Positions 1-64,000 of a stretch of 64,000 nt of DNA are shown in pieces. Within the stretch, counting starts at the first letter, position 1; each line of letters starts with the position of its first letter. The translations under genes were made by a program, and so were the position numbers. This stretch comes from Cyclobacteriaceae bacterium (GTDB lineage Bacteria > Bacteroidota > Bacteroidia > Cytophagales > Cyclobacteriaceae): contig JAHCHY010000022.1 in NCBI GenBank assembly GCA_026129485.1, forward strand, positions 1-64,000, in the 5' to 3' direction. The notes under the pieces were generated by a model. The model had not been told where the DNA came from, did no database searches, and saw only the letters and a list, made by a program, of their open reading frames with translations.

Positions 1-21
1 TATTTGTAGTTTTGACGTGAA

Positions 22-2451
22 GTGAGATTTCAAACCAGATCAGTTTTTTATGGCCTCCTCATGCTGTGGGGATTACTGTCTTGCCGGGAATCCAAAGAAG
101 TGTCTTTTTGGAGCCTGATTGACAGCAACACAGTACTTGTATATGAATCAAATAAGCCGGTCCTGGTAAAGGATAGCCTGGTGAGTTCAATTCTTTGGCA
201 AACAGCTGCACCGGAGCACATAGCAAGTGTGCAATCGATTAACAAAAACTCATATGAGCTTCTATATATCTGCAGCATAACAAATGCTCTATTTGACAGA
301 ATAGTAACATCTTATAAGGCATCCAATCGATTACTTGACGGGGTTAAGATTTATGAGCTGAAAAAAGGAGGAAAGACACAACTTGCCTGGGCGAACCTTG
401 ACGGATACCTGGTGCTGAGTAAGTCATCGCTGCTGGTTGAGAATGCGATCCGCATTCACCATTCATCGCCCGCAAGGAATTTCAAAACACAAAACCCACT
501 GCTGTTTGGGTTTGTAACAATTAAGGCGGATGCCGGAAACGTATGGGTTAATTACGGGCAATTAAGTCAAAGTTCAGTACCGTTGTTTAAGACCCTGCAC
601 GATATACCATTATTCAGCTCGCTTGCTGTAGCTTCTGTTCTTGATGTTACAAGGAATAACGACCATGCTTCATTAAGCGGGTTTACGCTGGATTCGCCTG
701 ACAAAACATGGGGCTTGCATCGGTTTCAGAACCAGAACCCGGTTAAGATTGATGTTATGCGATTTGTTCCGAATGCAACAAAAGTATTTGTTCATTATGG
801 GATGTCTAATGTTGATGCATTTATTTCTGGCGACCCGGATGAACCCCGGAAATCGGATTTGCAAGATGAGATTGGTGTTTGTGTGCTGGACGGGGCCATG
901 CCTGTGGTGTTTCTGAAAGTTAAAGATGGATTTGCCTACGATCAATTTGAATACATTGAATCGTATGCTGATTACGATATTCGCAAAGTAGCTGATTCTA
1001 AAATTACAGACCCTGTTAAACCTCTTCTGCCTGAAGGCGACTATACGTTACTAACATTTAAAGATGGCTATGTTTTTCTTTCAGCTAATGCGGATGAGCT
1101 TAAGCTGCTGATTGATGCGATTGAAGCGGATGAAACCTGGGGCAGATCAGTAGACTTTCAGCAATTTTTCAATACTTGCCTGCAGGAAGGGAATGTTTCC
1201 GTGTTTTACAGTGGTTCCGCTTTACTGGGACATGATGCTGATGTAACATGGAAACAGGCTTTGGATTCATTACGGATTACTTCAACCACCTGGGGAAGCA
1301 TGCAATTCAATTCGCTCGATAATCATTTTTATACCAGTTCGAATTTTTATTTCCCATCGCGCAAGCAACCCGAAAAAAGGAAAGTGGAAAGACGTACATA
1401 TGAGCTGTCCAATAATCTTGAAGCCGGGTTTGTAGTAAGAAATTATACAAACGGCTTAAATGAATTGCTTGTTCAGGATTCCACCTTTAAGGTATATCTT
1501 TTCTCGCAGGCAGCGGGCGTGCAATGGATGTATGCCATGAACGAAAAAATAGAGCAGGTTCAGCAGCTTGATTATTTTAAAAACGGTAAGCTTCAATATC
1601 TCGTTACTACGGCATCTGATATTTACCTGATTGACCGTTTGGGCCGTGACGTAGAGGGTTTTCCGAAAAGAAAAAATCTGAATTACCGGTTTTCGGAAGT
1701 AGTAGACTATGACAAAAGCAGGAACTACCGCATCATGGTAACCAGTGGTGCCAGTGATATTTATATTCTTGATAAGTCTATGCAGGAGTTGGAAGGCTGG
1801 TCGCCCAAAAAAATGAATGCCCGAATCCTGTTTTCACCCAAGCATTACAGAATTGGGGGTAAAGATTATTTTATGGTGATCACGGAGAATGGCCAGTTGC
1901 ACCTGTTTAATCGCAGGGGCGAATATGAAAAGGGATATCCTGTTTCAATTAACAAAAACATATCCGGTGATTATTTCCTTGACCAAGGGAATTCATTAGC
2001 AAACAGCGCTGTTTATTTTATCTCGGCTGATGGTATTGTTAACAAAGTTGTGCTGGATGGTAAATCCACCAACGAAAGCCTGATTCGCGGAAGTAAATCG
2101 AAGTTTTACCTGGCAACGGCAGCGGGTAAGCCGGACTGTTATTTCTTCAGAATGGATACAGATAAGGTTGCTGTGTTTGACAGGAAGAATCAACTTGTTT
2201 TTGAACGTCAGAATCCCGGCTCGCAAAACCTGAAGTCTGATGTTGTGAAGTCGCCTGACGGAGTACCGTATTTCTGTTTTTATGATGAAGAGCAGAACCT
2301 GAGCTATATCTTTGATTCTACCGGTAACAGCGTAGTTAATCGCCCGGTTGAAACAACTCTGCCGCCACTCTTCAATGTGAATCAAAAGACAAAACAGGTA
2401 AGCGTATTTGCTGTTTACCAGAATAGCATCAGCTCGGTTCCTCTTAACTAA
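22..2451 (+). CDS. large lipoprotein of unknown function with propeller-like repeats
   Basis: An 809-residue protein with a lipoprotein signal: a hydrophobic stretch ends in L-L-S-C with the lipidation cysteine at residue 21. The start is GTG at 22; an in-frame TGA at 13-15 excludes anything further upstream, and the next ATG (61) would destroy the signal peptide. The C-terminal third contains a recurring pattern in which a short beta-strand is followed by an aspartate/glycine turn and GFP, GWSP or GYP (near residues 537, 582 and 628), as in beta-propeller or FG-GAP-like repeats. I do not recognise the family and assign no function. It is likely anchored to the cell envelope. The OmpA-like lipoprotein gene follows after about 100 bp. 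Confidence 0.8.
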   Translation: MRFQTRSVFYGLLMLWGLLSCRESKEVSFWSLIDSNTVLVYESNKPVLVKDSLVSSILWQTAAPEHIASVQSINKNSYELLYICSITNALFDRIVTSYKASNRLLDGVKIYELKKGGKTQLAWANLDGYLVLSKSSLLVENAIRIHHSSPARNFKTQNPLLFGFVTIKADAGNVWVNYGQLSQSSVPLFKTLHDIPLFSSLAVASVLDVTRNNDHASLSGFTLDSPDKTWGLHRFQNQNPVKIDVMRFVPNATKVFVHYGMSNVDAFISGDPDEPRKSDLQDEIGVCVLDGAMPVVFLKVKDGFAYDQFEYIESYADYDIRKVADSKITDPVKPLLPEGDYTLLTFKDGYVFLSANADELKLLIDAIEADETWGRSVDFQQFFNTCLQEGNVSVFYSGSALLGHDADVTWKQALDSLRITSTTWGSMQFNSLDNHFYTSSNFYFPSRKQPEKRKVERRTYELSNNLEAGFVVRNYTNGLNELLVQDSTFKVYLFSQAAGVQWMYAMNEKIEQVQQLDYFKNGKLQYLVTTASDIYLIDRLGRDVEGFPKRKNLNYRFSEVVDYDKSRNYRIMVTSGASDIYILDKSMQELEGWSPKKMNARILFSPKHYRIGGKDYFMVITENGQLHLFNRRGEYEKGYPVSINKNISGDYFLDQGNSLANSAVYFISADGIVNKVVLDGKSTNESLIRGSKSKFYLATAAGKPDCYFFRMDTDKVAVFDRKNQLVFERQNPGSQNLKSDVVKSPDGVPYFCFYDEEQNLSYIFDSTGNSVVNRPVETTLPPLFNVNQKTKQVSVFAVYQNSISSVPLN

Positions 2452-2548
2452 ACTTTCAGCGGGATTGAATTGGTTGACAAGGTTGTTTTGTTCTAAAGTA
2501 ACAATTGAATTTTATTTTAGATATTTACTGCATTAAATTTTTTAAGCT

Positions 2549-3496
2549 ATGAAGTTTCGATTACTACTTTTTCTACCGGTTTTCTTCCTTTCATCCTGCA
2601 TTGTTACCAAGAAGAAATACGATGATGTCCTGGCCCAGAAAGTGAAGGCAGAGGGTGAGCTGGCTGAAAAGAACGCCCAATTGGAAAAAGCCAATGCATC
2701 TATACAGGAATTAGCGGGTGTGTTGGATAAGCTAAAGCAAGATACAACCGAGTTGAACGAGGCCTATCGGACAACCGGGAAGAAGCTGGCAGATTTAAAT
2801 GCGGAATACGACCAGCTTAATTCGTATTACAAGAATCTTTTGAATAACAGCGGAAAGCTTAACCGTGATTTGGCCCAACAGAAAGATCAATTGCTGGCTA
2901 TCCAGGAAAACCTGGAGAATACACGCAAGCTGAACGATTCACTGAGCACAAGCTTGGCCGAACGAGAAAGAAAAGTGAATGAGCTTGAGCAGATTCTGGC
3001 CAACAAGGATAAGGCGGTTAAAGATCTGAAAGACCGGATTACAAATGCATTGCTGAATTTCAAAGAGAATGATTTGACTGTGAAAGTGAAAAACGGAAAA
3101 GTATATGTTTCACTGGCCGAGCAATTGTTGTTTGGGTCGGGAAGCATTGAAGTGGATAGCAAAGGTGTGATGGCGTTGCAGCAATTAGCGCGCGCCATAA
3201 AAGATCAGCGGGATATCCAGATCATGATTGAAGGTCATACCGATAATGTCCCGATTTCAAAAAAATCGCAGTACATGCAGGATAACTGGGACCTGAGTGT
3301 AATGCGCGCCACCTCTATTACCAAAATACTAACTGCTGCCGGTGTTTCGGCTAAACAAATAACCGCTGCCGGTAAAGGTGAGTTTTCTCCTTTGGCTTTA
3401 AACGATAATGCGCAGAACAAGCAGAAGAATCGCAGAACAGAAATTATTATTACTCCCAACCTGGACGAAATTTTTAAAATTCTGGAAACTAACTAA
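2549..3496 (+). CDS. OmpA-family lipoprotein with long coiled coil
   Basis: 315 residues. The lipobox L-S-S-C puts the lipidated cysteine at residue 17. Residues of about 25-165 are rich in Lys, Glu, Gln and Leu with heptad spacing, indicating a coiled coil. Residues of about 205-312 form an OmpA C-terminal peptidoglycan-binding domain, with GHTDN near residue 229 and the closing NRRTEI motif that carries the conserved arginine. By family knowledge it tethers the outer membrane to peptidoglycan; the coiled coil would act as a spacer. It is probably transcribed with the small membrane protein 31 bp downstream, since the only terminator visible follows that second gene. Confidence 0.92.
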   Translation: MKFRLLLFLPVFFLSSCIVTKKKYDDVLAQKVKAEGELAEKNAQLEKANASIQELAGVLDKLKQDTTELNEAYRTTGKKLADLNAEYDQLNSYYKNLLNNSGKLNRDLAQQKDQLLAIQENLENTRKLNDSLSTSLAERERKVNELEQILANKDKAVKDLKDRITNALLNFKENDLTVKVKNGKVYVSLAEQLLFGSGSIEVDSKGVMALQQLARAIKDQRDIQIMIEGHTDNVPISKKSQYMQDNWDLSVMRATSITKILTAAGVSAKQITAAGKGEFSPLALNDNAQNKQKNRRTEIIITPNLDEIFKILETN

Positions 3497-3527
3497 CTAA
3501 CTTGCTTAAAGCTAAACACCTAAACCT

Positions 3528-3695
3528 ATGCAAAACATTATTTACATCGCATTCCTCGTAATTTTTATCTGGACTATTTACGATATCTGGACAAGCTCGC
3601 TGGATAGCGGAAAGAAAATACTCTGGACTATCGTAAGCCTGCTTTTGGGATTTATTGGTACAATAATTTATGTGCTGGTAGGACGAAAGCGATAG
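3528..3695 (+). CDS. small PLDc_N-type membrane protein (55 aa)
   Basis: A 55-residue ORF starting at ATG 3528 and ending at TAG 3693-3695. It has two hydrophobic segments (residues about 2-20 and 30-51) with a tryptophan/aspartate pair between them and a C-terminal V-G-R-K-R. This matches the small phospholipase D N-terminal-type (PLDc_N) membrane proteins common in Bacteroidota, which have no catalytic HKD motif. No enzymatic role can be assigned. It lies 31 bp after the OmpA-like gene and just before a strong intrinsic terminator, so the two probably form one transcript. Confidence 0.75.
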   Translation: MQNIIYIAFLVIFIWTIYDIWTSSLDSGKKILWTIVSLLLGFIGTIIYVLVGRKR

Positions 3696-3717
3696 TACCA
3701 TCAAGAGCCTGTTTTTG

Positions 3718-3749
3718 AAAAAGCCTTCTGATAAAAATGAAGGCTTTTT
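3718..3749 (+). terminator. rho-independent terminator after the OmpA/PLDc_N pair
   Basis: A perfect 11-bp stem, AAAAAGCCTTC (3718-3728) with GAAGGCTTTTT (3739-3749), closes a 10-nt A/T-rich loop. The run of T on the 3' arm supplies the U-tract, and the A-rich 5' arm allows termination in both directions. It begins 23 bp after the stop of the small membrane protein. Confidence 0.88.
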
Positions 3750-3943
3750 CATGTGCTTATTATTATTTTTTAGTGGTCATCCTGCAAGAGTGGGATTGCA
3801 TGGCCATTTCTCATGTAGCGGTTACAAGAATGTAATTAAGGCAGCGTGTTCAACAGGCCGGCCCAGATTTTTCCTTCTGTCTTTCTCAAGAATGGTTTAC
3901 GTACCCAATCAAAGAATAAACACCACAAAAAATAGGGTGCAAT

Positions 3944-3962
3944 TGAGTTTTAATAAAACTCA
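3944..3962. promoter_or_regulatory. 19-bp palindrome upstream of the MFS transporter
   Basis: TGAGTTTTA and TAAAACTCA flank a single central A, giving a perfect dyad that ends 26 bp before the transporter start codon. Position and symmetry suggest an operator or 5'-UTR hairpin. The rest of the 293-bp gap 3696-3988 holds the terminator at 3718 and nothing else I can recognise. Function is inference only. Confidence 0.4.
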
Positions 3963-3988
3963 CTATTTTGAGGAAAAAATGCGAGCTC

Positions 3989-5215
3989 ATGAATTCTCAT
4001 AGCAACCTGAAGCAACTGTTTAGTATTCCTGTTATTGTAGCCGCTTTAGGTTACTTTGTAGATATCTACGACCTGTTACTCTTCAGCATTGTTCGGATAG
4101 CCAGCCTGAAGTCAATGGGCGTTGCCGATGAGGAGATGATGGCTACCGGTGAATTCCTGATTCGGGTACAGATGGCCGGGCTGCTCGTAGGAGGAATTAT
4201 CTGGGGCGTGATGGGTGATAAGCGCGGCCGGTTGTCGGTTTTATTCGGCTCAATTCTTCTTTATTCGCTGGCAAACATCGCCAATGGCTTTGCGATAAAT
4301 GTTACCCAGTATGCTGTGCTACGTTTTATAGCTGGTATTGGTCTGGCGGGTGAATTGGGTGCGGGCATTACACTGGTATCTGAAACGCTGCCAACAAAAT
4401 TGCGGGGCTATGGAACTACATTAGTTGCAACTGTGGGTTTGATGGGAGCTGTTCTGGCGAACTATGTTGCCAAAACTTTTGATTGGGAGGTGGCATACTT
4501 TATCGGGGGAGGCCTGGGGTTGATTTTGTTGATTGCACGGGTTAGTGTATTTGAATCCGGAATTTTTTTGAAAGTAAAGGAACAGCACGTAGAGCGTGGC
4601 AATTTTTTTCAGTTGTTCAGCCAGAAGCAGCGGTTTATAAAATTTATAGGTTGTATCCTGATTGGGTTGCCGATCTGGTATGTTATCGGTATCCTGATCA
4701 CCTTCTCCCCGGAGTTTGCCAAGGCTATGAACATAACCGGTATTGTGGCTGGCGATGCCGTGATGTTTAGTTACATCGGCCTGGCTGCTGGTGATATGTG
4801 CAGCGGCTTGCTAAGCCAGGTAATACGGTCCCGGAAAAAGACAGTCTTGCTGTTCATTTTGCTTACGCTTGTCTTTATTTTGGTTTACCTGTATGCACCC
4901 ATTTCCGGCCCGGTGCAGTTTTATGTAATATGTTTCCTGCTGGGTTTTGGCATTGGGTATTGGGCTTTGTTTGTAACCATTGCAGCCGAGCAGTTCGGTA
5001 CTAACCTCCGGTCTACAGTTGCTACTACGGTGCCCAACTTCATTCGGGGCACGGTAATACCGCTCACATTATTATTTCAGTTTTTCCGTAACGATTTTGG
5101 AATATTAACAGGTGCTCTGATTGTGGGGGCAATAACCATCATAATTGCATTTTGGGCTTTAAGGCTGATCGATGAAACTTTTGGCCGGGATTTGAATTTT
5201 TTAGAAGAAGATTAG
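3989..5215 (+). CDS. major facilitator superfamily transporter
   Basis: A 408-residue protein with about twelve hydrophobic segments. The MFS loop signature is visible after the second helix (G-D-K-R-G-R, near residue 75) and an RxxxGxGxxGE-like stretch lies in helix 4. The open frame begins at a TTG (3968), but ATG 3989 places the first helix normally and is preferred. The layout resembles metabolite:H+ or sugar-phosphate-type MFS carriers; the substrate cannot be told from sequence. The gene stands alone, preceded by a palindrome at 3944-3962. Confidence 0.85.
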   Translation: MNSHSNLKQLFSIPVIVAALGYFVDIYDLLLFSIVRIASLKSMGVADEEMMATGEFLIRVQMAGLLVGGIIWGVMGDKRGRLSVLFGSILLYSLANIANGFAINVTQYAVLRFIAGIGLAGELGAGITLVSETLPTKLRGYGTTLVATVGLMGAVLANYVAKTFDWEVAYFIGGGLGLILLIARVSVFESGIFLKVKEQHVERGNFFQLFSQKQRFIKFIGCILIGLPIWYVIGILITFSPEFAKAMNITGIVAGDAVMFSYIGLAAGDMCSGLLSQVIRSRKKTVLLFILLTLVFILVYLYAPISGPVQFYVICFLLGFGIGYWALFVTIAAEQFGTNLRSTVATTVPNFIRGTVIPLTLLFQFFRNDFGILTGALIVGAITIIIAFWALRLIDETFGRDLNFLEED

Positions 5216-5354
5216 GTAATTCGGTTTTAAGTCAAAATAATCTTTTTGCCAAAAAAGCCGTAAAAAGCTACATGGGTTTAACCCGAACCCACCAGTTAAT
5301 CTCACCTTTCAAATAACTTCTTACATTAACGGTAATTTATAGATTGTCCGAAGG

Positions 5355-5362
5355 TAAATTTG
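5355..5362 (+). promoter_or_regulatory. candidate -7 promoter element (TAAATTTG)
   Basis: TAAATTTG is an exact match to the Bacteroidota -7 consensus TAnnTTTG, 39 bp upstream of the histidine kinase start. No convincing -33 TTG box sits at the usual distance, so support is moderate. Confidence 0.4.
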
Positions 5363-5401
5363 TAGTTCACTTCGGGTTAAAGCTGGTTGTGAGGAGCTTA
5401 T

Positions 5402-7414
5402 ATGGCTGTGGGATTACGGTTTTTATTACTGGGTTTGCTCATTTGCCTGGCGCTTTCAGCAGTAGGGCAAAACCTGAACGCTATTGATAGCCTTAAGCGG
5501 TCGTTGACTGATGAGTCGACCGAACATCAATTCGAGCTATTAAACGCCATCGGGTTTGAATACCGGTATTCATACCCTGACAGTACAATTTTTTATTGTT
5601 CCCGCGCCTTTGAACTGGGCAAGAAAATCGCTGTAAAGAAAAACCTTTCCAAACCACTCAGCTTTATAGGATTGGCCTATGCTAATAAAGGCATTTACAA
5701 CAAGTCTGCGGAATACCATGAACGCGCAATTGAGGTTGCTGTTGAGCAACAAGACTCCATACAACTGGGTTTCGGGTACAACAACCTGGGGCGTATGTAT
5801 TTTGATGGAGGCGATCTGGTTCGTGCTTCGGATAACCTGGTGCGTTCGCGCGATATCTTTGAAGTATTGCAGGAAAAGCTTGGCCTGGCGTATGTGTACC
5901 GAAGCCTGGCCAATTTGTACAAGTCGCAATACCAGTTTGACCAGGCGCTGGAAATGTCGACCCGTGCGTATGAGTTACGCAGGCAACTGGGCGACAAAAG
6001 AAGCATTGTTTCGTCATTGCTTGAACTGGCCCTGGTTTATGAAGCAATGGATAATACCGAGATGGCTTTGCAAAAAATGCGTCTTGCAGATTCAATTGCA
6101 CGCCAGGTTAATGACCGGGTAACTCTGGCCGAATTAGACCTGGGGATGGCCGAAATCTTATTTGACGAAAAGGAATACAAAGAAGCAAATGCAAAAGCCG
6201 AAGAAGTTCTGACCATTATCTCAGAACATTCTAATCAAAAGCTCTTTATGCGGGCCTCCCTGCTAAGGGGTAAATATCTGGTTACACAAAAGAAATTCCG
6301 CGAAGCGCTCCTCATCTTTGAAGACCTGATTAAAAAGGCGGAAGAATCGGGGAACCTGGTTTACCAGATTGAAGCTACCCAGGCTGCATCGGCCTGTTAT
6401 CTTGCTCTTGGAGAAAAGACAAAAGCCAATGAGCTGAATGATAAATCTGAGATACTGGAAGAGCGAATCAAAAACACCGATATGCAGCAGCAGATTGAAC
6501 GGCTGCAGTTTCAGCTTCAGATCGAAAAAAAAGAACGTGAAAACGCCATGCTGAAATCAGCCCAGGTGAAAAATGAATCGTTGCTTTCGGCACAGCGTTT
6601 TCAAAACAGGTTGCTGCTTGGGTTGATCATTTCCATTACAGCAGCGATGATTATCTTCTGGAGCTTTAGCCGTAAACGCAAGCTGGTCAATCAAAAATTA
6701 CAGGCGCAGAATCAACAGCTCAGCGAGCTGAACAATGAGAAAAACTCGTTAATGAATATTGTAGCGCACGACCTGAAAGCACCGCTTAACCGTATTCTGG
6801 GGCTTACGCAAGTCCTGGAGCTGGAGGGAGACTTATCAGCCAAGCAGCAGGAATATATAAAAATGATCAAGAATTCAACCCGGGCAGGATCTAATCTGAT
6901 CATCGACTTATTGGATGTAAATGCAATTGAAGAAAAGGGAAGCGCGCCAAACCCGGTGGCTCTTAATCTGCGCGAATGGTTAAATGAAAGAGTAAATTCC
7001 TTTAAGCTGTTGGCGGATGCCAAGCAGCTGAAGCTGGAGGTGGATAACCAGGCGCCTGCATGGTTCACTACAGATACTAATTTCCTGGGACGTATTTTTG
7101 ATAACCTGCTGTCTAATGCAATTAAATTTTCAGGACCGGAAAAGGTAATAGAAGTAGGAGTTTATGCACACGGCAATTCGATTACAATAACCATTAAAGA
7201 TGAAGGCCCCGGGTTTTCAGAGACCGATAAGCTTTTAATGTTTCAAAAATTCAAGAGATTATCCGCACAGCCAACCGGGGGTGAGAGCTCAAACGGATTG
7301 GGTTTGGCTATTGTGAAAACGCTTGTAGATCGGTTGAATGGAACCATTGGCCTGGAAAGCAAGCCGGGTTTTGGCGCGAAGTTTATTATTACGCTGCCCG
7401 CACTTAAAAGTTAA
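5402..7414 (+). CDS. TPR-repeat membrane sensor histidine kinase
   Basis: 670 residues: a signal peptide (about 1-22), a periplasmic array of tetratricopeptide repeats (about 40-345), a coiled coil, a transmembrane helix (about 403-422), then a cytoplasmic kinase. The phosphoacceptor is His456 in an A-H-D-L-K-A-P-L motif (HisKA). The HATPase domain shows the N box (DNLLSNAIKFS), the G1 box DEGPGF and the G2 box GLGLAIV. There is no receiver domain and no response regulator gene next to it, so it is an orphan or acts on a distant partner. A TAnnTTTG element lies upstream. The TPR sensor may bind a protein or peptide ligand; that is inference from the architecture. Confidence 0.92.
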   Translation: MAVGLRFLLLGLLICLALSAVGQNLNAIDSLKRSLTDESTEHQFELLNAIGFEYRYSYPDSTIFYCSRAFELGKKIAVKKNLSKPLSFIGLAYANKGIYNKSAEYHERAIEVAVEQQDSIQLGFGYNNLGRMYFDGGDLVRASDNLVRSRDIFEVLQEKLGLAYVYRSLANLYKSQYQFDQALEMSTRAYELRRQLGDKRSIVSSLLELALVYEAMDNTEMALQKMRLADSIARQVNDRVTLAELDLGMAEILFDEKEYKEANAKAEEVLTIISEHSNQKLFMRASLLRGKYLVTQKKFREALLIFEDLIKKAEESGNLVYQIEATQAASACYLALGEKTKANELNDKSEILEERIKNTDMQQQIERLQFQLQIEKKERENAMLKSAQVKNESLLSAQRFQNRLLLGLIISITAAMIIFWSFSRKRKLVNQKLQAQNQQLSELNNEKNSLMNIVAHDLKAPLNRILGLTQVLELEGDLSAKQQEYIKMIKNSTRAGSNLIIDLLDVNAIEEKGSAPNPVALNLREWLNERVNSFKLLADAKQLKLEVDNQAPAWFTTDTNFLGRIFDNLLSNAIKFSGPEKVIEVGVYAHGNSITITIKDEGPGFSETDKLLMFQKFKRLSAQPTGGESSNGLGLAIVKTLVDRLNGTIGLESKPGFGAKFIITLPALKS

Positions 7415-7461
7415 TTCCACCTCGGTTAAACCTGTCTTTCTTGCGGGCGCTAAGGTTAAGC

Positions 7462-8607
7462 TCAAACAGTCGCTAATGCCCGGTTCAAATCTTCAATCAA
7501 ATCGTCTGCATCTTCCACCCCGATGCTTAACCGGATCAGGGAGTCGCTCAATCCGTTCTTCTCGCGTTCTTCTTTAGGAATGCTGGCGTGTGTCATAGAT
7601 GCCGGGTGATTAATCAAAGACTCAACACCCCCAAGCGATTCGGCCAGGGAAAACAAGGTTACGTTCTCCATAAGGGTTTTAGCCCTTTCAGAACTATCAT
7701 TCTTCAATGTAAAAGAGAGCATGCCTCCAAAATCGCGCATTTGTTTTTTTGCAATTTCATGGTTAGGGTGATCGGTAAATCCCGGCCAGTATACATGACC
7801 AATTTTCGGATGTTGCCTCAAAAAGTTGGCAATTATTTTACCGTTCTGGCAATGGCGCTCCATACGCAGGTGTAAGGTTTTGATTCCACGCATCACCAGG
7901 AAGCTGTCCTGGGGCCCCGGTACGGCACCACAGGAGTTCGCGATAAACGCCAGGTCTTGATGCAGCTGATCATTATTTACCACTAAGGCCCCCATAATTA
8001 CATCGCTGTGTCCGCCCAGGTATTTGGTAACGGAGTGCATCACAATATCAGCGCCCATTGACAGGGGGTTTTGCAGGTAAGGTGAAGCAAACGTGTTGTC
8101 CACCGCAACCCACGCATGGTGCTTTTTAGCGAGTGTGGTGCAGGCTTCAATGTCGATGATCCGCATGAGCGGATTGGAAGGTGTTTCTAACCAAAGAAGC
8201 CTGGTCTTTGCGTTAAGATAAGGCACCAGGTTTTCGGCTTTGGTCAAATCAATAAAATGGAATTTGATTCCGAATTTTTCATACACCCGTTTAAACATGC
8301 GGTAAGATCCGCCATATAAGTCGTTGCTGGTTATTACTTCATCTCCGGGTGCAAGCAACTTAATAACCGCATCCGTAGCGCCCATGCCCGATGAAAAGCA
8401 GATTGCGTGCTTACCGCTTTCAAGCGCGGCAATGCTTTTTTGAAGCGCATTTCGGGTGGGATTTGCCCCCCGTGCATAGGCATAACCTTTATGTTTGGCC
8501 GGTGATTCCTGCACATACGTGGATGTTTGATAAATAGGAGTCATAATGGCCCCGGTGCTTGGGTCTGGTTCAACGCCTGCATGTACAGCTTTGGTTCCAA
8601 ATTTCAT
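7462..8607 (-). CDS. trans-sulfuration PLP enzyme (cystathionine gamma-synthase / lyase family)
   Basis: 381 residues, full length for the Cys/Met metabolism PLP-dependent family. The cofactor lysine is Lys195 in the motif S-V-T-K-Y-L-G-G-H-S-D; the YAYARGANPT substrate loop and the SSGMGA cofactor-binding motif are also present. These enzymes make or break cystathionine or homocysteine in methionine/cysteine metabolism. Sequence alone does not separate gamma-synthase from gamma- or beta-lyase, so no gene symbol is given. It is divergent from the surface-fibre cluster across a 211-bp spacer in which I see no SAM riboswitch or other clear element. Confidence 0.9.
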   Translation of the reverse strand: MKFGTKAVHAGVEPDPSTGAIMTPIYQTSTYVQESPAKHKGYAYARGANPTRNALQKSIAALESGKHAICFSSGMGATDAVIKLLAPGDEVITSNDLYGGSYRMFKRVYEKFGIKFHFIDLTKAENLVPYLNAKTRLLWLETPSNPLMRIIDIEACTTLAKKHHAWVAVDNTFASPYLQNPLSMGADIVMHSVTKYLGGHSDVIMGALVVNNDQLHQDLAFIANSCGAVPGPQDSFLVMRGIKTLHLRMERHCQNGKIIANFLRQHPKIGHVYWPGFTDHPNHEIAKKQMRDFGGMLSFTLKNDSSERAKTLMENVTLFSLAESLGGVESLINHPASMTHASIPKEEREKNGLSDSLIRLSIGVEDADDLIEDLNRALATV

Positions 8608-8818
8608 TTTTTGATGATGCCTTATGTGTTATAGGATGATTAAAATATTCCCCGGACAAAGTGTTTTATGTCGCGGAAGCGCTCAAAATTACAAAACCAT
8701 TGAGAAACCAGGCAAAAGCCTTCCGGCCTCGTAAAATTGTTTGGCAATATCTCCTAATTTCTTGTAGCTTAGAGATTCCGCTCTAATTATAAGCTTTAAT
8801 CTAATCCAACCTAACCCC

Positions 8819-11281
8819 ATGATTACCCGCAAATCACTCCTGGCTTTGTGCTTCTTGCTATGTTACTATTCGCTAACGGCTCAGAACTCCGTTGGTATTG
8901 GTGTAACAAACCCTAACAAGAATGCTGTTCTTGAATTGGTGTCGCCCACAAACAACCAGGGCTTGCTGGTGCCTAAACTCACAACTGTTCAGCGTACGGA
9001 TGCTGCTTTTGTGAATGAGCTAACTGCAACAGATAAGGGGCTGCTTGTATTTGATAGTGATATGGCGAAGTTTTTCTATTGGAGCGGAACCGTGTGGACC
9101 GCCATTGAGGATGGAAGCAGCGGAACAGGTACGGTTACGAATATTGCTACCGGAACGGGTCTTACAGGAGGGCCTATTTCAACTTCCGGGACTATCAGCC
9201 TGGCGAATACTTCGGTTGTAGCCGGAACTTACGGTTCGACAACACAAGTACCAACGTTTACGGTAGATGCACAGGGCCGGTTAACGTTTGCCGGTAATTT
9301 GAATATATCCGGAACCTTACCCGGGGGTACAGCCGGGGGTGATTTAACCGGAACATATCCTAATCCTGCTATTGCCAATAATGCGATTACAACCGGCAAG
9401 ATTGCAGATGCTACCATAGTTGCCGCAGACCTGGCAGATGGGGCAGTAAATACAAACAAGATATTGGATGGAACAATTGCCAATGCGGATATCAATGCTA
9501 CGGCAGGGATAACCGTATCTAAGCTGGCTGCCGGAACAAATGGCCAGGTGCTGCTAACAACGGCCGGTGTACCTACCTGGACAACGCCAAGCTTTGCTCC
9601 ATCGGGCGCTGCCGGTGGCGATTTAACCGGTACTTATCCGAACCCAACCCTGGCAGCAGGTGCAGGGAATAGCCTGGTTACATCAATCAATAATGCCGCG
9701 ACCACAGGCACGATTAACGCAAACCGGTTGTCATCCGCTGTAGTGCTGGAAACAGAATCCCCTGCTGCAGGTGATATTTCCGGAACATTTGCGACAGGAT
9801 TTACTTTGAATAATGGTGCAATAACAACTTCTAAACTTGCCCCGGGAACAAACGGACAAATATTAACGACCACGGCTGGCGCTGCCGCCTGGACAACACC
9901 AGCATTCGGGACTGTAACCAGTGTTGTGGCGGGTACCGGGCTAACAGGAGGTACGATTACCACAACGGGTACAATAGGGCTTGGCAATACTGGCGTTACC
10001 GCGAACACGTATGGCTCGGCCACACAGGTGCCGGTATTTACGGTAGATGCGCAGGGAAGAATAAGCGGAGTTACCAACACCACCATTACAGTTGCACCGG
10101 GTGGTGCAGCCGGGGGCGATCTTACAGGAACGTACCCCAACCCGACAGTAGCCAACAACGCTATTACGACAGCTAAAATCGTTGACGGAACAATTGTAAA
10201 TGCGGACATCAGCACCGCTGCTGCTATTGATGTGTCGAAACTTTCCGTTGGAACCGTGGGGCAGGTGCTTACTACATCGGGTGGTGGCATAGCACAATGG
10301 TCAGCTCCGGGAGGCACAACACTTATTCAGGCAAATGGCACCCGAAATTTAATGGCAGGGTCTCCGATAGGCACCATAACTTCAGGTGCTGACAACGCAT
10401 TTTATGGTTCGTTTGCCGGAGGTGCCAATACTACGGGAAGTTATAACGTGATTGTTGGAACACAGGCCGGGCAAAACAAAACCACGGGAGATTTGAACAC
10501 ATTGATCGGTTGGCTGGCTGGTCGTGCAACAGGGCATAATGCGTCTTTTAATGGCAATACGTTTATTGGTGCGCAGGCGGGGCAGAACTCTACAGGAGGA
10601 CCGAATACCTTTTTAGGTGAAAAGGCAGGTCAAAACAATACTTCGGGTACAGAAAGCCTGTTTGCAGGCAATCAGGCGGGAATAACAAATACAACGGGTG
10701 GAAGACATACTATTTTGGGTTATCAGGCCGATGTAAGCTCCATTAACCTACAAAATGCTACTGCCATAGGATATGGCACAATAGTAAATGCCACTAATAA
10801 AGTGAGAATCGGAAATACTGCAGTAACTGTAATTGAAGGCCAGGTTAATTTCACTGCGGCATCGGATAAACGGTTGAAAGAAAATATTTCAGATTTGAAT
10901 GCTGGTATTGATTTTATTATGAAGCTAAGGCCGGTTAGTTACCAGATGAAAAATTTCTCAGATAAAAGAACAAACTGGGGATTCCTGGCACAGGATATTG
11001 AAACGATTGTGGGTGACTCAAATGCCATCCTGACTGTTGGAGGCGATGCTGACCGTACATTAGGGCTACGCTATACCGATTTTGTTGCCCCGTTAGTAAA
11101 AGCCGTACAGGAACAGCAGGAGGAGATAGATGAGTTAAAGGCATTACTGGATGGATACCGGGCGGAGCTGGCAAGCTTAAAGACGCAGGTACAACAAGAT
11201 GAAAAGAGATCAAAAATGAACAGAGTTACCAAAAAGGCCGACAGAAAAGGTAAAACGCTGGTTTCTGCCTCCCCGAAATAA
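8819..11281 (+). CDS. tail-fibre-like repeat surface protein with C-terminal peptidase S74 chaperone domain
   Basis: 820 residues. The signal peptide ends near residue 21 (S-L-T-A-Q). An N-terminal GIGTxxPxxxxxLE-type module is followed by repeats of two alternating units: a GTGLTGG..YGSx[12 protein letters not shown] unit and a [18 protein letters not shown] unit. Residues of about 520-675 are a NTxIGxxAG-type beta-solenoid like YadA heads. The C-terminus is an S74 intramolecular chaperone: S682-D-K-R-L-K687-E-N carries the Ser/Lys autocleavage dyad known from endosialidase tail spikes, followed by a coiled coil (about 760-800). By analogy it trimerises and self-cleaves at Ser682. It heads a three-gene cluster of exported proteins. 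Confidence 0.88.
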
Positions 11282-11324
11282 GGGATTTTGCCAAACAGCC
11301 GATTACCTGGAGGGAAAAATTGCT

Positions 11325-13031
11325 ATGAATATTGATAACTTGAATGTTGAACTTTTCAAAAACAAGATTATGAGCAGGCTTACCCTTTCGTTGTTTTTAA
11401 TTCTGGCTGGTTACATGGCTTCCGGGCAGGTGGGAATCGGGACCAATAACCCGAACCCCAAATCCGTTCTGGAGCTTAATTCACCCAATAATAACCAGGG
11501 ATTTCTGGTGCCCAGGTTAACTTCTTCACAACGCACGGCCATTGCGCCAGCAGCCGCAGACAGGGGTCTGCTGGTGTTTGATACCGATACCAATAAGTTT
11601 CATTTCTGGAATGGCTCGACATGGATTGTAATTGAAGATGCAACTGGTACGGATAGCCAAACCCTGACGTTTACACCTGCTTCCGGGTTATTGGCGATAA
11701 GCGGAGGTAATAATGTAACGATATCAGGCACAATACCGGGCGGAACAGCAGGCGGAGATTTAACGGGTTCCTATCCCAATCCGACTGTGAATAACAATGC
11801 CATTACCAGCGCTAAAATAGCAGACGGTGCAATTTTAAACGCAGATATAAATAACTCGGCCGGCATAGTGGTTACAAAGCTGGCAGCCGGTACGAATGGC
11901 CAGGTTTTAACTACTGCTGGCGGAGTGCCTACCTGGAGTACACTTGCTTTGGGAACATTAACCAGCATTACAGCCGGAACGGGTTTAACCGGGGGAACCA
12001 TTACAACATCAGGCACTATAGGTTTGGCTAATACAACGGTAACGGCCGGTTCATACGGAAGCGCTACCCAGGTACCTTCATTTACAGTTGATGCGCAGGG
12101 AAGAATAACAGCAGCCGGTAATACAACTATTACGGGAGTTGTTCCGGGTGGTACGGCAGGTGGAGACCTGGCTGGTACGTACCCTAATCCCACTGTTGCA
12201 AACAATGCCATTACCAGTGCCAAGATAGCAGATGGGGCAATTGTAAATGCCGACATCAATGCAACTGCCGGTATTGTGGTAACCAAACTTGCTGCCGGTA
12301 CAAACGGGCAGGTTTTAACAACTGCAGCAGGAATTCCTGCATGGACAACACCAAGCTTTGCGCCAGCAGGTGCTGCCGGTGGAAACCTGGGAGGAACCTA
12401 TCCTAACCCGACAGTAGTCCAGATACAAAGCAGACCGGTGCTTAATACTGCGCCAGCCAGCGGTCAGGTTTTAAAATGGAATGGTACAGCCTGGGCGCCT
12501 GGTGCGGATAACACCGGGAGCGGTGTTTCGGGTTCAGGTAGTGAAGGGTTAATTACCTTTTGGTCCGGGGCCAGTAGTGTAACCGCTGATCCAAACTTTA
12601 CCTGGAATGCGAAAGACGGAATGCTTGGGGTTAACACTGCTACACCACGCGGAAACCTGCATGTAACGGGATCGCAGTTTGCAAGCGTTACAATTTTGCC
12701 GGCATCAACAGCCGTGTACGAAATAAAGCCTACCGATTATATCGTAGTAGCTGCACCTACTTCTTCGGCAAAACCAATGGATATTTTACTACCGTTTTCA
12801 GTGGATAATCTTGGAAGAATTCTCATTATCAGAACTTTCGGAAATACGGCATCCTCGGGGGCAAGAGTTTCCTTGATTGATCCAAAAGATAACCTTGATA
12901 TCGTAAGTAGCGGATCTTACTTTCTGATCTTCAATACAGAAGCAACTGCTTATTCGTATTGTATCACGGTTGTGGCAACTGAAGTAGGCTGGGTTACAAT
13001 CGGGCGCGAAAGAAACGGAGTAACAAATTAA
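11325..13031 (+). CDS. tail-fibre-like repeat surface protein without S74 domain
   Basis: 568 residues, clearly paralogous to the preceding gene: the same N-terminal GIGTNNPNPKSVLEL module and the same [11 protein letters not shown] and [16 protein letters not shown] repeats, but a different C-terminal domain of about 150 residues and no S74 dyad. The ORF starts at ATG 11325, preceded by GGAGGG, an unusually good ribosome-binding site here. ATG 11370 (residue 16) instead gives a clean signal peptide ending in A-S-G-Q, so the mature start is uncertain. It lies 43 bp after the first fibre gene and 6 bp before the open frame of the next, consistent with one operon. Confidence 0.82.
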   Translation: MNIDNLNVELFKNKIMSRLTLSLFLILAGYMASGQVGIGTNNPNPKSVLELNSPNNNQGFLVPRLTSSQRTAIAPAAADRGLLVFDTDTNKFHFWNGSTWIVIEDATGTDSQTLTFTPASGLLAISGGNNVTISGTIPGGTAGGDLTGSYPNPTVNNNAITSAKIADGAILNADINNSAGIVVTKLAAGTNGQVLTTAGGVPTWSTLALGTLTSITAGTGLTGGTITTSGTIGLANTTVTAGSYGSATQVPSFTVDAQGRITAAGNTTITGVVPGGTAGGDLAGTYPNPTVANNAITSAKIADGAIVNADINATAGIVVTKLAAGTNGQVLTTAAGIPAWTTPSFAPAGAAGGNLGGTYPNPTVVQIQSRPVLNTAPASGQVLKWNGTAWAPGADNTGSGVSGSGSEGLITFWSGASSVTADPNFTWNAKDGMLGVNTATPRGNLHVTGSQFASVTILPASTAVYEIKPTDYIVVAAPTSSAKPMDILLPFSVDNLGRILIIRTFGNTASSGARVSLIDPKDNLDIVSSGSYFLIFNTEATAYSYCITVVATEVGWVTIGRERNGVTN

Positions 13032-13082
13032 GAGGTTATGAAATGGCCATTCCATGTGCCCCTAATCAAAAATTATAAACAC

Positions 13083-14228
13083 ATGAAAAGAGTTATACTT
13101 GGAGCATCGTTAATCTTGTTTGCAGGTACAGGAATAGCACAGGATGTGTTTATTAAACCGGGTACTACGGTAAGTATATCGTCAGGTACACCTCTTGCAG
13201 TTGGTAGCGGGTTAACCAACGATGGAACCCTGATCAACAACGGCTCCATTCTGATCGGTGGCCAGTGGGTGAATAACGGAACATACACTCCGGGCACAGG
13301 TGCCATCACCTTCAACAGCACAGCCCCGGTACAAATAATTAATCACAATGCGCAGGCTTTTAATACGCTTACTATTTCAGGAGGAGGCGTAAAGCAATTT
13401 CTGGCAGATATTACGATTAATGATGAGCTGATCCTCACCAGCGGAGTACTGGAATCATCTAACAATGCCAAGATAAATTTCGGAACAACGGCAGCCTTTA
13501 GCGGAGGCTCGGATGCATCGCACATTAAAGGCACCGTGCAGCGTTCAGGGCAAGGTAATTTGATTTACCCTGTTGGTAACGGAACAAATTATTTACCGGT
13601 TGAGCTGGTAAATGCAGGCACGGGAACAACTGCTTCATTTACGCTGCACGAAATCTCAAACGAAACATTAACACGAAATAATTCGCTCTCTGCAATTTCG
13701 GATAAGCGCTATTGGCAGCTTGGCTTGCAAAACGGAAATCTTTCTCAAAGCCGGGTAAGGCTTCCGGCTAACGGAGAAGGCTTTGCTGATCTGGCTAATG
13801 TGGTTGTGGCGGGTAGCAGCAGCGCATTGGGGCCTTATTCAGGTTTGGGTAGTTCAGATTTTACCGGGACACCGGCCTCAGGTTCGGTGCTGAGTGATTT
13901 GGCGCCAACCGTTGTATTCTATGCATTGGCAGCAGTCAACAATGATAACTCGATTACCGTGTACAACGCAGTTTCTGTATTTGAAGACGGAAAGAATGAT
14001 TATTTCGGGATTCAGAATATTGAGCAGTACCCCAACAACACCGTAAACATTTTCAATCGTTGGGGTAGCCGGGTATTTGAAATGAAAGGCTATGACAATA
14101 CCAATCGCGGCAAGCGATTTAACGGGCTTTCTTCGGCCGGAAATACCCTGCCATCAGGCACCTATTTTTATACCATTAACCTGGGCGATGGCTCGGAAAC
14201 CATAACCGGTTACCTGCACCTTAAATAG
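13083..14228 (+). CDS. secreted adhesin-like protein with gliding-type (T9SS type B) C-terminal domain
   Basis: The frame opens at 13038, but ATG 13083 gives a standard signal peptide ending A-G-T-G-I-A-Q, so the protein is taken as 381 residues. The N-terminal half has beta-rich NxGTLxNNGxI-type repeats. The C-terminal part of about 80 residues (IYNRWG-like N-I-F-N-R-W-G-S-R-V-F, then LPSGTYFYTI) is the gliding-motility-associated sorting domain, which by family knowledge directs export by the type IX system. The last 8 bp overlap the 3' end of the convergent E2 gene (TTAAATAG carries both stops). Cluster context suggests it works with the two fibre proteins at the cell surface. Confidence 0.85.
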   Translation: MKRVILGASLILFAGTGIAQDVFIKPGTTVSISSGTPLAVGSGLTNDGTLINNGSILIGGQWVNNGTYTPGTGAITFNSTAPVQIINHNAQAFNTLTISGGGVKQFLADITINDELILTSGVLESSNNAKINFGTTAAFSGGSDASHIKGTVQRSGQGNLIYPVGNGTNYLPVELVNAGTGTTASFTLHEISNETLTRNNSLSAISDKRYWQLGLQNGNLSQSRVRLPANGEGFADLANVVVAGSSSALGPYSGLGSSDFTGTPASGSVLSDLAPTVVFYALAAVNNDNSITVYNAVSVFEDGKNDYFGIQNIEQYPNNTVNIFNRWGSRVFEMKGYDNTNRGKRFNGLSSAGNTLPSGTYFYTINLGDGSETITGYLHLK

Positions 14229-15498
14229 CCTGGCTGGTATCGAATTTTTCTAAGTAGTCGGCTACGCGCCTTACAAAACTGCCGCCCAGCGAGCCATCCA
14301 CTACGCGGTGATCGTATGAATGCGATAAAAATACCTTATGGCGAATGGCAATAGCATCCCCGTAAGGGGTTTCAACTACGGCCGGTTTTTTCTGAATAGC
14401 GCCCACCGCTAAAATACCAACTTGCGGCTGCATGATAATAGGCGTACCCATTACGTTACCGAATGAACCTACGTTGGTAATAGTATAGGTTCCCCCGCTT
14501 AGCTCATCAGGTTTCAGCTTGTTTTCGCGTGCTCTTTTAGCAAGATCGTTTACGGCCTTGGCCAGACCCGTAATATTAAACTGGTCGGCATTTTTAATTA
14601 CAGGTACAATCAGGTTACCGGAAGGCAAGGCCACAGCCATACCAATGTTAATGTCTTTCTTTTTAATGATCTTATCACCATCTACCTGGATGTTGATCAT
14701 CGGGAAATCTTTAATGGCCTGTATGATGGCTTCGATAAACACAGGTGTAAACGTGAGCGAATCGCCTTCGCGTTTCTGGAACTCATGCTTCACCTTGTTG
14801 CGCCAGAATACCACGTTGGTTACATCGGCTTCCACAAAAGAGGTAACGTGCGGAGAAACACGTTTGGAGTCCACCATACGCTCGGCAATCATCTTGCGCA
14901 TGCGATCCATCTGGATAATTTCATCGCCAGCCGAAACCGAAGCAGGCACCAGTGGGACGGATTGCGTGATGGCAATGGACTGACCCAGCTTGCGGTTTTG
15001 CAGGTAAGCCATCAGGTCTTTTTTGGTAAGCCGGCCTTCATTGCCCGTTCCGGGTATGGCTTCCAGCTCAGCTAATGCAATCTTTTCTTCTTTGGCGATA
15101 TTTTTTACAAGCGGAGAGTAAAAACGATTAGCCGTTTTAAAATCAGATACCGCAACATGCGAACCATTGCCGTTGGTGGTTACTGTGGCGGCAACCTTAA
15201 CCTCCCGTTTTGCGGCTGGTGAGGGAGCAGGGGCTTCATCTTTAGCTTCAACCTCTTCCTCGGTAACAATAATGGCAATAGGCTTGCCTACCTGAACTAC
15301 AGCGCCTTTCTCGGCCAGTATTTCTTTTAAAACACCGGCATGGGTGGAAGGTACTTCGGTATCTACTTTATCGGTAGCTACTTCCAGCACCGATTCATCC
15401 TGCTCGATTTTATCGCCCGGCTTTTTAAGCCACGACAAAATAGTAGCTTCCATAATGCTTTCACCCATTTTGGGCATGATGAGCTGTACCTGCGCCAT
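14221..15498 (-). CDS. 2-oxo acid dehydrogenase E2 component (dihydrolipoamide acyltransferase)
   Basis: 425 residues with three domains: an N-terminal lipoyl domain with Lys44 in A-T-D-K-V-D-T-E as the lipoylation site; a peripheral subunit-binding domain at about 125-170; and the catalytic domain ending in H-S-Y-D-H-R-V-V-D-G with active-site His397. It transfers acyl groups to CoA within a pyruvate, 2-oxoglutarate or branched-chain 2-oxo acid dehydrogenase complex. No E1 or E3 gene is adjacent, so the substrate is open; a branched-chain role would fit the carboxylase and propionate genes elsewhere in the window, but that is inference. Confidence 0.93.
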   Translation of the reverse strand: MAQVQLIMPKMGESIMEATILSWLKKPGDKIEQDESVLEVATDKVDTEVPSTHAGVLKEILAEKGAVVQVGKPIAIIVTEEEVEAKDEAPAPSPAAKREVKVAATVTTNGNGSHVAVSDFKTANRFYSPLVKNIAKEEKIALAELEAIPGTGNEGRLTKKDLMAYLQNRKLGQSIAITQSVPLVPASVSAGDEIIQMDRMRKMIAERMVDSKRVSPHVTSFVEADVTNVVFWRNKVKHEFQKREGDSLTFTPVFIEAIIQAIKDFPMINIQVDGDKIIKKKDINIGMAVALPSGNLIVPVIKNADQFNITGLAKAVNDLAKRARENKLKPDELSGGTYTITNVGSFGNVMGTPIIMQPQVGILAVGAIQKKPAVVETPYGDAIAIRHKVFLSHSYDHRVVDGSLGGSFVRRVADYLEKFDTSQAI

Positions 15499-15684
15499 GG
15501 TTCAATCGGTTGTTTTAGCTGTGCAAGTTAACATTTTTAGCAGGATTGAAACATGTCCGCATATCCATTGGTGTTGCTTGACCGGACTTCTGCTCTGTTT
15601 GTTGATCTCCGGAATTTAAAAAAGAATGTATGGGAGTTTTGGAAGATCGGAGAATGAATTGCACCCGGTTACATTTGTTGGCCG

Positions 15685-16932
15685 TTACTTCGGCAAACTC
15701 TGCCTGATCAAATTCAAAACTGCTATACTTGCTAACCGAATATTGAGCATCCTGTCTTTACTAAGCTGCAATTTTTTGGTAACGGTCTGGTATTTGTCGC
15801 TGTAGGCGATCCATACCGTGCCCACGGGCTTATCAGGAGTAGCGCCACCCGGGCCGGCAATACCGCTGGTAGCTACACCAATATCGGTGCTGAATTTGGC
15901 GCGTACAATATTGGCCATTTCAATGATGGTAGGCTCGCTTACGGCTCCGTACTTTTCAAGCGTTTCGGGCTTAACCCCAAGCTGGCGCATCTTAATTTCA
16001 TACGCATACGGTATCATGCTGCCCAAAAAATATTCCGAGCTTCCGGGTACGCTGGTAATCAAATGCGACAGGTAACCACCGGTACAGCTTTCAGCAATGG
16101 ACAATGTGAGCTTGCGATCGCGCAAGGTCTGGCCAATCACCACTTCCAGCGGGTCTTCTCCGTAACCGTAAATAAACTGGCCTGCACGTTCTTTTAGTTT
16201 TTCAACCAATTGATTGGTTTCTGCTTCTAATTGCTCAAGTGAAGTTCCGAATCCCGTAAGGCGTAACTTTACTTCGCCCAGGCTGGGCAGGTAAGCCAGC
16301 CTGATATGCGGAGGCAAAGCATTTTCCCAATCGGCAATTTTTTCAGCTAAAAAAGATTCGCCAATACCTACCGTGCGAATCACTTTATGATAGATAACCG
16401 GCAACTGGTATTTTTTGGTGATACGCGGAAGCACAAAATCGGTCATCATCTTCTTCATTTCGTGCGGCACACCGGGCATCGACATAAATACCTTGTCGCC
16501 TTTATTGAACCACATGCCCGGTGCGGTACCCAAGGCATTGGTAATTTTATCGCAAGCCGTTGGCAGGGCTGCTTGTTGCCGGTTCAGATCTGTTAATTCG
16601 CGGCCCCGGCTCTTAAAGAATTCCGTTACTTCTGCCAGCGCTTCTTCGTGTATGGCGATGCTGCAATTAAAGTATTGGGCCAGGCAATCTTTTGTCAGGT
16701 CATCGCTGGTGGGGCCAAGCCCCCCGGTTATCAGAATTATATCAGCTCTTTTTTCAGCTTCCGCGAAAGCGGTAAGGATTTCGCTCTCTACATCGCCTAC
16801 CGTGGTTCTGCGCACTACTTTAGCTCCGATTTTATCCAGCTCTACGCTCATCCATTGCGAATTGGTGTCCACAATTTGTCCGTATAGAATTTCATCGCCA
16901 ATGGTCAACAGTTCGGCTAATATTTTTTTCAC
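15685..16932 (-). CDS. cinA: CinA family protein (nicotinamide-nucleotide amidohydrolase type)
   Basis: 415 residues, the two-domain form. The N-terminal part (about 1-170) is a molybdopterin-binding-like domain (ITGGLGPTSDD). The C-terminal part (about 255-410) is the CinA amidohydrolase domain with AESCTGG and TSGIAGPGG motifs. In studied bacteria such proteins hydrolyse NMN or ADP-ribose in pyridine nucleotide recycling. The start codon is GTG at 16932. Lies 186 bp upstream of the E2 gene on the same strand; the spacer shows no clear element. Confidence 0.93.
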   Translation of the reverse strand: MKKILAELLTIGDEILYGQIVDTNSQWMSVELDKIGAKVVRRTTVGDVESEILTAFAEAEKRADIILITGGLGPTSDDLTKDCLAQYFNCSIAIHEEALAEVTEFFKSRGRELTDLNRQQAALPTACDKITNALGTAPGMWFNKGDKVFMSMPGVPHEMKKMMTDFVLPRITKKYQLPVIYHKVIRTVGIGESFLAEKIADWENALPPHIRLAYLPSLGEVKLRLTGFGTSLEQLEAETNQLVEKLKERAGQFIYGYGEDPLEVVIGQTLRDRKLTLSIAESCTGGYLSHLITSVPGSSEYFLGSMIPYAYEIKMRQLGVKPETLEKYGAVSEPTIIEMANIVRAKFSTDIGVATSGIAGPGGATPDKPVGTVWIAYSDKYQTVTKKLQLSKDRMLNIRLASIAVLNLIRQSLPK

Positions 16933-17060
16933 AGCTTTGAGTCAGATTTGTTTTAAAACGGAAGGCAAAATAGTCTTTTCAGATCATTTGAGGTACTCCA
17001 CTCAGGCAAATAAGTTTAATCAATCACACGTTACTTTTTTATACCTTCGTTCCTGAATAA

Positions 17061-17789
17061 ATGCAGAATATGAAACATACTATTATTGTCCTTTCTTTTT
17101 TGTTAACAGCCTGTACCAGCGCACAGATTAACCAGGCGCTGTCGGATGCAAACAAAATGATGACGGGTGAAAAGCCGCTTACTACTGCTGAGGTAGGCGA
17201 AGGGCTTAAAGAAGCCCTGATAAAAGGCATCTCGAACGGATCGGATATTGTATCGCAGGTGGACGGTTATTTTAAAAACCCGGAGATCAAAATTCCTTTT
17301 CCGCCTGATGTTAAAAAAGTGGAGAACAGCTTGCGCCAGTTAGGGTTGGGCAGTGAGGTTGACAGATTTGTAATGACGCTTAATCGCGGTGCGGAAGAAG
17401 CAGCCAAAGAAGCCAAGCCGATTTTTATTTCAGCCATCAGGCAAATGACGATTGAAGATGCTTGGGGTATTCTGAAAGGTGATTCTGTTGCAGCCACCCA
17501 ATACCTGCAACGCACGACTACGGCACAGCTAAAAGAAAAATTTGCACCGGTAGTACAAAACGCTTTGGATAAAGTGAATGCGACAAAGTACTATAGCGAT
17601 ATTGTTAACCGCTATAACAATATTCCATTGGTACAGAAAGTAAACCCTGATTTGAATGATTACGCTACCGATAAAGCTATTGAAGGACTTTTTACCATGA
17701 TCGCCAAAGAGGAAAAGAATATCCGGCAAGACCCGCTCGCCCGTACTACCGATTTATTGAAACGGGTTTTTGGATCGATAAACAAATAA
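17061..17789 (+). CDS. DUF4197 lipoprotein
   Basis: 242 residues. A hydrophobic leader ends L-L-T-A-C with cysteine 18 as the likely lipidation site (ATG at 17061; ATG 17070 is an alternative). The rest matches the DUF4197 family: an LxxGLKEAL motif near residue 50 and a conserved F-P-P-D-V-K motif about 25 residues later. The family is widespread in Gram-negative envelopes with no agreed function. paaN begins 4 bp after its stop, so the two are co-transcribed. A TACCTTCG at 17042-17049, one mismatch from the -7 consensus, sits just upstream. Confidence 0.85.
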   Translation: MQNMKHTIIVLSFLLTACTSAQINQALSDANKMMTGEKPLTTAEVGEGLKEALIKGISNGSDIVSQVDGYFKNPEIKIPFPPDVKKVENSLRQLGLGSEVDRFVMTLNRGAEEAAKEAKPIFISAIRQMTIEDAWGILKGDSVAATQYLQRTTTAQLKEKFAPVVQNALDKVNATKYYSDIVNRYNNIPLVQKVNPDLNDYATDKAIEGLFTMIAKEEKNIRQDPLARTTDLLKRVFGSINK

Positions 17790-17792
17790 CAC

Positions 17793-19454
17793 ATGACTTC
17801 GCATCACACACTACTTACCCAAGCCATTAATGCATTGCATAGCCGCACGTTCTTTGCTGCTTATCCGGAACACCCGGCACCAGCCGTTTATGGCGAAACT
17901 GCCGATGCAGACGGGCAGGCCAAGTTTAAGGATATGCCTGGCAAACGGTTTACCGGGTTAAAGCAAACCGGGGAAACGGGCTGGGCCGGGCAGGAAGAAT
18001 CCCCTTACCTCCAACAACCTTTAAATATTTCGTATCCTGTTTTTACTGTGGATACTTTGATCTCAAAGTCCAAAGCTGCTTTTCATGAATGGCGAAAAGT
18101 ATCCAAAGAAGATCGTGCGGAAATCCTGATTGAATCACTTGAACGGGTTAAGAAAAGATTTTTTGAAATAGCCTATGCCACCATGCATACGACCGGGCAG
18201 GGTTACATGATGGCATTCCAGGCATCGGGCCCGCATGCGGCCGATCGTGCGCTGGAAGCCATTGCAGCCGGTTATGAAGAGCTTTCGCGTGTGCCGGGTT
18301 CAGCGCTTTGGGATAAGCCGATGGGTAAATTCAATATTCAGTTGAACAAGGAATGGCGTGCGGTGCCCAAAGGTATTTCAGTAGTGATCGGCTGTTCTAC
18401 TTTTCCTACGTGGAATTCCGTTACCGGGATTTACGGAAGCTTAGTTACGGGCAATACGGTTATTGTAAAGCCGCATCCGGGTGCTATTTTGCCGATCGCG
18501 ATTTTTGTTTCTGAGATTCAAAGCGTGTTGGTTGAGCATAAATTCGATCCCAATATCTGCCAGCTTGCCGTAGATACATTTGATAAGATGATTACTAAAG
18601 AACTTGCCGAGCATGCTGATGTGAAGCTGATCGATTTTACCGGTAACTCGGTATTTGGCAGTTACCTCGAAGCCTTACCCGGAAAAATTGTATTCACTGA
18701 AAAAACGGGCGTGAATTCTGTGATCCTCGATTCGGCTGAAGATATAGATAAAGTAGCGGCTAACCTGGCATTCTCGGTAAACCTGTATAGCGGGCAGATG
18801 TGTACGGCACCACAAAACTTTTTTATACCGGAAGGCGGAATCAGAACACCAACCGGTATCGTAACCTTTGAGCAGTTTGCCGAAAAATTTGTAGCTAACA
18901 TCAACAGTTTGATTGATAATCCGAAGGCCGGGCCGTTTGTATTGGGAGCGGTGCAAAGCAAAAAAACGAGTGAACGTGTTGTGGAGGCTGCCACATTACC
19001 CGGCAAAGTTTGGTTGAAATCGCGCACGTTTGAGAATCCCATGTTCAGGCAGGCGCGTGTGGCTACACCGGTAGTAATTGAAGTGGAGGCTTCGCAGAAA
19101 GATGTTTTCAGCAAAGAGCTTTTCGGGCCGATTGTATTGCTGATCAAAACTAAAAATACGGATGAGTCTGTTACCCTGGCGCAGGAGCTGGCCAAAGCGC
19201 ATGGCGCTATTTCGTGCGGAGCTTACACAACCGATGCAACTGTTCGTGAAAAGATAGCCGATGAAATGGCGCTTGCCGCGACACCGGTATCATTCAACCT
19301 TACGGGAGGTATTTACATGAATCAGAATGCAGCCTTTTCTGATTTTCATGTTACAGGAGGAAATCCATCGGGTAACGCATCATTCACGAATGGTGAGTAT
19401 GTAACCAAACGGTTTACGTGGGTAGGGCACCGCGAGCCGGTAAAAGCAGGTTAG
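17793..19454 (+). CDS. paaN: phenylacetic acid degradation protein PaaN (aldehyde dehydrogenase superfamily)
   Basis: 553 residues, an NAD(P)-dependent aldehyde dehydrogenase fold of PaaN type. The catalytic cysteine is Cys337 in the motif S-G-Q-M-C-T-A-P-Q, with the general-base region F-T-E-K-T-G about 30 residues earlier and a G-N-T-V-I-V-K-P cofactor motif. By family knowledge it oxidises the semialdehyde formed after ring opening of oxepin-CoA in phenylacetate breakdown. It is about 37 kb from the paaABCD operon but in the same window, so the pathway is split. Its TAG stop directly abuts the stop of the convergent membrane-protein gene. Confidence 0.9.
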   Translation: MTSHHTLLTQAINALHSRTFFAAYPEHPAPAVYGETADADGQAKFKDMPGKRFTGLKQTGETGWAGQEESPYLQQPLNISYPVFTVDTLISKSKAAFHEWRKVSKEDRAEILIESLERVKKRFFEIAYATMHTTGQGYMMAFQASGPHAADRALEAIAAGYEELSRVPGSALWDKPMGKFNIQLNKEWRAVPKGISVVIGCSTFPTWNSVTGIYGSLVTGNTVIVKPHPGAILPIAIFVSEIQSVLVEHKFDPNICQLAVDTFDKMITKELAEHADVKLIDFTGNSVFGSYLEALPGKIVFTEKTGVNSVILDSAEDIDKVAANLAFSVNLYSGQMCTAPQNFFIPEGGIRTPTGIVTFEQFAEKFVANINSLIDNPKAGPFVLGAVQSKKTSERVVEAATLPGKVWLKSRTFENPMFRQARVATPVVIEVEASQKDVFSKELFGPIVLLIKTKNTDESVTLAQELAKAHGAISCGAYTTDATVREKIADEMALAATPVSFNLTGGIYMNQNAAFSDFHVTGGNPSGNASFTNGEYVTKRFTWVGHREPVKAG

Positions 19455-20033
19455 TCAGCGATTGGGTTGTTTCACCAATAAGGATTGGAGCTTGATCCCT
19501 AACATAAATGAAACCCATGCCAGCAATACCACAAACTCGGTGTAGGAACCTCCTGCACCGGGTAATGTTCCGCGCACGCGAGGCAGGTAAGTCATAAAGA
19601 AAACAAACCACACGTAGTACAGGTAAACAAGCGAAAGCACGGAGTATGTTTTTACCGGGAACCGATTTTGCTTAAATTGCCAGTGCGCGTATGGCATAAA
19701 GAAAATAAGTGAGTAAGCCAGAAAACCTCCTGCCAGCCTTACCGGTATCAATGCATTTCCTGAAAGTAAAATATAGGAAAGCAGCTCGGCCAGGTGAATG
19801 GCGTGGGCAATAGCCAATATGAGAAAGTAGCGATCCGAAAGGATAGCGCTTAACCTGACGTTTCGGTGATTGTGAAACAGGAAAATGATGCTGAAAATTG
19901 CCAGCGAAACCCTGCCTGAAAAACGGGTAACGGCCTGGAGCGATTCCAGCGAAGCGCCATAGTTGATCACCGCAAGTAACCCGATGCTTACTTCTATAAT
20001 TAACGTGCTGAGTAAAGCATTTTTAAAGCTCAT
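19455..20033 (-). CDS. multi-pass membrane protein, unknown
   Basis: 192 residues with about six hydrophobic helices and two conserved-looking histidines in H-A-I-H-L-A-E within helix 3, reminiscent of haem-binding membrane proteins but not enough for assignment. I do not recognise the family. It lies 12 bp downstream of the penicillin acylase gene on the same strand and is probably translated from the same mRNA. Its stop codon is immediately next to that of paaN with no spacer. Confidence 0.65.
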   Translation of the reverse strand: MSFKNALLSTLIIEVSIGLLAVINYGASLESLQAVTRFSGRVSLAIFSIIFLFHNHRNVRLSAILSDRYFLILAIAHAIHLAELLSYILLSGNALIPVRLAGGFLAYSLIFFMPYAHWQFKQNRFPVKTYSVLSLVYLYYVWFVFFMTYLPRVRGTLPGAGGSYTEFVVLLAWVSFMLGIKLQSLLVKQPNR

Positions 20034-20045
20034 CTTGTGCGGCTG

Positions 20046-22436
20046 CTATTCTTTTGCCGGAGTAAGAACCAGCTTTTTACCGGTTGCTTCAATAGCTGAT
20101 TTATTCATTAGCATCTTTCTGAATTTGCCGGTGGCAAACATCCCGGCCTGATCGCCATAATGCTTACTCATAACATTGCCCGATTGCCCGGAAGGCGAAA
20201 CCGTAATGCCGTTTTCCTGATCAGCAAAGTCGGTGATCTTGCGCAGGGCAGGGCCGCCATCTACTTTATAGTAACCCGTAGTGTCCAATTTAAAATGCAG
20301 GTTGTTGATCACTTCGCTTCCGCCCGGCACAGGGAAAGGCCCCACATTAAAGAAATTCCGTAAAGGCTTTACCGCATCAAAAGCATGCTTGTGTGTAAGC
20401 GTGTGGATTTTTCCCCACTTCCAGTCGGCAGGATTTTTTCCGCACGCGGCAGTAAGCAATGCAATGGTTTTGTCTGCCGCCTGCTGAACAATTTGCGAGC
20501 GGGTTTCTTTTGCTTCGGTATTTTTATCATCCCACCATGGTGAATTTTCGTTGGCAATAAAATGCTCGTAGCTGTTTTTCAGAACAGAGGTTGCAGCCAG
20601 TCCTTCAAAGGCGGCATGTGAAATCTCATCGGCCATAGCCAAACGCATGGTTTGCGAAAGCAGGTTGTAGTAAATAGCAGGCGCGGTTAGCCCGGTATCG
20701 TGCACGCCATTCCAGCTTTCGAGCTGGGTAATCAGCTCGTTGTATTCAGATTTGTTTATGCTTTTAAGGATCGCAGCAAACTGGCGGGCAATATCGGTAT
20801 GCATGTGCGAGGTTACATCCAGTATGGTTGTCTTTATATCATCCACCGTCCACTTTTTATTTTCTTTGATCAGCTCTTCAATGCGGCCGGCCCGGCTGCG
20901 CGGATAGTAATAGCCGGGGTACAGCACACCATCCACACTATCGGGCTGATTGTTGGCGGAATACACATAGCCCCAGGGAGGGTTTACGGCATGTGGATTT
21001 TTAGAGAAATCGTAAAAGCCCAGGTACTCATCGTTTCCGCTTGCGCCATCTAAGAAGAATTTAGAAGCAACGTGTTTGGGCCTTACGGGAAGCTTGGCTA
21101 CAGCCCACCACGCAATGTTGCCGTGCGCATCGGCATACATCAGGTTTAAGCCGGGCGCTGAAAACAGGGAAGCTGCTTTTTCGACATCAGCAAAATTTTG
21201 CGAGTGATTCAATAAATAGGCGGCCTGCAAGGCATAGTTGGTTTCGTGATTGAGCAGCCACCAGAGTGAGGTGGGTTTGGATTCATCCGTAAACTCAAGA
21301 ATGCCACTGATCATGTTACCATGCGGAGTAACAGGAATAGTTAATTCCACATCTATATCGCCTTTCACTTTTATAATTTCCTTGCGGAACTGAATATCCA
21401 CCCATTCGCCTTTGTATTTTACCTGCCCTTCGTCATTCGTTTCTTCGTAGAAGAAGTCGGTGTCATCGTTTTCAAACATGGTTAAGCCCCATCCGGCAAA
21501 ATGATTTTGTCCTAACAACCCGAACGGAATACCTGCAATATGATGACCATAGAATTTATAGCCGGGGTATTCGAGGTGCGCCTCGTACCACACGGCCGGT
21601 TGTGCAAAACCAATGTGTGTATCATTAGCGAGTATAGGCATTCCCGAAGCGGTTCTGTCCCCGGCAATAGCCCAGCCGTTACTTCCCTGCCAGAGCGGTA
21701 CGGGAATTTTGTCAAGCGCTTCGCCAAAAAATGCAATCAGCGAATCGGTAGCTTTAATTTTTCTGGCTCCATTAAAATTTTGAATACGCACGGCATTGGC
21801 AGGTGTTTCTACAGCCAGGTCTTTTAAATACTCGGCACCTAATTCGGTTTTTATTTTTTCCAGCACCGGGTCTGCCCGCAACCCTTCGGCAAACCCAAAC
21901 GACATAAACCCGACTGCGAGGTAAATGTCTTTCGGCTCAAATTCGGTTTTGGGTATGCCGATGATGGAGAACTCAAGAGGAGTTTTGCCGGTGCGGATAA
22001 ATTCATTGATGCCTTTCTGATAAGCAAGTGCCGCACGTTGAAAGCCTGCCGTATCGGCTTGCAAAAACTGTTGCGCATGCGCTTCTGCGAACTGGTTAAT
22101 GCCGAGTGCGCGGAAGAGCTTGTCCACTTTCAATAAATCCTTACCCAGCACTTCCGAAAGCCTTCCGCTGGCTGCCCGCCTGATCATTTCCATCTGGAAC
22201 AGGCGATCCTGCGCGTGCACGTAGCCGAGCGCAAAGTAGGCATCGGCTTCGTTTTGGGCATAGATGTGCGGTACACCGTAGTCATCGTAATGTACGGTTA
22301 CCGGTTCTTTTAATCCCGCCAGCGCAAGCTCACCGGAATAAACCGGCCTGGTGGTTTGCAGGTAGATGTAGAGGCCAATGCCAGCAATGAGCAGCAGGGC
22401 AACAAGGCCGAGGAGAATGCGTTTGAGAAGCTTCAT
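20046..22436 (-). CDS. penicillin acylase (penicillin amidase) family Ntn-hydrolase
   Basis: 796 residues. An N-terminal anchor helix (about 8-27) is followed by the alpha chain, then the autocatalytic cleavage site: Gly251-Ser252-Asn-Gly-Trp, where Ser252 becomes the N-terminal nucleophile of the beta chain. Family members hydrolyse amide bonds of beta-lactams, acyl-homoserine lactones or other N-acyl compounds; the natural substrate here is unknown. The anchor indicates a periplasmic or envelope location. Upstream, 93 bp separate it from a divergent dipeptidase gene. Confidence 0.92.
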   Translation of the reverse strand: MKLLKRILLGLVALLLIAGIGLYIYLQTTRPVYSGELALAGLKEPVTVHYDDYGVPHIYAQNEADAYFALGYVHAQDRLFQMEMIRRAASGRLSEVLGKDLLKVDKLFRALGINQFAEAHAQQFLQADTAGFQRAALAYQKGINEFIRTGKTPLEFSIIGIPKTEFEPKDIYLAVGFMSFGFAEGLRADPVLEKIKTELGAEYLKDLAVETPANAVRIQNFNGARKIKATDSLIAFFGEALDKIPVPLWQGSNGWAIAGDRTASGMPILANDTHIGFAQPAVWYEAHLEYPGYKFYGHHIAGIPFGLLGQNHFAGWGLTMFENDDTDFFYEETNDEGQVKYKGEWVDIQFRKEIIKVKGDIDVELTIPVTPHGNMISGILEFTDESKPTSLWWLLNHETNYALQAAYLLNHSQNFADVEKAASLFSAPGLNLMYADAHGNIAWWAVAKLPVRPKHVASKFFLDGASGNDEYLGFYDFSKNPHAVNPPWGYVYSANNQPDSVDGVLYPGYYYPRSRAGRIEELIKENKKWTVDDIKTTILDVTSHMHTDIARQFAAILKSINKSEYNELITQLESWNGVHDTGLTAPAIYYNLLSQTMRLAMADEISHAAFEGLAATSVLKNSYEHFIANENSPWWDDKNTEAKETRSQIVQQAADKTIALLTAACGKNPADWKWGKIHTLTHKHAFDAVKPLRNFFNVGPFPVPGGSEVINNLHFKLDTTGYYKVDGGPALRKITDFADQENGITVSPSGQSGNVMSKHYGDQAGMFATGKFRKMLMNKSAIEATGKKLVLTPAKE

Positions 22437-22528
22437 AAAAGAAAGATTACCGAAAGGTAGTGAATTGAGCCCTCACCCCATTAGCGTTGAGGGATAAAGA
22501 TGGTATCTTTATCAGGTAATTTATCATT

Positions 22529-23197
22529 ATGAAATTCTTCATCTTGCTGCTCTTTCCGTTCTGCCTGTTCGCCCAAAACAAATATGGCCTCACTCCGGTT
22601 AAGCTTGACGAGTATAAGCAAAGCGTAAAAGCCAACCCCGATAATGAGCTGGTTAACCTTGAACAGTACATTCCCGGTATTGTGCTGGACATACGCTATG
22701 CCACTACCGACAACTTTACCGGGGAAAAAATCTATAACCTGGCACGTGCGTATGCACGCAAACCGGTGGCCGATGCCCTGAAAAAAATTCAGGCCGATTT
22801 GAAACAGAAAGGATTGGGCTTAAAAATTTTTGACGGCTACCGGCCTTATTCTGCTACGGTAAAGTTCTACGAAACTTATCGTGATACCACTTATGTGGCT
22901 TCGCCCTACAAAGGCTCAAGGCACAATCGTGGTTGTGCGCTTGATCTTACGATTATTGACCTGAAAACCGGAAAAGAACAGCCTATGCCAACGGAGTATG
23001 ATTCATTTAAAAAAGAAGCGTGGCCCTCTACACCAGTGGCCGATCCAAAAATCCGGGCCAACCGAAAGTTGTTGATTGATGCGATGGAAAATCACGGCTT
23101 TAAAGTGAACAGTTCCGAATGGTGGCATTTCGATTTTATCGGCTGGCAGAAGTATGCGGTGATGGATATTGATTTTGAGGAGCTGGAAAATGATTAA
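22529..23197 (+). CDS. D-alanyl-D-alanine dipeptidase (VanX / DdpX family, M15)
   Basis: 222 residues with a signal peptide of about 15 residues. The zinc-site motifs of the family are intact: H132-N-R-G-C-A-L-D139 and E197-W-W-H200. VanX-type enzymes cleave D-Ala-D-Ala; in non-glycopeptide-producing bacteria this usually recycles cell-wall dipeptides. There is no vanHA-type ligase or dehydrogenase nearby, so a resistance role is not supported. It is divergent from the penicillin acylase, giving two amide-hydrolysing envelope enzymes side by side. Confidence 0.9.
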   Translation: MKFFILLLFPFCLFAQNKYGLTPVKLDEYKQSVKANPDNELVNLEQYIPGIVLDIRYATTDNFTGEKIYNLARAYARKPVADALKKIQADLKQKGLGLKIFDGYRPYSATVKFYETYRDTTYVASPYKGSRHNRGCALDLTIIDLKTGKEQPMPTEYDSFKKEAWPSTPVADPKIRANRKLLIDAMENHGFKVNSSEWWHFDFIGWQKYAVMDIDFEELEND

Positions 23198-23309
23198 ATT
23201 AGGACCAGAAAAATTTTATTTACTACTTCGAAGATGTGCTAAGAGTTGATTTAGAGAAACTCTATGTTTAGCAAATCCGGAAAGGTGAGAAAACTTGCTT
23301 GATACAATA

Positions 23310-23346
23310 GCAAATTTATGCAGATGAATGCTCCGGCAAATTTATG
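23310..23346. repeat. 11-bp direct repeat upstream of small membrane gene
   Basis: GCAAATTTATG occurs at 23310-23320 and again at 23336-23346, 26 bp start to start, within the 187-bp gap before the gene at 23385. Two identical boxes about 2.5 helical turns apart could be a regulator site; nothing else supports this. Confidence 0.4.
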
Positions 23347-23384
23347 GATAGTAAACCGATGGTTTTTCAGGGAATATAAACTCA

Positions 23385-23705
23385 ATGGAAAAGGATCCTA
23401 TTTTTAAGTACAGACAGCCGTTTGTAACGGCAGCCGGCATCATTCTGGGGTTCGTGTTAAACTATACCGTTGAAATAGTGAAGATAGCCGGTAAAGACCA
23501 GAGGGTTCCGTATTTTATATTGGTTTTTACTTTAACAGGAATTGCATTGTTGATAACTTCCGTATTTCGTATTCTTAACAACCGGTATGACCACCGAAAT
23601 GCAGATCGGTATTATCGAAAAACTTTGTTCTTCTTTCTTTCAGGCGTTATTCTTGTATCCTTAGGTGCGATGCTAAGAGTTATCCGTATTATTGTACTTA
23701 CCTGA
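23385..23705 (+). CDS. small three-helix membrane protein, unknown
   Basis: 106 residues with three predicted membrane helices (about 12-30, 42-62 and 82-104) separated by charged loops rich in Arg, Tyr and Asp. I do not recognise a family. It stands alone between a dipeptidase and a convergent amidohydrolase. The short hairpin TGAATT-GAAA-AATTCA at 23739-23754 may end its transcript, though the stem is only A/T-rich. Confidence 0.55.
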   Translation: MEKDPIFKYRQPFVTAAGIILGFVLNYTVEIVKIAGKDQRVPYFILVFTLTGIALLITSVFRILNNRYDHRNADRYYRKTLFFFLSGVILVSLGAMLRVIRIIVLT

Positions 23706-23751
23706 TTAATTTTTTGAACTTGTTCTAAATTGCCTGTGTGAATTGAAAAAT

Positions 23752-25086
23752 TCATTTAATCAGGTTCTTATAAATAATCCCGTCTTTTACAATCACTAAA
23801 ATTTTTTTGTCGGGTTTTGCAATTAAAGATAAATCCTGAACAGGATTGCCATCTACTAACAAAATATCAGCCAATGCGCCTTCTTCTATAACGCCAATTT
23901 TTCCTTGATATGGACTTCGTAAACCTGAAAGTTGCAAAAGTTCTCCATTATCGCGGGTAATCATCTTTAATATTTCGGCATTGGTAAACCACGGTTGTAA
24001 TTTCAGGATATATTGATTCTGTTCACTATTCAATTCGGGTTCAAAAAGAAAATCTGTTCCCCAGGCCAGTTTCACATTCAGTTTTTTTGCCATTGGCCAT
24101 AACTTTTTCTGACCTTCAATAACCGGCTTTCTCTTTTCCTTACGAATTTCAGCCATTTCCGGAGACGATTCCAACAGATTTTGAGTACTCAGCCAAATTC
24201 CTTTTTCTGCCATCAACTGAAGTGTTGCTTCATCTAACAATTGTCCGTGCTCAATACATTTTACCCCGGCTTCAATTGCTCTTTGCACTGCGCGTGGCGT
24301 GTAGGCATGAACCATAACATAAGTTCCCCAATCTTCAGCCGCTTCTACCGAGGCTTTCATTTCGTCAAGCGTATATTGGGTTACATCTACCGGATCATAT
24401 GCGGACGAAGTACCGCCACCGGCCATTACTTTAATCTGGCTGGCACCGAATCTTAAATTTTCCCGTGTTGCCGTTAGCACCTCGTCTCTACCATCTGCAA
24501 TAAAAGTGGCTCCGTATTCTTCGGCCCGGGAAGGTTTTCCAAAAAATCTTCTTGACCTTTCGTCTGGTGTTCTAAAATCACCATGCCCGGCCGTTTGGCT
24601 TATGGTAGCACCCGAAGGCCAAACTCTCGGCCCTTTAATCTGTTGTTTATCAATGGCTGCTTTTAATGGAAATATGGGCCCACCCGCGTCTCTTATACTG
24701 GTAAATCCGCGCATCAGCGTAGCCTCAGCCGATTGACCTACAAACTTCATCGCCATATCCAAATTAAAATCGGGCGACATCATTTGTTCCATAGTCAGTG
24801 CACCAAACGTAAGATGAACATGAACATCAATTAGTCCGGGCATTAGCGTTTTGCCCTTTCCGTTAATAGTAATAACATCTCCCTTTACGGTGATAGGTTT
24901 AGCATCTATTTTTTCGATTTTATTTCCTTTGATATAGACATTAACCGGAGGTGAAAGCTGTGAGGAAGCATCAAGAACCCGGACGTTTGAAAATACAATC
25001 TGGTTTTCGGTTTTGTTCTGTGCCGAAACAGACGACAGGAATAGCGAAAATACGAGGACCGAACTGGAGAAGAATGATATACGCAT
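23752..25086 (-). CDS. secreted amidohydrolase (imidazolonepropionase / prolidase-like)
   Basis: 444 residues with a signal peptide ending in V-S-A-Q. The metal site of the amidohydrolase superfamily is visible: G-L-I-D-V-H-V-H near residue 82, a bridging K-V-M-A-G-G segment, H-A-Y-T, E-H-G and the catalytic aspartate in W-G-T-D. Relatives include Xaa-Pro dipeptidases and N-acyl amino acid hydrolases; the substrate is not predictable. It is a single gene preceded by a 329-bp non-coding stretch. Confidence 0.88.
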   Translation of the reverse strand: MRISFFSSSVLVFSLFLSSVSAQNKTENQIVFSNVRVLDASSQLSPPVNVYIKGNKIEKIDAKPITVKGDVITINGKGKTLMPGLIDVHVHLTFGALTMEQMMSPDFNLDMAMKFVGQSAEATLMRGFTSIRDAGGPIFPLKAAIDKQQIKGPRVWPSGATISQTAGHGDFRTPDERSRRFFGKPSRAEEYGATFIADGRDEVLTATRENLRFGASQIKVMAGGGTSSAYDPVDVTQYTLDEMKASVEAAEDWGTYVMVHAYTPRAVQRAIEAGVKCIEHGQLLDEATLQLMAEKGIWLSTQNLLESSPEMAEIRKEKRKPVIEGQKKLWPMAKKLNVKLAWGTDFLFEPELNSEQNQYILKLQPWFTNAEILKMITRDNGELLQLSGLRSPYQGKIGVIEEGALADILLVDGNPVQDLSLIAKPDKKILVIVKDGIIYKNLIK

Positions 25087-25415
25087 ATGTTCAGGTTATG
25101 AAAATTTAGTTGAAGGTAGGTTAATTTTACTTATGATTAAATTCTGAGTTTAAGTAACAATTACAACACAAAAAGGCTGAAAGAAAGCAGAACTAATTTT
25201 CCCCTCAATAGACTAAGTAATCAAACTTGTGTTACCACGACAGGATATAAACAATACAGCCAAGAGCATAGGCATGTAATTGGCAGGCTTTTAAAAGCAA
25301 GAAGAATGCGATCATATCCGGGTAATAAATTGTGTTTTTTAAGGTGCAACGCCTAACTTATGCCCGATTCGTTTATTTTTATGATCTATATTCTTACCCA
25401 ACGATGTGATATTTT
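25087..25415. other. 329-bp intergenic region, no clear element
   Basis: A/T-rich spacer between the divergent amidohydrolase and M42 peptidase genes. It must hold both promoters, but I find no exact TAnnTTTG box, no convincing hairpin, no tRNA and no credible ORF. Confidence 0.6.
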
Positions 25416-26486
25416 ATGGACAAAAAAAGCAAAAAATTCCTTTTCGATTATTTAAACAATGCTTCACCCACCGGTTTTGAATCGGCCGGGCAGCAGATAT
25501 GGTTAGACTACATCAAGCCTTACACCAGCGATTACATGGTGGATGTATATGGCACGGCCGTAGGCGTTATAAATCCCAAAGCCGGCTACAAGGTGGTGAT
25601 TGAAGCCCATGCCGATGAGATCTCGTGGTTTGTAAACTATATTACCGATGAAGGCTACATCTATGTGCGCAGAAACGGTGGCTCCGATCACCAGATCGCG
25701 CCTTCCATGCGCGTAAATATTTATGGCGATAAGGGAGTTGTAAAAGGTGTGTTCGGCTGGCCGGCCATTCACGTGCGTGATGCCGGCAAGGAAGAGACGC
25801 CAACCCTCAAAAATATTTTCATCGATATCGGTGCCGAATCCAAAAAGGAAGTAGAAGCTATGGGGGTACATGTAGGTTCTGTAGCCGTGTTTGAAGATGA
25901 GTTGATTGAGCTGAATAAAAACTACTTAACCGGCCGCGCGTTGGATAACCGTATGGGCGGCTTTATGATTGCCGAGGTAGCACGCAGGCTCAGCGAAAAC
26001 AAAAAAAAGCTTCCGTTCTGTTTGTATGTGGTAAATGCCGTGCAGGAGGAAATAGGCTTGCGTGGTGCTGAAATGATTTCGCGCAGGCTGAAACCCGACC
26101 TGGCTATTTGTACCGATGTAACGCACGATACGCAATCGCCCATGTACAACAAGAAAGAGAGCGGTAACCTGAAATGCGGCCTCGGCCCGGTGTTGTGCTA
26201 CGGCCCTGCCGTGCAGAACAATGTGCTGAAGATGATTATTGATGTGGCGGAGAAGAAGAAGATACCGTTCCAGCGCCAGGCGGTATCGCGCTCTACCGGA
26301 ACAGATACCGATTCATTTGCCTACTCAGCCGAAGGAGTTGCTTCCGCATTGATTTCGCTTCCGCTCAAGTACATGCACACTACGGTTGAAACCGTGCATA
26401 AGGACGATGTGGATAATGTGATCAACCTGATTTATGAAACCCTGCTGCAGGTTAAGCCGGGACGTGATTTCAGATATATTAAATAG
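25416..26486 (+). CDS. M42 family metallo-aminopeptidase
   Basis: 356 residues, full length for the M42 (glutamyl aminopeptidase / FrvX-like) family. The dinuclear metal site is intact: A-H-A-D-E (His/Asp), A-L-D-N-R-M-G (Asp), Q-E-E-I-G-L-R-G (the two glutamates), C-T-D-V-T-H and the C-terminal M-H-T-T-V-E histidine. No signal peptide, so cytoplasmic, where such tetrahedral peptidases trim peptides. A long hairpin (26483-26567) begins at its stop codon and separates it from the next gene. Confidence 0.93.
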   Translation: MDKKSKKFLFDYLNNASPTGFESAGQQIWLDYIKPYTSDYMVDVYGTAVGVINPKAGYKVVIEAHADEISWFVNYITDEGYIYVRRNGGSDHQIAPSMRVNIYGDKGVVKGVFGWPAIHVRDAGKEETPTLKNIFIDIGAESKKEVEAMGVHVGSVAVFEDELIELNKNYLTGRALDNRMGGFMIAEVARRLSENKKKLPFCLYVVNAVQEEIGLRGAEMISRRLKPDLAICTDVTHDTQSPMYNKKESGNLKCGLGPVLCYGPAVQNNVLKMIIDVAEKKKIPFQRQAVSRSTGTDTDSFAYSAEGVASALISLPLKYMHTTVETVHKDDVDNVINLIYETLLQVKPGRDFRYIK

Positions 26487-26567
26487 TCTTTAGTCAATAG
26501 TAGATAGTCTTTAGTAGATGCCATTGTGTAAACATCTACTGACTATGGACTATTGACTAAAGACTAT
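26483..26567. repeat. long intergenic dyad built from reiterated GACTATT/GACTAAA words
   Basis: Outer arms of 19 bp are perfect complements: ATAGTCTTTAGTCAATAGT at 26483-26501 and its reverse complement at 26549-26567. Nested inside are ATAGTC (26504-26509) with GACTAT (26541-26546) and AGTAGATG (26513-26520) with CATCTACT (26533-26540), leaving a 12-nt loop. The whole 85 bases can fold into one hairpin that fills almost all of the gap between two co-directional genes. It may act as a terminator, mRNA stabiliser or a mobile repeat. Confidence 0.85.
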
Positions 26568-26579
26568 CGACTATTTCAG

Positions 26580-27350
26580 ATGGAATTTACCGATCAGCTT
26601 TCCCGAAAGATTGATGTTTCATTTCCGCCACAGCGTATTATCTCGCTGGTGCCTTCTCAAACAGAATTACTATTTGATCTTGGTTTGAGTAACCGTGTAG
26701 CAGGTGTTACCAAATTTTGTATTCATCCTGCGGGGACGGTTAAGAGCAAAACCATTATAGGCGGTACAAAGAATTTCCGGTTCGATGTGATTGATCAGCT
26801 AAAGCCGGACTTAATCATTGGCAACAAGGAAGAAAACTACATAGAAGGTATTAGCATACTGGAACAAAAATACCCGGTATGGATGAGCGATATTTCGGAT
26901 TACGAAAGCGCTTTAGCGATGATCAGGGGAGTGGCTGCAGTTACAGGTACAACGGAACGCGGTAAAAAAATAATTTCAACTATCAACCGGGCATTTGAGC
27001 GTTTGCCTGAGTTTCCGCGCAAGCGTGTGTTGTATTTGATCTGGCATCCGTGGATGGCAGCAGGTACCGGCACATTTATTCACAGCATGCTTTCGCGATT
27101 GGGTTTGATCAATGTAGTGGAGGGTAGCCGTTACCCTGAGCTTTCAGAAGCAGCTATTCGGCAATTAAACCCGGATGTTGTATTGTTATCGTCAGAGCCG
27201 TTTCCGTTTAAAGCCCATCATGAAAACTCCATCAGGCAACTATTGCCTCATGCAAAGGTTGTGCATGTGGATGGAGAATTGTTTTCGTGGTATGGCAGCC
27301 GGATGGCAAAAGCGCCAGCTTACTTTGCTTCTTTACTTCCGGTTATCTGA
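26580..27350 (+). CDS. BtuF-like helical-backbone metal/cobalamin-binding protein, no signal peptide
   Basis: 256 residues from ATG 26580; the longer frame begins at a TTG inside the preceding hairpin and is rejected. The fold is that of cobalamin or iron-complex substrate-binding proteins: P-Q-R-I-I-S-L-V-P-S-Q-T-E at the start of lobe 1, a long linking helix (about 120-145) and L-N-P-D-V-V-L-L in lobe 2. Unusually there is no signal peptide or lipobox, and no ABC permease or ATPase is nearby, so a periplasmic transport role is doubtful. A cytoplasmic ligand-binding role is inference. Confidence 0.82.
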   Translation: MEFTDQLSRKIDVSFPPQRIISLVPSQTELLFDLGLSNRVAGVTKFCIHPAGTVKSKTIIGGTKNFRFDVIDQLKPDLIIGNKEENYIEGISILEQKYPVWMSDISDYESALAMIRGVAAVTGTTERGKKIISTINRAFERLPEFPRKRVLYLIWHPWMAAGTGTFIHSMLSRLGLINVVEGSRYPELSEAAIRQLNPDVVLLSSEPFPFKAHHENSIRQLLPHAKVVHVDGELFSWYGSRMAKAPAYFASLLPVI

Positions 27351-27353
27351 CAT

Positions 27354-28010
27354 TTATTTTTGCAATGCAAACGTAGTAAAGGCCCGGTTCACCATTTCCC
27401 CGGTTTTGCTTTTGATGTATTCCGTTTGCGTATCGGTATCGAGAATTTTAAAAGCCGTTGTGCTAACCAATCGGGTTAGCTTTTCATTATCGTAAAGCTC
27501 AAAGCCGAATTGAGTAAAAGGCAGTTGTTCCATGAAAGATTTCTGCGCAAAGGTAATGGCTGCAATTCCCGTTGGTTTAAGAACGCGATATAGTTCCGAT
27601 AAAAGCACTTCAGGGTTGCTCCAGAAGTAAATCGTGTTTACCGTAAAAATCCTGTCGAATGTGTTTTCGGAAAATGGAATAGCCACGCCATCATACAAAT
27701 GAAAGTATGCCTGCCGGGTAGTAACGAAAGTGTTGTTTATCGACTGCGCTTCCTGGTGCATCAACCCGGATATTTCCAGTCCGTGGTAAACTAAGTTTTT
27801 TGCTTTGTCGAGCAGGAAAGATAAATGCCCGCCATTTCCATGACCTAATTCCAGGATAACATTACCATCAGCTACATTTAATTGACTGATGGAATGGTAT
27901 GTCATCCGGATGTTGGTTTCATTCATCATGTCAGCAATCTCCACACCTTTTTTTCCGGTGGGTTGCCTTAGCTGCGATGCCAGCTCTTCCAGATCCTGTT
28001 CGGTCGCCAT
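27354..28010 (-). CDS. class I SAM-dependent methyltransferase
   Basis: 218 residues from ATG 28010, which lies 4 bp after the aroA stop; a longer frame to 28040 would overlap aroA. The SAM-binding motif I is V-I-L-E-L-G-H-G-N-G-G-H, followed by the motif II acidic residue in H-G-L-E-I-S. The substrate is unknown. Tight coupling to aroA suggests co-translation rather than a shared pathway. Its stop is only 3 bp from that of the convergent binding-protein gene. Confidence 0.85.
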   Translation of the reverse strand: MATEQDLEELASQLRQPTGKKGVEIADMMNETNIRMTYHSISQLNVADGNVILELGHGNGGHLSFLLDKAKNLVYHGLEISGLMHQEAQSINNTFVTTRQAYFHLYDGVAIPFSENTFDRIFTVNTIYFWSNPEVLLSELYRVLKPTGIAAITFAQKSFMEQLPFTQFGFELYDNEKLTRLVSTTAFKILDTDTQTEYIKSKTGEMVNRAFTTFALQK

Positions 28011-28014
28011 TCGA

Positions 28015-29247
28015 TTAGTTTTCGGTAACGGGTATGCCAACAGATTTTACATCATCCCAAAATCCCGGGTAAGATTTATTCACAACAGCAGGATCGTTAA
28101 TCTTCAGGTCGGTAAGGGTTGCCCACGGTGCAAAGCCCATCGCCATACGATGATCGTGATAGGTGTCTATCGTAATTTCGGTTGCCGGAATTTTTCCGGG
28201 TGTTAAAATCCATTTGCCTGTAGAGGGTTCTGTTAGCGTAGCGCCCACTTTGGCAATTTCGTTTTGAAGGGCAGCAATGCGATCCGTTTCTTTAATGCGT
28301 AAGCTTTCAAGACCGGTGAACTCACCTGCTATACCTTTTACCGCACATACCGGAACTACCGTCTGGGCCAAGTCGGGGCAGTCTTTAAAACCCCACATCA
28401 GGTTTGTGGCTGATTCTTGTTTGCTAAGTACAAGCCGGTTGTCTTTAAATGCAGAACGTACCCCTAATTTTTCCATAATGGCAGCGATTACCCGGTCGCC
28501 CTGCAGTGATTCAGGCGAAACATTAGGCAACGTGATTTCGGCTTGTTGTGCCAGTGCGGTAAATCCATACCAGTAGCTGATGGCCGACCAGTCTGCCTCC
28601 ACCACAACATGGCTGGTCTTGTATTTAGCCGGGTCAATACGAATGGTTTGCTCACTCAGGTTAATATCGGGCCGCACCCCGAATTGCTCCATCAACGAGG
28701 CAGTCATTTCGATGTACGGCACACTCCCGATCTTCCCTGTAAGGGTAAGAGTGAGCCCCTGTGGCAGCGTGGGGGCAAGCATCATTAATGCAGAAATATA
28801 CTGGCTGCTTATATGGCCGGGTATGGTAAGTGTTGCTGTTTGTTGTTTAACAAACCCTTTTGTTTCGATGGGCGGGAAGCCTTCCTTTTCGAGGTAGTTA
28901 ATCTGTGCGCCCAGCATGCGTAAGGCATCCACCAAAATACCGATAGGGCGCTCTTTCATACGGGTCGTACCGGTAAGGATTTTGTTTTGATTGGTAAGCG
29001 TAAAATATGCTGTTAAAAACCGCATGGTAGTGCCGGCATCCAGCACGTCAATAATTTTGTGAGGGCCGCCAACCAGGTTGGTCATTAAAACAGTATCGCG
29101 TGCGTCTGAAAGATTGCTAACGGTCGATTGTTCCCCGCTAAGGGCTTTTAAAATCAACGCCCGGTTACTAATGCTTTTGGATGAAGAGAGCTTATGGATG
29201 GTGCCGCTGAGATGCTGAGTCTTTTTCAGGTGGAGATACGAAGTCAA
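28015..29247 (-). CDS. aroA: 3-phosphoshikimate 1-carboxyvinyltransferase (EPSP synthase)
   Basis: 410 residues, slightly short for the family (about 430) but complete, with the N-terminal S-S-S-K-S-I-S-N-R-A-L motif, the D-A-G-T-T-M-R-F-L-T substrate loop and the C-terminal D-H-R-M-A-M motif. It joins shikimate-3-phosphate and PEP in the shikimate pathway. The start is TTG at 29247: no ATG or GTG lies between it and the in-frame stop near 29281, and the next Met would delete the active-site lysine. aroB lies just beyond the small YtxH-like gene. Confidence 0.95.
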   Translation of the reverse strand: MTSYLHLKKTQHLSGTIHKLSSSKSISNRALILKALSGEQSTVSNLSDARDTVLMTNLVGGPHKIIDVLDAGTTMRFLTAYFTLTNQNKILTGTTRMKERPIGILVDALRMLGAQINYLEKEGFPPIETKGFVKQQTATLTIPGHISSQYISALMMLAPTLPQGLTLTLTGKIGSVPYIEMTASLMEQFGVRPDINLSEQTIRIDPAKYKTSHVVVEADWSAISYWYGFTALAQQAEITLPNVSPESLQGDRVIAAIMEKLGVRSAFKDNRLVLSKQESATNLMWGFKDCPDLAQTVVPVCAVKGIAGEFTGLESLRIKETDRIAALQNEIAKVGATLTEPSTGKWILTPGKIPATEITIDTYHDHRMAMGFAPWATLTDLKINDPAVVNKSYPGFWDDVKSVGIPVTEN

Positions 29248-29342
29248 ACCGGTGTTCGTTAAGTGAGTGTTAAAAATAATTTAATGGAAGATTTTTTAAG
29301 AGTCGCTGAAACATTTTAATTTCAAATGGAGTTTTATTTGGT

Positions 29343-29534
29343 ATGACAACATCTAAAAAAATCATGATCGGACTGGGGGTTGCAGGCGGGGCCTTGCTGG
29401 CTGCCTGGCTGCTTACGGGCGAACGGGGGAAAAAGACCAAAGAATTTATTTCTAAAAAGGCTGACGATCTGAAGCAGGCTTTCAACAAGAAGCAAGAGGT
29501 AAAAATTGAAGATACAGACGCGCATTATGTATAA
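29343..29534 (+). CDS. YtxH-like small membrane protein
   Basis: 63 residues: a glycine/alanine-rich membrane helix (about 7-25) then a Lys-rich amphipathic stretch, as in YtxH-domain or gas-vesicle-like stress proteins. It runs opposite to aroA and aroB, fills the gap between them and its last 10 bp overlap the 3' end of aroB. Function unknown. Short, but its composition and shape make it a credible gene. Confidence 0.65.
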   Translation: MTTSKKIMIGLGVAGGALLAAWLLTGERGKKTKEFISKKADDLKQAFNKKQEVKIEDTDAHYV

Positions 29535-30559
29535 GCCGACTGGTAATAATTCAGTGAAGCGTCTATTTCCTCTATCGTAGCTTTAATATCCCACCGGGCT
29601 TTGCCAATTCCATCGGGCAGGGCCATCAGAATCTCATTGCCTTTATTTTTCTTGTCTTGCAGCACCAGGTCGAAAATTACCTTTCGGTTGGCTGGCAGGT
29701 TTACTACCGGATATACGGTTTTAATGTACGCGGTAATTTCATCGCGTTCGGAAGCGTTCAGCAGGTTTTTTTCGGCAGCAATGGCGGCTTCGGCAATCAT
29801 GCCGACAGCAATGGCCTCGCCATGAAAAATACGATGGCCGGTTTCGAGGAAATAGCTTTCCAAGGCATGGCCCACCGTATGCCCGAAATTCAAAATTTTC
29901 CGAAGTCCTTTTTCTTTCGAATCGGTGGCTACCACGCCCCGTTTAAAATCTACGGAGTGCGTGAGCAGCGTTTCCCAGTCCTGGCCGGCTAATGGTTTCT
30001 TCCGCAAGACATTCCACATGGCCTGGTCTGAGATGATGCAGTGCTTGATCACTTCGGCAAAGCCCGAACGCAGCTCCCGTTCCGGTAATGTTTTTAGAAA
30101 TGCAGGGCTGATGAGGGTAGCCACTGGTTCGCAAAAAACGCCAATGTGGTTTTTGAACCCCATGAAATCAATACCCAGCTTACCGCCTATGCTGGCATCT
30201 GACTGGGCCAGCAAAGTGGTGGGCATCAGGACAAAGTCGATACCGCGTTTGTATGTTGCGGCACAAAACCCACCCAGGTCCCCCAAAACTCCTCCACCGG
30301 TTATCCATACTAAGCTGTGCCGGTCGAACCGCAGTTTTGTTAGTTCCCCCCATACGTATGTGCAGGTATCCAGGTTCTTTTGTTCTTCGCCAGCTTTTAT
30401 GGTGATGACCTGGTGGTTCGGAAGATTTTTACCAATAAGCGGATAACAATCGCGGACGGTATTTTCATCGGCAAGCACAACCACCTGCGAGTATGTAACA
30501 CGGGCAAAAAAATCTGAAATCAGTTCGGCTGGCTGTTGCCGGATAGCTATCTGTGGCAT
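29525..30559 (-). CDS. aroB: 3-dehydroquinate synthase
   Basis: 344 residues from ATG 30559; a TTG 18 bp upstream also keeps the frame open but is not needed. Family motifs are visible: the NAD-binding G-G-G-V-L-G-D-L-G-G, the zinc ligand stretch K-H-C-I-I-S-D, and the two histidine motifs F-G-H-T-V-G-H-A and H-G-E-A-I-A. It converts DAHP to 3-dehydroquinate, the second shikimate step, and lies close to aroA on the same strand. Confidence 0.96.
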   Translation of the reverse strand: MPQIAIRQQPAELISDFFARVTYSQVVVLADENTVRDCYPLIGKNLPNHQVITIKAGEEQKNLDTCTYVWGELTKLRFDRHSLVWITGGGVLGDLGGFCAATYKRGIDFVLMPTTLLAQSDASIGGKLGIDFMGFKNHIGVFCEPVATLISPAFLKTLPERELRSGFAEVIKHCIISDQAMWNVLRKKPLAGQDWETLLTHSVDFKRGVVATDSKEKGLRKILNFGHTVGHALESYFLETGHRIFHGEAIAVGMIAEAAIAAEKNLLNASERDEITAYIKTVYPVVNLPANRKVIFDLVLQDKKNKGNEILMALPDGIGKARWDIKATIEEIDASLNYYQSAYT

Positions 30560-30633
30560 ATTAATTCTTGCGAACAAAGTACGGGAATTATTGTATTTAA
30601 GATGAGCGGTCTGTTAAAAATCCAGTGCAATCT

Positions 30634-30641
30634 TATATTTG
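30634..30641 (+). promoter_or_regulatory. candidate -7 promoter element (TATATTTG) for proline dehydrogenase
   Basis: Exact TAnnTTTG match 17 bp before ATG 30658, giving a very short leader. The expected upstream TTG box is not clear. The element also supports ATG 30658 over the longer frame from 30625, which would start inside the promoter. Confidence 0.45.
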
Positions 30642-30657
30642 CTGCCGATTCACACCT

Positions 30658-31842
30658 ATGGAAATCCGACCGCAAATCCAGTTTGACGATACCGAAGTAG
30701 CATTTTCCTATAAGTCTGACAAGGAATTAAAGAAGGCTCGCTTTATTTTTTCACTGGTCAATCATCCGTGGATTTCGGGCGTGGCCACAGGCTTGGCGAA
30801 GGCAGGATTGGCGCTAAAGCTCCCTGTTAAGGGCCTTATCCGCTCAACGGTTTTTGAGCATTTTTGCGGAGGCGAAACCATCGAACAAAGCGACCGCACT
30901 ATTCAGACCCTGAATCGGTTTCATGTTGGAGCTATCCTGGATTTTTCAGCCGAAGGTGCGCACGATGAAGCAGGGTTTGATCAGACCACGGAAGAAATTC
31001 TCAGGACGGTTGAAAAGGCAAAAGGTAATCCTGCTATTCCGTTCACCGTGTTTAAGTGTACCGGTTTAGCCACCATGCCTTTGCTGGAGAAGGTACAAAA
31101 CAGGGAGCCGCTCACGGCACAGGAGCAGGAAGCCTTTCAGCATTTTCACGACCGGGTGGAGCGTATCTGTGCGCGTGCATTTGAATACCAGGTACCCGTA
31201 ATGATTGATGCAGAAGATAGCTGGATACAAAACCCGATTGACGAGGTGGCCCGCGAAATGATGCGCAGGTTCAATCAAAAGCAGGCCATTGTATTCAATA
31301 CATTTCAGATGTACCGGAAAGATATGCCCGGTAACATGAGAAATGCGTTTCATGATGCAGCTATGCACAATTATTTTTTGGGTGTAAAGATGGTACGCGG
31401 TGCATATATGGAAAAAGAAGCTGATCGCGCGGCAAAGCTTGGCTATGAAAACCCCATCTGGCCTAACAAGCAGGCTACTGATGATGCTTTTAATAAGAGC
31501 CTCGCTTTCTGCTTAGATAATAAGCAGCGTATAAGCTTAGTGTGCGGCTCGCATAACGAGTACAGCAACCAATATTTAACCGTGCTGATGGAAAAACATG
31601 GTTTAAAGAATAATGACAGCCGGGTCTGGTTTGCCCAACTGCTGGGTATGAGCGATAATATTTCATTTAACCTGGCCAAAGCAGGCTATAACGTAGCCAA
31701 GTACGTGCCCTATGGCCCTGTAGAATTGGTAATGCCTTATTTGATACGAAGGGCAGAGGAAAACACCTCCGTTGCCGGACAAAGCAGCCGGGAGCTTACG
31801 CTTATCAGGAAAGAGATTGCCCGAAGAAAAAATAAGCAGTAA
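30658..31842 (+). CDS. proline dehydrogenase
   Basis: 394 residues of the single-domain PRODH type with an FAD-binding TIM barrel. Key segments are V-P-V-M-I-D-A-E-D-S, the K-M-V-R-G-A-Y-M-E-K-E strand and the closing R-R-A-E-E-N-T-S motif, where the arginines bind the proline carboxylate. It oxidises proline to pyrroline-5-carboxylate, passing electrons to quinone at the membrane. P5C dehydrogenase is not in the window. A repeat-type hairpin (31836-31861) overlaps its stop codon. Confidence 0.94.
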   Translation: MEIRPQIQFDDTEVAFSYKSDKELKKARFIFSLVNHPWISGVATGLAKAGLALKLPVKGLIRSTVFEHFCGGETIEQSDRTIQTLNRFHVGAILDFSAEGAHDEAGFDQTTEEILRTVEKAKGNPAIPFTVFKCTGLATMPLLEKVQNREPLTAQEQEAFQHFHDRVERICARAFEYQVPVMIDAEDSWIQNPIDEVAREMMRRFNQKQAIVFNTFQMYRKDMPGNMRNAFHDAAMHNYFLGVKMVRGAYMEKEADRAAKLGYENPIWPNKQATDDAFNKSLAFCLDNKQRISLVCGSHNEYSNQYLTVLMEKHGLKNNDSRVWFAQLLGMSDNISFNLAKAGYNVAKYVPYGPVELVMPYLIRRAEENTSVAGQSSRELTLIRKEIARRKNKQ

Positions 31843-31861
31843 GCAAATTTTTGCCTACTGC
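31836..31861. repeat. hairpin overlapping the proline dehydrogenase stop, GCCTACT-word type
   Basis: GCAGTA-A-GCAAA (31836-31847) pairs with TTTGC-C-TACTGC (31850-31861), an 11-bp stem with one mismatch and a 2-nt loop. The word GCCTACT is reiterated to about 31886. The TAA stop codon lies inside the stem. Probably a terminator or one of the reiterated-word repeats seen at five other sites here. Confidence 0.65.
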
Positions 31862-31901
31862 CAATTGCCTACTGTGTACAGCCTACTTTAAGTCCTTTTG
31901 T

Positions 31902-31909
31902 TAAATTTG
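31902..31909 (+). promoter_or_regulatory. candidate -7 promoter element (TAAATTTG) for lysS
   Basis: Exact TAnnTTTG match 22 bp upstream of the lysS ATG, downstream of the hairpin that ends the previous gene. No clear -33 TTG partner. Confidence 0.45.
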
Positions 31910-31931
31910 CTCCTCATTTAGTAACAGAACC

Positions 31932-33662
31932 ATGCAATTAAGCGAACAGGAGCTCATCCGCAGACAAAGCCTCCGGGAATTAATAAAGTTGGGTATAAAC
32001 CCTTACCCGGCCGAATTATTCGAGGTAAATACCTCGGCTTTGGATATTCATACTCACTACCCGAACCAGAAAATTGATTACAAGGATGTGTCAATTGCGG
32101 GCCGTATTATGTCGCGCAGGGTAATGGGCAATGCTTCGTTTGCAGAGCTGCAGGATGAAACCGGCCGCATACAGGTTTATTTTCGCAGGGATGATATTTG
32201 CCCGGGCGAGGATAAAACGCTATACAATACGGTATTCAAAAAGCTGCTGGATATCGGTGATATTATTGGTGTGAAAGGGTATGTGTTCACCACTCAGACC
32301 GGTGAAATTTCCATTCATGTTACCAGTTTTAAAGTATTATCCAAATCATTAAAGCCACTACCTGTTGTTAAGGAAACCAAAGACGAGCAGGGCAACGTAG
32401 TTTTGCACGATGCGTTTACCGACCCGGAGCAACGCTACCGCCAGCGTTATGTTGACCTCGTGGTTAACCCGCATGTGCGAGATGCTTTTATCAAGCGCAC
32501 AAAGTTAGTTAACTCCATGCGCGAGTACCTGAACAACAAAGGCTACCTCGAAGTGGAAACGCCCATCCTGCAACCCTTGTATGGGGGTGCGGCAGCCAGG
32601 CCATTCAAAACACATCACAATACGCTTGATATGACCTTGTATCTGCGTATAGCGAACGAGCTGTATTTGAAACGTCTGATAGTGGGCGGCTTTAATGGGG
32701 TGTATGAATTTTCAAAAGACTTTCGTAACGAGGGTATGTCGCGGTTCCATAACCCGGAGTTTACACAAGTAGAATTGTATGTGGCCTACAAGGATTACTA
32801 CTGGATGATGGACCTGGTGGAGGAGATGATCGAGAAAGTGGCTATCGACCTGCACGGGATTACTGAGGTTAAAGTAGGAGAGCATGTAATAGACTTTAAG
32901 CGCCCGTGGAAACGCTTTACCATGTACGAAGCCATTCAGCATTTTACCGGCATCGATATTTCTGAGATGGACGAAGCCGCTTTGCGCGAAACCTGTAAAA
33001 AGCTGCAGGTGCCTGTGGATAACACGATGGGTAAGGGAAAGCTGATCGACCAGGTATTTGGCGAGAAGTGTGAGCCTAACCTGGTTCAACCCACCTTTAT
33101 TACAGATTATCCTTTAGAAATGTCGCCACTGGCAAAGAAGCATCGCAGCAAGCCCGGATTGGTGGAGCGTTTTGAAGCGATATGTAACCGCAAGGAAATC
33201 TGTAATTCATTCTCTGAGCTGAACGACCCGCTTGACCAGCGCGAACGTTTTGAAGAACAATTGGAGTTAGGTAAGCGTGGTGATGAAGAAGCCATGACAT
33301 TAGATGAAGATTTTTTGCGTGCGCTTGAATACGGTATGCCGCCTACAGCCGGGTTAGGTATTGGCATCGACCGTTTGTCTATGGTGATGACGAACTCACC
33401 GTCTATCCAGGATGTGATCTTCTTCCCGCAAATGAAGCCGGAGAAACAAGCTGAAGTAAGTACCGAAGCGGATTTTGCTGCAATTGGCGTACGGGCTGAA
33501 TTACTACCCATACTCCAGAAGTTGGGAATCCATACGGTTGAGCAACTGAAAGGAATTAAGGCTACCAAACTTTTCAACGACATACCGGGTATGCGCAAAA
33601 AGCTGAAGCTTGATGCCGTACAGAATCCTACCCTTCAGGAGATTGAAGGCTGGTTGAAGTAG
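31932..33662 (+). CDS. lysS: lysyl-tRNA synthetase, class II
   Basis: 576 residues. An N-terminal OB-fold anticodon-binding domain (about 55-150) is followed by the class II catalytic core: motif 2 in [14 protein letters not shown] and motif 3 in G-L-G-I-G-I-D-R-L. After the usual end of the enzyme there is an extension of about 70 residues (510-576) that resembles a helix-hairpin-helix-type domain, a feature I associate with Bacteroidota LysS. Its stop is 1 bp from that of the convergent lptD. Confidence 0.96.
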
Positions 33663-33663
33663 A

Positions 33664-36417
33664 TCAGTTATCAAAGAAGCTTCTTTGCCTGTCTAATTTC
33701 AGGTCGCGCAGCAGGGCAGACTTAACGCCTATAGAAAAGTTATAGGATTGGAAACGGCCAAACGGGGTCCATCCTAAGCTCATTTGCCAGCAATGCAAAT
33801 CGCGGTTAATGCCTATCTGGGTTTGGGTAAATTGTTTGCTCACAAAATCATACCCTGAGTTGTAGGTGATCTTCCATTTTTCAGTCAGTGATATATCACC
33901 GTTAAAGCGGGTCGCTTGGGTAATTTTGGGTGATTGATTTTCGCTGTGGGTGTAATCAATGGTGTAGCTGATGCGCAGGTTCCACGGAACGGAAAAATCC
34001 ACGTAGGCATCCGGGTTTTGCAGCAGGAATTTCTTGTCAGAATCCGACATCTCGGATTTCCCGATTTTATCGCGCGTGCTGTTATCGCTTTTTTGTCCTT
34101 TCGGATTCAGGTTGGTGCTAAAGCCAAAGTAGGCGCGGGTAATGCGGCCGAATTTACCGGCATTCCATACATAGGCATCAATCCTTTTTTCGGTGTAAAC
34201 CGGGATCAGCAGGGCGGGGTCGCCTTCGTATGCATTGCGATCAATAATACACCCCACACAACCTTCCAGTGTATAATCAGTAATAATCATCCGGTATTGA
34301 TAGGGATCAAGCGTGGCGCTGAAGTTCAGGTTGATCTTATCCTGTAAAATGTTGGTATTAGCTGCAAGCGCGAAATTCTGGAGCTTGAATGATTCCGCTA
34401 AGAAATTGTAAGATGTTCCTATAGACAGGGTGTTGAATAATGCGATCTTACGGTCAACGGTATCTTTCGGGTTGCGTACCTTCAGCTCTACATTATTATT
34501 TACGCTCAGGTTCATGGCGCTGCTTCTTCCCCGTCCTGCAGTTCCATACAGGTAGCCCTCATGGCGGGCCCTGTATTGTACCGTCTGGTTCCCGGCACCA
34601 TCGGTAGTTACAAACTGCTGGTAGTAGTCGTACTTTTCTGTTCCAAAATCCGGCTGAAAGGAATAGCCCACCGAAGGGTTGATCACATGCCGGATCGCCT
34701 TTATTCTGCTGTTCGGATTTTTGGACACGTAGGTTCCGTAAATACGGGTAGTCATATTTACACCGCCATTGTAATTATACACCCGGTTAAAACCCTGTTC
34801 TTTGGTGGAAACAAACGTGCGGGTTGAGTCGATGTACGTCCAGTCTAACCGGTCGAAATACCAACGCTCGTCATAACTCAGGTTAGGGCTTATGGTAAAA
34901 AATCTGAATGCCCGGAACGATGTGCTGATGGGTACATTGTGCCGGATACCTTTTTTGGAATTTCTCAGGAACAACGGAAGGTTCTCGAATGTGAAGGGCG
35001 CTATGCTGTCTTGCAGGATGTTGTTTTCATCTAACCGGATGCGGCCCAGGTTATTGGTGAGCTGGTTGGTGCCGTTCATGGAGTAGCGCACGTTCAGGTT
35101 TTGCAGAAACATACTGTTTTGCGCACTCTTGAACGGGTAGATGTTGTTTACATTAAAACTCATATCCGGTAAAGGCAGATCGACCTGTTTGGTACCCAGG
35201 TTCTGGTTGTGCCGCAGGTTTAAGCCCAGGCTAAAGGGCGTGCCCGGAAAGGTTTTGCTGTAATTAACGTTCGAGCTCAGGTTTTGCGTGGTCTGGTCAA
35301 TGCGGGTCGACTGGAAGTTTGAGTTTACCCCCAGGAAGTTGTTGGTGTTATATGATGAGCTGGCTGCATTTACCGAAGCTGAAAAACGACCTGTACCTTT
35401 CGTTTGCGGGCTGTGGCTCCAGCTTAGCCTGAAATCTTTTGATTTGGTGGGCGACTCAATACGGTCGTTATTCACGTTATTGGTAAAAGTAAAATTGAAA
35501 GACCCGGTATAACGGTACCGTTTGTTGTAGTTGGAGTTTAAGGTTACGGCACTTCCGCCTTTGGAGTAAACATCGCCCGTAAGGGCTACTTTCATGTATT
35601 CATTTACATCAAAAAAATATCCGCCCTGCCGCAAAAAGAAACCCCGCCTGCGCTCTTCGCCATAACTGGGTACCAGGATGCCCGATGCACTCTTTTTGGG
35701 TGCCGGAAAAATACCGAAAGCAAAGCCCAGCGGAGTGGGCACATCATTAAACTCCATATAAAACGGCCCCGACACCATTTTATCGCCCGGAATAGCTTTT
35801 ACCTTTTGAGATATGATGCGGAAGTGCGGGTGTGCAAGGTCGCATGTGGTGTAGGCATTCCCTATCGTAAACAATTCATTCTTTTCATTTTTATAAACCA
35901 CATCGCCATGCAGAAAACCATCGCCTTGCTTGGTTACCACCTCGGTAATTTTAGCCTTGCGGGTTTTAAAGTTGTACATCATGTCTTTGGTTTCGTACTT
36001 CTCGTTCCCGTTAATAAATATCGGGTAGCCGATGTGGCGCCCGGTAGAATCGGCCCGGCTGTGAGCCGTTATGGTCGATTTTTCATAATCGATCACGATT
36101 TCTTCGGCCTGTAATTCAATAACACCGTATTTTACATGGGCATCGCCATATAGCTTTATAATCTTGCTTTGCAGGTTGGAGTTGATGGAATCCCGAGCCG
36201 AATAGGTAATGGTGGTTTCAATATCGCTCCCGGGCTGGTTGGTTTTCAGCGAGTCCGGTTTGGCTCTTACCGTATCGGCCGGTTGCGCGGTAACAGGTTT
36301 TTGGATCGAATCTTGCCTTACAGGCAGGCGGGCAGGTGTGCGCACCGGTTTTTCCACCTGGCCGAAACCCGAATACCACGCAAACAGGAATAAGGAACAG
36401 AAAACTATGCGTATCAC
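33664..36417 (-). CDS. lptD: LPS-assembly outer-membrane protein LptD (OstA-like)
   Basis: About 917 residues. A signal peptide (F-C-S-L-F-L-F-A-W-Y to F-G-Q) is followed by a proline-rich linker, an OstA/LptA-like beta-jellyroll domain (about 85-240: I-K-L-Y-G-D-A-H-V-K-Y and related strands) and a large beta-barrel of alternating aromatic strands to the C-terminus. It inserts lipopolysaccharide into the outer membrane. The frame is open to 36537, but the GTG at 36417 puts the signal peptide at the very N-terminus; ATG 36507 is the main alternative. It is divergent from the amidase gene. Confidence 0.9.
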   Translation of the reverse strand: MIRIVFCSLFLFAWYSGFGQVEKPVRTPARLPVRQDSIQKPVTAQPADTVRAKPDSLKTNQPGSDIETTITYSARDSINSNLQSKIIKLYGDAHVKYGVIELQAEEIVIDYEKSTITAHSRADSTGRHIGYPIFINGNEKYETKDMMYNFKTRKAKITEVVTKQGDGFLHGDVVYKNEKNELFTIGNAYTTCDLAHPHFRIISQKVKAIPGDKMVSGPFYMEFNDVPTPLGFAFGIFPAPKKSASGILVPSYGEERRRGFFLRQGGYFFDVNEYMKVALTGDVYSKGGSAVTLNSNYNKRYRYTGSFNFTFTNNVNNDRIESPTKSKDFRLSWSHSPQTKGTGRFSASVNAASSSYNTNNFLGVNSNFQSTRIDQTTQNLSSNVNYSKTFPGTPFSLGLNLRHNQNLGTKQVDLPLPDMSFNVNNIYPFKSAQNSMFLQNLNVRYSMNGTNQLTNNLGRIRLDENNILQDSIAPFTFENLPLFLRNSKKGIRHNVPISTSFRAFRFFTISPNLSYDERWYFDRLDWTYIDSTRTFVSTKEQGFNRVYNYNGGVNMTTRIYGTYVSKNPNSRIKAIRHVINPSVGYSFQPDFGTEKYDYYQQFVTTDGAGNQTVQYRARHEGYLYGTAGRGRSSAMNLSVNNNVELKVRNPKDTVDRKIALFNTLSIGTSYNFLAESFKLQNFALAANTNILQDKINLNFSATLDPYQYRMIITDYTLEGCVGCIIDRNAYEGDPALLIPVYTEKRIDAYVWNAGKFGRITRAYFGFSTNLNPKGQKSDNSTRDKIGKSEMSDSDKKFLLQNPDAYVDFSVPWNLRISYTIDYTHSENQSPKITQATRFNGDISLTEKWKITYNSGYDFVSKQFTQTQIGINRDLHCWQMSLGWTPFGRFQSYNFSIGVKSALLRDLKLDRQRSFFDN

Positions 36418-36600
36418 AACATCCACCGGCCCCTTATTGAACAGGGGTTTAGCTTTTAGTGAAAAATTCACAACTTTGTGTAAAGTTATTGCAAATACTT
36501 CAGACATCGGAAAGCCAGTGAAGAATATCGAAACCAAGTTCCACGCAAGAGCAATAACCTTGCTAAACTTTTATTCTGCACGTTTACCAATCCAACCGGT

Positions 36601-37386
36601 ATGAAAAGAAGAGAATTTATCCTGAAGTCGTCCGCCCTGGCTACGCTGCCGCTGTTTTCGTTTCAGAAGCAGCAGAAGAACTTTAAAGTTCGCACTGTGG
36701 TAATAGATGCCGGCCATGGCGGAAAAGACCCGGGTACGGTAGGTAAAATTGCAAGAGAAAAGGATGTGGTGCTTAAAATTGCGCTTAAAACCGGTAAATA
36801 CATTGAAGAGAATATTCCCGGGGTAAATGTGCTATACACCCGCAAAACCGATAAGTATGTTGATTTCCAGGCCAGGGCCGATGTAGCTAATAAGAATAAG
36901 GCCGACTTGTTCATGAGCATCCACGCTAACTCGATTGTGGGTGCAAATGCATACGGTACCGAAACTTTCGTTATGGGCTTACATAAGGATAACAGCAATT
37001 TTGAAGTGGCCAAGCGCGAGAATTCTGTAATCCTGATGGATGAAAATTATAAAGAAAAATATGAGGGCTTCGATCCCAACAGCCCGGAGTCTTATATACT
37101 CTTTTCGCTAAATCAAAGCGCCTATCAGGAAAACAGCCTTCGGTTTGCCCAAAAAGTTGAAGACCAGTTTAAAAACAGGGTAGGAAGGCATAGCCGGGGT
37201 GTAAAGCAGGCAGGGTTCCTGGTGCTTTGGATGACCACCACACCCAGCGTGCTGATTGAAACCGGGTTTTTGTCGCACACCAAAGAAGAAGTTTTCCTGG
37301 CCAGCGATAATGGCCAGGATCTGATTGCATCTGGTATTTACCGGGCCTTTAAAGATTATAAAACAGACATTGAATCAATAAACTAA
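36601..37386 (+). CDS. N-acetylmuramoyl-L-alanine amidase (Amidase_3)
   Basis: 261 residues. An N-terminal K-R-R-E-F with a short hydrophobic run suggests a Tat-like or standard signal. The zinc amidase motifs are D-A-G-H-G-G-K-D-P-G, R-E-K-D-V (metal glutamate), S-I-H-A-N-S and the catalytic glutamate in L-I-E-T-G-F-L-S. It cleaves the stem peptide from muramic acid in the periplasm. The MCE gene starts inside its stop codon (TAATG), indicating translational coupling. Confidence 0.94.
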   Translation: MKRREFILKSSALATLPLFSFQKQQKNFKVRTVVIDAGHGGKDPGTVGKIAREKDVVLKIALKTGKYIEENIPGVNVLYTRKTDKYVDFQARADVANKNKADLFMSIHANSIVGANAYGTETFVMGLHKDNSNFEVAKRENSVILMDENYKEKYEGFDPNSPESYILFSLNQSAYQENSLRFAQKVEDQFKNRVGRHSRGVKQAGFLVLWMTTTPSVLIETGFLSHTKEEVFLASDNGQDLIASGIYRAFKDYKTDIESIN

Positions 37387-38351
37387 TGGTTAAGAATAAA
37401 GAGTTTAAGGTTGGGTTGTTTGCCACCATTGCATTAGTGCTGCTTTATTACGGATTCAACTTTCTGAAAGGGATAGATTTCTTCACCACCACGAATAAAT
37501 ATTATGTGGTGTACGATAACATCGATCAACTGGCGGTTTCCAACCCGGTATTGATCAATGGTTTTGCGGTTGGCCGTGTAAGCCGGATAGCCATTATGCA
37601 AAACAAGCAGAACAAGGTGCTGGTAGAGCTGATGATTGATTCTGAAATCGCGCTGAGCGATTCTACCAAGGCGCTTCTGAACAGCGATTTCCTGGGAGGG
37701 AAATCCATCCTGCTATCGATTGGCAAAGGTACGCGTACGCTGGAAGCAAAAGATACCTTGCTGGCCGAGGTAGCCAAAGGTATGTTTGATTTGCTGTCTG
37801 AAACTGCATCGCCTGTGGCCGATAACCTGCAAACCACGTTGCGCAAGTTTAATGTACTGCTGGATAACGTTACCAAAAACTCGCAACAGCTGGATGCTAT
37901 TTTTGTGAAGCTTCAGGCCACCCCCGATTTACTGAACAGGACCTTAGCCAATGCGAACGGCAGCGTAAACCAGCTATCGGTTAGCTTTAAAAGTGTGGCC
38001 GAAAACCTGAACGGTTCGTTAAACGAGCTGAAGCCCACACTGGCTAACCTCCATACATTTTCAGATTCGCTTAAGCGTATGGAATTGAACCAGACGGTTA
38101 ACGAGGCAAAAGCTACCATTGCCGGGCTAAATGAAACATTAGATAAAATAAAAAATGGCAGCGGTACATTGGGTAAAATGATAAATGAAGATACCCTTTA
38201 TGTAAACCTGAATACCCTGCTACGTAACTTAGATTCGCTGGCCGTGCATTTTGACGATAATCCTAAGCATTTCCTGGCACCGCTTGGAAAAAGCAAGCGT
38301 AAAATAGAACGCGACAGGCGTAAAGAGGAGGAGAAACAAACGCAGAAATAA
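37386..38351 (+). CDS. MCE/MlaD family protein
   Basis: 321 residues: a single N-terminal transmembrane anchor (about 8-25), an MCE domain (about 37-115, with V-L-I-N-G-F-A-V-G-R-V and L-G-G-K-S-I-L-L-S), then a long helical region (130-295) ending in a basic tail. MlaD-type proteins carry phospholipids between the membranes. No MlaE or MlaF gene is adjacent. The TAATG overlap with the amidase and the nearby lptD make this an envelope-biogenesis cluster. Confidence 0.92.
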   Translation: MVKNKEFKVGLFATIALVLLYYGFNFLKGIDFFTTTNKYYVVYDNIDQLAVSNPVLINGFAVGRVSRIAIMQNKQNKVLVELMIDSEIALSDSTKALLNSDFLGGKSILLSIGKGTRTLEAKDTLLAEVAKGMFDLLSETASPVADNLQTTLRKFNVLLDNVTKNSQQLDAIFVKLQATPDLLNRTLANANGSVNQLSVSFKSVAENLNGSLNELKPTLANLHTFSDSLKRMELNQTVNEAKATIAGLNETLDKIKNGSGTLGKMINEDTLYVNLNTLLRNLDSLAVHFDDNPKHFLAPLGKSKRKIERDRRKEEEKQTQK

Positions 38352-38369
38352 ATCACCAACCCGGCAGGC

Positions 38370-39995
38370 ATGGATCTGGAGTTCAACAAAAATGAAGACC
38401 AGCTAAAGCAGCTTTGCAGTCAGCTAAAAGCAAAGGCTACCCGGGCAAAATCAGGCGGAGGCGAGAAAAAAATCGCAGAGCAGCATCAGAAAGGAAAGCT
38501 GACAGCCCGCGAACGTATTGAATACCTGGTTGATAAATCTACCGGTTTTCTTGAGATAGGTTTGTTTGCAGGTGAAGGCATGTATGCCGAGCAAGGCGGT
38601 TGTCCATCGGGTGGTGTAATAACCGGCATCGGGTACATTGAAGGCCGGCCTTGTGTGATTGTGGCCAACGATGCTACCGTAAAAGCAGGAGCCTGGTTTC
38701 CGATTACGGCCAAGAAAAATTTACGTGCGCAGGAGGTTGCCATGGAAAACCGGCTGCCCATTGTGTACCTCGTAGATAGTGCCGGTGTGTTTCTTCCCAT
38801 GCAGGACGAAATTTTTCCGGATAAAGAACATTTCGGGCGGCAGTTTAGAAACAATGCGAAGATGTCGGCTATGGGCATTGTGCAGATAGCGGCTATTATG
38901 GGAAGCTGCGTGGCAGGTGGCGCTTATCTGCCGATTATGAGCGATGAGGCCATGATTGTAAATAAGACCGGCTCTATTTTCCTGGCTGGCTCTTATTTAG
39001 TTAAAGCGGCCATAGGTGAAGATATTGACAATGAAACATTGGGCGGTGCCACCACGCATTGCGAAATATCCGGGGTAACCGATAATAAATTCCCAAACGA
39101 CCAGGCCTGCTTAGATTACATCCGGAAGCTGTTTAACAAAATTGGCGCACCAGCGCTTGCGGGCTTTGACCGCATTAAACCACAGCTGCCCGTGGAGAAG
39201 CCCGGGGATATCTACGGGTTGATGCCGGCAGATCGTGTTAAGCCTTACGACATGCTGGCGATTATCAAACGTCTGGTTGATAATTCAGAGTTTGAGGAAT
39301 ATAAAAGCCTGTACGGAAAAACATTATTGTGCGGGTTTGCGCGCATTGACGGCTGGGCGGTAGGCATTGTGGCCAATCAACGCAAAGTGGTAAAAACCAA
39401 AAAAGGCGAGATGCAGATGGGAGGCGTGATCTACTCTGACTCAGCGGATAAAGCGGCCCGGTTTATTATGAATTGCAACCAGCGTAAAGTGCCGTTGGTT
39501 TTCCTGCAGGACGTAAGCGGGTTTATGGTGGGCAGCAAAGCTGAGCATGGCGGTATTATTAAAGACGGGGCCAAGATGGTTAACGCCATGGCAAACTCAA
39601 CCGTGCCCAAGTTTACATTCCTGCTGGGAAACTCGTATGGAGCCGGCAACTATGCCATGTGCGGCAAGGCCTATGACCCGCGGTTGATTTATGCGTGGCC
39701 CACAGCACAATTAGCGGTAATGAGCGGCAATTCGGCTGCCAAAACGTTGTTGCAGATTCGCGTAAGCGCATTGAAAGCGCAAGGCAAAACTATTTCGAAA
39801 GAAGAGGAAGACCAGTTGCTGAAAGAAATAACGGAACGGTACAACGAGCAGCTAAGCCCGTACTATGCGGCAGCCCGTTTGTGGGTTGATGGTGTAATCG
39901 ATCCGTTACAAACCCGGCAGGTTATTTCAACCGGTATTGCTGCGGCCAATCATGCACCTGTAGAAAAATTCAATGTGGGTGTAATTCAAACTTAG
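38370..39995 (+). CDS. acyl-CoA carboxylase beta subunit (methylcrotonyl-CoA carboxylase type)
   Basis: 541 residues with N- and C-terminal carboxyltransferase halves. The stretch D-S-A-G-V-F-L-P-M-Q-D-E-I-F-P-D-K and M-G-S-C-V-A-G-G-A-Y are characteristic of methylcrotonyl-CoA carboxylase beta subunits, more so than propionyl-CoA carboxylases; oxyanion glycines occur in both halves. It would carboxylate 3-methylcrotonyl-CoA in leucine degradation, with a biotin-carrying alpha subunit that is not in this window. It follows the MCE gene by 18 bp. Confidence 0.88.
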   Translation: MDLEFNKNEDQLKQLCSQLKAKATRAKSGGGEKKIAEQHQKGKLTARERIEYLVDKSTGFLEIGLFAGEGMYAEQGGCPSGGVITGIGYIEGRPCVIVANDATVKAGAWFPITAKKNLRAQEVAMENRLPIVYLVDSAGVFLPMQDEIFPDKEHFGRQFRNNAKMSAMGIVQIAAIMGSCVAGGAYLPIMSDEAMIVNKTGSIFLAGSYLVKAAIGEDIDNETLGGATTHCEISGVTDNKFPNDQACLDYIRKLFNKIGAPALAGFDRIKPQLPVEKPGDIYGLMPADRVKPYDMLAIIKRLVDNSEFEEYKSLYGKTLLCGFARIDGWAVGIVANQRKVVKTKKGEMQMGGVIYSDSADKAARFIMNCNQRKVPLVFLQDVSGFMVGSKAEHGGIIKDGAKMVNAMANSTVPKFTFLLGNSYGAGNYAMCGKAYDPRLIYAWPTAQLAVMSGNSAAKTLLQIRVSALKAQGKTISKEEEDQLLKEITERYNEQLSPYYAAARLWVDGVIDPLQTRQVISTGIAAANHAPVEKFNVGVIQT

Positions 39996-40036
39996 TTTCT
40001 TTTTTCGGAACTGGTTTTTTTAATATTCTTGTGCCG

Positions 40037-40888
40037 ATGTCAGAGAATGAATTAAAAGCCCTCGTTTCCCTTTTGGATGATGAAGATCAGCAAATTGCAG
40101 ATCATGTTCAGGCTAAAATTCTCTCCTTAGGTACCGAAGCCATTCCTTTCCTGGAAAAGGAATGGGAAAGTAATCTGAACCCGGATATTCAGGGGCGCAT
40201 TGAAGAGCTGATTCACACCCTGCAATATGAGCTGGTAAAAGAGCGGCTCATTCAGTGGTATAAATCGCCCGAACCGGATTTGCTTACCGGCATGTGGATA
40301 CTGGCCACCTATCAATACCCTGATTTTGAGCTGGAAAAATTGCGCCAGGAGCTGGAGCAGGTTTATTACGAAACGTGGCTGGAGTTCAGGCCCGATTTAT
40401 ACCCGCTTGACCAGGTCAAAGTGATCAACAGTGTAATTTTTAATAAGCTGAAGTTTGGGGCCAACACGAAGAACTTCCATTCGCCCGGTAATTCCATGAT
40501 CAACGTGGTGATGGAAAGCCGCAAGGGCAACCCGATCACGCTTTGCGTAATTTATATGCTGGTGGCGCAAAAGCTGAAGCTGCCTGTGTATGGTGTTAAC
40601 CTGCCCAACCTGTTTATTCTTACATACAAAGACGACAACCACCAGTTTTACATCAATGCCTTTAACCGGGGATTGATTTTTTCAAAACAGGATATTGAGA
40701 ACTACATTCATGAATTGCACCTTGTTCCGCAGCAATCTTTTTTTGAGCCTTGCAATTCGGTTGAAATCATACGCAGGGCGCTGCGCAACCTGATTATGTC
40801 TTTTGAAAAAATGGGTGAACATGCCAAAGCCGAAGAAGTAAAGCTATTGCTGATTGAAATTTCGGATGGCGGGGACCTGGGGGTTTAA
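40037..40888 (+). CDS. SirB1-like transglutaminase-fold protein
   Basis: 283 residues from ATG 40037; GTG 40031 also keeps the frame. The N-terminal 100 residues look helical and repeat-like; the central part (about 135-215) matches the SirB1/Transglut_core2 family: the segment N-P-I-T-L-C-V-I-Y carries the usual cysteine and F-Y-I-N-A-F-N-R-G the usual aspartate/asparagine region. No catalytic role is proven for this family. Single gene after the carboxylase. Confidence 0.82.
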   Translation: MSENELKALVSLLDDEDQQIADHVQAKILSLGTEAIPFLEKEWESNLNPDIQGRIEELIHTLQYELVKERLIQWYKSPEPDLLTGMWILATYQYPDFELEKLRQELEQVYYETWLEFRPDLYPLDQVKVINSVIFNKLKFGANTKNFHSPGNSMINVVMESRKGNPITLCVIYMLVAQKLKLPVYGVNLPNLFILTYKDDNHQFYINAFNRGLIFSKQDIENYIHELHLVPQQSFFEPCNSVEIIRRALRNLIMSFEKMGEHAKAEEVKLLLIEISDGGDLGV

Positions 40889-40930
40889 CCCGGAATAACC
40901 TTTTTGCCTGCGGGCGTTTTTAAAGCAGAA

Positions 40931-40964
40931 CGGCTATTGCCCCATACGTATGAAACAATAGCCG
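40931..40964. terminator. hairpin between convergent genes
   Basis: CGGCTATTG (40931-40939) and CAATAGCCG (40956-40964) form a perfect 9-bp stem with a 16-nt loop, between the stops of the SirB1-like gene and the small secreted-protein gene. No U-tract follows on the plus strand; on the minus strand a TTTAAAAA run follows, so it more likely ends the minus-strand operon. Confidence 0.5.
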
Positions 40965-40988
40965 CACAGCAATGTGTACCGTAACTAA

Positions 40989-41414
40989 TTATCGCTTAAA
41001 GCCCAGGGCGCTTCCGCCACAATGGCCTGACGGCTCATCGAACGTATATTGGATGTAATAGATGCCGGTAGCATTGCAGGGATATGCAATGGCTGAAATG
41101 AACTGGCCATTTACTTTGCTGGTAGCTACTTTATTCCGCTCCTTATCAAATATGCTTACTACGATACCATCGGTTGCGGCTCCATTGGCACACAGGTTAA
41201 TCATGTATTGTGTTCCTTTGGTGAATACATAGCTGTATTCTACTTTATCTTTAGCAAGACCATCCACTTTGTAGCTCTTCAAAAAATTAAACCCGGTGGC
41301 CAGCTTGGGAATACAGGCAGTGGCAAAATTTTCCGAATTGCATTCCTGGTCATCCGGTGCCGGACTCATGCCCAGCGAAGACAAACATAAAAGTGCAAAT
41401 ACTAACTTTTTCAT
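40989..41414 (-). CDS. small secreted protein, unknown
   Basis: 141 residues with a signal peptide (about 1-18). The mature part has five or six cysteines (including C-N-S-E-N, T-A-C-I-P, N-L-C-A-N and G-H-C-G-G) and a beta-strand pattern like pre-peptidase C-terminal (PPC) domains: a Y-M-I-N-L-C-A-N strand and an I-Y-Y-I-Q-Y-T-F strand. No enzyme motif. It is the last gene of a probable operon with the lipoprotein and the ABC transporter upstream, 33 bp after the lipoprotein stop. Confidence 0.7.
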   Translation of the reverse strand: MKKLVFALLCLSSLGMSPAPDDQECNSENFATACIPKLATGFNFLKSYKVDGLAKDKVEYSYVFTKGTQYMINLCANGAATDGIVVSIFDKERNKVATSKVNGQFISAIAYPCNATGIYYIQYTFDEPSGHCGGSALGFKR

Positions 41415-41447
41415 AAAAGGGGTTATGGGTGTTTAACGAATTACTTT

Positions 41448-42344
41448 CTAACTGATTACTTTTTCGCGGATCGAGTTGGTAATGTTCTTAATCTCTTCCA
41501 CGTTTTCGGGTGTAATGTTGATGGACGTAGTGCTGTTATCTTTAATTACGGCTACACCATCTATAATTTCCATGGTAGATTCTTTGTACGTATAGCTGAT
41601 CTCGACTTTATCGTAGGCATCTTTAAGCTTTTCGAGGTCCGCTTTCAGGGCCGCCATGTTCTGGTCGCTTTCATAGAATGAGAACAGCAGGAGAATTTGC
41701 TCCAGGATAATTTTTTGCTCGCCAATCTTTTCCTGTAATTCTTTATTGCCCGGATTTTTTGCAGCCGTCTGGCAGGTAATCTGCATGGCTTCCAGCCAGC
41801 CACCGGTAAGCAGGAGCACACTCAGGTTATCGCGGCTTTGCGATTGCAGGTAATGATTGATGTGATTAAAGTTGAGGGTTGTAACCAGCAGCAGCGAGTC
41901 CAGGTTTTTGCTGTTAGCCGCCAGGCGAACAATAGTAGGCGTATCAAAAAACTGCCCGATGTTAAGCTCATCAGCCAGCGATTTTATAGACGAGATATAC
42001 TTGATGCCGTCCTGATTGCGCCCGAAAATATTGGTATACCCCAGGTCGGTTCCGTAGATCCCCAGGTTCAAAGCTTTCTTATAGTTGCTGTTGTACCGGG
42101 GTAAGTTATTGGACGAATTGAGCATTTCCGGTGCGTATTTGGAGCCGGATTCTTTCAGCAGCACGGAGATCTCCAACGGGCTTGGAATCTGCTCCAGTAT
42201 GGCGTTGATCACTTCTTCATCCACACCGGGGCCTGCCGAAGCATCCTTTTCAAGGCTTTGGAGAAAGGCCTCATCATCAGGTTTTTTACCGGACGAGCAA
42301 CTTACCAGCAAGGCAGCGGCTACTCCAATAACGAATAGTTTCAT
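41448..42344 (-). CDS. lipoprotein of unknown function
   Basis: 298 residues with a lipobox L-V-S-C (cysteine 16). The mature part is helical with many Leu/Asn/Asp residues and a late I-I-D-G-V-A-V-I-K-D strand pair; it resembles Bacteroidota-specific conserved lipoproteins, but I cannot name the family. It lies 161 bp downstream of the ABC transporter gene and 33 bp before the small secreted protein. An accessory role for the transporter is inference from position. Confidence 0.72.
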   Translation of the reverse strand: MKLFVIGVAAALLVSCSSGKKPDDEAFLQSLEKDASAGPGVDEEVINAILEQIPSPLEISVLLKESGSKYAPEMLNSSNNLPRYNSNYKKALNLGIYGTDLGYTNIFGRNQDGIKYISSIKSLADELNIGQFFDTPTIVRLAANSKNLDSLLLVTTLNFNHINHYLQSQSRDNLSVLLLTGGWLEAMQITCQTAAKNPGNKELQEKIGEQKIILEQILLLFSFYESDQNMAALKADLEKLKDAYDKVEISYTYKESTMEIIDGVAVIKDNSTTSINITPENVEEIKNITNSIREKVIS

Positions 42345-42369
42345 CTGTTAATGATTTTTTGTTTAAGGT

Positions 42370-42387
42370 TCCCGATAGCTATCGGGA
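42370..42387. repeat. 18-bp perfect palindrome TCCCGATAGCTATCGGGA
   Basis: A perfect self-complementary 18-mer in the 161-bp gap between the ABC transporter stop and the lipoprotein start. I recall this palindrome as recurrent in Bacteroidota genomes, but it occurs only once here (a partial GATAGCTATC lies inside aroB at 30542). It may be a protein-binding site or a repeat remnant. Confidence 0.6.
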
Positions 42388-42505
42388 GAATGGCCTGAAT
42401 TATCATACTGTTGTGTGTAGAGCATCTTAATGGCCATTTCATAGCTATAAAGATTGTCTGCAAAAATAAGCATTAGGGCGGGTCGGGCAAATGCGGAAAC
42501 CGGGC

Positions 42506-45500
42506 TTATTTCCTCAATGTAAGGTTTAGTTTGCCGAACAAACCCACAAATCTGCGAAGCCACTCAAAGTACAGGGCAACAAAAAACAGGGCTGTCATAA
42601 ACCAGATCACCAGCAGGTTGAACAGGTAGGTGCTTACCTGCACACCGGCCAGGTTTTTTTCAGGAATAAAGAACGGGGCGCGGTAATCAAACCGGTGGTG
42701 CGGAGCAGGGTATTGAAACACCGGGTTGATATTTTGAATCAGCGTTCCATTATACTCCATAATGCGCTCTTTGGCAGTAACGTTGCGCACCAGGTCAGCC
42801 AGGCTTTCGTTGTAGTACCTGTTTTTTTCGTGTTGCACATGAAAGCCTTGCTGCTCGTAAAACGCCATTTTCTTTTCAATCAACCCGGCATTGCGGTTAT
42901 ACTCCTGCTGGTAATGCTTCTTATACTTTTGAAAATATGTATCCAGCTGTTCACCTGTTGCGGTGGTATAACCATTTTCCGCAAACACGGTTTCCAGGTC
43001 CAGGGTTTCAATTCCCTCGCGGAAGGGCTCATGACGCAACTGCGTTAATAAGATGTGCCTGTTCAAGGTCGCTTTTAAAGTGTCGGCAGGTCTTTTCAGG
43101 AAATCAAGCAGGTATTGATTACGTGCTCTCAATTCATCTACGAGGTATGCAGCCTTGTAATCTGCTACTGCCTCGGCACGTTCATAGTCGTAATAAGGTT
43201 TTTCAAAATTGTTGTTCCTGAACTGGTGCACGGCCATTGCCTCATAGGCCCAGCGCGAAGTCATCAGGTCTGCCACCAGTGGCACCTTGCCTTTTGTGCT
43301 TAACAGGTGATTGAGCTTATCAAAATCGAAAAGCAGGCCGCTCAGGATCATTTGAGGGATCAGCAGCAGCGGGATCAGCACATAAACGGTTACGGCCGAG
43401 TTGAAGGCAGATGAAATGTTTAGCCCGATCACATTGGCAAAGCACGAAGTGGTAAAGAGAATGAGCCAGAAGGCCCACGTCATACCGTGTATTTCCAATA
43501 TCCAGTTGCCGATTGCGATAAACGTTAAAGTCTGAATGGCGGAAAGTAAAAACAGGATACCCAGTTTGGAAAACAGGTAGCTGCTCCAGCTCAGGTTAAG
43601 AAACGATTCGCGCTTCAGGATTTTGCGATCGCGGATAATTTCTTCAGCGCTTACCGTTAATCCCATAAACAGCGCAACGATAATCGCCATCAGCATGAAG
43701 GCCGGGAAATTTTCATTGTACCGGAACAGGTATTCGGAACCATCGGGCGCGCTACGGTACCGGATCACAAATGCCAGCAATACGGCCAGCAGGGGAGCTT
43801 CGAGCAGGTTAATGAGCAGGTATTGCCGGTTGCTCAGCTTGGCTAAGAAATCGCGCGTAGCGAAAATGAAGGTTTGCCGGATACGGGAAGGAATATGCAG
43901 GCTGCGTGGAGGAATTTCTTTTACTTCTTCCACTTTGCCCGGCCGGAATGCCTGGCTGTACATTTCATACCATTGTGCCGGTGTTATTTTTCTTTTCGGG
44001 GTGGGCTGCCCGTATTCATCTACCACCTTGGCTTCTATGATGTTGAAAATCTGTTCGGGATTTACATTGCCGCATATTTCGCACTGGCCCCGGTTACTAT
44101 CTACCTGGTGCGTGGCTCTCTTGAAATAAGTAACGGCCTCTACCGGGTTGCCGTAGAATGCCGGGTAGCCACCGGTATCCATAATCAGCATCTTGTCGAA
44201 CATCTTGTAGATATCAGACGAAGGTTGGTGGATCACCACAAAAACAAGCTTGCCTTTCAGCGAAAGCTCTTTCAGTAAGTCAATCACATTCTCCGAATCG
44301 CGCGAAGAAAGTCCTGAAGTAGGCTCATCCAAAAATAAAATAGCCGGTTGGCGAACTAACTCCAATGCAATGTTCAACCGCTTACGCTGGCCACCGCTTA
44401 TTTTTTTATCCAGCACGCTTCCCACTTTCAGATCCTTACGCTGATCAAGGCCGAGGTCTTCCAGCACTTTCATTACCCGAAACTCAATTTCAGTTTCGTT
44501 CAGGTTGGCGAAGCATAACTTGGCATTGTAATAAAGGTTCTGATAAACGGTTAGCTCTTCTATCAGCAGATCATCCTGCGATACGTAGCCGATAACCCCT
44601 TCTACTTTTCTTTTTTGAGCATGGATGTCGAAGCCGTTGATTTTGATGCTGCCTTTACCGGGCTTTTCCAGGCCGGCCAGGATATTCAACAACGTGGTTT
44701 TGCCGGCACCGCTGGCTCCCATAATACCAATTAGCTTGCCGGGGCCCTCCGCGATTTTTACATCGCGTATGCCTACCGCGCCATTGCTGAATTTGTATTC
44801 TTCAACTTTGGCTGAGAAGGAAAGGTGTACTTTTTGGTATTCTTCATTAAACAAGGCAACCAGGTCGCTGTAATAGAGCGCGCTGCCATCGGGCGTTTTA
44901 ATGGTGCTTCCCTGCGAAAAAAGATAAATGCGACCGGGCTTCATGGTAAATCCATTCAACACGTTGGCATCGGTACCCAGGTACTTTACGAAATACATGC
45001 CCACGCTGCTTACACGAAGGAAAACCAGGTGACCCTGAACATGTGTATGAATATGCCTTTGAAACGAAGCCAGCTTCCGGGTACCTTCATCGGCCACCAG
45101 GATATCTTTGAAGTTTAACGCAGCGGCATTTTCCGAAATAACAAAGCTTTCGATCAGCTTATACTCTTCGGGCACAATATTAAATACCGTAGATACGGTG
45201 CTTACAATTTCCATGCGCTGGGGGGTAAAGTGTTTATCTGACCCGACCAGCTCCAGGATTTTATTCAGTACAATTACCTTTTGCTTCTGCGCAAGGGTTT
45301 TATTGATCTTTTTACAGATCGCCAATGTTTTGATAGAATCTTTTACCGAGGTGAGCTTGTTGCTCCTGTCGTCTACGTGCGGAGTTTTCTGCTCGCTGTA
45401 GCCCGACATGGTATCATACAGCTTCAGGTAACCATCGATAGCTGACTTTTCAAGCTCCTGCCGAAAGAAATCAATTACAAACTGGCGCTCATTCTCAGAA

Positions 45501-45568
45501 ACCCCGCCATCCTGCTTGGTAATAATGGCAAACAATTGGGTGAGGGCTTTGAGGATCTCTTCACTCAT
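42506..45568 (-). CDS. ABCG-type ATP-binding/permease protein with TerB-like and FHA-like N-terminus
   Basis: 1020 residues. Residues 1-145 are helical and resemble a TerB-like domain; 160-240 look like a degenerate FHA domain (N-G-F-T-M-K-P-G then G-S-T-I). The ABC domain has Walker A G-A-S-G-A-G-K-T (284-291), signature S-G-G-Q-R-K-R (391-397) and Walker B L-F-L-D-E-P (411-416). A cytoplasmic C-E-I-C-G segment precedes five membrane helices, then a hydrophilic insert of about 230 residues and a final helix near the C-terminus. FHA-ABCG fusions such as mycobacterial Rv1747 are known exporters controlled by phosphorylation; substrate here unknown. Confidence 0.88.
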   Translation of the reverse strand: MSEEILKALTQLFAIITKQDGGVSENERQFVIDFFRQELEKSAIDGYLKLYDTMSGYSEQKTPHVDDRSNKLTSVKDSIKTLAICKKINKTLAQKQKVIVLNKILELVGSDKHFTPQRMEIVSTVSTVFNIVPEEYKLIESFVISENAAALNFKDILVADEGTRKLASFQRHIHTHVQGHLVFLRVSSVGMYFVKYLGTDANVLNGFTMKPGRIYLFSQGSTIKTPDGSALYYSDLVALFNEEYQKVHLSFSAKVEEYKFSNGAVGIRDVKIAEGPGKLIGIMGASGAGKTTLLNILAGLEKPGKGSIKINGFDIHAQKRKVEGVIGYVSQDDLLIEELTVYQNLYYNAKLCFANLNETEIEFRVMKVLEDLGLDQRKDLKVGSVLDKKISGGQRKRLNIALELVRQPAILFLDEPTSGLSSRDSENVIDLLKELSLKGKLVFVVIHQPSSDIYKMFDKMLIMDTGGYPAFYGNPVEAVTYFKRATHQVDSNRGQCEICGNVNPEQIFNIIEAKVVDEYGQPTPKRKITPAQWYEMYSQAFRPGKVEEVKEIPPRSLHIPSRIRQTFIFATRDFLAKLSNRQYLLINLLEAPLLAVLLAFVIRYRSAPDGSEYLFRYNENFPAFMLMAIIVALFMGLTVSAEEIIRDRKILKRESFLNLSWSSYLFSKLGILFLLSAIQTLTFIAIGNWILEIHGMTWAFWLILFTTSCFANVIGLNISSAFNSAVTVYVLIPLLLIPQMILSGLLFDFDKLNHLLSTKGKVPLVADLMTSRWAYEAMAVHQFRNNNFEKPYYDYERAEAVADYKAAYLVDELRARNQYLLDFLKRPADTLKATLNRHILLTQLRHEPFREGIETLDLETVFAENGYTTATGEQLDTYFQKYKKHYQQEYNRNAGLIEKKMAFYEQQGFHVQHEKNRYYNESLADLVRNVTAKERIMEYNGTLIQNINPVFQYPAPHHRFDYRAPFFIPEKNLAGVQVSTYLFNLLVIWFMTALFFVALYFEWLRRFVGLFGKLNLTLRK

Positions 45569-45602
45569 GGAACGGTAACTCCGGTTTTACCTGCTAATTA
45601 AA

Positions 45603-45965
45603 CTAATACGGCTGAAATTCAAAGGGCAAAGAAGTCAATTGCGCCAGCTCCTGTCCGCATTCTTCCATGTCTTCATCATCTTCCAGGAACTGCCATACCA
45701 CGCGGGCTCCGGGCGCGCCTTCCAGTGTTTTAAGAATATCGAGCAGCTCGCGTTGGGTGGGTGTATTCACGTATTCAAATCGCGTTACCACCACGGTTAC
45801 CGGGTTAGGGTTTTTTACATATTCATTAAACCACGCCTGTATGGGTTTAAAAAAAGCTTCGGGACTATCGGCAAGCGAGCGGCCCTCAAACTTAAACGTT
45901 CGGGATGCAGCATCCAGCAGCACAGAAGGTGTTAAATCAGTTGCGTTAATTTCAAGTTTTTGCAC
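45603..45965 (-). CDS. siaC: SiaC-family (DUF1987) regulatory phosphoprotein
   Basis: 120 residues, the usual length for DUF1987. The N-terminal strand pair and S-L-A-D-S-P-E-A-F-F motif, then V-T-R-F-E-Y-V-N-T-P-T-Q-R, fit the SiaC family; in Pseudomonas SiaC is phosphorylated by SiaB, dephosphorylated by SiaA and activates diguanylate cyclase SiaD. No siaA, siaB or cyclase gene is near, so the partner is elsewhere or different. Start codon GTG at 45965. It sits between cdd (14 bp away) and the ABC gene (34 bp away). Confidence 0.82.
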   Translation of the reverse strand: MQKLEINATDLTPSVLLDAASRTFKFEGRSLADSPEAFFKPIQAWFNEYVKNPNPVTVVVTRFEYVNTPTQRELLDILKTLEGAPGARVVWQFLEDDEDMEECGQELAQLTSLPFEFQPY

Positions 45966-45979
45966 AGGTAGATCAGGTT

Positions 45980-46450
45980 TTAATCGTTCAGACTTTCACT
46001 GGTAAACATAAAGGGTAGTAAGCTGGTGGCCGATGCGCATTTAATCCATTGGTTATCGGTATGGTGCATAATTACTTCAAAGGGCTTATGCTGGCGTTCT
46101 TCAAATTCGGCCATTACCTGCCGGCATGCCCCGCACGAAGCAGCAGCCGAAAGCTCTTTATGATTTTTTTTGTGGGCCACTACCGCCATTTTTGTAATGC
46201 GCTTACCCTCGTGCTGCGAAGCGGCAGCATATAAGGCTACCCGTTCGGCACACATGCAAAGCGGGTACGATGCATTCTCCTGGTTAGAGCCGGTAATTAC
46301 CGTGCCATCGTCCAGCATAAGGGCCGCACCTACATGAAATTTGGAATAAGGAGCATAAGCATGATGCGCAGCTTCCTTTGCTTTGTGCACCAGGTATTTT
46401 GATTCATTATCCAGCTCATCGAGGTTTTTAAATATTTCAAATCCCTTCAT
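45980..46450 (-). CDS. cdd: cytidine deaminase
   Basis: 156 residues from ATG 46450. The open frame extends 85 codons further, but that part lacks any family similarity and runs into the divergent gene. The zinc site is C-A-E-R (catalytic glutamate) and S-C-G-A-C-R-Q (two cysteine ligands), with the substrate motif Y-A-P-Y-S-K-F-H-V-G-A-A. It deaminates cytidine or deoxycytidine in pyrimidine salvage. It appears to head the minus-strand run with siaC and the ABC gene. Confidence 0.93.
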   Translation of the reverse strand: MKGFEIFKNLDELDNESKYLVHKAKEAAHHAYAPYSKFHVGAALMLDDGTVITGSNQENASYPLCMCAERVALYAAASQHEGKRITKMAVVAHKKNHKELSAAASCGACRQVMAEFEERQHKPFEVIMHHTDNQWIKCASATSLLPFMFTSESLND

Positions 46451-46555
46451 ATCAGTTTCATTTTGGTAGAAGTAGAAAGATAGCAAACACGGTACTGCCA
46501 ACGAAATATTACCTGCAATTTCCATTAAATTGGCGCTTAATACAAAACGGACATT

Positions 46556-47893
46556 ATGTGGAACAGGAATATCCTCGTGTTGGGAGCAGGTCGTTCTTCG
46601 GCTGCCCTGATTGCATACCTGTTGCAGCAGGCAACGCAACATGCATGGAAAGTTACAGTAGGTGATGTAGCGCTTAAGCATGCGCAGGCTCATGTGGCAG
46701 ATCATCCCAACGGAGAAGCGATTGCTTTTTCGATTGACGATGCCCGGGCAGGCTCACCTGCCATTGCTGCTGCCGATGTGGTGATCTCGTTGCTGCCTGC
46801 TCATTTACACCCTGAAGTGGGCAAGCTTTGCTTACAGAACCGCAAACACCTTGTAACCGCCAGCTATGTTTCAGAAGAGATGAAACAATTTGATGCCGAA
46901 GCCAGGCAACTGGGCTTGTTGTTCCTGAATGAATGCGGGCTTGATCCGGGCATCGATCACATGAGCGCCATGCAGGTGCTGGATAGAATTAAAGCCGAAG
47001 GTGGTAAAACAACTTCGTTCGAATCTTTTACCGGTGGATTGATCGCCCCGGAAACAGATCCGGAAAATCCGTGGCGGTATAAATTCACGTGGAATCCACG
47101 CAATGTGGTGATGGCCGGGCAGGGCACTGCAAGATTTTTGCAGGATGGCAAGTATCGTTACATTCCCTACCAGCAATTGTTTACGCGAACAACACCGGTG
47201 GTTGTGCCGGGCTATGGTGCATACGAAGGTTATGCCAACCGCGATTCTTTAAAATACCTCGAAACGTATCAGTTAGAAAATATTCAAACCATGATTCGCG
47301 GCACGTTGCGCAATCAGGGGTATTGCCGTGCGTGGAATATATTGGTACAATTGGGTTGCTGCGATGACAGCTACATCATGGAAGATATTGCTGCGATGAC
47401 CCATCGCGAATTTATGCAATCTTTTTTACCGGCTGACGAACCGGCAGAAAAGCTGGTCGTAAACCTGTTTAGCCTGGAACCGGATGGTGAAGAAATGAAA
47501 CGCTTAGCCTGGAGCGGCTTGTTTTCGGATGAAAAAATCGGGTTAAGCAAAGGAAGCCCGGCCCGCATACTGGAACATATCCTGAATAAACGCTGGAAGC
47601 TGGTGCCGGGCGATAAGGATTTTATTGTGATGTGGCACCGCTTCCGGTATGAGCAGGAGGGAAAATCAAAATGTGTGGAAGCGTGGCTTACCGCGACCGG
47701 CAACAACGAGGTGCATACGGCAATGGCCAAAACCGTGGGGCTGCCTTTGGGCATTGCAGCCAAACTTGTATTGCAAAATAAGCTACGGGCAGTGGGCGTA
47801 ACCATTCCGGTTACGGCTGAATTTTATTTACCCATACTGGAAGAGCTGCGCACCTTTGGTATCGCCCTGCAGGAGCGCGAGGTTGAACGTTAA
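46556..47893 (+). CDS. saccharopine dehydrogenase-like reductase
   Basis: 445 residues with an N-terminal Rossmann motif (V-L-G-A-G-R-S-S) and the saccharopine dehydrogenase core N-E-C-G-L-D-P-G-I-D-H-M. This arrangement matches the glutamate-forming saccharopine dehydrogenase/reductase family (lysine metabolism), but related enzymes act on other imines, so the substrate is not fixed. Its TAA and the stop of the convergent acyltransferase share the tetranucleotide TTAA (47890-47893). Confidence 0.88.
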   Translation: MWNRNILVLGAGRSSAALIAYLLQQATQHAWKVTVGDVALKHAQAHVADHPNGEAIAFSIDDARAGSPAIAAADVVISLLPAHLHPEVGKLCLQNRKHLVTASYVSEEMKQFDAEARQLGLLFLNECGLDPGIDHMSAMQVLDRIKAEGGKTTSFESFTGGLIAPETDPENPWRYKFTWNPRNVVMAGQGTARFLQDGKYRYIPYQQLFTRTTPVVVPGYGAYEGYANRDSLKYLETYQLENIQTMIRGTLRNQGYCRAWNILVQLGCCDDSYIMEDIAAMTHREFMQSFLPADEPAEKLVVNLFSLEPDGEEMKRLAWSGLFSDEKIGLSKGSPARILEHILNKRWKLVPGDKDFIVMWHRFRYEQEGKSKCVEAWLTATGNNEVHTAMAKTVGLPLGIAAKLVLQNKLRAVGVTIPVTAEFYLPILEELRTFGIALQEREVER

Positions 47894-48930
47894 GGTTTAA
47901 GCATGGCAATGCTCAGCGGCAGACTTATCCCGTAAAGAAGGGCAATGATCGGAGAGCCGCTCAGCCATCCGGCCACCGCGATCTGCAAAATATAAAATGC
48001 CGGCACCAGCACCATGCCGGTAGCAAACTTGAGTGAGCCGATAAATTGCGGATCGAGCTTGCGCATACCGGTAATGCTGTGTACCACCATGCGTGCAGGA
48101 AAGTGGTTAACGAGATAATAGATGCGTATAATGAATTGAAAGAAGCCGGTGCGTTTGGGCTGTTGTGCTACAGGTGCGGATGGGGGAGAGTCAACCAGTT
48201 GCTGATCGTGCTGCAGTTGTGCTGCAAGATCGTGGTGATGCTGCCGGTTGGCCTGTAGCGATTTCCATGAGGCTTCGTAATTCGTTTCCGGAATGGAGAG
48301 AATTAAGGGCGTGATGCCGGCTGCAACTTTTGCTAAAAGCGCTTCGGTTTTTTGAACCGGGTTCTCATCAAAGTAATCATTAGCCAGGGGAATGGCACTT
48401 CCGAAGCTTACCAGCACGCGCGAACGAAACGCGGTGTGATGCTCATAATGAATGCCAACCGGCACAAGCTGAACGGATACATTTTGCTGTAAGGCTGCCT
48501 GCGCAATTCGGGCAAACCCTTTTTGCAGGGGACGTAAATTGTAATGTTCGTTGTGATTCCCTTCGCCAAAAATCAAAACCGATTCCCCGGCTTTCAGCAA
48601 GGCAGCACAGTTTTCTATGATCGCCTCGTTTTTGCGCAGCGTATCAAATCCATCGCGAAAGCGATATACCGGCATCATTTGAATAAAGGTAAGCAGGGTA
48701 TACGCCCAATTCTTTTTAAATACATTGGCCCGCGCCAGCGCCCACGGGTTACGATGCGAGCTGCAGATAACCAGCACCGCGTCCAGGAATGCGTTCTGAT
48801 GATTGGACACAAAAATCACCGGGCCACCCGGTACGGCAGCCGGCTTTCGGATCTGCCACCTGCTGAAATAGAAATGCAGGGCCACCCGGCAATATAACTT
48901 CAGGCTTTTATAAAATAATTTTTGCAGCAC
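47890..48930 (-). CDS. 1-acyl-glycerol-3-phosphate acyltransferase-like (PlsC family)
   Basis: 346 residues. The acyltransferase motif is S-N-H-Q-N-A-F-L-D (His44), with the second motif F-G-E-G-N-H where many relatives have F-P-E-G. Two or three hydrophobic helices near the C-terminus anchor it in the inner membrane. It probably acylates a glycerophospholipid precursor; other PlsC relatives modify other lipids. Start is GTG 48930. The symporter gene lies just upstream, 7 bp away, so the two are coupled. Confidence 0.85.
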   Translation of the reverse strand: MLQKLFYKSLKLYCRVALHFYFSRWQIRKPAAVPGGPVIFVSNHQNAFLDAVLVICSSHRNPWALARANVFKKNWAYTLLTFIQMMPVYRFRDGFDTLRKNEAIIENCAALLKAGESVLIFGEGNHNEHYNLRPLQKGFARIAQAALQQNVSVQLVPVGIHYEHHTAFRSRVLVSFGSAIPLANDYFDENPVQKTEALLAKVAAGITPLILSIPETNYEASWKSLQANRQHHHDLAAQLQHDQQLVDSPPSAPVAQQPKRTGFFQFIIRIYYLVNHFPARMVVHSITGMRKLDPQFIGSLKFATGMVLVPAFYILQIAVAGWLSGSPIIALLYGISLPLSIAMLKP

Positions 48931-48937
48931 CGGGCAA

Positions 48938-49837
48938 TCAGGATTGAGTTACAGGATTTCTTCTGCGCATAACCGATGCAAAGGCAAGTCCTGAAACGAG
49001 ATGCCACACGCCCCACCAGGCTGCCACCACAGCCATGGCGATGTTACCATCAAAAAAACCAAAGATCAGGATCAATGCGAGGCCGGAGTTCTGAATGCCG
49101 GTTTCAATGGCTACGGTACGGTTAACGTCCTCCGGATTTTTAAGCGCCTTGCTGAGGTAATAAGCAACGAGCAGGGCCAGGCCGTTATGCAGCAATACAA
49201 GCCAGAATACATTACCCAGGTGCACGGCAAAAGCTTGCTGGTTGTTCAGAACGGCCGCGACAATAAAGCCGATCAGCATAAGCATGGAAGCGATACGAAC
49301 CGGCTGCGCAATTTTTTGTGCCAGGCGCGACAGATGGATGGCCATGCTCATACCCGCCATCAGCGGAACGAGCAGAATGGCGATCATATTAACTAATAAA
49401 GACATCAGGTCTACTTCAAATGATTTTATCTCGGCAGAAAGTGATGGCAATACTGATCCCCACAGAAAAAAACCAAGCGGTGTGATGAAGAATGCGCCCA
49501 GCGATGAAAATGCCGTCAGCGTTACCGACAAGGCAACATGCCCGCGGGCGATCTGTGTAAAAAAGTTAGAAACGTTTCCTCCCGGGCAGCAGGCTACCAG
49601 CAGCATGCCCAATGCCGTGCCAGTGGAAACAGGTAATACCGAAATCAATGCCAGTGTTAAAGCCGGCAGCAGGATAATCTGCGAAAACAAACCGGTAAGA
49701 ATTGCCTTCTTTTGGCCTGCCAGTTGCGTAAAGTGCGACCACCGGATATCCAGCGCCACACCGAACATGATAATAGCGAGGCAGATATTTAAAACGGTAA
49801 GGCTGCTTTCGGAAAATTGAATAGCGGTTTCAGGCAA
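48938..49837 (-). CDS. bile acid:sodium symporter family protein
   Basis: 299 residues with nine or ten membrane helices. The family motifs around the crossover helices are visible: C-C-P-G-G-N-V-S-N-F near residue 85 and E-T-G-I-Q-N-S-G-L-A near residue 245. Members move bile acids or other organic anions with sodium; the physiological substrate in environmental bacteria is unclear. The start codon appears to be TTG at 49837. Confidence 0.9.
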   Translation of the reverse strand: MPETAIQFSESSLTVLNICLAIIMFGVALDIRWSHFTQLAGQKKAILTGLFSQIILLPALTLALISVLPVSTGTALGMLLVACCPGGNVSNFFTQIARGHVALSVTLTAFSSLGAFFITPLGFFLWGSVLPSLSAEIKSFEVDLMSLLVNMIAILLVPLMAGMSMAIHLSRLAQKIAQPVRIASMLMLIGFIVAAVLNNQQAFAVHLGNVFWLVLLHNGLALLVAYYLSKALKNPEDVNRTVAIETGIQNSGLALILIFGFFDGNIAMAVVAAWWGVWHLVSGLAFASVMRRRNPVTQS

Positions 49838-49879
49838 GCGGTGCAGGTTTTGATTTAAAGATACAGGTTTGACTGAAAA

Positions 49880-50350
49880 TCAATACCCGGTTTCTTTTGA
49901 CTGATTTTCTTCATACCAGGTATCGGTAAGCAGATCATCGCCCAACGCAGCCGATACGGCAAGCTGGTCGCACCGCTCGTTTTCCGGGTGGCCGGCATGA
50001 CCTTTTACCCAACTGAACTTAGGACGAAAGCGATGGTGCAACGGAATGTACCGTTGCCATAAATCGGCATTGGCTTTTTTGGCAAAGTTTTTTTTCTGCC
50101 ACCCCCACAGCCAGCCTTTCTCAATGGCGTCTATTACATATTTCGAATCGGAATAAACGGTAATGGCCATCCCGAATTTTTTGATGGCCTCAAGCGCCAC
50201 AATTACCGCCAGCAATTCCATGCGGTTGTTGGTGGTAAGCCGGTAGCCCTGGCTCAGCTCTTTTACATGCCCGTTAAACTTCAGGATAATACCATACCCC
50301 CCGGGGCCGGGGTTGCCTTGTGCAGCGCCATCCGTATAGATGCGAATCAT
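49880..50350 (-). CDS. rnhA: ribonuclease HI
   Basis: 156 residues with all catalytic acids: Y-T-D-G-A (Asp7), R-M-E-L-L (glutamate), Y-S-D-S-K (aspartate) and N-E-R-C-D (aspartate), plus the W-V-K-G-H-A-G-H handle. It removes RNA from RNA:DNA hybrids during replication. Stand-alone gene, 42 bp downstream of the symporter's start region. Confidence 0.96.
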   Translation of the reverse strand: MIRIYTDGAAQGNPGPGGYGIILKFNGHVKELSQGYRLTTNNRMELLAVIVALEAIKKFGMAITVYSDSKYVIDAIEKGWLWGWQKKNFAKKANADLWQRYIPLHHRFRPKFSWVKGHAGHPENERCDQLAVSAALGDDLLTDTWYEENQSKETGY

Positions 50351-50422
50351 TCGGTAAAAATATGGTTTTCATAATGATTGTGTGCAGGATTTTAGCTGCG
50401 GCAGGTTTTGATTTTTTTTGCG

Positions 50423-51393
50423 CTACATGATGTATTCACCATCAATGCTCTTAACCGGTTCAGGTATATTTTCTTCTCCCATCATTTCAAGCAAATTGAT
50501 CTCTATGGTGCGCGTGATCTGGTCGACCGGTACTCCCGTAGGTATAGGTTCAAAAGGGTCTAACAGTATCTGGCCTATAGCCTGTATGGTAAAAAACACG
50601 TATCCCAGCAAGGTGCCGAAAACAGCTTCCCCATATCCCGATGAATGTCAATGGTCATGGTTGCGCTAAAATGAAAACCATATAAAGCCCGTGCATAATA
50701 ATTATATGTGGTGGGAAAGACCGTGTTCCTTATCCGTTCGGATTTCCCCATGTCATCGCAAAACGCTGTGATCATGCTGTTCATTTCCATGAACTTGAAC
50801 CCATCAATGCTTTTGTTCTGGCAGAGCCATTCCAGATCTTTCGACTGCAGGGATAAAATAGCGTTATGCAAATTGGTTTGACCGGCTGTTTCCGCTGCTT
50901 CTTCTGCTGACAGGTAATTGAGGTAGTCCCGTTCGCCTGAATTTCGCAAGTACGATTTCAGGGCATACAAAAAGGCAATGTGCCGCTTGATGAGCCTTTC
51001 CCTTTTCTCTTGCAAGTCGGGCAGGGATATACCCGGGCCCGGTTGTGTATGATACAAAACCTGTCGTGCCCATGTTCTTGAATTGTTCACAAGGGAGCCC
51101 CATATTTTTCTTGCCTCCCACCACCTGTCGTACGCCTGGTTATTATTAAAACCGATAAAAAACGCCAGGGCTGTTCCCAAAACGGTAGGCACGAAAACAG
51201 GAAATGAAAAATAATTTTTCAGCCATAGCTCGTTTATAAAATAAGCTGCAAAGCAGGTGAGTATGGAAAACACAAAGTTTTTCCAGGTGCCTTCTACTAT
51301 CCTGTGAATTTGAATTCTGTGCGTTATGATCATTTGTGTCCTGTTATTGTATCGCGTAAGGCAGGTAATAATCCTGTAAAAGAAGCTGCCCAT
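50423..51393 (-). pseudogene. bestrophin-family anion channel, frameshifted near the 3' end
   Basis: The main frame (ATG 51393, or more likely ATG 51333) encodes a bestrophin-like membrane protein, including F-F-I-G-F-N-N-N-Q-A-Y-D-R-W-W-E-A-R. At a run of four C on the plus strand (50629-50632; G4 in the coding strand) the frame is lost and stops after 17 unrelated codons. In the next frame the family sequence resumes at once (G-E-A-V-F-G-T-L-L-G-Y to R-T-I-E-I-N-L-L-E-M) and ends at TAG 50423. One extra G restores a protein of about 303-323 residues. This is a recent mutation, a slippery phase-variable tract or a sequencing error. Confidence 0.88.
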
Positions 51394-51482
51394 GCAGGGT
51401 GGTATCTTTTTAATAAATATAAGGGATTCCCGGCTTTTGCTGGTTGAATTTCAGGGAAAGGAGCTTTTCCTAACCAGAAAGA

Positions 51483-51884
51483 TTATTTTCGTATTTGTGC
51501 TATCAGCAATTTTGCCAGGCAGCTCATTAGCCCTAACAGTAGCCAATAGAAGGGAGCTATTATAAGTAATGTTAGGCCGTACGAGTCGTAAACTTTTATA
51601 CTGTCAAGATTTTTAATTTCAGCTTTATGACTTTCCAGGTAACTGTTTAAAAAAAGCAAATGGGTTAGTGTTACAGATGCTCCAGCTAAAACGGCAAACA
51701 TAAATTTGCTTAAATAAGGTCTTTCTTTGAAGAAATTAATTTCAATAGCGGCAATCGTTATTATCAGCGATAGCCACACCAATAATTCATATTCACCGGG
51801 TATCACAAAAAGCGTAAGCAACCCGCTGATTATACCCATAACAATTGGAAGAAGCGTTTTTTTATTGATCGGCTTTATGTTCAT
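51483..51884 (-). CDS. small four-helix membrane protein, unknown
   Basis: 133 residues with four hydrophobic helices (about 12-28, 34-50, 60-80 and 104-125). No family recognised. Its start overlaps the end of the acetyltransferase gene by 23 bp, so the pair is translationally coupled. Confidence 0.6.
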   Translation of the reverse strand: MNIKPINKKTLLPIVMGIISGLLTLFVIPGEYELLVWLSLIITIAAIEINFFKERPYLSKFMFAVLAGASVTLTHLLFLNSYLESHKAEIKNLDSIKVYDSYGLTLLIIAPFYWLLLGLMSCLAKLLIAQIRK

Positions 51885-52380
51885 TCCTGTATATTCTGAA
51901 AAACGAAACGGGCTTACCGTCTATATATTTTTCGCTGGTCTTTGTCATTCCTATTGAAACAGCAGTGTGCAGGGAAGCGCTGTTGGGTGTATCACAAGCG
52001 GCATCGATATAGTCAAAACCTAAATTTGCCCACACATAGTCCAACAGCTTTAACGAGGCTTCTTTAGCGTAACCTGATTTTGTATGGCTCGGAAGCAAAG
52101 CATACAGTAGCTGGGGTTGGTTTTCATTGTAAAAATGCCATAGCCCGGTAAAACCAATTATCCCGTTGTGGTCTTTCAGCTTTATTAACCATAAACCATA
52201 TCCTTTGTCAGAAAATAATTGATTGCTTATGCTTATAAATTCCCCGACTTGCTCGTTGCTCAATATCTCGTCATCGAACAAATATTTTCTAACGAAGGGG
52301 TTGGTAATAATGCCCCGGAGTGTTTCAAGCTTCTCTAACGAAACCGGCTCTAAAACTAATCTTTCTGTTTCTAATGTCAT
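51862..52380 (-). CDS. GNAT family N-acetyltransferase (RimJ/RimL-like)
   Basis: 172 residues beginning L-E-T-E-R-L-V-L-E-P, the typical opening of the RimJ/RimL subgroup, with the acetyl-CoA site region near L-L-P-S-H-T-K-S-G-Y-A-K-E-A and the late A-A-C-D-T-P-N-S-A-S strand and helix. Its acceptor (protein N-terminus, aminoglycoside or small amine) is not predictable. It overlaps the downstream membrane-protein gene. Confidence 0.88.
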   Translation of the reverse strand: MTLETERLVLEPVSLEKLETLRGIITNPFVRKYLFDDEILSNEQVGEFISISNQLFSDKGYGLWLIKLKDHNGIIGFTGLWHFYNENQPQLLYALLPSHTKSGYAKEASLKLLDYVWANLGFDYIDAACDTPNSASLHTAVSIGMTKTSEKYIDGKPVSFFRIYRNEHKADQ

Positions 52381-52572
52381 TTCCTAATATAAATTTCCAT
52401 ACAAATTAGCCGACTGGTTAAAAATCAATTCTACCTGTTGTTCCGGAAAAAGAAGGCAGGTTGGCAGGTACTGAGGTAAATCTGAGCATAGCAAAGAAAA
52501 TATACAAGATTGCTTCTATAAATGAGGGCAGCCGCTTAAGTTTAAGGCAGAACTTGGCATAATATCCAAATA

Positions 52573-53475
52573 ATGAGTACAAACAGCTATTTGCATTCCC
52601 CCGGCTTTCGCTTCCGGGAGGCTATGCAAAAAGAAAAGCCGCTGCAAATCGTAGGCGCCATAAACGCCAATCATGCTTTATTGGCGCGGCAGACGGGCTT
52701 CCATGCTATCTATCTTTCGGGCGGTGGTGTAGCTGCCGGCTCTCTGGGCATACCTGATCTGGGCATTACAACGCTTGAAGATGTGCTCATAGATATTCAG
52801 CGCATTACCAACGTATGTGATTTGCCGCTTTTGGTGGATGTGGATACCGGTTTTGGCCCGTCTGCATTCAATGTAGCGCGTACTGTAAAATCGTTGATTA
52901 AAGCAGGCGCTGCTGCATTGCACATAGAAGACCAGGTAGGCGCGAAACGCTGCGGGCATCGCCCCGGCAAAGAGGTAGTCAGCAAAGAAGAGATGGCGGA
53001 CAGGCTAAAGGCTGCTGTTGATGCCCGTACCGATGAGCACTTTGTAATTGGTGCAAGAACAGATGCTTTTGCAAATGAGGGCCTGGAAAAAACATTGGAA
53101 AGGGCCATAGCTTATAAAGAAGCCGGGGCCGATTTCATTTTTGCGGAAGCTGTTCCCGATTTATCCGGTTATCAAAAATTTGTGAATGCAACAGGAATCC
53201 CCGTACTGGCAAACATTACAGAGTTTGGCATGATACCCCTGTACACGGTAGATGAATTGAGGGATGCGGGAGTAGGGCTGGCTTTATACCCGTTATCTGC
53301 TTTTCGTGCGGCCAACAAAGCAGCCGAAAATGTCTATCAGCACATCCGCAAAGACGGAACCCAAAAAAATGTGTTGCACACCATGCAAACGCGGGAAGAG
53401 CTGTATAAGAATATCGGCTATCACGATTATGAGCAAAAATTAGATAACCTTTTTAAAAAGAATAAAAATGGCTGA
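52573..53475 (+). CDS. prpB: methylisocitrate lyase
   Basis: 300 residues. The active-site motif K-R-C-G-H-R-P-G-K with its catalytic cysteine is the PrpB signature, and the metal-binding D-V-D-T-G-F-G segment is present. It splits 2-methylisocitrate into pyruvate and succinate, the last step of the methylcitrate cycle. It starts the prpBCD operon and overlaps prpC by 8 bp. The 192-bp gap upstream shows no recognised regulator site and no PrpR gene is adjacent. Confidence 0.95.
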
Positions 53476-54625
53476 CAGCAAAGAAACAACAACGGCATTC
53501 AAGCCCAAGAAAAGCGTTGCGCTTTCAGGTGTGGCAGCAGGCAACACGGCTCTTTGCAGCGTGGGTAAAAGCGGGAACGATTTACATTACAGGGGATATA
53601 ACATTCTGGATCTGGCGGAGAAAGCGCAGTTTGAAGAGACCGCTTATTTACTGATTCACGGTTCGCTGCCAACGGCTGCCCGGTTAAAATCATACAAGGC
53701 AAAATTAAAAGGATTAAGAGGATTGCCGCAGGCATTAAAAAATGTATTGAAGAATCTGCCGGCAGCTTCTCACCCGATGGATGTGCTGCGTACTGCCACC
53801 TCTGTTTTGGGTTCGGTGCAACCCGAAAAAGACGACCATAATGTTGCCGGTGCGAAAGATATAGCCGATAAGCTGCTGGCTTCTTTCAGCTCCGCATTAT
53901 TGTACTGGTATCACTATACGCACAACGGAAAAGAAATAGAAGTGGAAACCGATGACGAAACCATTGGCGGGCATTTTTTGCATCTTCTGCACGGAAGAAA
54001 ACCCGCGGCATCGTGGGAAAGGGCGATGCAGATTTCGTTGAACCTGTATGCCGAGCATGAATTCAACGCCTCCACGTTTACCGGCCGGGTAATTGCCGGA
54101 ACGGGTTCCGATATTTATTCGGCCGTTACGGGAGCCATCGGAGCGTTAAGAGGGCCGAAACATGGCGGAGCTAATGAAGTGGCTTTCGACATACAAAGCC
54201 GTTACAGCTCGCCCGATGAAGCGGAAGAGGACATTCGTGAACGCCTGACCAAGAAAGAAGTGATTATCGGTTTCGGGCACCCGGTTTATACCATTTCTGA
54301 TCCGAGAAATGTAGTCATTAAAAAAGTAGCCAAAGCGCTTTCGGAAGAAGCCGGGGATATGCTGCTGTATAATATTGCCGAACGGTTGGAAACCCTGATG
54401 TGGAGTGAAAAGAAAATGTTCCCGAACCTGGACTGGTTTTCCGCAGTTTCTTATCATTTGATGGGCGTGCCTACCCTCATGTTCACACCGCTGTTTGTAA
54501 TATCAAGAGTTACCGGGTGGAGCGCTCATATCATGGAGCAAAGACAGGACGGAAAAATCATTCGTCCGAGCGCTAATTACATCGGGCCGGAGAATAAAAA
54601 ATTTGTGCCGATAGAGCATAGATGA
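53468..54625 (+). CDS. prpC: 2-methylcitrate synthase
   Basis: 385 residues of the citrate synthase family. Catalytic residues are visible in P-K-H-G-G-A-N-E (His), G-F-G-H-P-V-Y (His) and the late aspartate in N-L-D-W-F-S. Length and operon position with prpB and prpD mark it as the methylcitrate synthase, which condenses propionyl-CoA with oxaloacetate. Confidence 0.94.
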
Positions 54626-54689
54626 GTTGAAAGTGGAAGCGATATAACCGTTTTCAACTTTCAGCTATCAACTAAATGAACTTTCAACT
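54625..54689. repeat. reiterated CAACTTT-word dyad between prpC and prpD
   Basis: AGTTGAAAG at 54625-54633 can pair with CTTTCAACT at 54681-54689 (9 bp), or its first eight bases with TTTCAACT at 54652-54659. The word CAACTTT/CAACTAAA recurs across the gap. Same construction as the dyads at 26483, 57318, 58800 and 61124, with a different word. It fills the 73-bp gap inside an operon. Confidence 0.6.
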
Positions 54690-54698
54690 TTTAATTAA

Positions 54699-56147
54699 AT
54701 GAGTCGCATTTCAAATGAAAGACCGCAACCGGATAAAGTATTGGCGGATATTGCGGATTATGTATTAAGCTACGAAATCAAAAATGAGTTAGCCTGGAAA
54801 ACAGCTCACTACTGCCTGTTAGACACGATTGGTTGCGGCCTGGAAGCGTTAACCTATCCTGCCTGTACCAAGCTGTTAGGGCCTGTTGTAAAAGGTACTG
54901 TTGTGCCTGACGGGGCAAAAGTGCCGGGTACACAATTCCAGTTAGACCCGATACAGGCCGCATTTAATATAGGCGCGATTATTCGCTGGCTGGATTTTAA
55001 CGATACCTGGCTGGCGGCAGAGTGGGGCCATCCTTCGGATAACCTGGGTGGAATTTTAGCTACGGCAGACTGGTTATCCCGAACCCACATAGCCGAAGGG
55101 AAGGCTCCTTTGAAAATGAAGCAGGTGCTTGAAGCCATGATTATGGCGCACGAAATCCAGGGCGTGCTGGCTTTGGAAAACTCATTTAATAAAGCAGGGT
55201 TAGACCACGTGATCTTAGTGAAAGTCGCTTCCACTGCTGTAGTCGGAAAGCTGATCGGGCTGACCCGTGATGAATTGATCAATGCAATCTCGCTGGCATT
55301 TGTTGACGGACAATCCTTAAGAACATATCGCCACGCTCCGAATACGGGCTCTCGTAAATCCTGGGCTGCGGGGGATGCTACTTCAAGAGCTGTTCGTTTG
55401 GCATTGATAGCTAAAACCGGTGAAATGGGTTATCCGTCTGTACTGACTGCTAAAACCTGGGGATTCTATGATGTTTCTTTTAAAGGAAATGCATTCAAAT
55501 TCCAGAGAGATTACAGCTCTTATGTAATGGAAAATGTATTGTTCAAAATTTCTTTCCCTGCAGAATTTCACTCTCAAACAGCCGTGGAAGCTGCCATGAC
55601 TTTGCACGGAAAACTGAAAGCATCAGGTAAATCAACTGACGATATTAAGAAGATAACCATTCGCACCCACGAAGCGGCTATCCGCATCATTGACAAAAAA
55701 GGCCCGTTGAACAACCCGGCTGACCGCGACCACTGTATCCAGTATATGGTTGCCGTTCCATTGATCTACGGCAGACTGACGGCTGCCGATTATGAAGACA
55801 ATGTAGCTGCCGACCCAAGAATTGATGCGCTTCGTGATAAGATGGAATGTGTGGAAGATGTTCAGTTTACCAAAGATTACCACGACCCTGAAAAACGCTC
55901 CATTGCCAACGCATTGACTGTTACGTTAAATGACGGTACTGTTTTGGATGAAGTAGAAGTTGAATATCCTATCGGGCACAAGCGCAGAAGGGAAGAAGGC
56001 ATCCCTGAATTGATTAAAAAATATAAAATCAACCTGGCGCGGATGTTCCCGGAAAAGCAGCAAAGATCAGTATTGGAAAAAACTTTGGAATATGACAAAT
56101 TGCTGAACCTGAACGTAAACGAGTTTGTGGACGCTTTGGTAATTTAA
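54699..56147 (+). CDS. prpD: 2-methylcitrate dehydratase
   Basis: 482 residues of the MmgE/PrpD family, with D-T-I-G-C-G-L-E near the N-terminus and the late R-D-H-C-I-Q-Y segment. It dehydrates 2-methylcitrate to cis-2-methylaconitate in the second step of the cycle. The cofactor-independent PrpD type matches a pathway without AcnD, which is not seen here. queH follows after 23 bp. Confidence 0.94.
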
Positions 56148-56170
56148 GAACGAATCCATATCAATAGAAA

Positions 56171-56827
56171 ATGACTTTGACCAGGGAAAAATTAACATTG
56201 CCCGAAGGCGGAAAAAAGCTGTTGCTGCATTCCTGTTGCGCCCCCTGTTCGGGAGAAGTAATGGAGGCGATTATCGCTTCGGATATTGAGTTCGCCATTT
56301 TCTTTTACAACCCGAATATTCATCCCAAAAAGGAATACGATTTGCGCAAAGAAGAGAATATCCGCTTTGCCGAAAAGCATAGCATCCCGTTTGTAGATGC
56401 CGACTATGATGTGGATAATTGGTTTGCCAGGGCCAAAAGGATGGAAATGGAACCGGAGAGAGGCATACGCTGCACGATGTGCTTCGATATGCGTTTTGAG
56501 CGTACCGCGTTATACGCCTTTGAAAACGGCTTTGATGTTATATCCAGCTCATTAGGCATTTCGCGATGGAAGAATATGGAGCAGATCAATGATTGCGGCA
56601 TTCGCGCGGCAGCACATTACGAAGGCATTACCTACTGGACATACAACTGGCGAAAGAAGGGCGGCTCAGCCCGTATGCTGGAAATCAGTAAGCAGGAGCA
56701 ATTCTATATGCAGGAGTATTGCGGCTGTGCCTATTCTTTACGCGATACCAATAACTGGCGGGTAGAAAACGGAAGGGAAAAGATCAGGCTGGGAGAAAAA
56801 TACTATGGAATAGCAGAGGGGGAATAG
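56171..56827 (+). CDS. queH: epoxyqueuosine reductase QueH
   Basis: 218 residues with the QueH (DUF208) cysteine motifs: H-S-C-C-A-P-C-S near the start, C-T-M-C-F-D-M-R in the middle and C-G-C-A-Y near the end. It reduces epoxyqueuosine to queuosine in tRNA, replacing QueG. It ends the plus-strand run after prpD with only 23 bp spacing, so it may share the prp transcript, though the functions are unrelated. Convergent with paaD. Confidence 0.92.
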
Positions 56828-56841
56828 CCAAGAGCCGGAGC

Positions 56842-57312
56842 CTATAAAGGCTTAAACTGCTCAAACACTTCCTTACAATCATGACAATAATAAAGTGAGC
56901 GGCAAAGGGTAGGGCCGAACGGACTTTTTAATTCGGTATTGGTGCTATTGCAGCGTGGGCAGCTTGCCGTTTCTAATATTTCGAGGTCGGTAAACAGCTT
57001 GCCGTCCGGTGGAGGCGCAAGTCCGTATTTCTTTAAAGCTGCTTTTCCTTTTTCAGAGATCAGGTCTGAGCTCCACGGTTTTTCAAAAGTGATTTCAACC
57101 TTAGGATGGAAACCGTTTTTTTGTAAGGCGGCTTCCACTTCGGCTTTCATGTAGTCCATAGCCGGGCAGCCCACAAAGGTGGGTGTCATTTTTACGAGTA
57201 CCGTTTTATCCTGAACATCCACATCCGTAATCACACCCAAATCTACCAAAGACAAAACCGGAATCTCGGGGTCTTTAACGCTTTCGAGGATTTGCAGAAT
57301 GGATTCGTTCAT
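56842..57312 (-). CDS. paaD: phenylacetyl-CoA epoxidase subunit PaaD
   Basis: 156 residues. The N-terminal DUF59 (iron-sulfur assembly-like) domain has V-K-D-P-E-I-P-V-L-S-L and G-C-P-A-M; the C-terminus has a zinc-ribbon C-P-R-C then C-H-D-C. PaaD is needed to mature or assemble the epoxidase in other bacteria. It is the last gene of the operon, 101 bp after paaC, that gap being filled by a dyad repeat. Confidence 0.93.
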   Translation of the reverse strand: MNESILQILESVKDPEIPVLSLVDLGVITDVDVQDKTVLVKMTPTFVGCPAMDYMKAEVEAALQKNGFHPKVEITFEKPWSSDLISEKGKAALKKYGLAPPPDGKLFTDLEILETASCPRCNSTNTELKSPFGPTLCRSLYYCHDCKEVFEQFKPL

Positions 57313-57317
57313 GTCTG

Positions 57318-57409
57318 GTTACTGGTTTCCTGTTACCGGTTTCAAGTTTGGAATTATATTACTACTGATTTACCAATTACCAACCGCCCGGTTACAGGTA
57401 ACCGATAAC
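57318..57409. repeat. reiterated GGTTACT/CTGTTACC dyad between paaC and paaD
   Basis: GTTACTGGTTTCCTGTTACC begins the left arm (57318-57339), and the right arm 57388-57409 is its reverse complement at 18 of 22 positions. Each arm is itself two or three near-copies of a 7-9 base word. It lies almost wall to wall in the 101-bp intergenic gap of the operon. Confidence 0.7.
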
Positions 57410-57413
57410 TGAT

Positions 57414-58169
57414 TTACCACTCCGCAGTCGGGTCAATCCGGAACACCTCACTCATCTCGTCCAGCAAAGGCTGAAGGTGCTCACTGTGTTTGCCTTCACG
57501 GCCGCCATAAACGGGAGTTAGCGTTTTCCAATCGGGCAACTGAAGTTGTGTTTGATGGATTACAGATTCTATCCGTGCCAGCCATTTTTCTTTCAGGGCA
57601 GCTTCGCCTGCGAATATTTTCTGATCGATCAATTCAGCCTCATAAGGCGATGTTTCAAAAATTCCCAATGCATAGGGGAATGCAGCCTCAAGTGATTTTT
57701 GCAATCGCGTAATGCTTTCTTCCGTTGCTGAACCAAGTTGCTTCATCCAGGTGTTGGCGTGAAGCGTATGGTACCGTAGCTCACCCCGGATTTTTCGGGC
57801 TAATTGAGCGAGAGGCTCGTAAGCAGAGTTTGTTAATGCCTCAAAGCGTAAGGCTTCGGCTGTATCAAACAGGAAATGCCGGATCAGGCTAAAGTCATAT
57901 TCTTGGTTAGGCAGCTCAACTAAAATGCAATTATGAAACCGGCTGGCATTTCGTGTAAAGGCGATTGTGTCGGGATCACTTTCACCAAGTGTTTGCAACA
58001 ATGTATATAGAGCAAGACTTTGCCCTACCTTATCCTGCGCCATAGAGGAAAAGGCAATGTCTTCTTCTAACAGCGGGCCAAAGCCCGTCCACTCGGAATT
58101 ACGATGACCGAGGATCAGTTGGTCATCGGCCATTTTGTAGAGCAGCTCTTTCAGTGCGAGGTTATTCAT
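57414..58169 (-). CDS. paaC: phenylacetyl-CoA epoxidase subunit PaaC
   Basis: 251 residues, the structural ferritin-like subunit that pairs with PaaA. Typical segments are D-D-Q-L-I-L-G-H-R-N-S-E-W near the N-terminus and R-K-I-R-G-E-L-R-Y-H in the middle. It stabilises the catalytic subunit and does not itself need a full di-iron site. Separated from paaB by 23 bp. Confidence 0.93.
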   Translation of the reverse strand: MNNLALKELLYKMADDQLILGHRNSEWTGFGPLLEEDIAFSSMAQDKVGQSLALYTLLQTLGESDPDTIAFTRNASRFHNCILVELPNQEYDFSLIRHFLFDTAEALRFEALTNSAYEPLAQLARKIRGELRYHTLHANTWMKQLGSATEESITRLQKSLEAAFPYALGIFETSPYEAELIDQKIFAGEAALKEKWLARIESVIHQTQLQLPDWKTLTPVYGGREGKHSEHLQPLLDEMSEVFRIDPTAEW

Positions 58170-58192
58170 CTTTTATTTGGCAGGATTTCGTT

Positions 58193-58798
58193 TCATGATA
58201 TTAATTTTCTTTCCAAAAACTCTTTCAACTTATCCCCGCCCTTGTAATCCGAAGCATCGCGGAATTTTTTCTCAGACAAAGTTAGCCATAGCTCCTTTTC
58301 TTCGGGTGTGGTAAACCGGATGGCATCGTTGGCAATGGCCCACACATTATAAACCGTTTTTCCCGTATTGAATTGCAGCTTTGCTTCAGTCATAGCGTGC
58401 TGCGGTGTAGCGGCTTGTACCGTTCCTGCGTGCACATGCTGCCTGCCTCGCTTTGCCAGATGATAAATCTCATAAGTTTTTTTAATGCCACTTTCTCGGG
58501 TTTCCGGTATAGGGTCGTATGCATTGCTTTCACCTTCCGTAAGAGGCGATACATAGACATCGCGTGTATCCGCCACATAAAGCGAGGTGCAGGTAAACCT
58601 GCGCGTAAACGTTTCTTTAGCCAGCACCCACGCAAGTTCAATATCGGGCGCATGCACAATGCCTTCATGCTGAAACGGCTTGCCTTCTTTGGGCTGCACA
58701 AAAACCTCGAACGTTCCGAACTGATCCAACGGAGCTTTGAGAGAAACAGGCTCCTGGATTTGAGGAAGCCGGCTAACACGGGGGTCGAGAGAATTCAA
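58193..58798 (-). CDS. paaB: phenylacetyl-CoA epoxidase subunit PaaB, tandem-domain form
   Basis: 201 residues, about twice the length of E. coli PaaB. Two PaaB-like units are visible: residues 30-83 (F-E-V-F-V ... H-E-G-I-V-H-A ... S-L-Y-V-A-D) and 109-163 (Y-E-I-Y-H ... H-A-G-T-V-Q-A ... N-V-W-A-I-A). PaaB bridges PaaAC pairs in the enzyme complex. The only usable upstream start is TTG 58798 (an in-frame TGA lies 6 bp before it), and it falls at the edge of a repeat; TTG at residue 24 is an alternative. Confidence 0.88.
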   Translation of the reverse strand: MNSLDPRVSRLPQIQEPVSLKAPLDQFGTFEVFVQPKEGKPFQHEGIVHAPDIELAWVLAKETFTRRFTCTSLYVADTRDVYVSPLTEGESNAYDPIPETRESGIKKTYEIYHLAKRGRQHVHAGTVQAATPQHAMTEAKLQFNTGKTVYNVWAIANDAIRFTTPEEKELWLTLSEKKFRDASDYKGGDKLKEFLERKLIS

Positions 58799-58799
58799 A

Positions 58800-58870
58800 A
58801 TTCAAAATTTAAGATTGCTACCATAACTTCATGATTCTACATCCGTCATTCTGAATTCTAAATTTTGAAT
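58800..58870. repeat. reiterated ATTCAAA-word dyad between paaA and paaB
   Basis: ATTCAAAATTTA (58800-58811) and TAAATTTTGAAT (58859-58870) are perfect 12-bp complements, with partial pairing further in and the word ATTCAAA repeated just beyond the left arm. The left arm lies directly at the paaB start codon, so the repeat seems to have reached into the 5' end of that gene. Confidence 0.7.
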
Positions 58871-58889
58871 GTTGGAAATTACGAATCGG

Positions 58890-59876
58890 CTATGCCAATG
58901 GTGTAACGTATGCCGCCTTTGGCGATTTCAACGCTTCGCGTACCCACCTGCCGCGTGCTTCTGCAACTCTGCGCACTTCTAACCGCTCTTTATTGCAGGG
59001 CCCGTTACCGTTAATCACGCGCTTAAACTCTTCCCAGTCCGGTTCGGTGTATTCCCACTTTCCGGTTTCCGTGTTCTTTTTCAGGTTCGGATCGGGAATG
59101 GTAAAGCCCAGCTCCCATATTTTAGGAACATACATATCGAGGAACTGGTTGCGCATTTCATCGTTGGTGCCCATCTTCACTTTCCAGCGCATCAGCACTT
59201 CAGTGTGTGCCGAAATTTTATCGGATGGCCCGAAGAAGTGCATCATGGGCGGCCACCACCGGTTAAGCGCTTCCTGGAACATTTGCCGTTGTTTGGCTGT
59301 ACCACTGGCTAAATAAATTACGCAATGATGGCCGTACTTCAGGTGAAACGATTCTTCGGCACAGATTCTTTCCAGCGCACGGCAATACGGCCCGTAGCTT
59401 CCTTTCGCATTGGCTAATTGGTTTACAATGGCACCGGCATCCACCAGCCATGATATGAAGCAGCAGTCGGCCCAGGTAAACGTAGGGTAGTTAAATACAT
59501 TGGAATATTTCGATTTGCCGTTGATCAGGTCATCGATCATCTGCTCGCGCGATTTGCCCAATGTTTCGGCTGCACTATATAATAATTGTGCGTGGCCGAC
59601 TTCATCCTGCACTTTGGCCATCAGCGCCATTTTGCGCTTAAAGCCCGGGGCGCGGGTAATCCACGTGCCTTCCGGTAATGCACCTATAATTTCACTGTGC
59701 GCATGCTGCTCGATCATGCGGATGAGCTGCTTACGGTAGAGCTGCGGCATCCAGTCTGTAGGCTCAATTTTTTCGCCCCGCGCAATGCGGGCTTCAAACG
59801 CTGCCAGCTTAACCGGGTCTTCCTGCGATAAGCTATCGGTTTTAATCCCTTCAAAAGTATTTCCGCCACCGTACAT
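58890..59876 (-). CDS. paaA: phenylacetyl-CoA epoxidase catalytic subunit PaaA
   Basis: 328 residues. The di-iron ligands expected for PaaA are in E-Q-H-A-H-S-E, E-V-G-H-A-Q and [10 protein letters not shown]. It epoxidises the ring of phenylacetyl-CoA with PaaB, PaaC and the reductase PaaE; paaE is not in this window, nor are paaG, paaZ or paaK. An exact TAnnTTTG box lies 32 bp upstream. Confidence 0.95.
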
Positions 59877-59907
59877 AAAATTGAATTATTTGCCTAACAA
59901 TCGTTTG

Positions 59908-59915
59908 CAAATATA
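59908..59915 (-). promoter_or_regulatory. candidate -7 promoter element (TATATTTG) for paaABCD
   Basis: TATATTTG on the minus strand, an exact TAnnTTTG match, begins 39 bp and ends 32 bp upstream of the paaA ATG, in the gap after the TetR gene. This lets the paa operon be transcribed independently of its regulator. Confidence 0.5.
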
Positions 59916-59967
59916 ACAGTTATCGCCCGAAGAAGGTCAGGTAAGGCGGGTAATAATGTGATCGAAC

Positions 59968-60552
59968 CTATTTTTTCAGGCCGTTCACCAGCATATCAGC
60001 TAATTGCTGCCCCAGGTCGTGGGGTACAATTTTGCTGGACGGATCGTACCACATGGGCATCCAGTTGAGGGACGAGAACAACGTCATTACCGCCAGCTTT
60101 TTGTCGATGGTGTCTTTAAACTCACCCTGCCTGGCGCCCTCTTCAATAATGCTTTTGAACCGGTTGATGTAGTTGATGCGCAGCAAAAGGAAATCGCGCA
60201 GGTAAGGCTGGCTCAGGTGGCGGTGCTCGTTCATAAACACAGCCGAAGCGGTAAGGTCTTTGGCCATTACCTGGATGTGCCCGATAATTCCGAGGCGCAG
60301 CTTTTCCGATGCCGATACATTTTGCTTTTCTACTTCGGCCAATGACTTGCGGAATTCAGCAGCCATATCGAAGCACAGGTGCTGCAGAATTTCTTCTTTC
60401 GATTTGATGTGCGAATACAAGCTCGCGGCTTCAATGCCCAGCTTCTGGGCCAGGTCGCGCATGGATGATGCCGCATAGCCTTTTTCCCGAAACAATTCGG
60501 CTGCGCTGCGTATTACCTGTTCCTTACGGGATAAATTACCTACTGCTTCCAT
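59968..60552 (-). CDS. TetR/AcrR family regulator, probable paa repressor
   Basis: 194 residues from ATG 60552; a TTG at 60576 also keeps the frame but precedes the usual start of the domain. The N-terminal helix-turn-helix is typical (A-A-E-L-F-R-E-K-G-Y then L-A-Q-K-L-G and S-L-Y-S-H-I-K-S-K-E-E), followed by a ligand-binding helical domain. It sits directly upstream of paaA on the same strand, so control of phenylacetate genes by a CoA-thioester effector is likely, as for PaaR-type TetR proteins; this is inference. Confidence 0.9.
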   Translation of the reverse strand: MEAVGNLSRKEQVIRSAAELFREKGYAASSMRDLAQKLGIEAASLYSHIKSKEEILQHLCFDMAAEFRKSLAEVEKQNVSASEKLRLGIIGHIQVMAKDLTASAVFMNEHRHLSQPYLRDFLLLRINYINRFKSIIEEGARQGEFKDTIDKKLAVMTLFSSLNWMPMWYDPSSKIVPHDLGQQLADMLVNGLKK

Positions 60553-60586
60553 GATCTGACAGAAATCACAGGCCAAGTTAAATAAT

Positions 60587-60594
60587 TAAATTTG
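60587..60594 (+). promoter_or_regulatory. candidate -7 element (TAAATTTG)
   Basis: Exact TAnnTTTG match 24 bp before the ATG at 60619, inside the 66-bp divergent region shared with the TetR gene. No clear -33 box. Confidence 0.4.
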
Positions 60595-60618
60595 ATTAAA
60601 ATTCAGAAGCGATAAAAA

Positions 60619-61113
60619 ATGAAGTTCAATTCGGTTAAGGAATATTTCTACCGGTTAAACAATACCGGCTACCAGCTTATGATGGTGCCGCTCATTCTTT
60701 TTATTTATCACTATGCCAGCGTGTACACGTTTACCTTTCGGCTGGAGCTGACAGAAACGGAAGCTTACTATGTGCTGATCGCTGCCGGTGCGCTTGCGCT
60801 GATAGTCCTAACGGCCGTTCATTTTTATGTTCGGTCTGCTGCACGGAAAATTGCCCGGCTTACCGGTTTAGGCTTAAAGCTTGAAAGGTTAGGCAGTGTG
60901 TTGATGAAGCGTTTGATTGTGCTTGCGCTGATACCGTTGCTGATGACCGTTGGATTAGTGCTTACCCACCACAATGGCTTTGCGTTCGGCTTTCTGGTTA
61001 CGTTGCTCTGGTATTTTGTAAACTGGCCAACACCATTTAAGATAAGCAGCCTGTTGCACCTGAAAGGCGATGAAAAGGAAATGGTATTAAGTAAAGGCGA
61101 GGCGTTTAAGTAA
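60619..61113 (+). CDS. membrane protein, unknown
   Basis: 164 residues with four hydrophobic helices (about 18-36, 51-73, 97-115 and 120-140). I do not recognise the family. It is divergent from the TetR gene and isolated otherwise. A perfect dyad (61133-61175) follows its stop. Confidence 0.6.
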   Translation: MKFNSVKEYFYRLNNTGYQLMMVPLILFIYHYASVYTFTFRLELTETEAYYVLIAAGALALIVLTAVHFYVRSAARKIARLTGLGLKLERLGSVLMKRLIVLALIPLLMTVGLVLTHHNGFAFGFLVTLLWYFVNWPTPFKISSLLHLKGDEKEMVLSKGEAFK

Positions 61114-61123
61114 ATGATTCCGG

Positions 61124-61190
61124 ATTCAAAGTTTAAAATTCAGGATTAAGCGTTTATCTCAATCCTGAATTTTAATCTTAAATTTTGAAT
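61124..61190. repeat. reiterated AATTCAGGATT dyad between convergent genes
   Basis: TTAAAATTCAGGATT (61133-61147) and AATCCTGAATTTTAA (61161-61175) are perfect 15-bp complements with a 13-nt loop; outside them ATTCAAA (61124-61130) pairs with TTTGAAT (61184-61190) with a 6-nt bulge. It lies between a plus-strand and a minus-strand gene and reaches the stop of the latter, so it can serve as a two-way terminator as well. Confidence 0.8.
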
Positions 61191-62194
61191 TAGAAAGTTA
61201 TTCCAAAGCTAAAGGCATTCAGTTGCTGGCCTTTGTTTTCTGCGAAGAGCTCATTCAGGTCGTAGTTGAAAAACAAATCCACATCATCAAACCCTACCTG
61301 CACGCGCAAGCCATAGCGCAGGTTGTTCAGGTAAAAGTTATCGTGGTTGCGCGGCTTGCGCTCCACACCGTCCTCTTTAAATACCTGCTTGCTGTAGCTG
61401 TTTATGCGGTAACCCACGTAAGGGCCGGCTCCAAGCCGGAATGAATTGGCGCCATGACCATCAAAGACGCTGGGCTTGCGCCTGTTGCTGCCGAAATCCA
61501 GCATAGGCACCAAAGATGCATTGAGGTAAGCGGCCGTCAGCTTGCTCTTTTTAAAATCGGCATCGCGCGTGTCTAACTGGAATATAACCCCGTTTTCGTC
61601 TTTGCTGATGGTAGTTTGCGTGTTCTGGAATTTAAAGTTATACCAGCTTACACCCAGTCCCCACTCCATATAAAATTTATTTGCCAGCCGGGTGCGCTGC
61701 ACCGAATTGATGCCCACATACCACGAGCCCCACGGCTTTACGGTGTATAAGCTGTTGCTCTGATCGGGGAACCCATCTTTAGTAAGATAATTATTCGTGC
61801 CCAAATCGAAGTTCATGGAATGATAGGTGCGCTTGCGGAATCTTTTACTCTCTTTACGATTGCTGCTCCAGTCCGCATCCCAGTCTTCGTCTGTTTTGAT
61901 TTCCGTAACTTCGGTCGCTTCAACAATTTTTAAGGTGTCGGGTTTCAGGTATTCTATAGACGCCTTTTCATGCTTTGAGGTATCTTCCTTTTCCAGCTTG
62001 GCGATCAAATCGCCAATCAGCTTCTGAAAATCGTATTGCTTCATGGTTTCCAGGTCTTTCTTATCCTGCACGGCTAATATCAGCTTGCTGCCGGTGCCTA
62101 CTTTTATGATTACGGTATCGGCCGGCTTGGCCTGACTAAAGGCTACCGAACTTACCATCACAGCTAAACAGGTGGTTATCATTTTTACGTTCAT
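61190..62194 (-). CDS. outer-membrane beta-barrel protein, third gene of sigma operon
   Basis: 334 residues with a signal peptide (about 1-20), a periplasmic domain of about 110 residues and a C-terminal barrel-like part (from about 125) of alternating strands ending in F-G-I-T-F, the aromatic end usual in outer-membrane proteins. Similar proteins of unknown function follow sigma/anti-sigma pairs in Bacteroidota. It begins 2 bp after the anti-sigma gene, so the three are co-transcribed. Confidence 0.8.
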   Translation of the reverse strand: MNVKMITTCLAVMVSSVAFSQAKPADTVIIKVGTGSKLILAVQDKKDLETMKQYDFQKLIGDLIAKLEKEDTSKHEKASIEYLKPDTLKIVEATEVTEIKTDEDWDADWSSNRKESKRFRKRTYHSMNFDLGTNNYLTKDGFPDQSNSLYTVKPWGSWYVGINSVQRTRLANKFYMEWGLGVSWYNFKFQNTQTTISKDENGVIFQLDTRDADFKKSKLTAAYLNASLVPMLDFGSNRRKPSVFDGHGANSFRLGAGPYVGYRINSYSKQVFKEDGVERKPRNHDNFYLNNLRYGLRVQVGFDDVDLFFNYDLNELFAENKGQQLNAFSFGITF

Positions 62195-62196
62195 AA

Positions 62197-62868
62197 TCAG
62201 TTTCTTTTTGGTTTGTCTTTTCTGAAATCGAAGGCGAACAATTCGTTCTTGGCATCGCGCAGGCTGCCCAGCTCGCCATCCCCGTTTTTAAGATCACGCG
62301 CTTTCTCGAGAATCTTTTTTAGTCCGCTCTTTTCTTCTTCCGTGCCGGCATCGGCAAATGCAGGTTCTGTTATTTTAACCGGCATGGCATCCAATGTAAA
62401 TTCAATTACAATCGGTTTGCGTGCAGGAGCAGCTTCCGGTATTTTATTTTCAGCCACCAGCACGTCTGTTTCAATAAGCATTTCCGCAGGTTCTTCTGTC
62501 ATGATGTTTACTTTTTGAGATTCTGCTTTCCTGCTTCCGGTTGTTGTGGTTTTCGTTTTTTGCTTTGATGGTGTACTGCTTTCAGCTACCAGATCCTGTT
62601 TTTGTGTTTCGGGTTGCACCGGTATAGTATTTTCTTTTTGAGGAGAGCCGGGTTGTTCTGCCAGCCCAGGCTGTGCTTCCGTATTGTTATTCCACAAATA
62701 CCACGTACCGCTCAGCAAGCCGAACAGCACAAATGCAGCAGCGAGGCGCCACACCCATGCGCTATTTTTTTTTGTTAAGCCGGCTTCTACTTTTTGCCAG
62801 GCATCGGCCGGTGGCGCTACCGGGTGGTTAGCCAGCTTGTTTTTAAAAAGCTCATCAATTCGGTTCAT
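62197..62868 (-). CDS. single-pass membrane protein, probable anti-sigma factor
   Basis: 223 residues from ATG 62868 (the open frame is longer but lies within the sigma gene). A cytoplasmic segment of about 35 residues is followed by one transmembrane helix (about 37-58) and a long extracytoplasmic part rich in Pro, Gln, Thr and Lys. There is no zinc-binding anti-sigma motif. It overlaps the sigma gene by 14 bp and precedes the barrel gene, a typical signalling arrangement in this phylum; the anti-sigma role is inference from that. Confidence 0.78.
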   Translation of the reverse strand: MNRIDELFKNKLANHPVAPPADAWQKVEAGLTKKNSAWVWRLAAAFVLFGLLSGTWYLWNNNTEAQPGLAEQPGSPQKENTIPVQPETQKQDLVAESSTPSKQKTKTTTTGSRKAESQKVNIMTEEPAEMLIETDVLVAENKIPEAAPARKPIVIEFTLDAMPVKITEPAFADAGTEEEKSGLKKILEKARDLKNGDGELGSLRDAKNELFAFDFRKDKPKRN

Positions 62869-63439
62869 ATCCTTTTTGTTTGTAGAGCAGGTGCTGCTCT
62901 GCTTCCAGTAAACTCTTTTGCAATGCCGCACGGGCCCGGCTCAACTGCGACTTCGATGTGTTTTCGCTGATGTTCAGTTGTTCGGCAATCTCCTTGTGCG
63001 AGTAGCCGTCAATCGCATACAGGTTAAACACAATACGATAACCGGCCGGTAACGCTTCAATCATCTTCACCAGGTCTTCCGCTTCGAGGTGCGCCTCCAG
63101 GTTCTGGTAGTCGGGCTCGTAATCAGCCGCTTCAATGTCGGTTTCGAGGTACATGTTTTTGTGCCTGCGCAGGTAGCTGAACGATTCGTTCACCACGATC
63201 TTGCGCATCCAGCCTTCAAAATTTCCCTCGCCCGTATATTGGTCTATCTTGTTCAGGATTTTAGTGAAGGCAGTGATCCACACATCCTCGGCTTCCATCT
63301 TATCCTTAATATACCGGCAGCACAAGGCATACAGTCTGGATGCATAACGATCGTACAAACGTTTTTGCGCGTGGCGATCGTTGCGCCTGCACCCTTCTAT
63401 CAGTTCCATGTCCTGGGCCCGGTAAACCTCAAACTCCAT
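62855..63439 (-). CDS. ECF-type sigma-70 factor
   Basis: 194 residues. Region 2 spans about 20-90 (A-Q-K-R-L-Y-D-R-Y ... E-D-V-W-I-T-A-F); region 4 spans about 125-180 with the helix-turn-helix Y-S-H-K-E-I-A-E-Q-L-N-I-S-E-N-T-S-K-S-Q-L-S-R-A split by a turn. It would direct RNA polymerase to a small set of promoters when released from the downstream membrane protein. A 10-bp inverted repeat lies upstream. Confidence 0.93.
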   Translation of the reverse strand: MEFEVYRAQDMELIEGCRRNDRHAQKRLYDRYASRLYALCCRYIKDKMEAEDVWITAFTKILNKIDQYTGEGNFEGWMRKIVVNESFSYLRRHKNMYLETDIEAADYEPDYQNLEAHLEAEDLVKMIEALPAGYRIVFNLYAIDGYSHKEIAEQLNISENTSKSQLSRARAALQKSLLEAEQHLLYKQKGYEPN

Positions 63440-63450
63440 TTAAAGCGGTT

Positions 63451-63502
63451 AATCAATACCAAGATGCAGCTTTTACGGCCGGGGTTGCACGGGGTATTGA
63501 TT
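63451..63502. promoter_or_regulatory. 10-bp inverted repeat upstream of the sigma gene
   Basis: AATCAATACC (63451-63460) and GGTATTGATT (63493-63502) are perfect complements 32 nt apart, starting 12 bp upstream of the sigma ATG. They could form a leader hairpin or two half-sites of an operator; no further evidence. Confidence 0.4.
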
Positions 63503-63563
63503 TTTTTTGAATCTCGTGAAGACAGGTAATGAATTAGCCGGCCACAGATTGGGATTTTTCCGC

Positions 63564-63692
63564 TTAACCTCACCCCTGCCTTTGCCGGCCGGCATCAAAG
63601 GTCATCAAATTAGCACAGGTCGTGCTGCCCTCTCCACTGGAGAGGGCCACTGTGGGCTTACGTTAATGTACGTCCGATGTGGGTGAGGTTAA
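63564..63692. mobile_element. MITE/REP-like palindromic element (129 bp)
   Basis: Terminal 12-bp inverted repeats TTAACCTCACCC (63564-63575) and GGGTGAGGTTAA (63681-63692) enclose a central hairpin GCCCTCTCC-ACT-GGAGAGGGC (63627-63647). No ORF is inside. Similar CCTCACCC/CCCTCTCC elements are scattered in many bacterial genomes as non-autonomous repeats. No target-site duplication is obvious. It occupies much of the 291-bp gap between the sigma gene and the MBL gene. Confidence 0.7.
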
Positions 63693-63730
63693 AAAAATCA
63701 GTGAATCTGTGGCGCAAAACAAACACAGTT

Positions 63731-64000
63731 TCATATCCCGCTAAAAAGCTCAAATGTTTCGAGGTACTCCGGCACTACCACGTTCCATCCCTTTGCTTTT
63801 ATTTTTTCGGCTAATACAGTTGCACTTTCTTTTTCACCGTGGGTGATGAATGTGAATTTGGGACTGTCTTTAAAATTGTCGAGCCATTGCAATAATTCAC
63901 TTTGATCGGCATGGGCCGAAAGCCCGTTAATGGTTTTTACAAAACATTTAACAGGAACCTCTTCACCAAAAATTTTCACCATCGGCTCACCATCCTGAAT
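63731..64000 (-). CDS. MBL-fold/beta-CASP RNA-processing-type metallohydrolase (C-terminal part)
   Basis: Only the last 89 codons lie in the window; the frame stays open to base 64000. The sequence G-L-S-A-H-A-D-Q-S-E-L-L-Q-W and F-I-T-H-G-E-K-E-S-A is the RNA-specificity/RMMBL end of beta-CASP metallo-beta-lactamase proteins, which act as nucleases on RNA. The 63982 ATG is internal, not the start. Confidence 0.85.
   Translation of the reverse strand: MQDGEPMVKIFGEEVPVKCFVKTINGLSAHADQSELLQWLDNFKDSPKFTFITHGEKESATVLAEKIKAKGWNVVVPEYLETFELFSGI

Follow-up and report, generated by a model that had tools for sequence, protein, structure and literature searches.

The window analyzed here comprises the first 64,000 nt (positions 1 to 64,000, forward strand) of contig JAHCHY010000022.1 from the Cyclobacteriaceae bacterium assembly GCA_026129485.1, and it holds six intergenic sites at which a short word is reiterated on both sides of a dyad (Table 1). 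Five of the six gaps lie between co-directional genes and one, at 61124, between convergent genes. The sites at 26483, 31836 and 54625 start within the stop codon of the upstream gene, which encodes an M42 peptidase in the first case (Pfam) and proline dehydrogenase in the second; the site at 57318 lies within a few bases of a stop codon, and that at 58800 is closer to the downstream start. The first site spans the gap to a periplasmic-binding-protein gene (Pfam), the second precedes a gene for a class II (D, K, N) tRNA synthetase, and two sites lie within the paa gene cluster. Because gene calls came from a simple greedy ORF rule, the gap boundaries given here are approximate.

Table 1. Dyads and a related feature in the 64,000-nt window. 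D and I, direct and inverted word pairs (shuffles reaching the observed value).
Position	Feature	Location or arms	Evidence
26483..26580	dyad GACTATT/AATAGTC	arms ~26483-26515 and ~26536-26575	reiteration, inverted pairs, arm order p 0.005
31836..31887	weak dyad, word GCCTACT		not significant alone against shuffles
49838..49879	possible short extra member, weak; CAGGTTT-like words		D 0/100, I 0/100, z 3.4
54625..54702	dyad CAACTTT/AAAGTTG	between ORF 53468-54625 and MmgE/PrpD gene	z 9.3
57313..57413	dyad GGTTACT/GTAACCA; GNAACCA family member	fills paaC-paaD gap	arm order p 0.020
58792..58874	dyad of ATTCAAA	paaA-paaB gap	shuffle test and orthologous gaps
61117..61190	dyad of ATTCAAA and ATTCAGG	convergent gap, 164-aa ORF / 334-aa ORF	inverted pairs significant, direct not

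Pairs of 7-mers agreeing at 6 or more of their 7 positions, direct and inverted, were counted in the 31 window gaps of at least 40 bp and compared with 100 dinucleotide shuffles of each gap. The observed values were reached by D 1/100 and I 0/100 shuffles at 26483, by none of the 100 in either orientation at 54625 and 57318, by D 0/100 and I 2/100 at 58800, and by D 7/100 and I 0/100 at 61124. At 31836 the figures were D 15/100 and I 9/100, which is not significant for that site alone. On a combined statistic, with z-scores that are this analysis's own, four of the six sites reached z of at least 3 (9.3, 7.6, 6.7 and 3.8), and 61124 (z 2.7) and 31836 fell below that value. What the first-pass annotation reported is largely real: all six sequences lie at the positions it gave, and five of the six exceed shuffles in reiteration, symmetry or both, the exception being 31836-31886. 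TRF gave 65-100% matches and 1.9-5.4 copies at the window sites, indicating heterogeneous arrays.

Such arrays occupy about a tenth of the short gaps sampled. In a sampled fifth of the genome, 28 of 325 gaps had z of at least 4 compared with 1 in a shuffled copy, and 36 of the 325 had z of at least 3. An earlier sliding scan with 200-bp-block shuffles had given 13 peaks with a score of at least 35, 11 of them intergenic, where 0.8 were expected. The repeat unit is 7 nt. Among 358 gaps of the bacterium itself, near-repeats numbered 334 at lag 7, 337 at lag 14 and 252 at lag 21 (76, 67 and 76 after shuffling); lags 22 (130 versus 57) and 8 (122 versus 65) were next strongest, and lag 6 gave 77 versus 67. 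Near-repeats at lag 7 occurred 79 times per 10,000 positions in gaps and 15 times in coding sequence. Stretches of relatives gave 146 versus 16 shuffled at lag 7 for the genus and 79 versus 9 for the order, and period-7 arrays across four groups totaled 48 versus 3 shuffled. Gaps with z of at least 3 made up 2/67 divergent, 7/43 convergent and 27/215 co-directional gaps; divergent gaps were thus poor in arrays at this threshold (Fisher p 0.027 and 0.022), a rarity that is not significant at z of at least 4 (p 0.11 and 0.12).

The paa gaps could be followed through 80 loci, which are orthologous and not independent. The word in the paaC-paaD gap is GGTTACC in the window and in L040 but GACTAAG in L043, the sister of L040 (UFBoot 100), and the two sisters have the paaA-paaB word in common. 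The paaC-paaD gaps of L047 (51 bp) and L051 (93 bp) have near-identical ends and differ by six GATACTG-type heptads. In the convergent dyad, TTTCGGA occupies both arms in L042, compared with ATTCAA in the remainder of the clade; some arrays in L051 and L106 are without an inverted arm. That one gap can carry unlike words in sister species, together with the recurrence of word families described below, points to copying in seven-base units rather than to a conventional mobile element or terminator. The proposal of one generating process for the dyads is supported by this word change, by the lags of 7, 14 and 21, by the same architecture arising from unlike words, and by the lack of a Y1-transposase match in the genome.

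The idea that each site has its own word did not hold, as words recur in families. ATTCAAA is common to 58800 and 61124, and GCCTACT from 31836 was found again at L019:17288 and L149:15186. Across the genome, AACCAGNAACCAGNAACCA with at most 2 mismatches had 58 matches, often several per site, and AATTCAANATTCAANATT with at most 1 mismatch had 39; the reversed patterns had 0 in both cases. A 12-mer was common to 30 of 378 element pairs, against a shuffled mean of 0.92 and maximum of 3. Since words recur genome-wide, sharing between sites needs explaining. Mismatches between neighboring heptads were also uneven over the seven phases in reference-free counts that cover arrays of six words only (45/96 own and 65/167 in relatives, with the unassigned 51/96 and 102/167 left out). 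GTAACCA arrays gave 11, 38, 9, 16, 2, 29 and 20 in the bacterium (p 3e-9) and 3, 21, 7, 11, 3, 18 and 10 in relatives (p 1e-4), with a correlation of r 0.96 between the profiles. The effect for ATTCAAA had p 0.02 own and 6e-8 in relatives (profiles r 0.71), and that for GACTATT p 0.02 own and p 0.27 in relatives.

Several related ideas were set aside. A fixed-word phase test (at most 2 mismatches) was dropped because shuffled gaps gave comparable counts. Avoidance of identical neighbors in GNAACCA arrays was not borne out by the sampled arrays of the bacterium (7 same versus 7.5 expected) or by those of relatives (19 same versus 10.2 expected, driven by one uniform array). A survey of the phylum found ATTCAANx3 in 15/148 genomes (reversed control in 6) and GACTANNx3 in 14/148 (reversed control in 26); with the latter control exceeding the real pattern, a fixed phylum-wide lexicon is not supported. 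An ATTCAAA array apparently inserted into a phosphomannomutase-like gene (named by eye) of L180 proved to be native protein sequence, the gene being of equal length in 27/27 other loci among the matches listed. Five further ATTCAAA-array copies were seen within ORFs of other genomes (L172, L173, L175, L176 and L177).

As a group, the arms match as ordered reverse-complement copies. Against heptad-permuted controls, the mean score was 26.2 versus 18.1 for 24 dyads of the bacterium (12/24 with p of at most 0.05) and 30.4 versus 20.2 for 23 dyads of relatives (13/23); these dyads were pre-selected for inverted pairs, which favors the test, and singly 25/47 reached p of at most 0.05. Arm order at 54625 was not significant (p 0.114).

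Cyanobacterial STRR sequences are short heptanucleotide tandem arrays and are alike in unit, and order-matched dyad arms are not, to our knowledge, a defining feature of them. The first-pass annotation's remark that there is no named element of this kind was too strong, given the published accounts of heptamer repeats in intergenic DNA, some of them in inverted pairs (PMC4692102, PMC4679880). With a 7-nt unit, a tandem heterogeneous word, an intergenic position and few members between divergent genes, the arrays belong with heptameric repeats. The Xanthomonas GGGAATC and Nostoc GGGGA(C/T)T heptamers have the same unit, are mostly intergenic and are rare between divergent genes (PMC4692102). 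They are perfect or heterogeneous, lie nearer the upstream ORF, differ in length and sequence among related species, and form convergent (that is, inverted) array pairs in 70 cases in Xcc and 75 in Xac (PMC4692102). That study deals with one G-rich word type (PMC4692102), whereas several unlike words occur per genome here, together with order-matched arms and sister species that differ in word at one gap. TAACTGA heptamers likewise form intergenic arrays in Beggiatoaceae, Cyanobacteria and five Bacteroidetes, mostly immediately upstream of start codons, and indels between two Cyanothece strains are mostly in 7-nt increments; unlike the arrays here, they were studied as one word and are direct, with one inverted case in the BOGUAY genome (PMC4679880). 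Literature searches for an earlier description yielded these heptamer studies and, for the word AATTCAAAATTCAAAATT, a single primer in a paper on cyanobacteria (PMC2799420).

What mechanism could have built the arrays? We give about an even chance to DNA-level arrays that lengthen through 7-nt slippage and acquire their arms by template switching, wherever a gap tolerates them. Slipped-strand synthesis would duplicate a 7-nt word in 7-nt steps, and short-range template switching at the quasi-palindrome would make, and later remake, the opposite arm as a reverse-complement copy. Such re-copying would hold the two arms to one order even as their word drifted or was wholly replaced, and the arrays would persist where tolerated, mainly in gaps flanked by co-directional or convergent genes. 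Template switching has been published as a route by which stems are created and mended, an arm being corrected or newly made as the reverse complement of the other (PMC8794818); it is a mutation mechanism and not a repeat class, and heptad reiteration is an extra feature here. Slippage and template switching are the presumed agents, and the arrays are presumably near-neutral. Word families in unlinked gaps, however, are not expected from purely local slippage, and uneven mismatches over the seven phases are not predicted by uniform slippage. A less likely reading is that Bacteroidota genomes carry a 7-nt-quantized system of intergenic DNA that uses a small degenerate lexicon, each word having a fixed core and fixed variable positions. 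A putative word-specific copying activity or binding protein would spread the words among many gaps and could exchange the word of an entire dyad in place, and a gap would then retain a dyad through complete turnover of its sequence.

Selection on function offers other readings. The dyads may be 3'-end RNA hairpins, either terminators or mRNA-end stabilizers, maintained at the transcript level. By eye, L047, L051, L061, L065 and L082 have a hairpin with a T-run in the gap orthologous to 61124, where the window clade has word dyads; RNA folding of that convergent gap has z from -3.1 to -7.4 for five members of the clade, and divergent-gap arrays are few (2/67 at z of at least 3). Against this, arm differences show no transcript-strand G-U bias among dyads retained at an alignment score of at least 26 (10 versus 21 antisense in 19 co-directional dyads of the bacterium, 27 versus 31 in 16 of relatives), and there is no T-tract, with 2.11 T in the 9 nt after the 3' arm versus 2.47 expected and at least 6 T in 1/27 co-directional dyads. 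Moreover, the paaA-paaB arrays of L039, L041 and L042 fold like shuffles (z -0.1, 0.6 and -0.2), and the two sites inside the paa cluster also sit poorly with hairpins at transcript ends, a reading that we consider unlikely. The window had zero Rfam matches at the gathering score. Alternatively, a DNA- or RNA-binding protein may recognize each heptad family as an array of sites, with position-specific selection holding the core constant and allowing the other positions to vary, and with selection spreading the word over many gaps. MacGregor proposed a binding role for the TAACTGA repeats (PMC4679880), and the recurrence of word families and the phase-specific variability of ATTCAAA and of GTAACCA, the latter so alike in the bacterium and its relatives, agree with this. 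It is nevertheless unlikely given the word changes between sister species in orthologous gaps, the fading of the GACTATT phase effect in relatives, the restriction of the phase counts to six-word arrays and the mixed functions of the scanned flanking genes.

Short mobile elements of the REP or MITE type are very unlikely. Dispersed families, the near-identical copies at L149:911 and L149:3594, and presence in some relatives but absence in others at one gap would suit them, and REP and GTAG sequences are likewise dispersed palindromes, REP families having a conserved short palindrome (PMC3733652). The members here reiterate heptads; compared by eye, those of one family have heptads in common, and no common loop, end or core is apparent. 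The genome, 98% complete, had zero matches to Y1_Tnp (PF01797), compared with matches in 5/14 control genomes including E. coli, and the one word copy that seemed inserted in a coding gene was native. The recurring words may nonetheless include a dispersed-family component. Hardly credible, finally, is the idea that a telomerase-like bacterial reverse transcriptase resembling DRT10 left the arrays behind through RNA-templated synthesis of repeats; DRT10 performs ncRNA-templated addition of 9-nt tandem repeats (PMC12632851). A short fixed quantum and recurring words would fit, but the quantum of DRT10 is 9 nt and that of the arrays 7 nt, RVT_1 (PF00078) had zero matches in the genome (97.96% complete), and inverted arms would not be expected to result.

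If growth by slippage and template switching is the correct explanation, about one-tenth of the sampled short gaps are built by a 7-nt process, and a dyad can stay in place while its sequence is replaced. The usual inference of RNA function, from a hairpin that keeps its position or from arms that change in pairs, would then be undercut. Why long simple repeats in bacteria are so often heptameric is a question that has been raised (PMC4692102, PMC4679880), and defined loci such as the paaC-paaD gap, with its unlike words in sister species, would allow it to be tested.

The heptad dyads of this genome, intergenic elements whose mirror-image arms are near-copies of one 7-nt word, are real, common and beyond chance, since their counts exceed those in shuffled sequence both among the 31 window gaps tested and in a wider scan. 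When the six dyads reported by the first-pass annotation were compared with shuffles of the window gaps, five stood, each exceeding the shuffles in its direct or its inverted pairs or in the two together. The exception, taken by itself, was 31836-31886, which 15 of 100 shuffles matched for direct pairs and 9 of 100 for inverted pairs. The wider scan bore out the excess. It took in 862 kb of the 4.08-Mb, 40-contig host genome (the window, contig 15, plus 40 stretches), and a combined reiteration and dyad score of z≥4 was reached by 28 of its 325 gaps of 40-260 bp versus one in a shuffled copy (z≥2, 68 versus 7). Four of the six reported sites reached z≥3, with 61114 and 31843 below; gap edges are approximate, because the scripts placed gene ends by a simple ORF rule. 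Elements at z≥3 were rarer in divergent gaps (2/67) than in convergent (7/43) or co-directional ones (27/215), a difference without significance at z≥4.

The six reported gaps and their genes (window positions; paa letters A to D assigned from Pfam families and gene order)
Gap	Flanking genes	Setting	Basis
26483-26567	M42 peptidase gene / binding-protein gene		Pfam
31836-31886	proline dehydrogenase / class II tRNA synthetase		Pfam
54625-54689	ORF 53468 / MmgE/PrpD		Pfam
57318-57409	paaC / paaD		Pfam, gene order
58800-58870	paaA / paaB		Pfam, gene order
61124-61190		convergent gap, upstream of paaA	Pfam, gene order

The unit of the arrays is seven. Near-identical 7-mer pairs in the host's gaps peaked at lags of 7 (334 observed, 76 shuffled), 14 (337/67) and 21 (252/76), with lags 6 (77/67) and 28 (72/79) off the peak and lags 22 (130/57) and 8 (122/65) the largest of the remainder. 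The lag-7 peak recurred in stretches from relatives of the genus (146/16) and order (79/9), small samples in which a few other lags were also raised (genus lag 12, 59/15; order lag 8, 36/7), and in 80 paa loci (566/97), which are orthologous. Summed over four groups, three-copy intergenic arrays of period 7 numbered 48 versus 3 in shuffles; period 14 gave 12 versus 2, period 4 gave 37 versus 23, and periods 5, 6, 8 and 9 at most 8 each.

The annotation had assigned each site a private word, a view overturned by genome-wide families. A 12-mer was common to 30 of 378 pairs of strong elements; shuffles gave 0.92 such pairs (maximum 3), and ordinary gaps gave 2.48 (maximum 7). These links join 12 of the 28 strong elements into a GTAACCA/GGTTACT group and leave seven standing alone. 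Across the whole genome, AACCAGNAACCAGNAACCA had 58 matches with up to 2 mismatches, often several per site, and AATTCAANATTCAANATT had 39 with up to 1, the reversed patterns none. Even the weak site's word, GCCTACT, was found again at L019:17288 and L149:15186 (fetched host stretches, position after the colon). One of the pairs linked by a 12-mer consists of two near-identical GTAACCA dyads with similar flanks, L149:911-974 and L149:3594-3671, which lie 2.7 kb apart and are perhaps a local duplication. A CACATAG/CTATGTG family (L155:8346, L155:8824, L005:8973, L004:4281) has, by eye, a spacing of mostly 8-9 nt, not 7. Heptads are general over the phylum and GACTANN itself has no special status, since GACTANN triplets occurred in 14 of 148 phylum genomes and the reversed control in 26. 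In another family of the phylum, a long direct GACTACC/GACTACT array of more than 20 copies was seen (L163; genome G074, contig 9), with no inverted arm apparent in the part that was read.

Words also occur inside genes. AATTCAA arrays lie in frame within ORFs of five stretches from other genomes (L172, L173, L175, L176, L177), encoding IQNSKFK or part of it; by eye, these ORFs include DegT-like aminotransferase, isoleucyl-tRNA synthetase-like and glycosyltransferase-like genes. Three AATTCAA words in a phosphomannomutase-like gene (L180; G000 contig 34, 113487-113506) are native sequence and not an insertion, as relatives encode a similar peptide at unchanged length.

Relatives were compared at three of the six gaps; the window and 80 fetched loci gave 31 usable orthologous gaps at the convergent position, 60 at paaA-paaB and 44 at paaC-paaD. 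Window PaaA is up to 96% identical to its counterparts in metagenome genomes named as Cyclobacteriaceae, Flammeovirgaceae and Cytophagales, e.g., Bacteroidetes bacterium OLB12. A gap mostly keeps the word it inherited, yet that word can be replaced whole. Replacement is indicated by the sister loci L040 and L043 (FastTree support 1.00 for PaaA-D; UFBoot 100 for DNA of eight taxa), which have an ATTCAAG word in common in paaA-paaB and unlike words in paaC-paaD. In the latter gap, GGTTACC words occur in the window and L040, GACTAAG- or GACTATT-type words in L039, L041, L042, L043 and L044, and GATACTG, in direct orientation only, in L047 and L051, which have near-identical ends and differ by 42 bp, or six heptads. 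Twelve of the 44 paaC-paaD gaps are shorter than 30 bp, and most others lack a dyad by the test used. The convergent gap holds word dyads in the window clade and, read by eye, a hairpin and T-run in some relatives (L047, L051, L061, L065, L082). Between paaB and paaC, L039 and L042 carry inserted sequence (gaps of 973 and 971 bp) with a small ORF whose product, read by eye, begins MVTKEQIKKEVDNLPENLLDEV and looks antitoxin-like; L040, L041 and L043 have 49-199 bp there, including apparent remnants of the insert's end.

The dyad looks like a DNA-level feature. Ordered arm pairing scored 26.2 versus 18.1 with heptads permuted within each half for 24 host dyads, and 30.4 versus 20.2 for 23 dyads of relatives, with p≤0.05 in 25 of the 47 singly, in a set pre-chosen for inverted pairs and hence biased in favor of the test. 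Selection for a transcript hairpin finds no support, because the expected G-U lean on the transcript strand is missing from the arm differences (10 versus 21, host; 27 versus 31, relatives). No T-tract was found 3' of the dyads. RNA folding was mixed, with a strong signal for the clade's convergent gap (z -3.1 to -7.4) and none for the arrays that L039, L041 and L042 carry in paaA-paaB.

What process generates the elements? We give an even chance to the possibility that heptad arrays lengthen through 7-nt slippage, with template switching maintaining the dyad arms, in gaps that tolerate them. Templated synthesis of the DRT10 kind, for which one report describes 9-nt repeats (PMC12632851), and REP-type mobility are both disfavored, because genome-wide searches of the host matched neither PF00078 (reverse transcriptase) nor PF01797 (Y1 transposase). 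Slippage with template switching leaves over the recurring families and the position-specific variability. The phase counts exclude more than half of all arrays, which were assigned to no word. Among GTAACCA arrays, picked by periodicity alone, mismatches between neighboring heptads by position were 11, 38, 9, 16, 2, 29 and 20 at 12 host sites and 3, 21, 7, 11, 3, 18 and 10 at 10 sites of relatives (r 0.96), concentrated at positions 2 and 6 and almost nil at 5. ATTCAAA phases were likewise uneven (p 0.02, host; 6e-8, relatives), and GACTATT phases were uneven in the host (p 0.02) and not in relatives (p 0.27). Uneven phases are the result least expected from neutral slippage and the main reason that a binding protein or word-specific copying stays in play.

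The elements class with known heptameric intergenic repeats, of which inverted pairs (PMC4692102) and Bacteroidetes and cyanobacterial arrays (PMC4679880) have been reported. Relative to the available parts of those reports, what is new here is the presence of several degenerate words per genome, dyads matched in heptad order, and the wholesale replacement of a word at a conserved gap.
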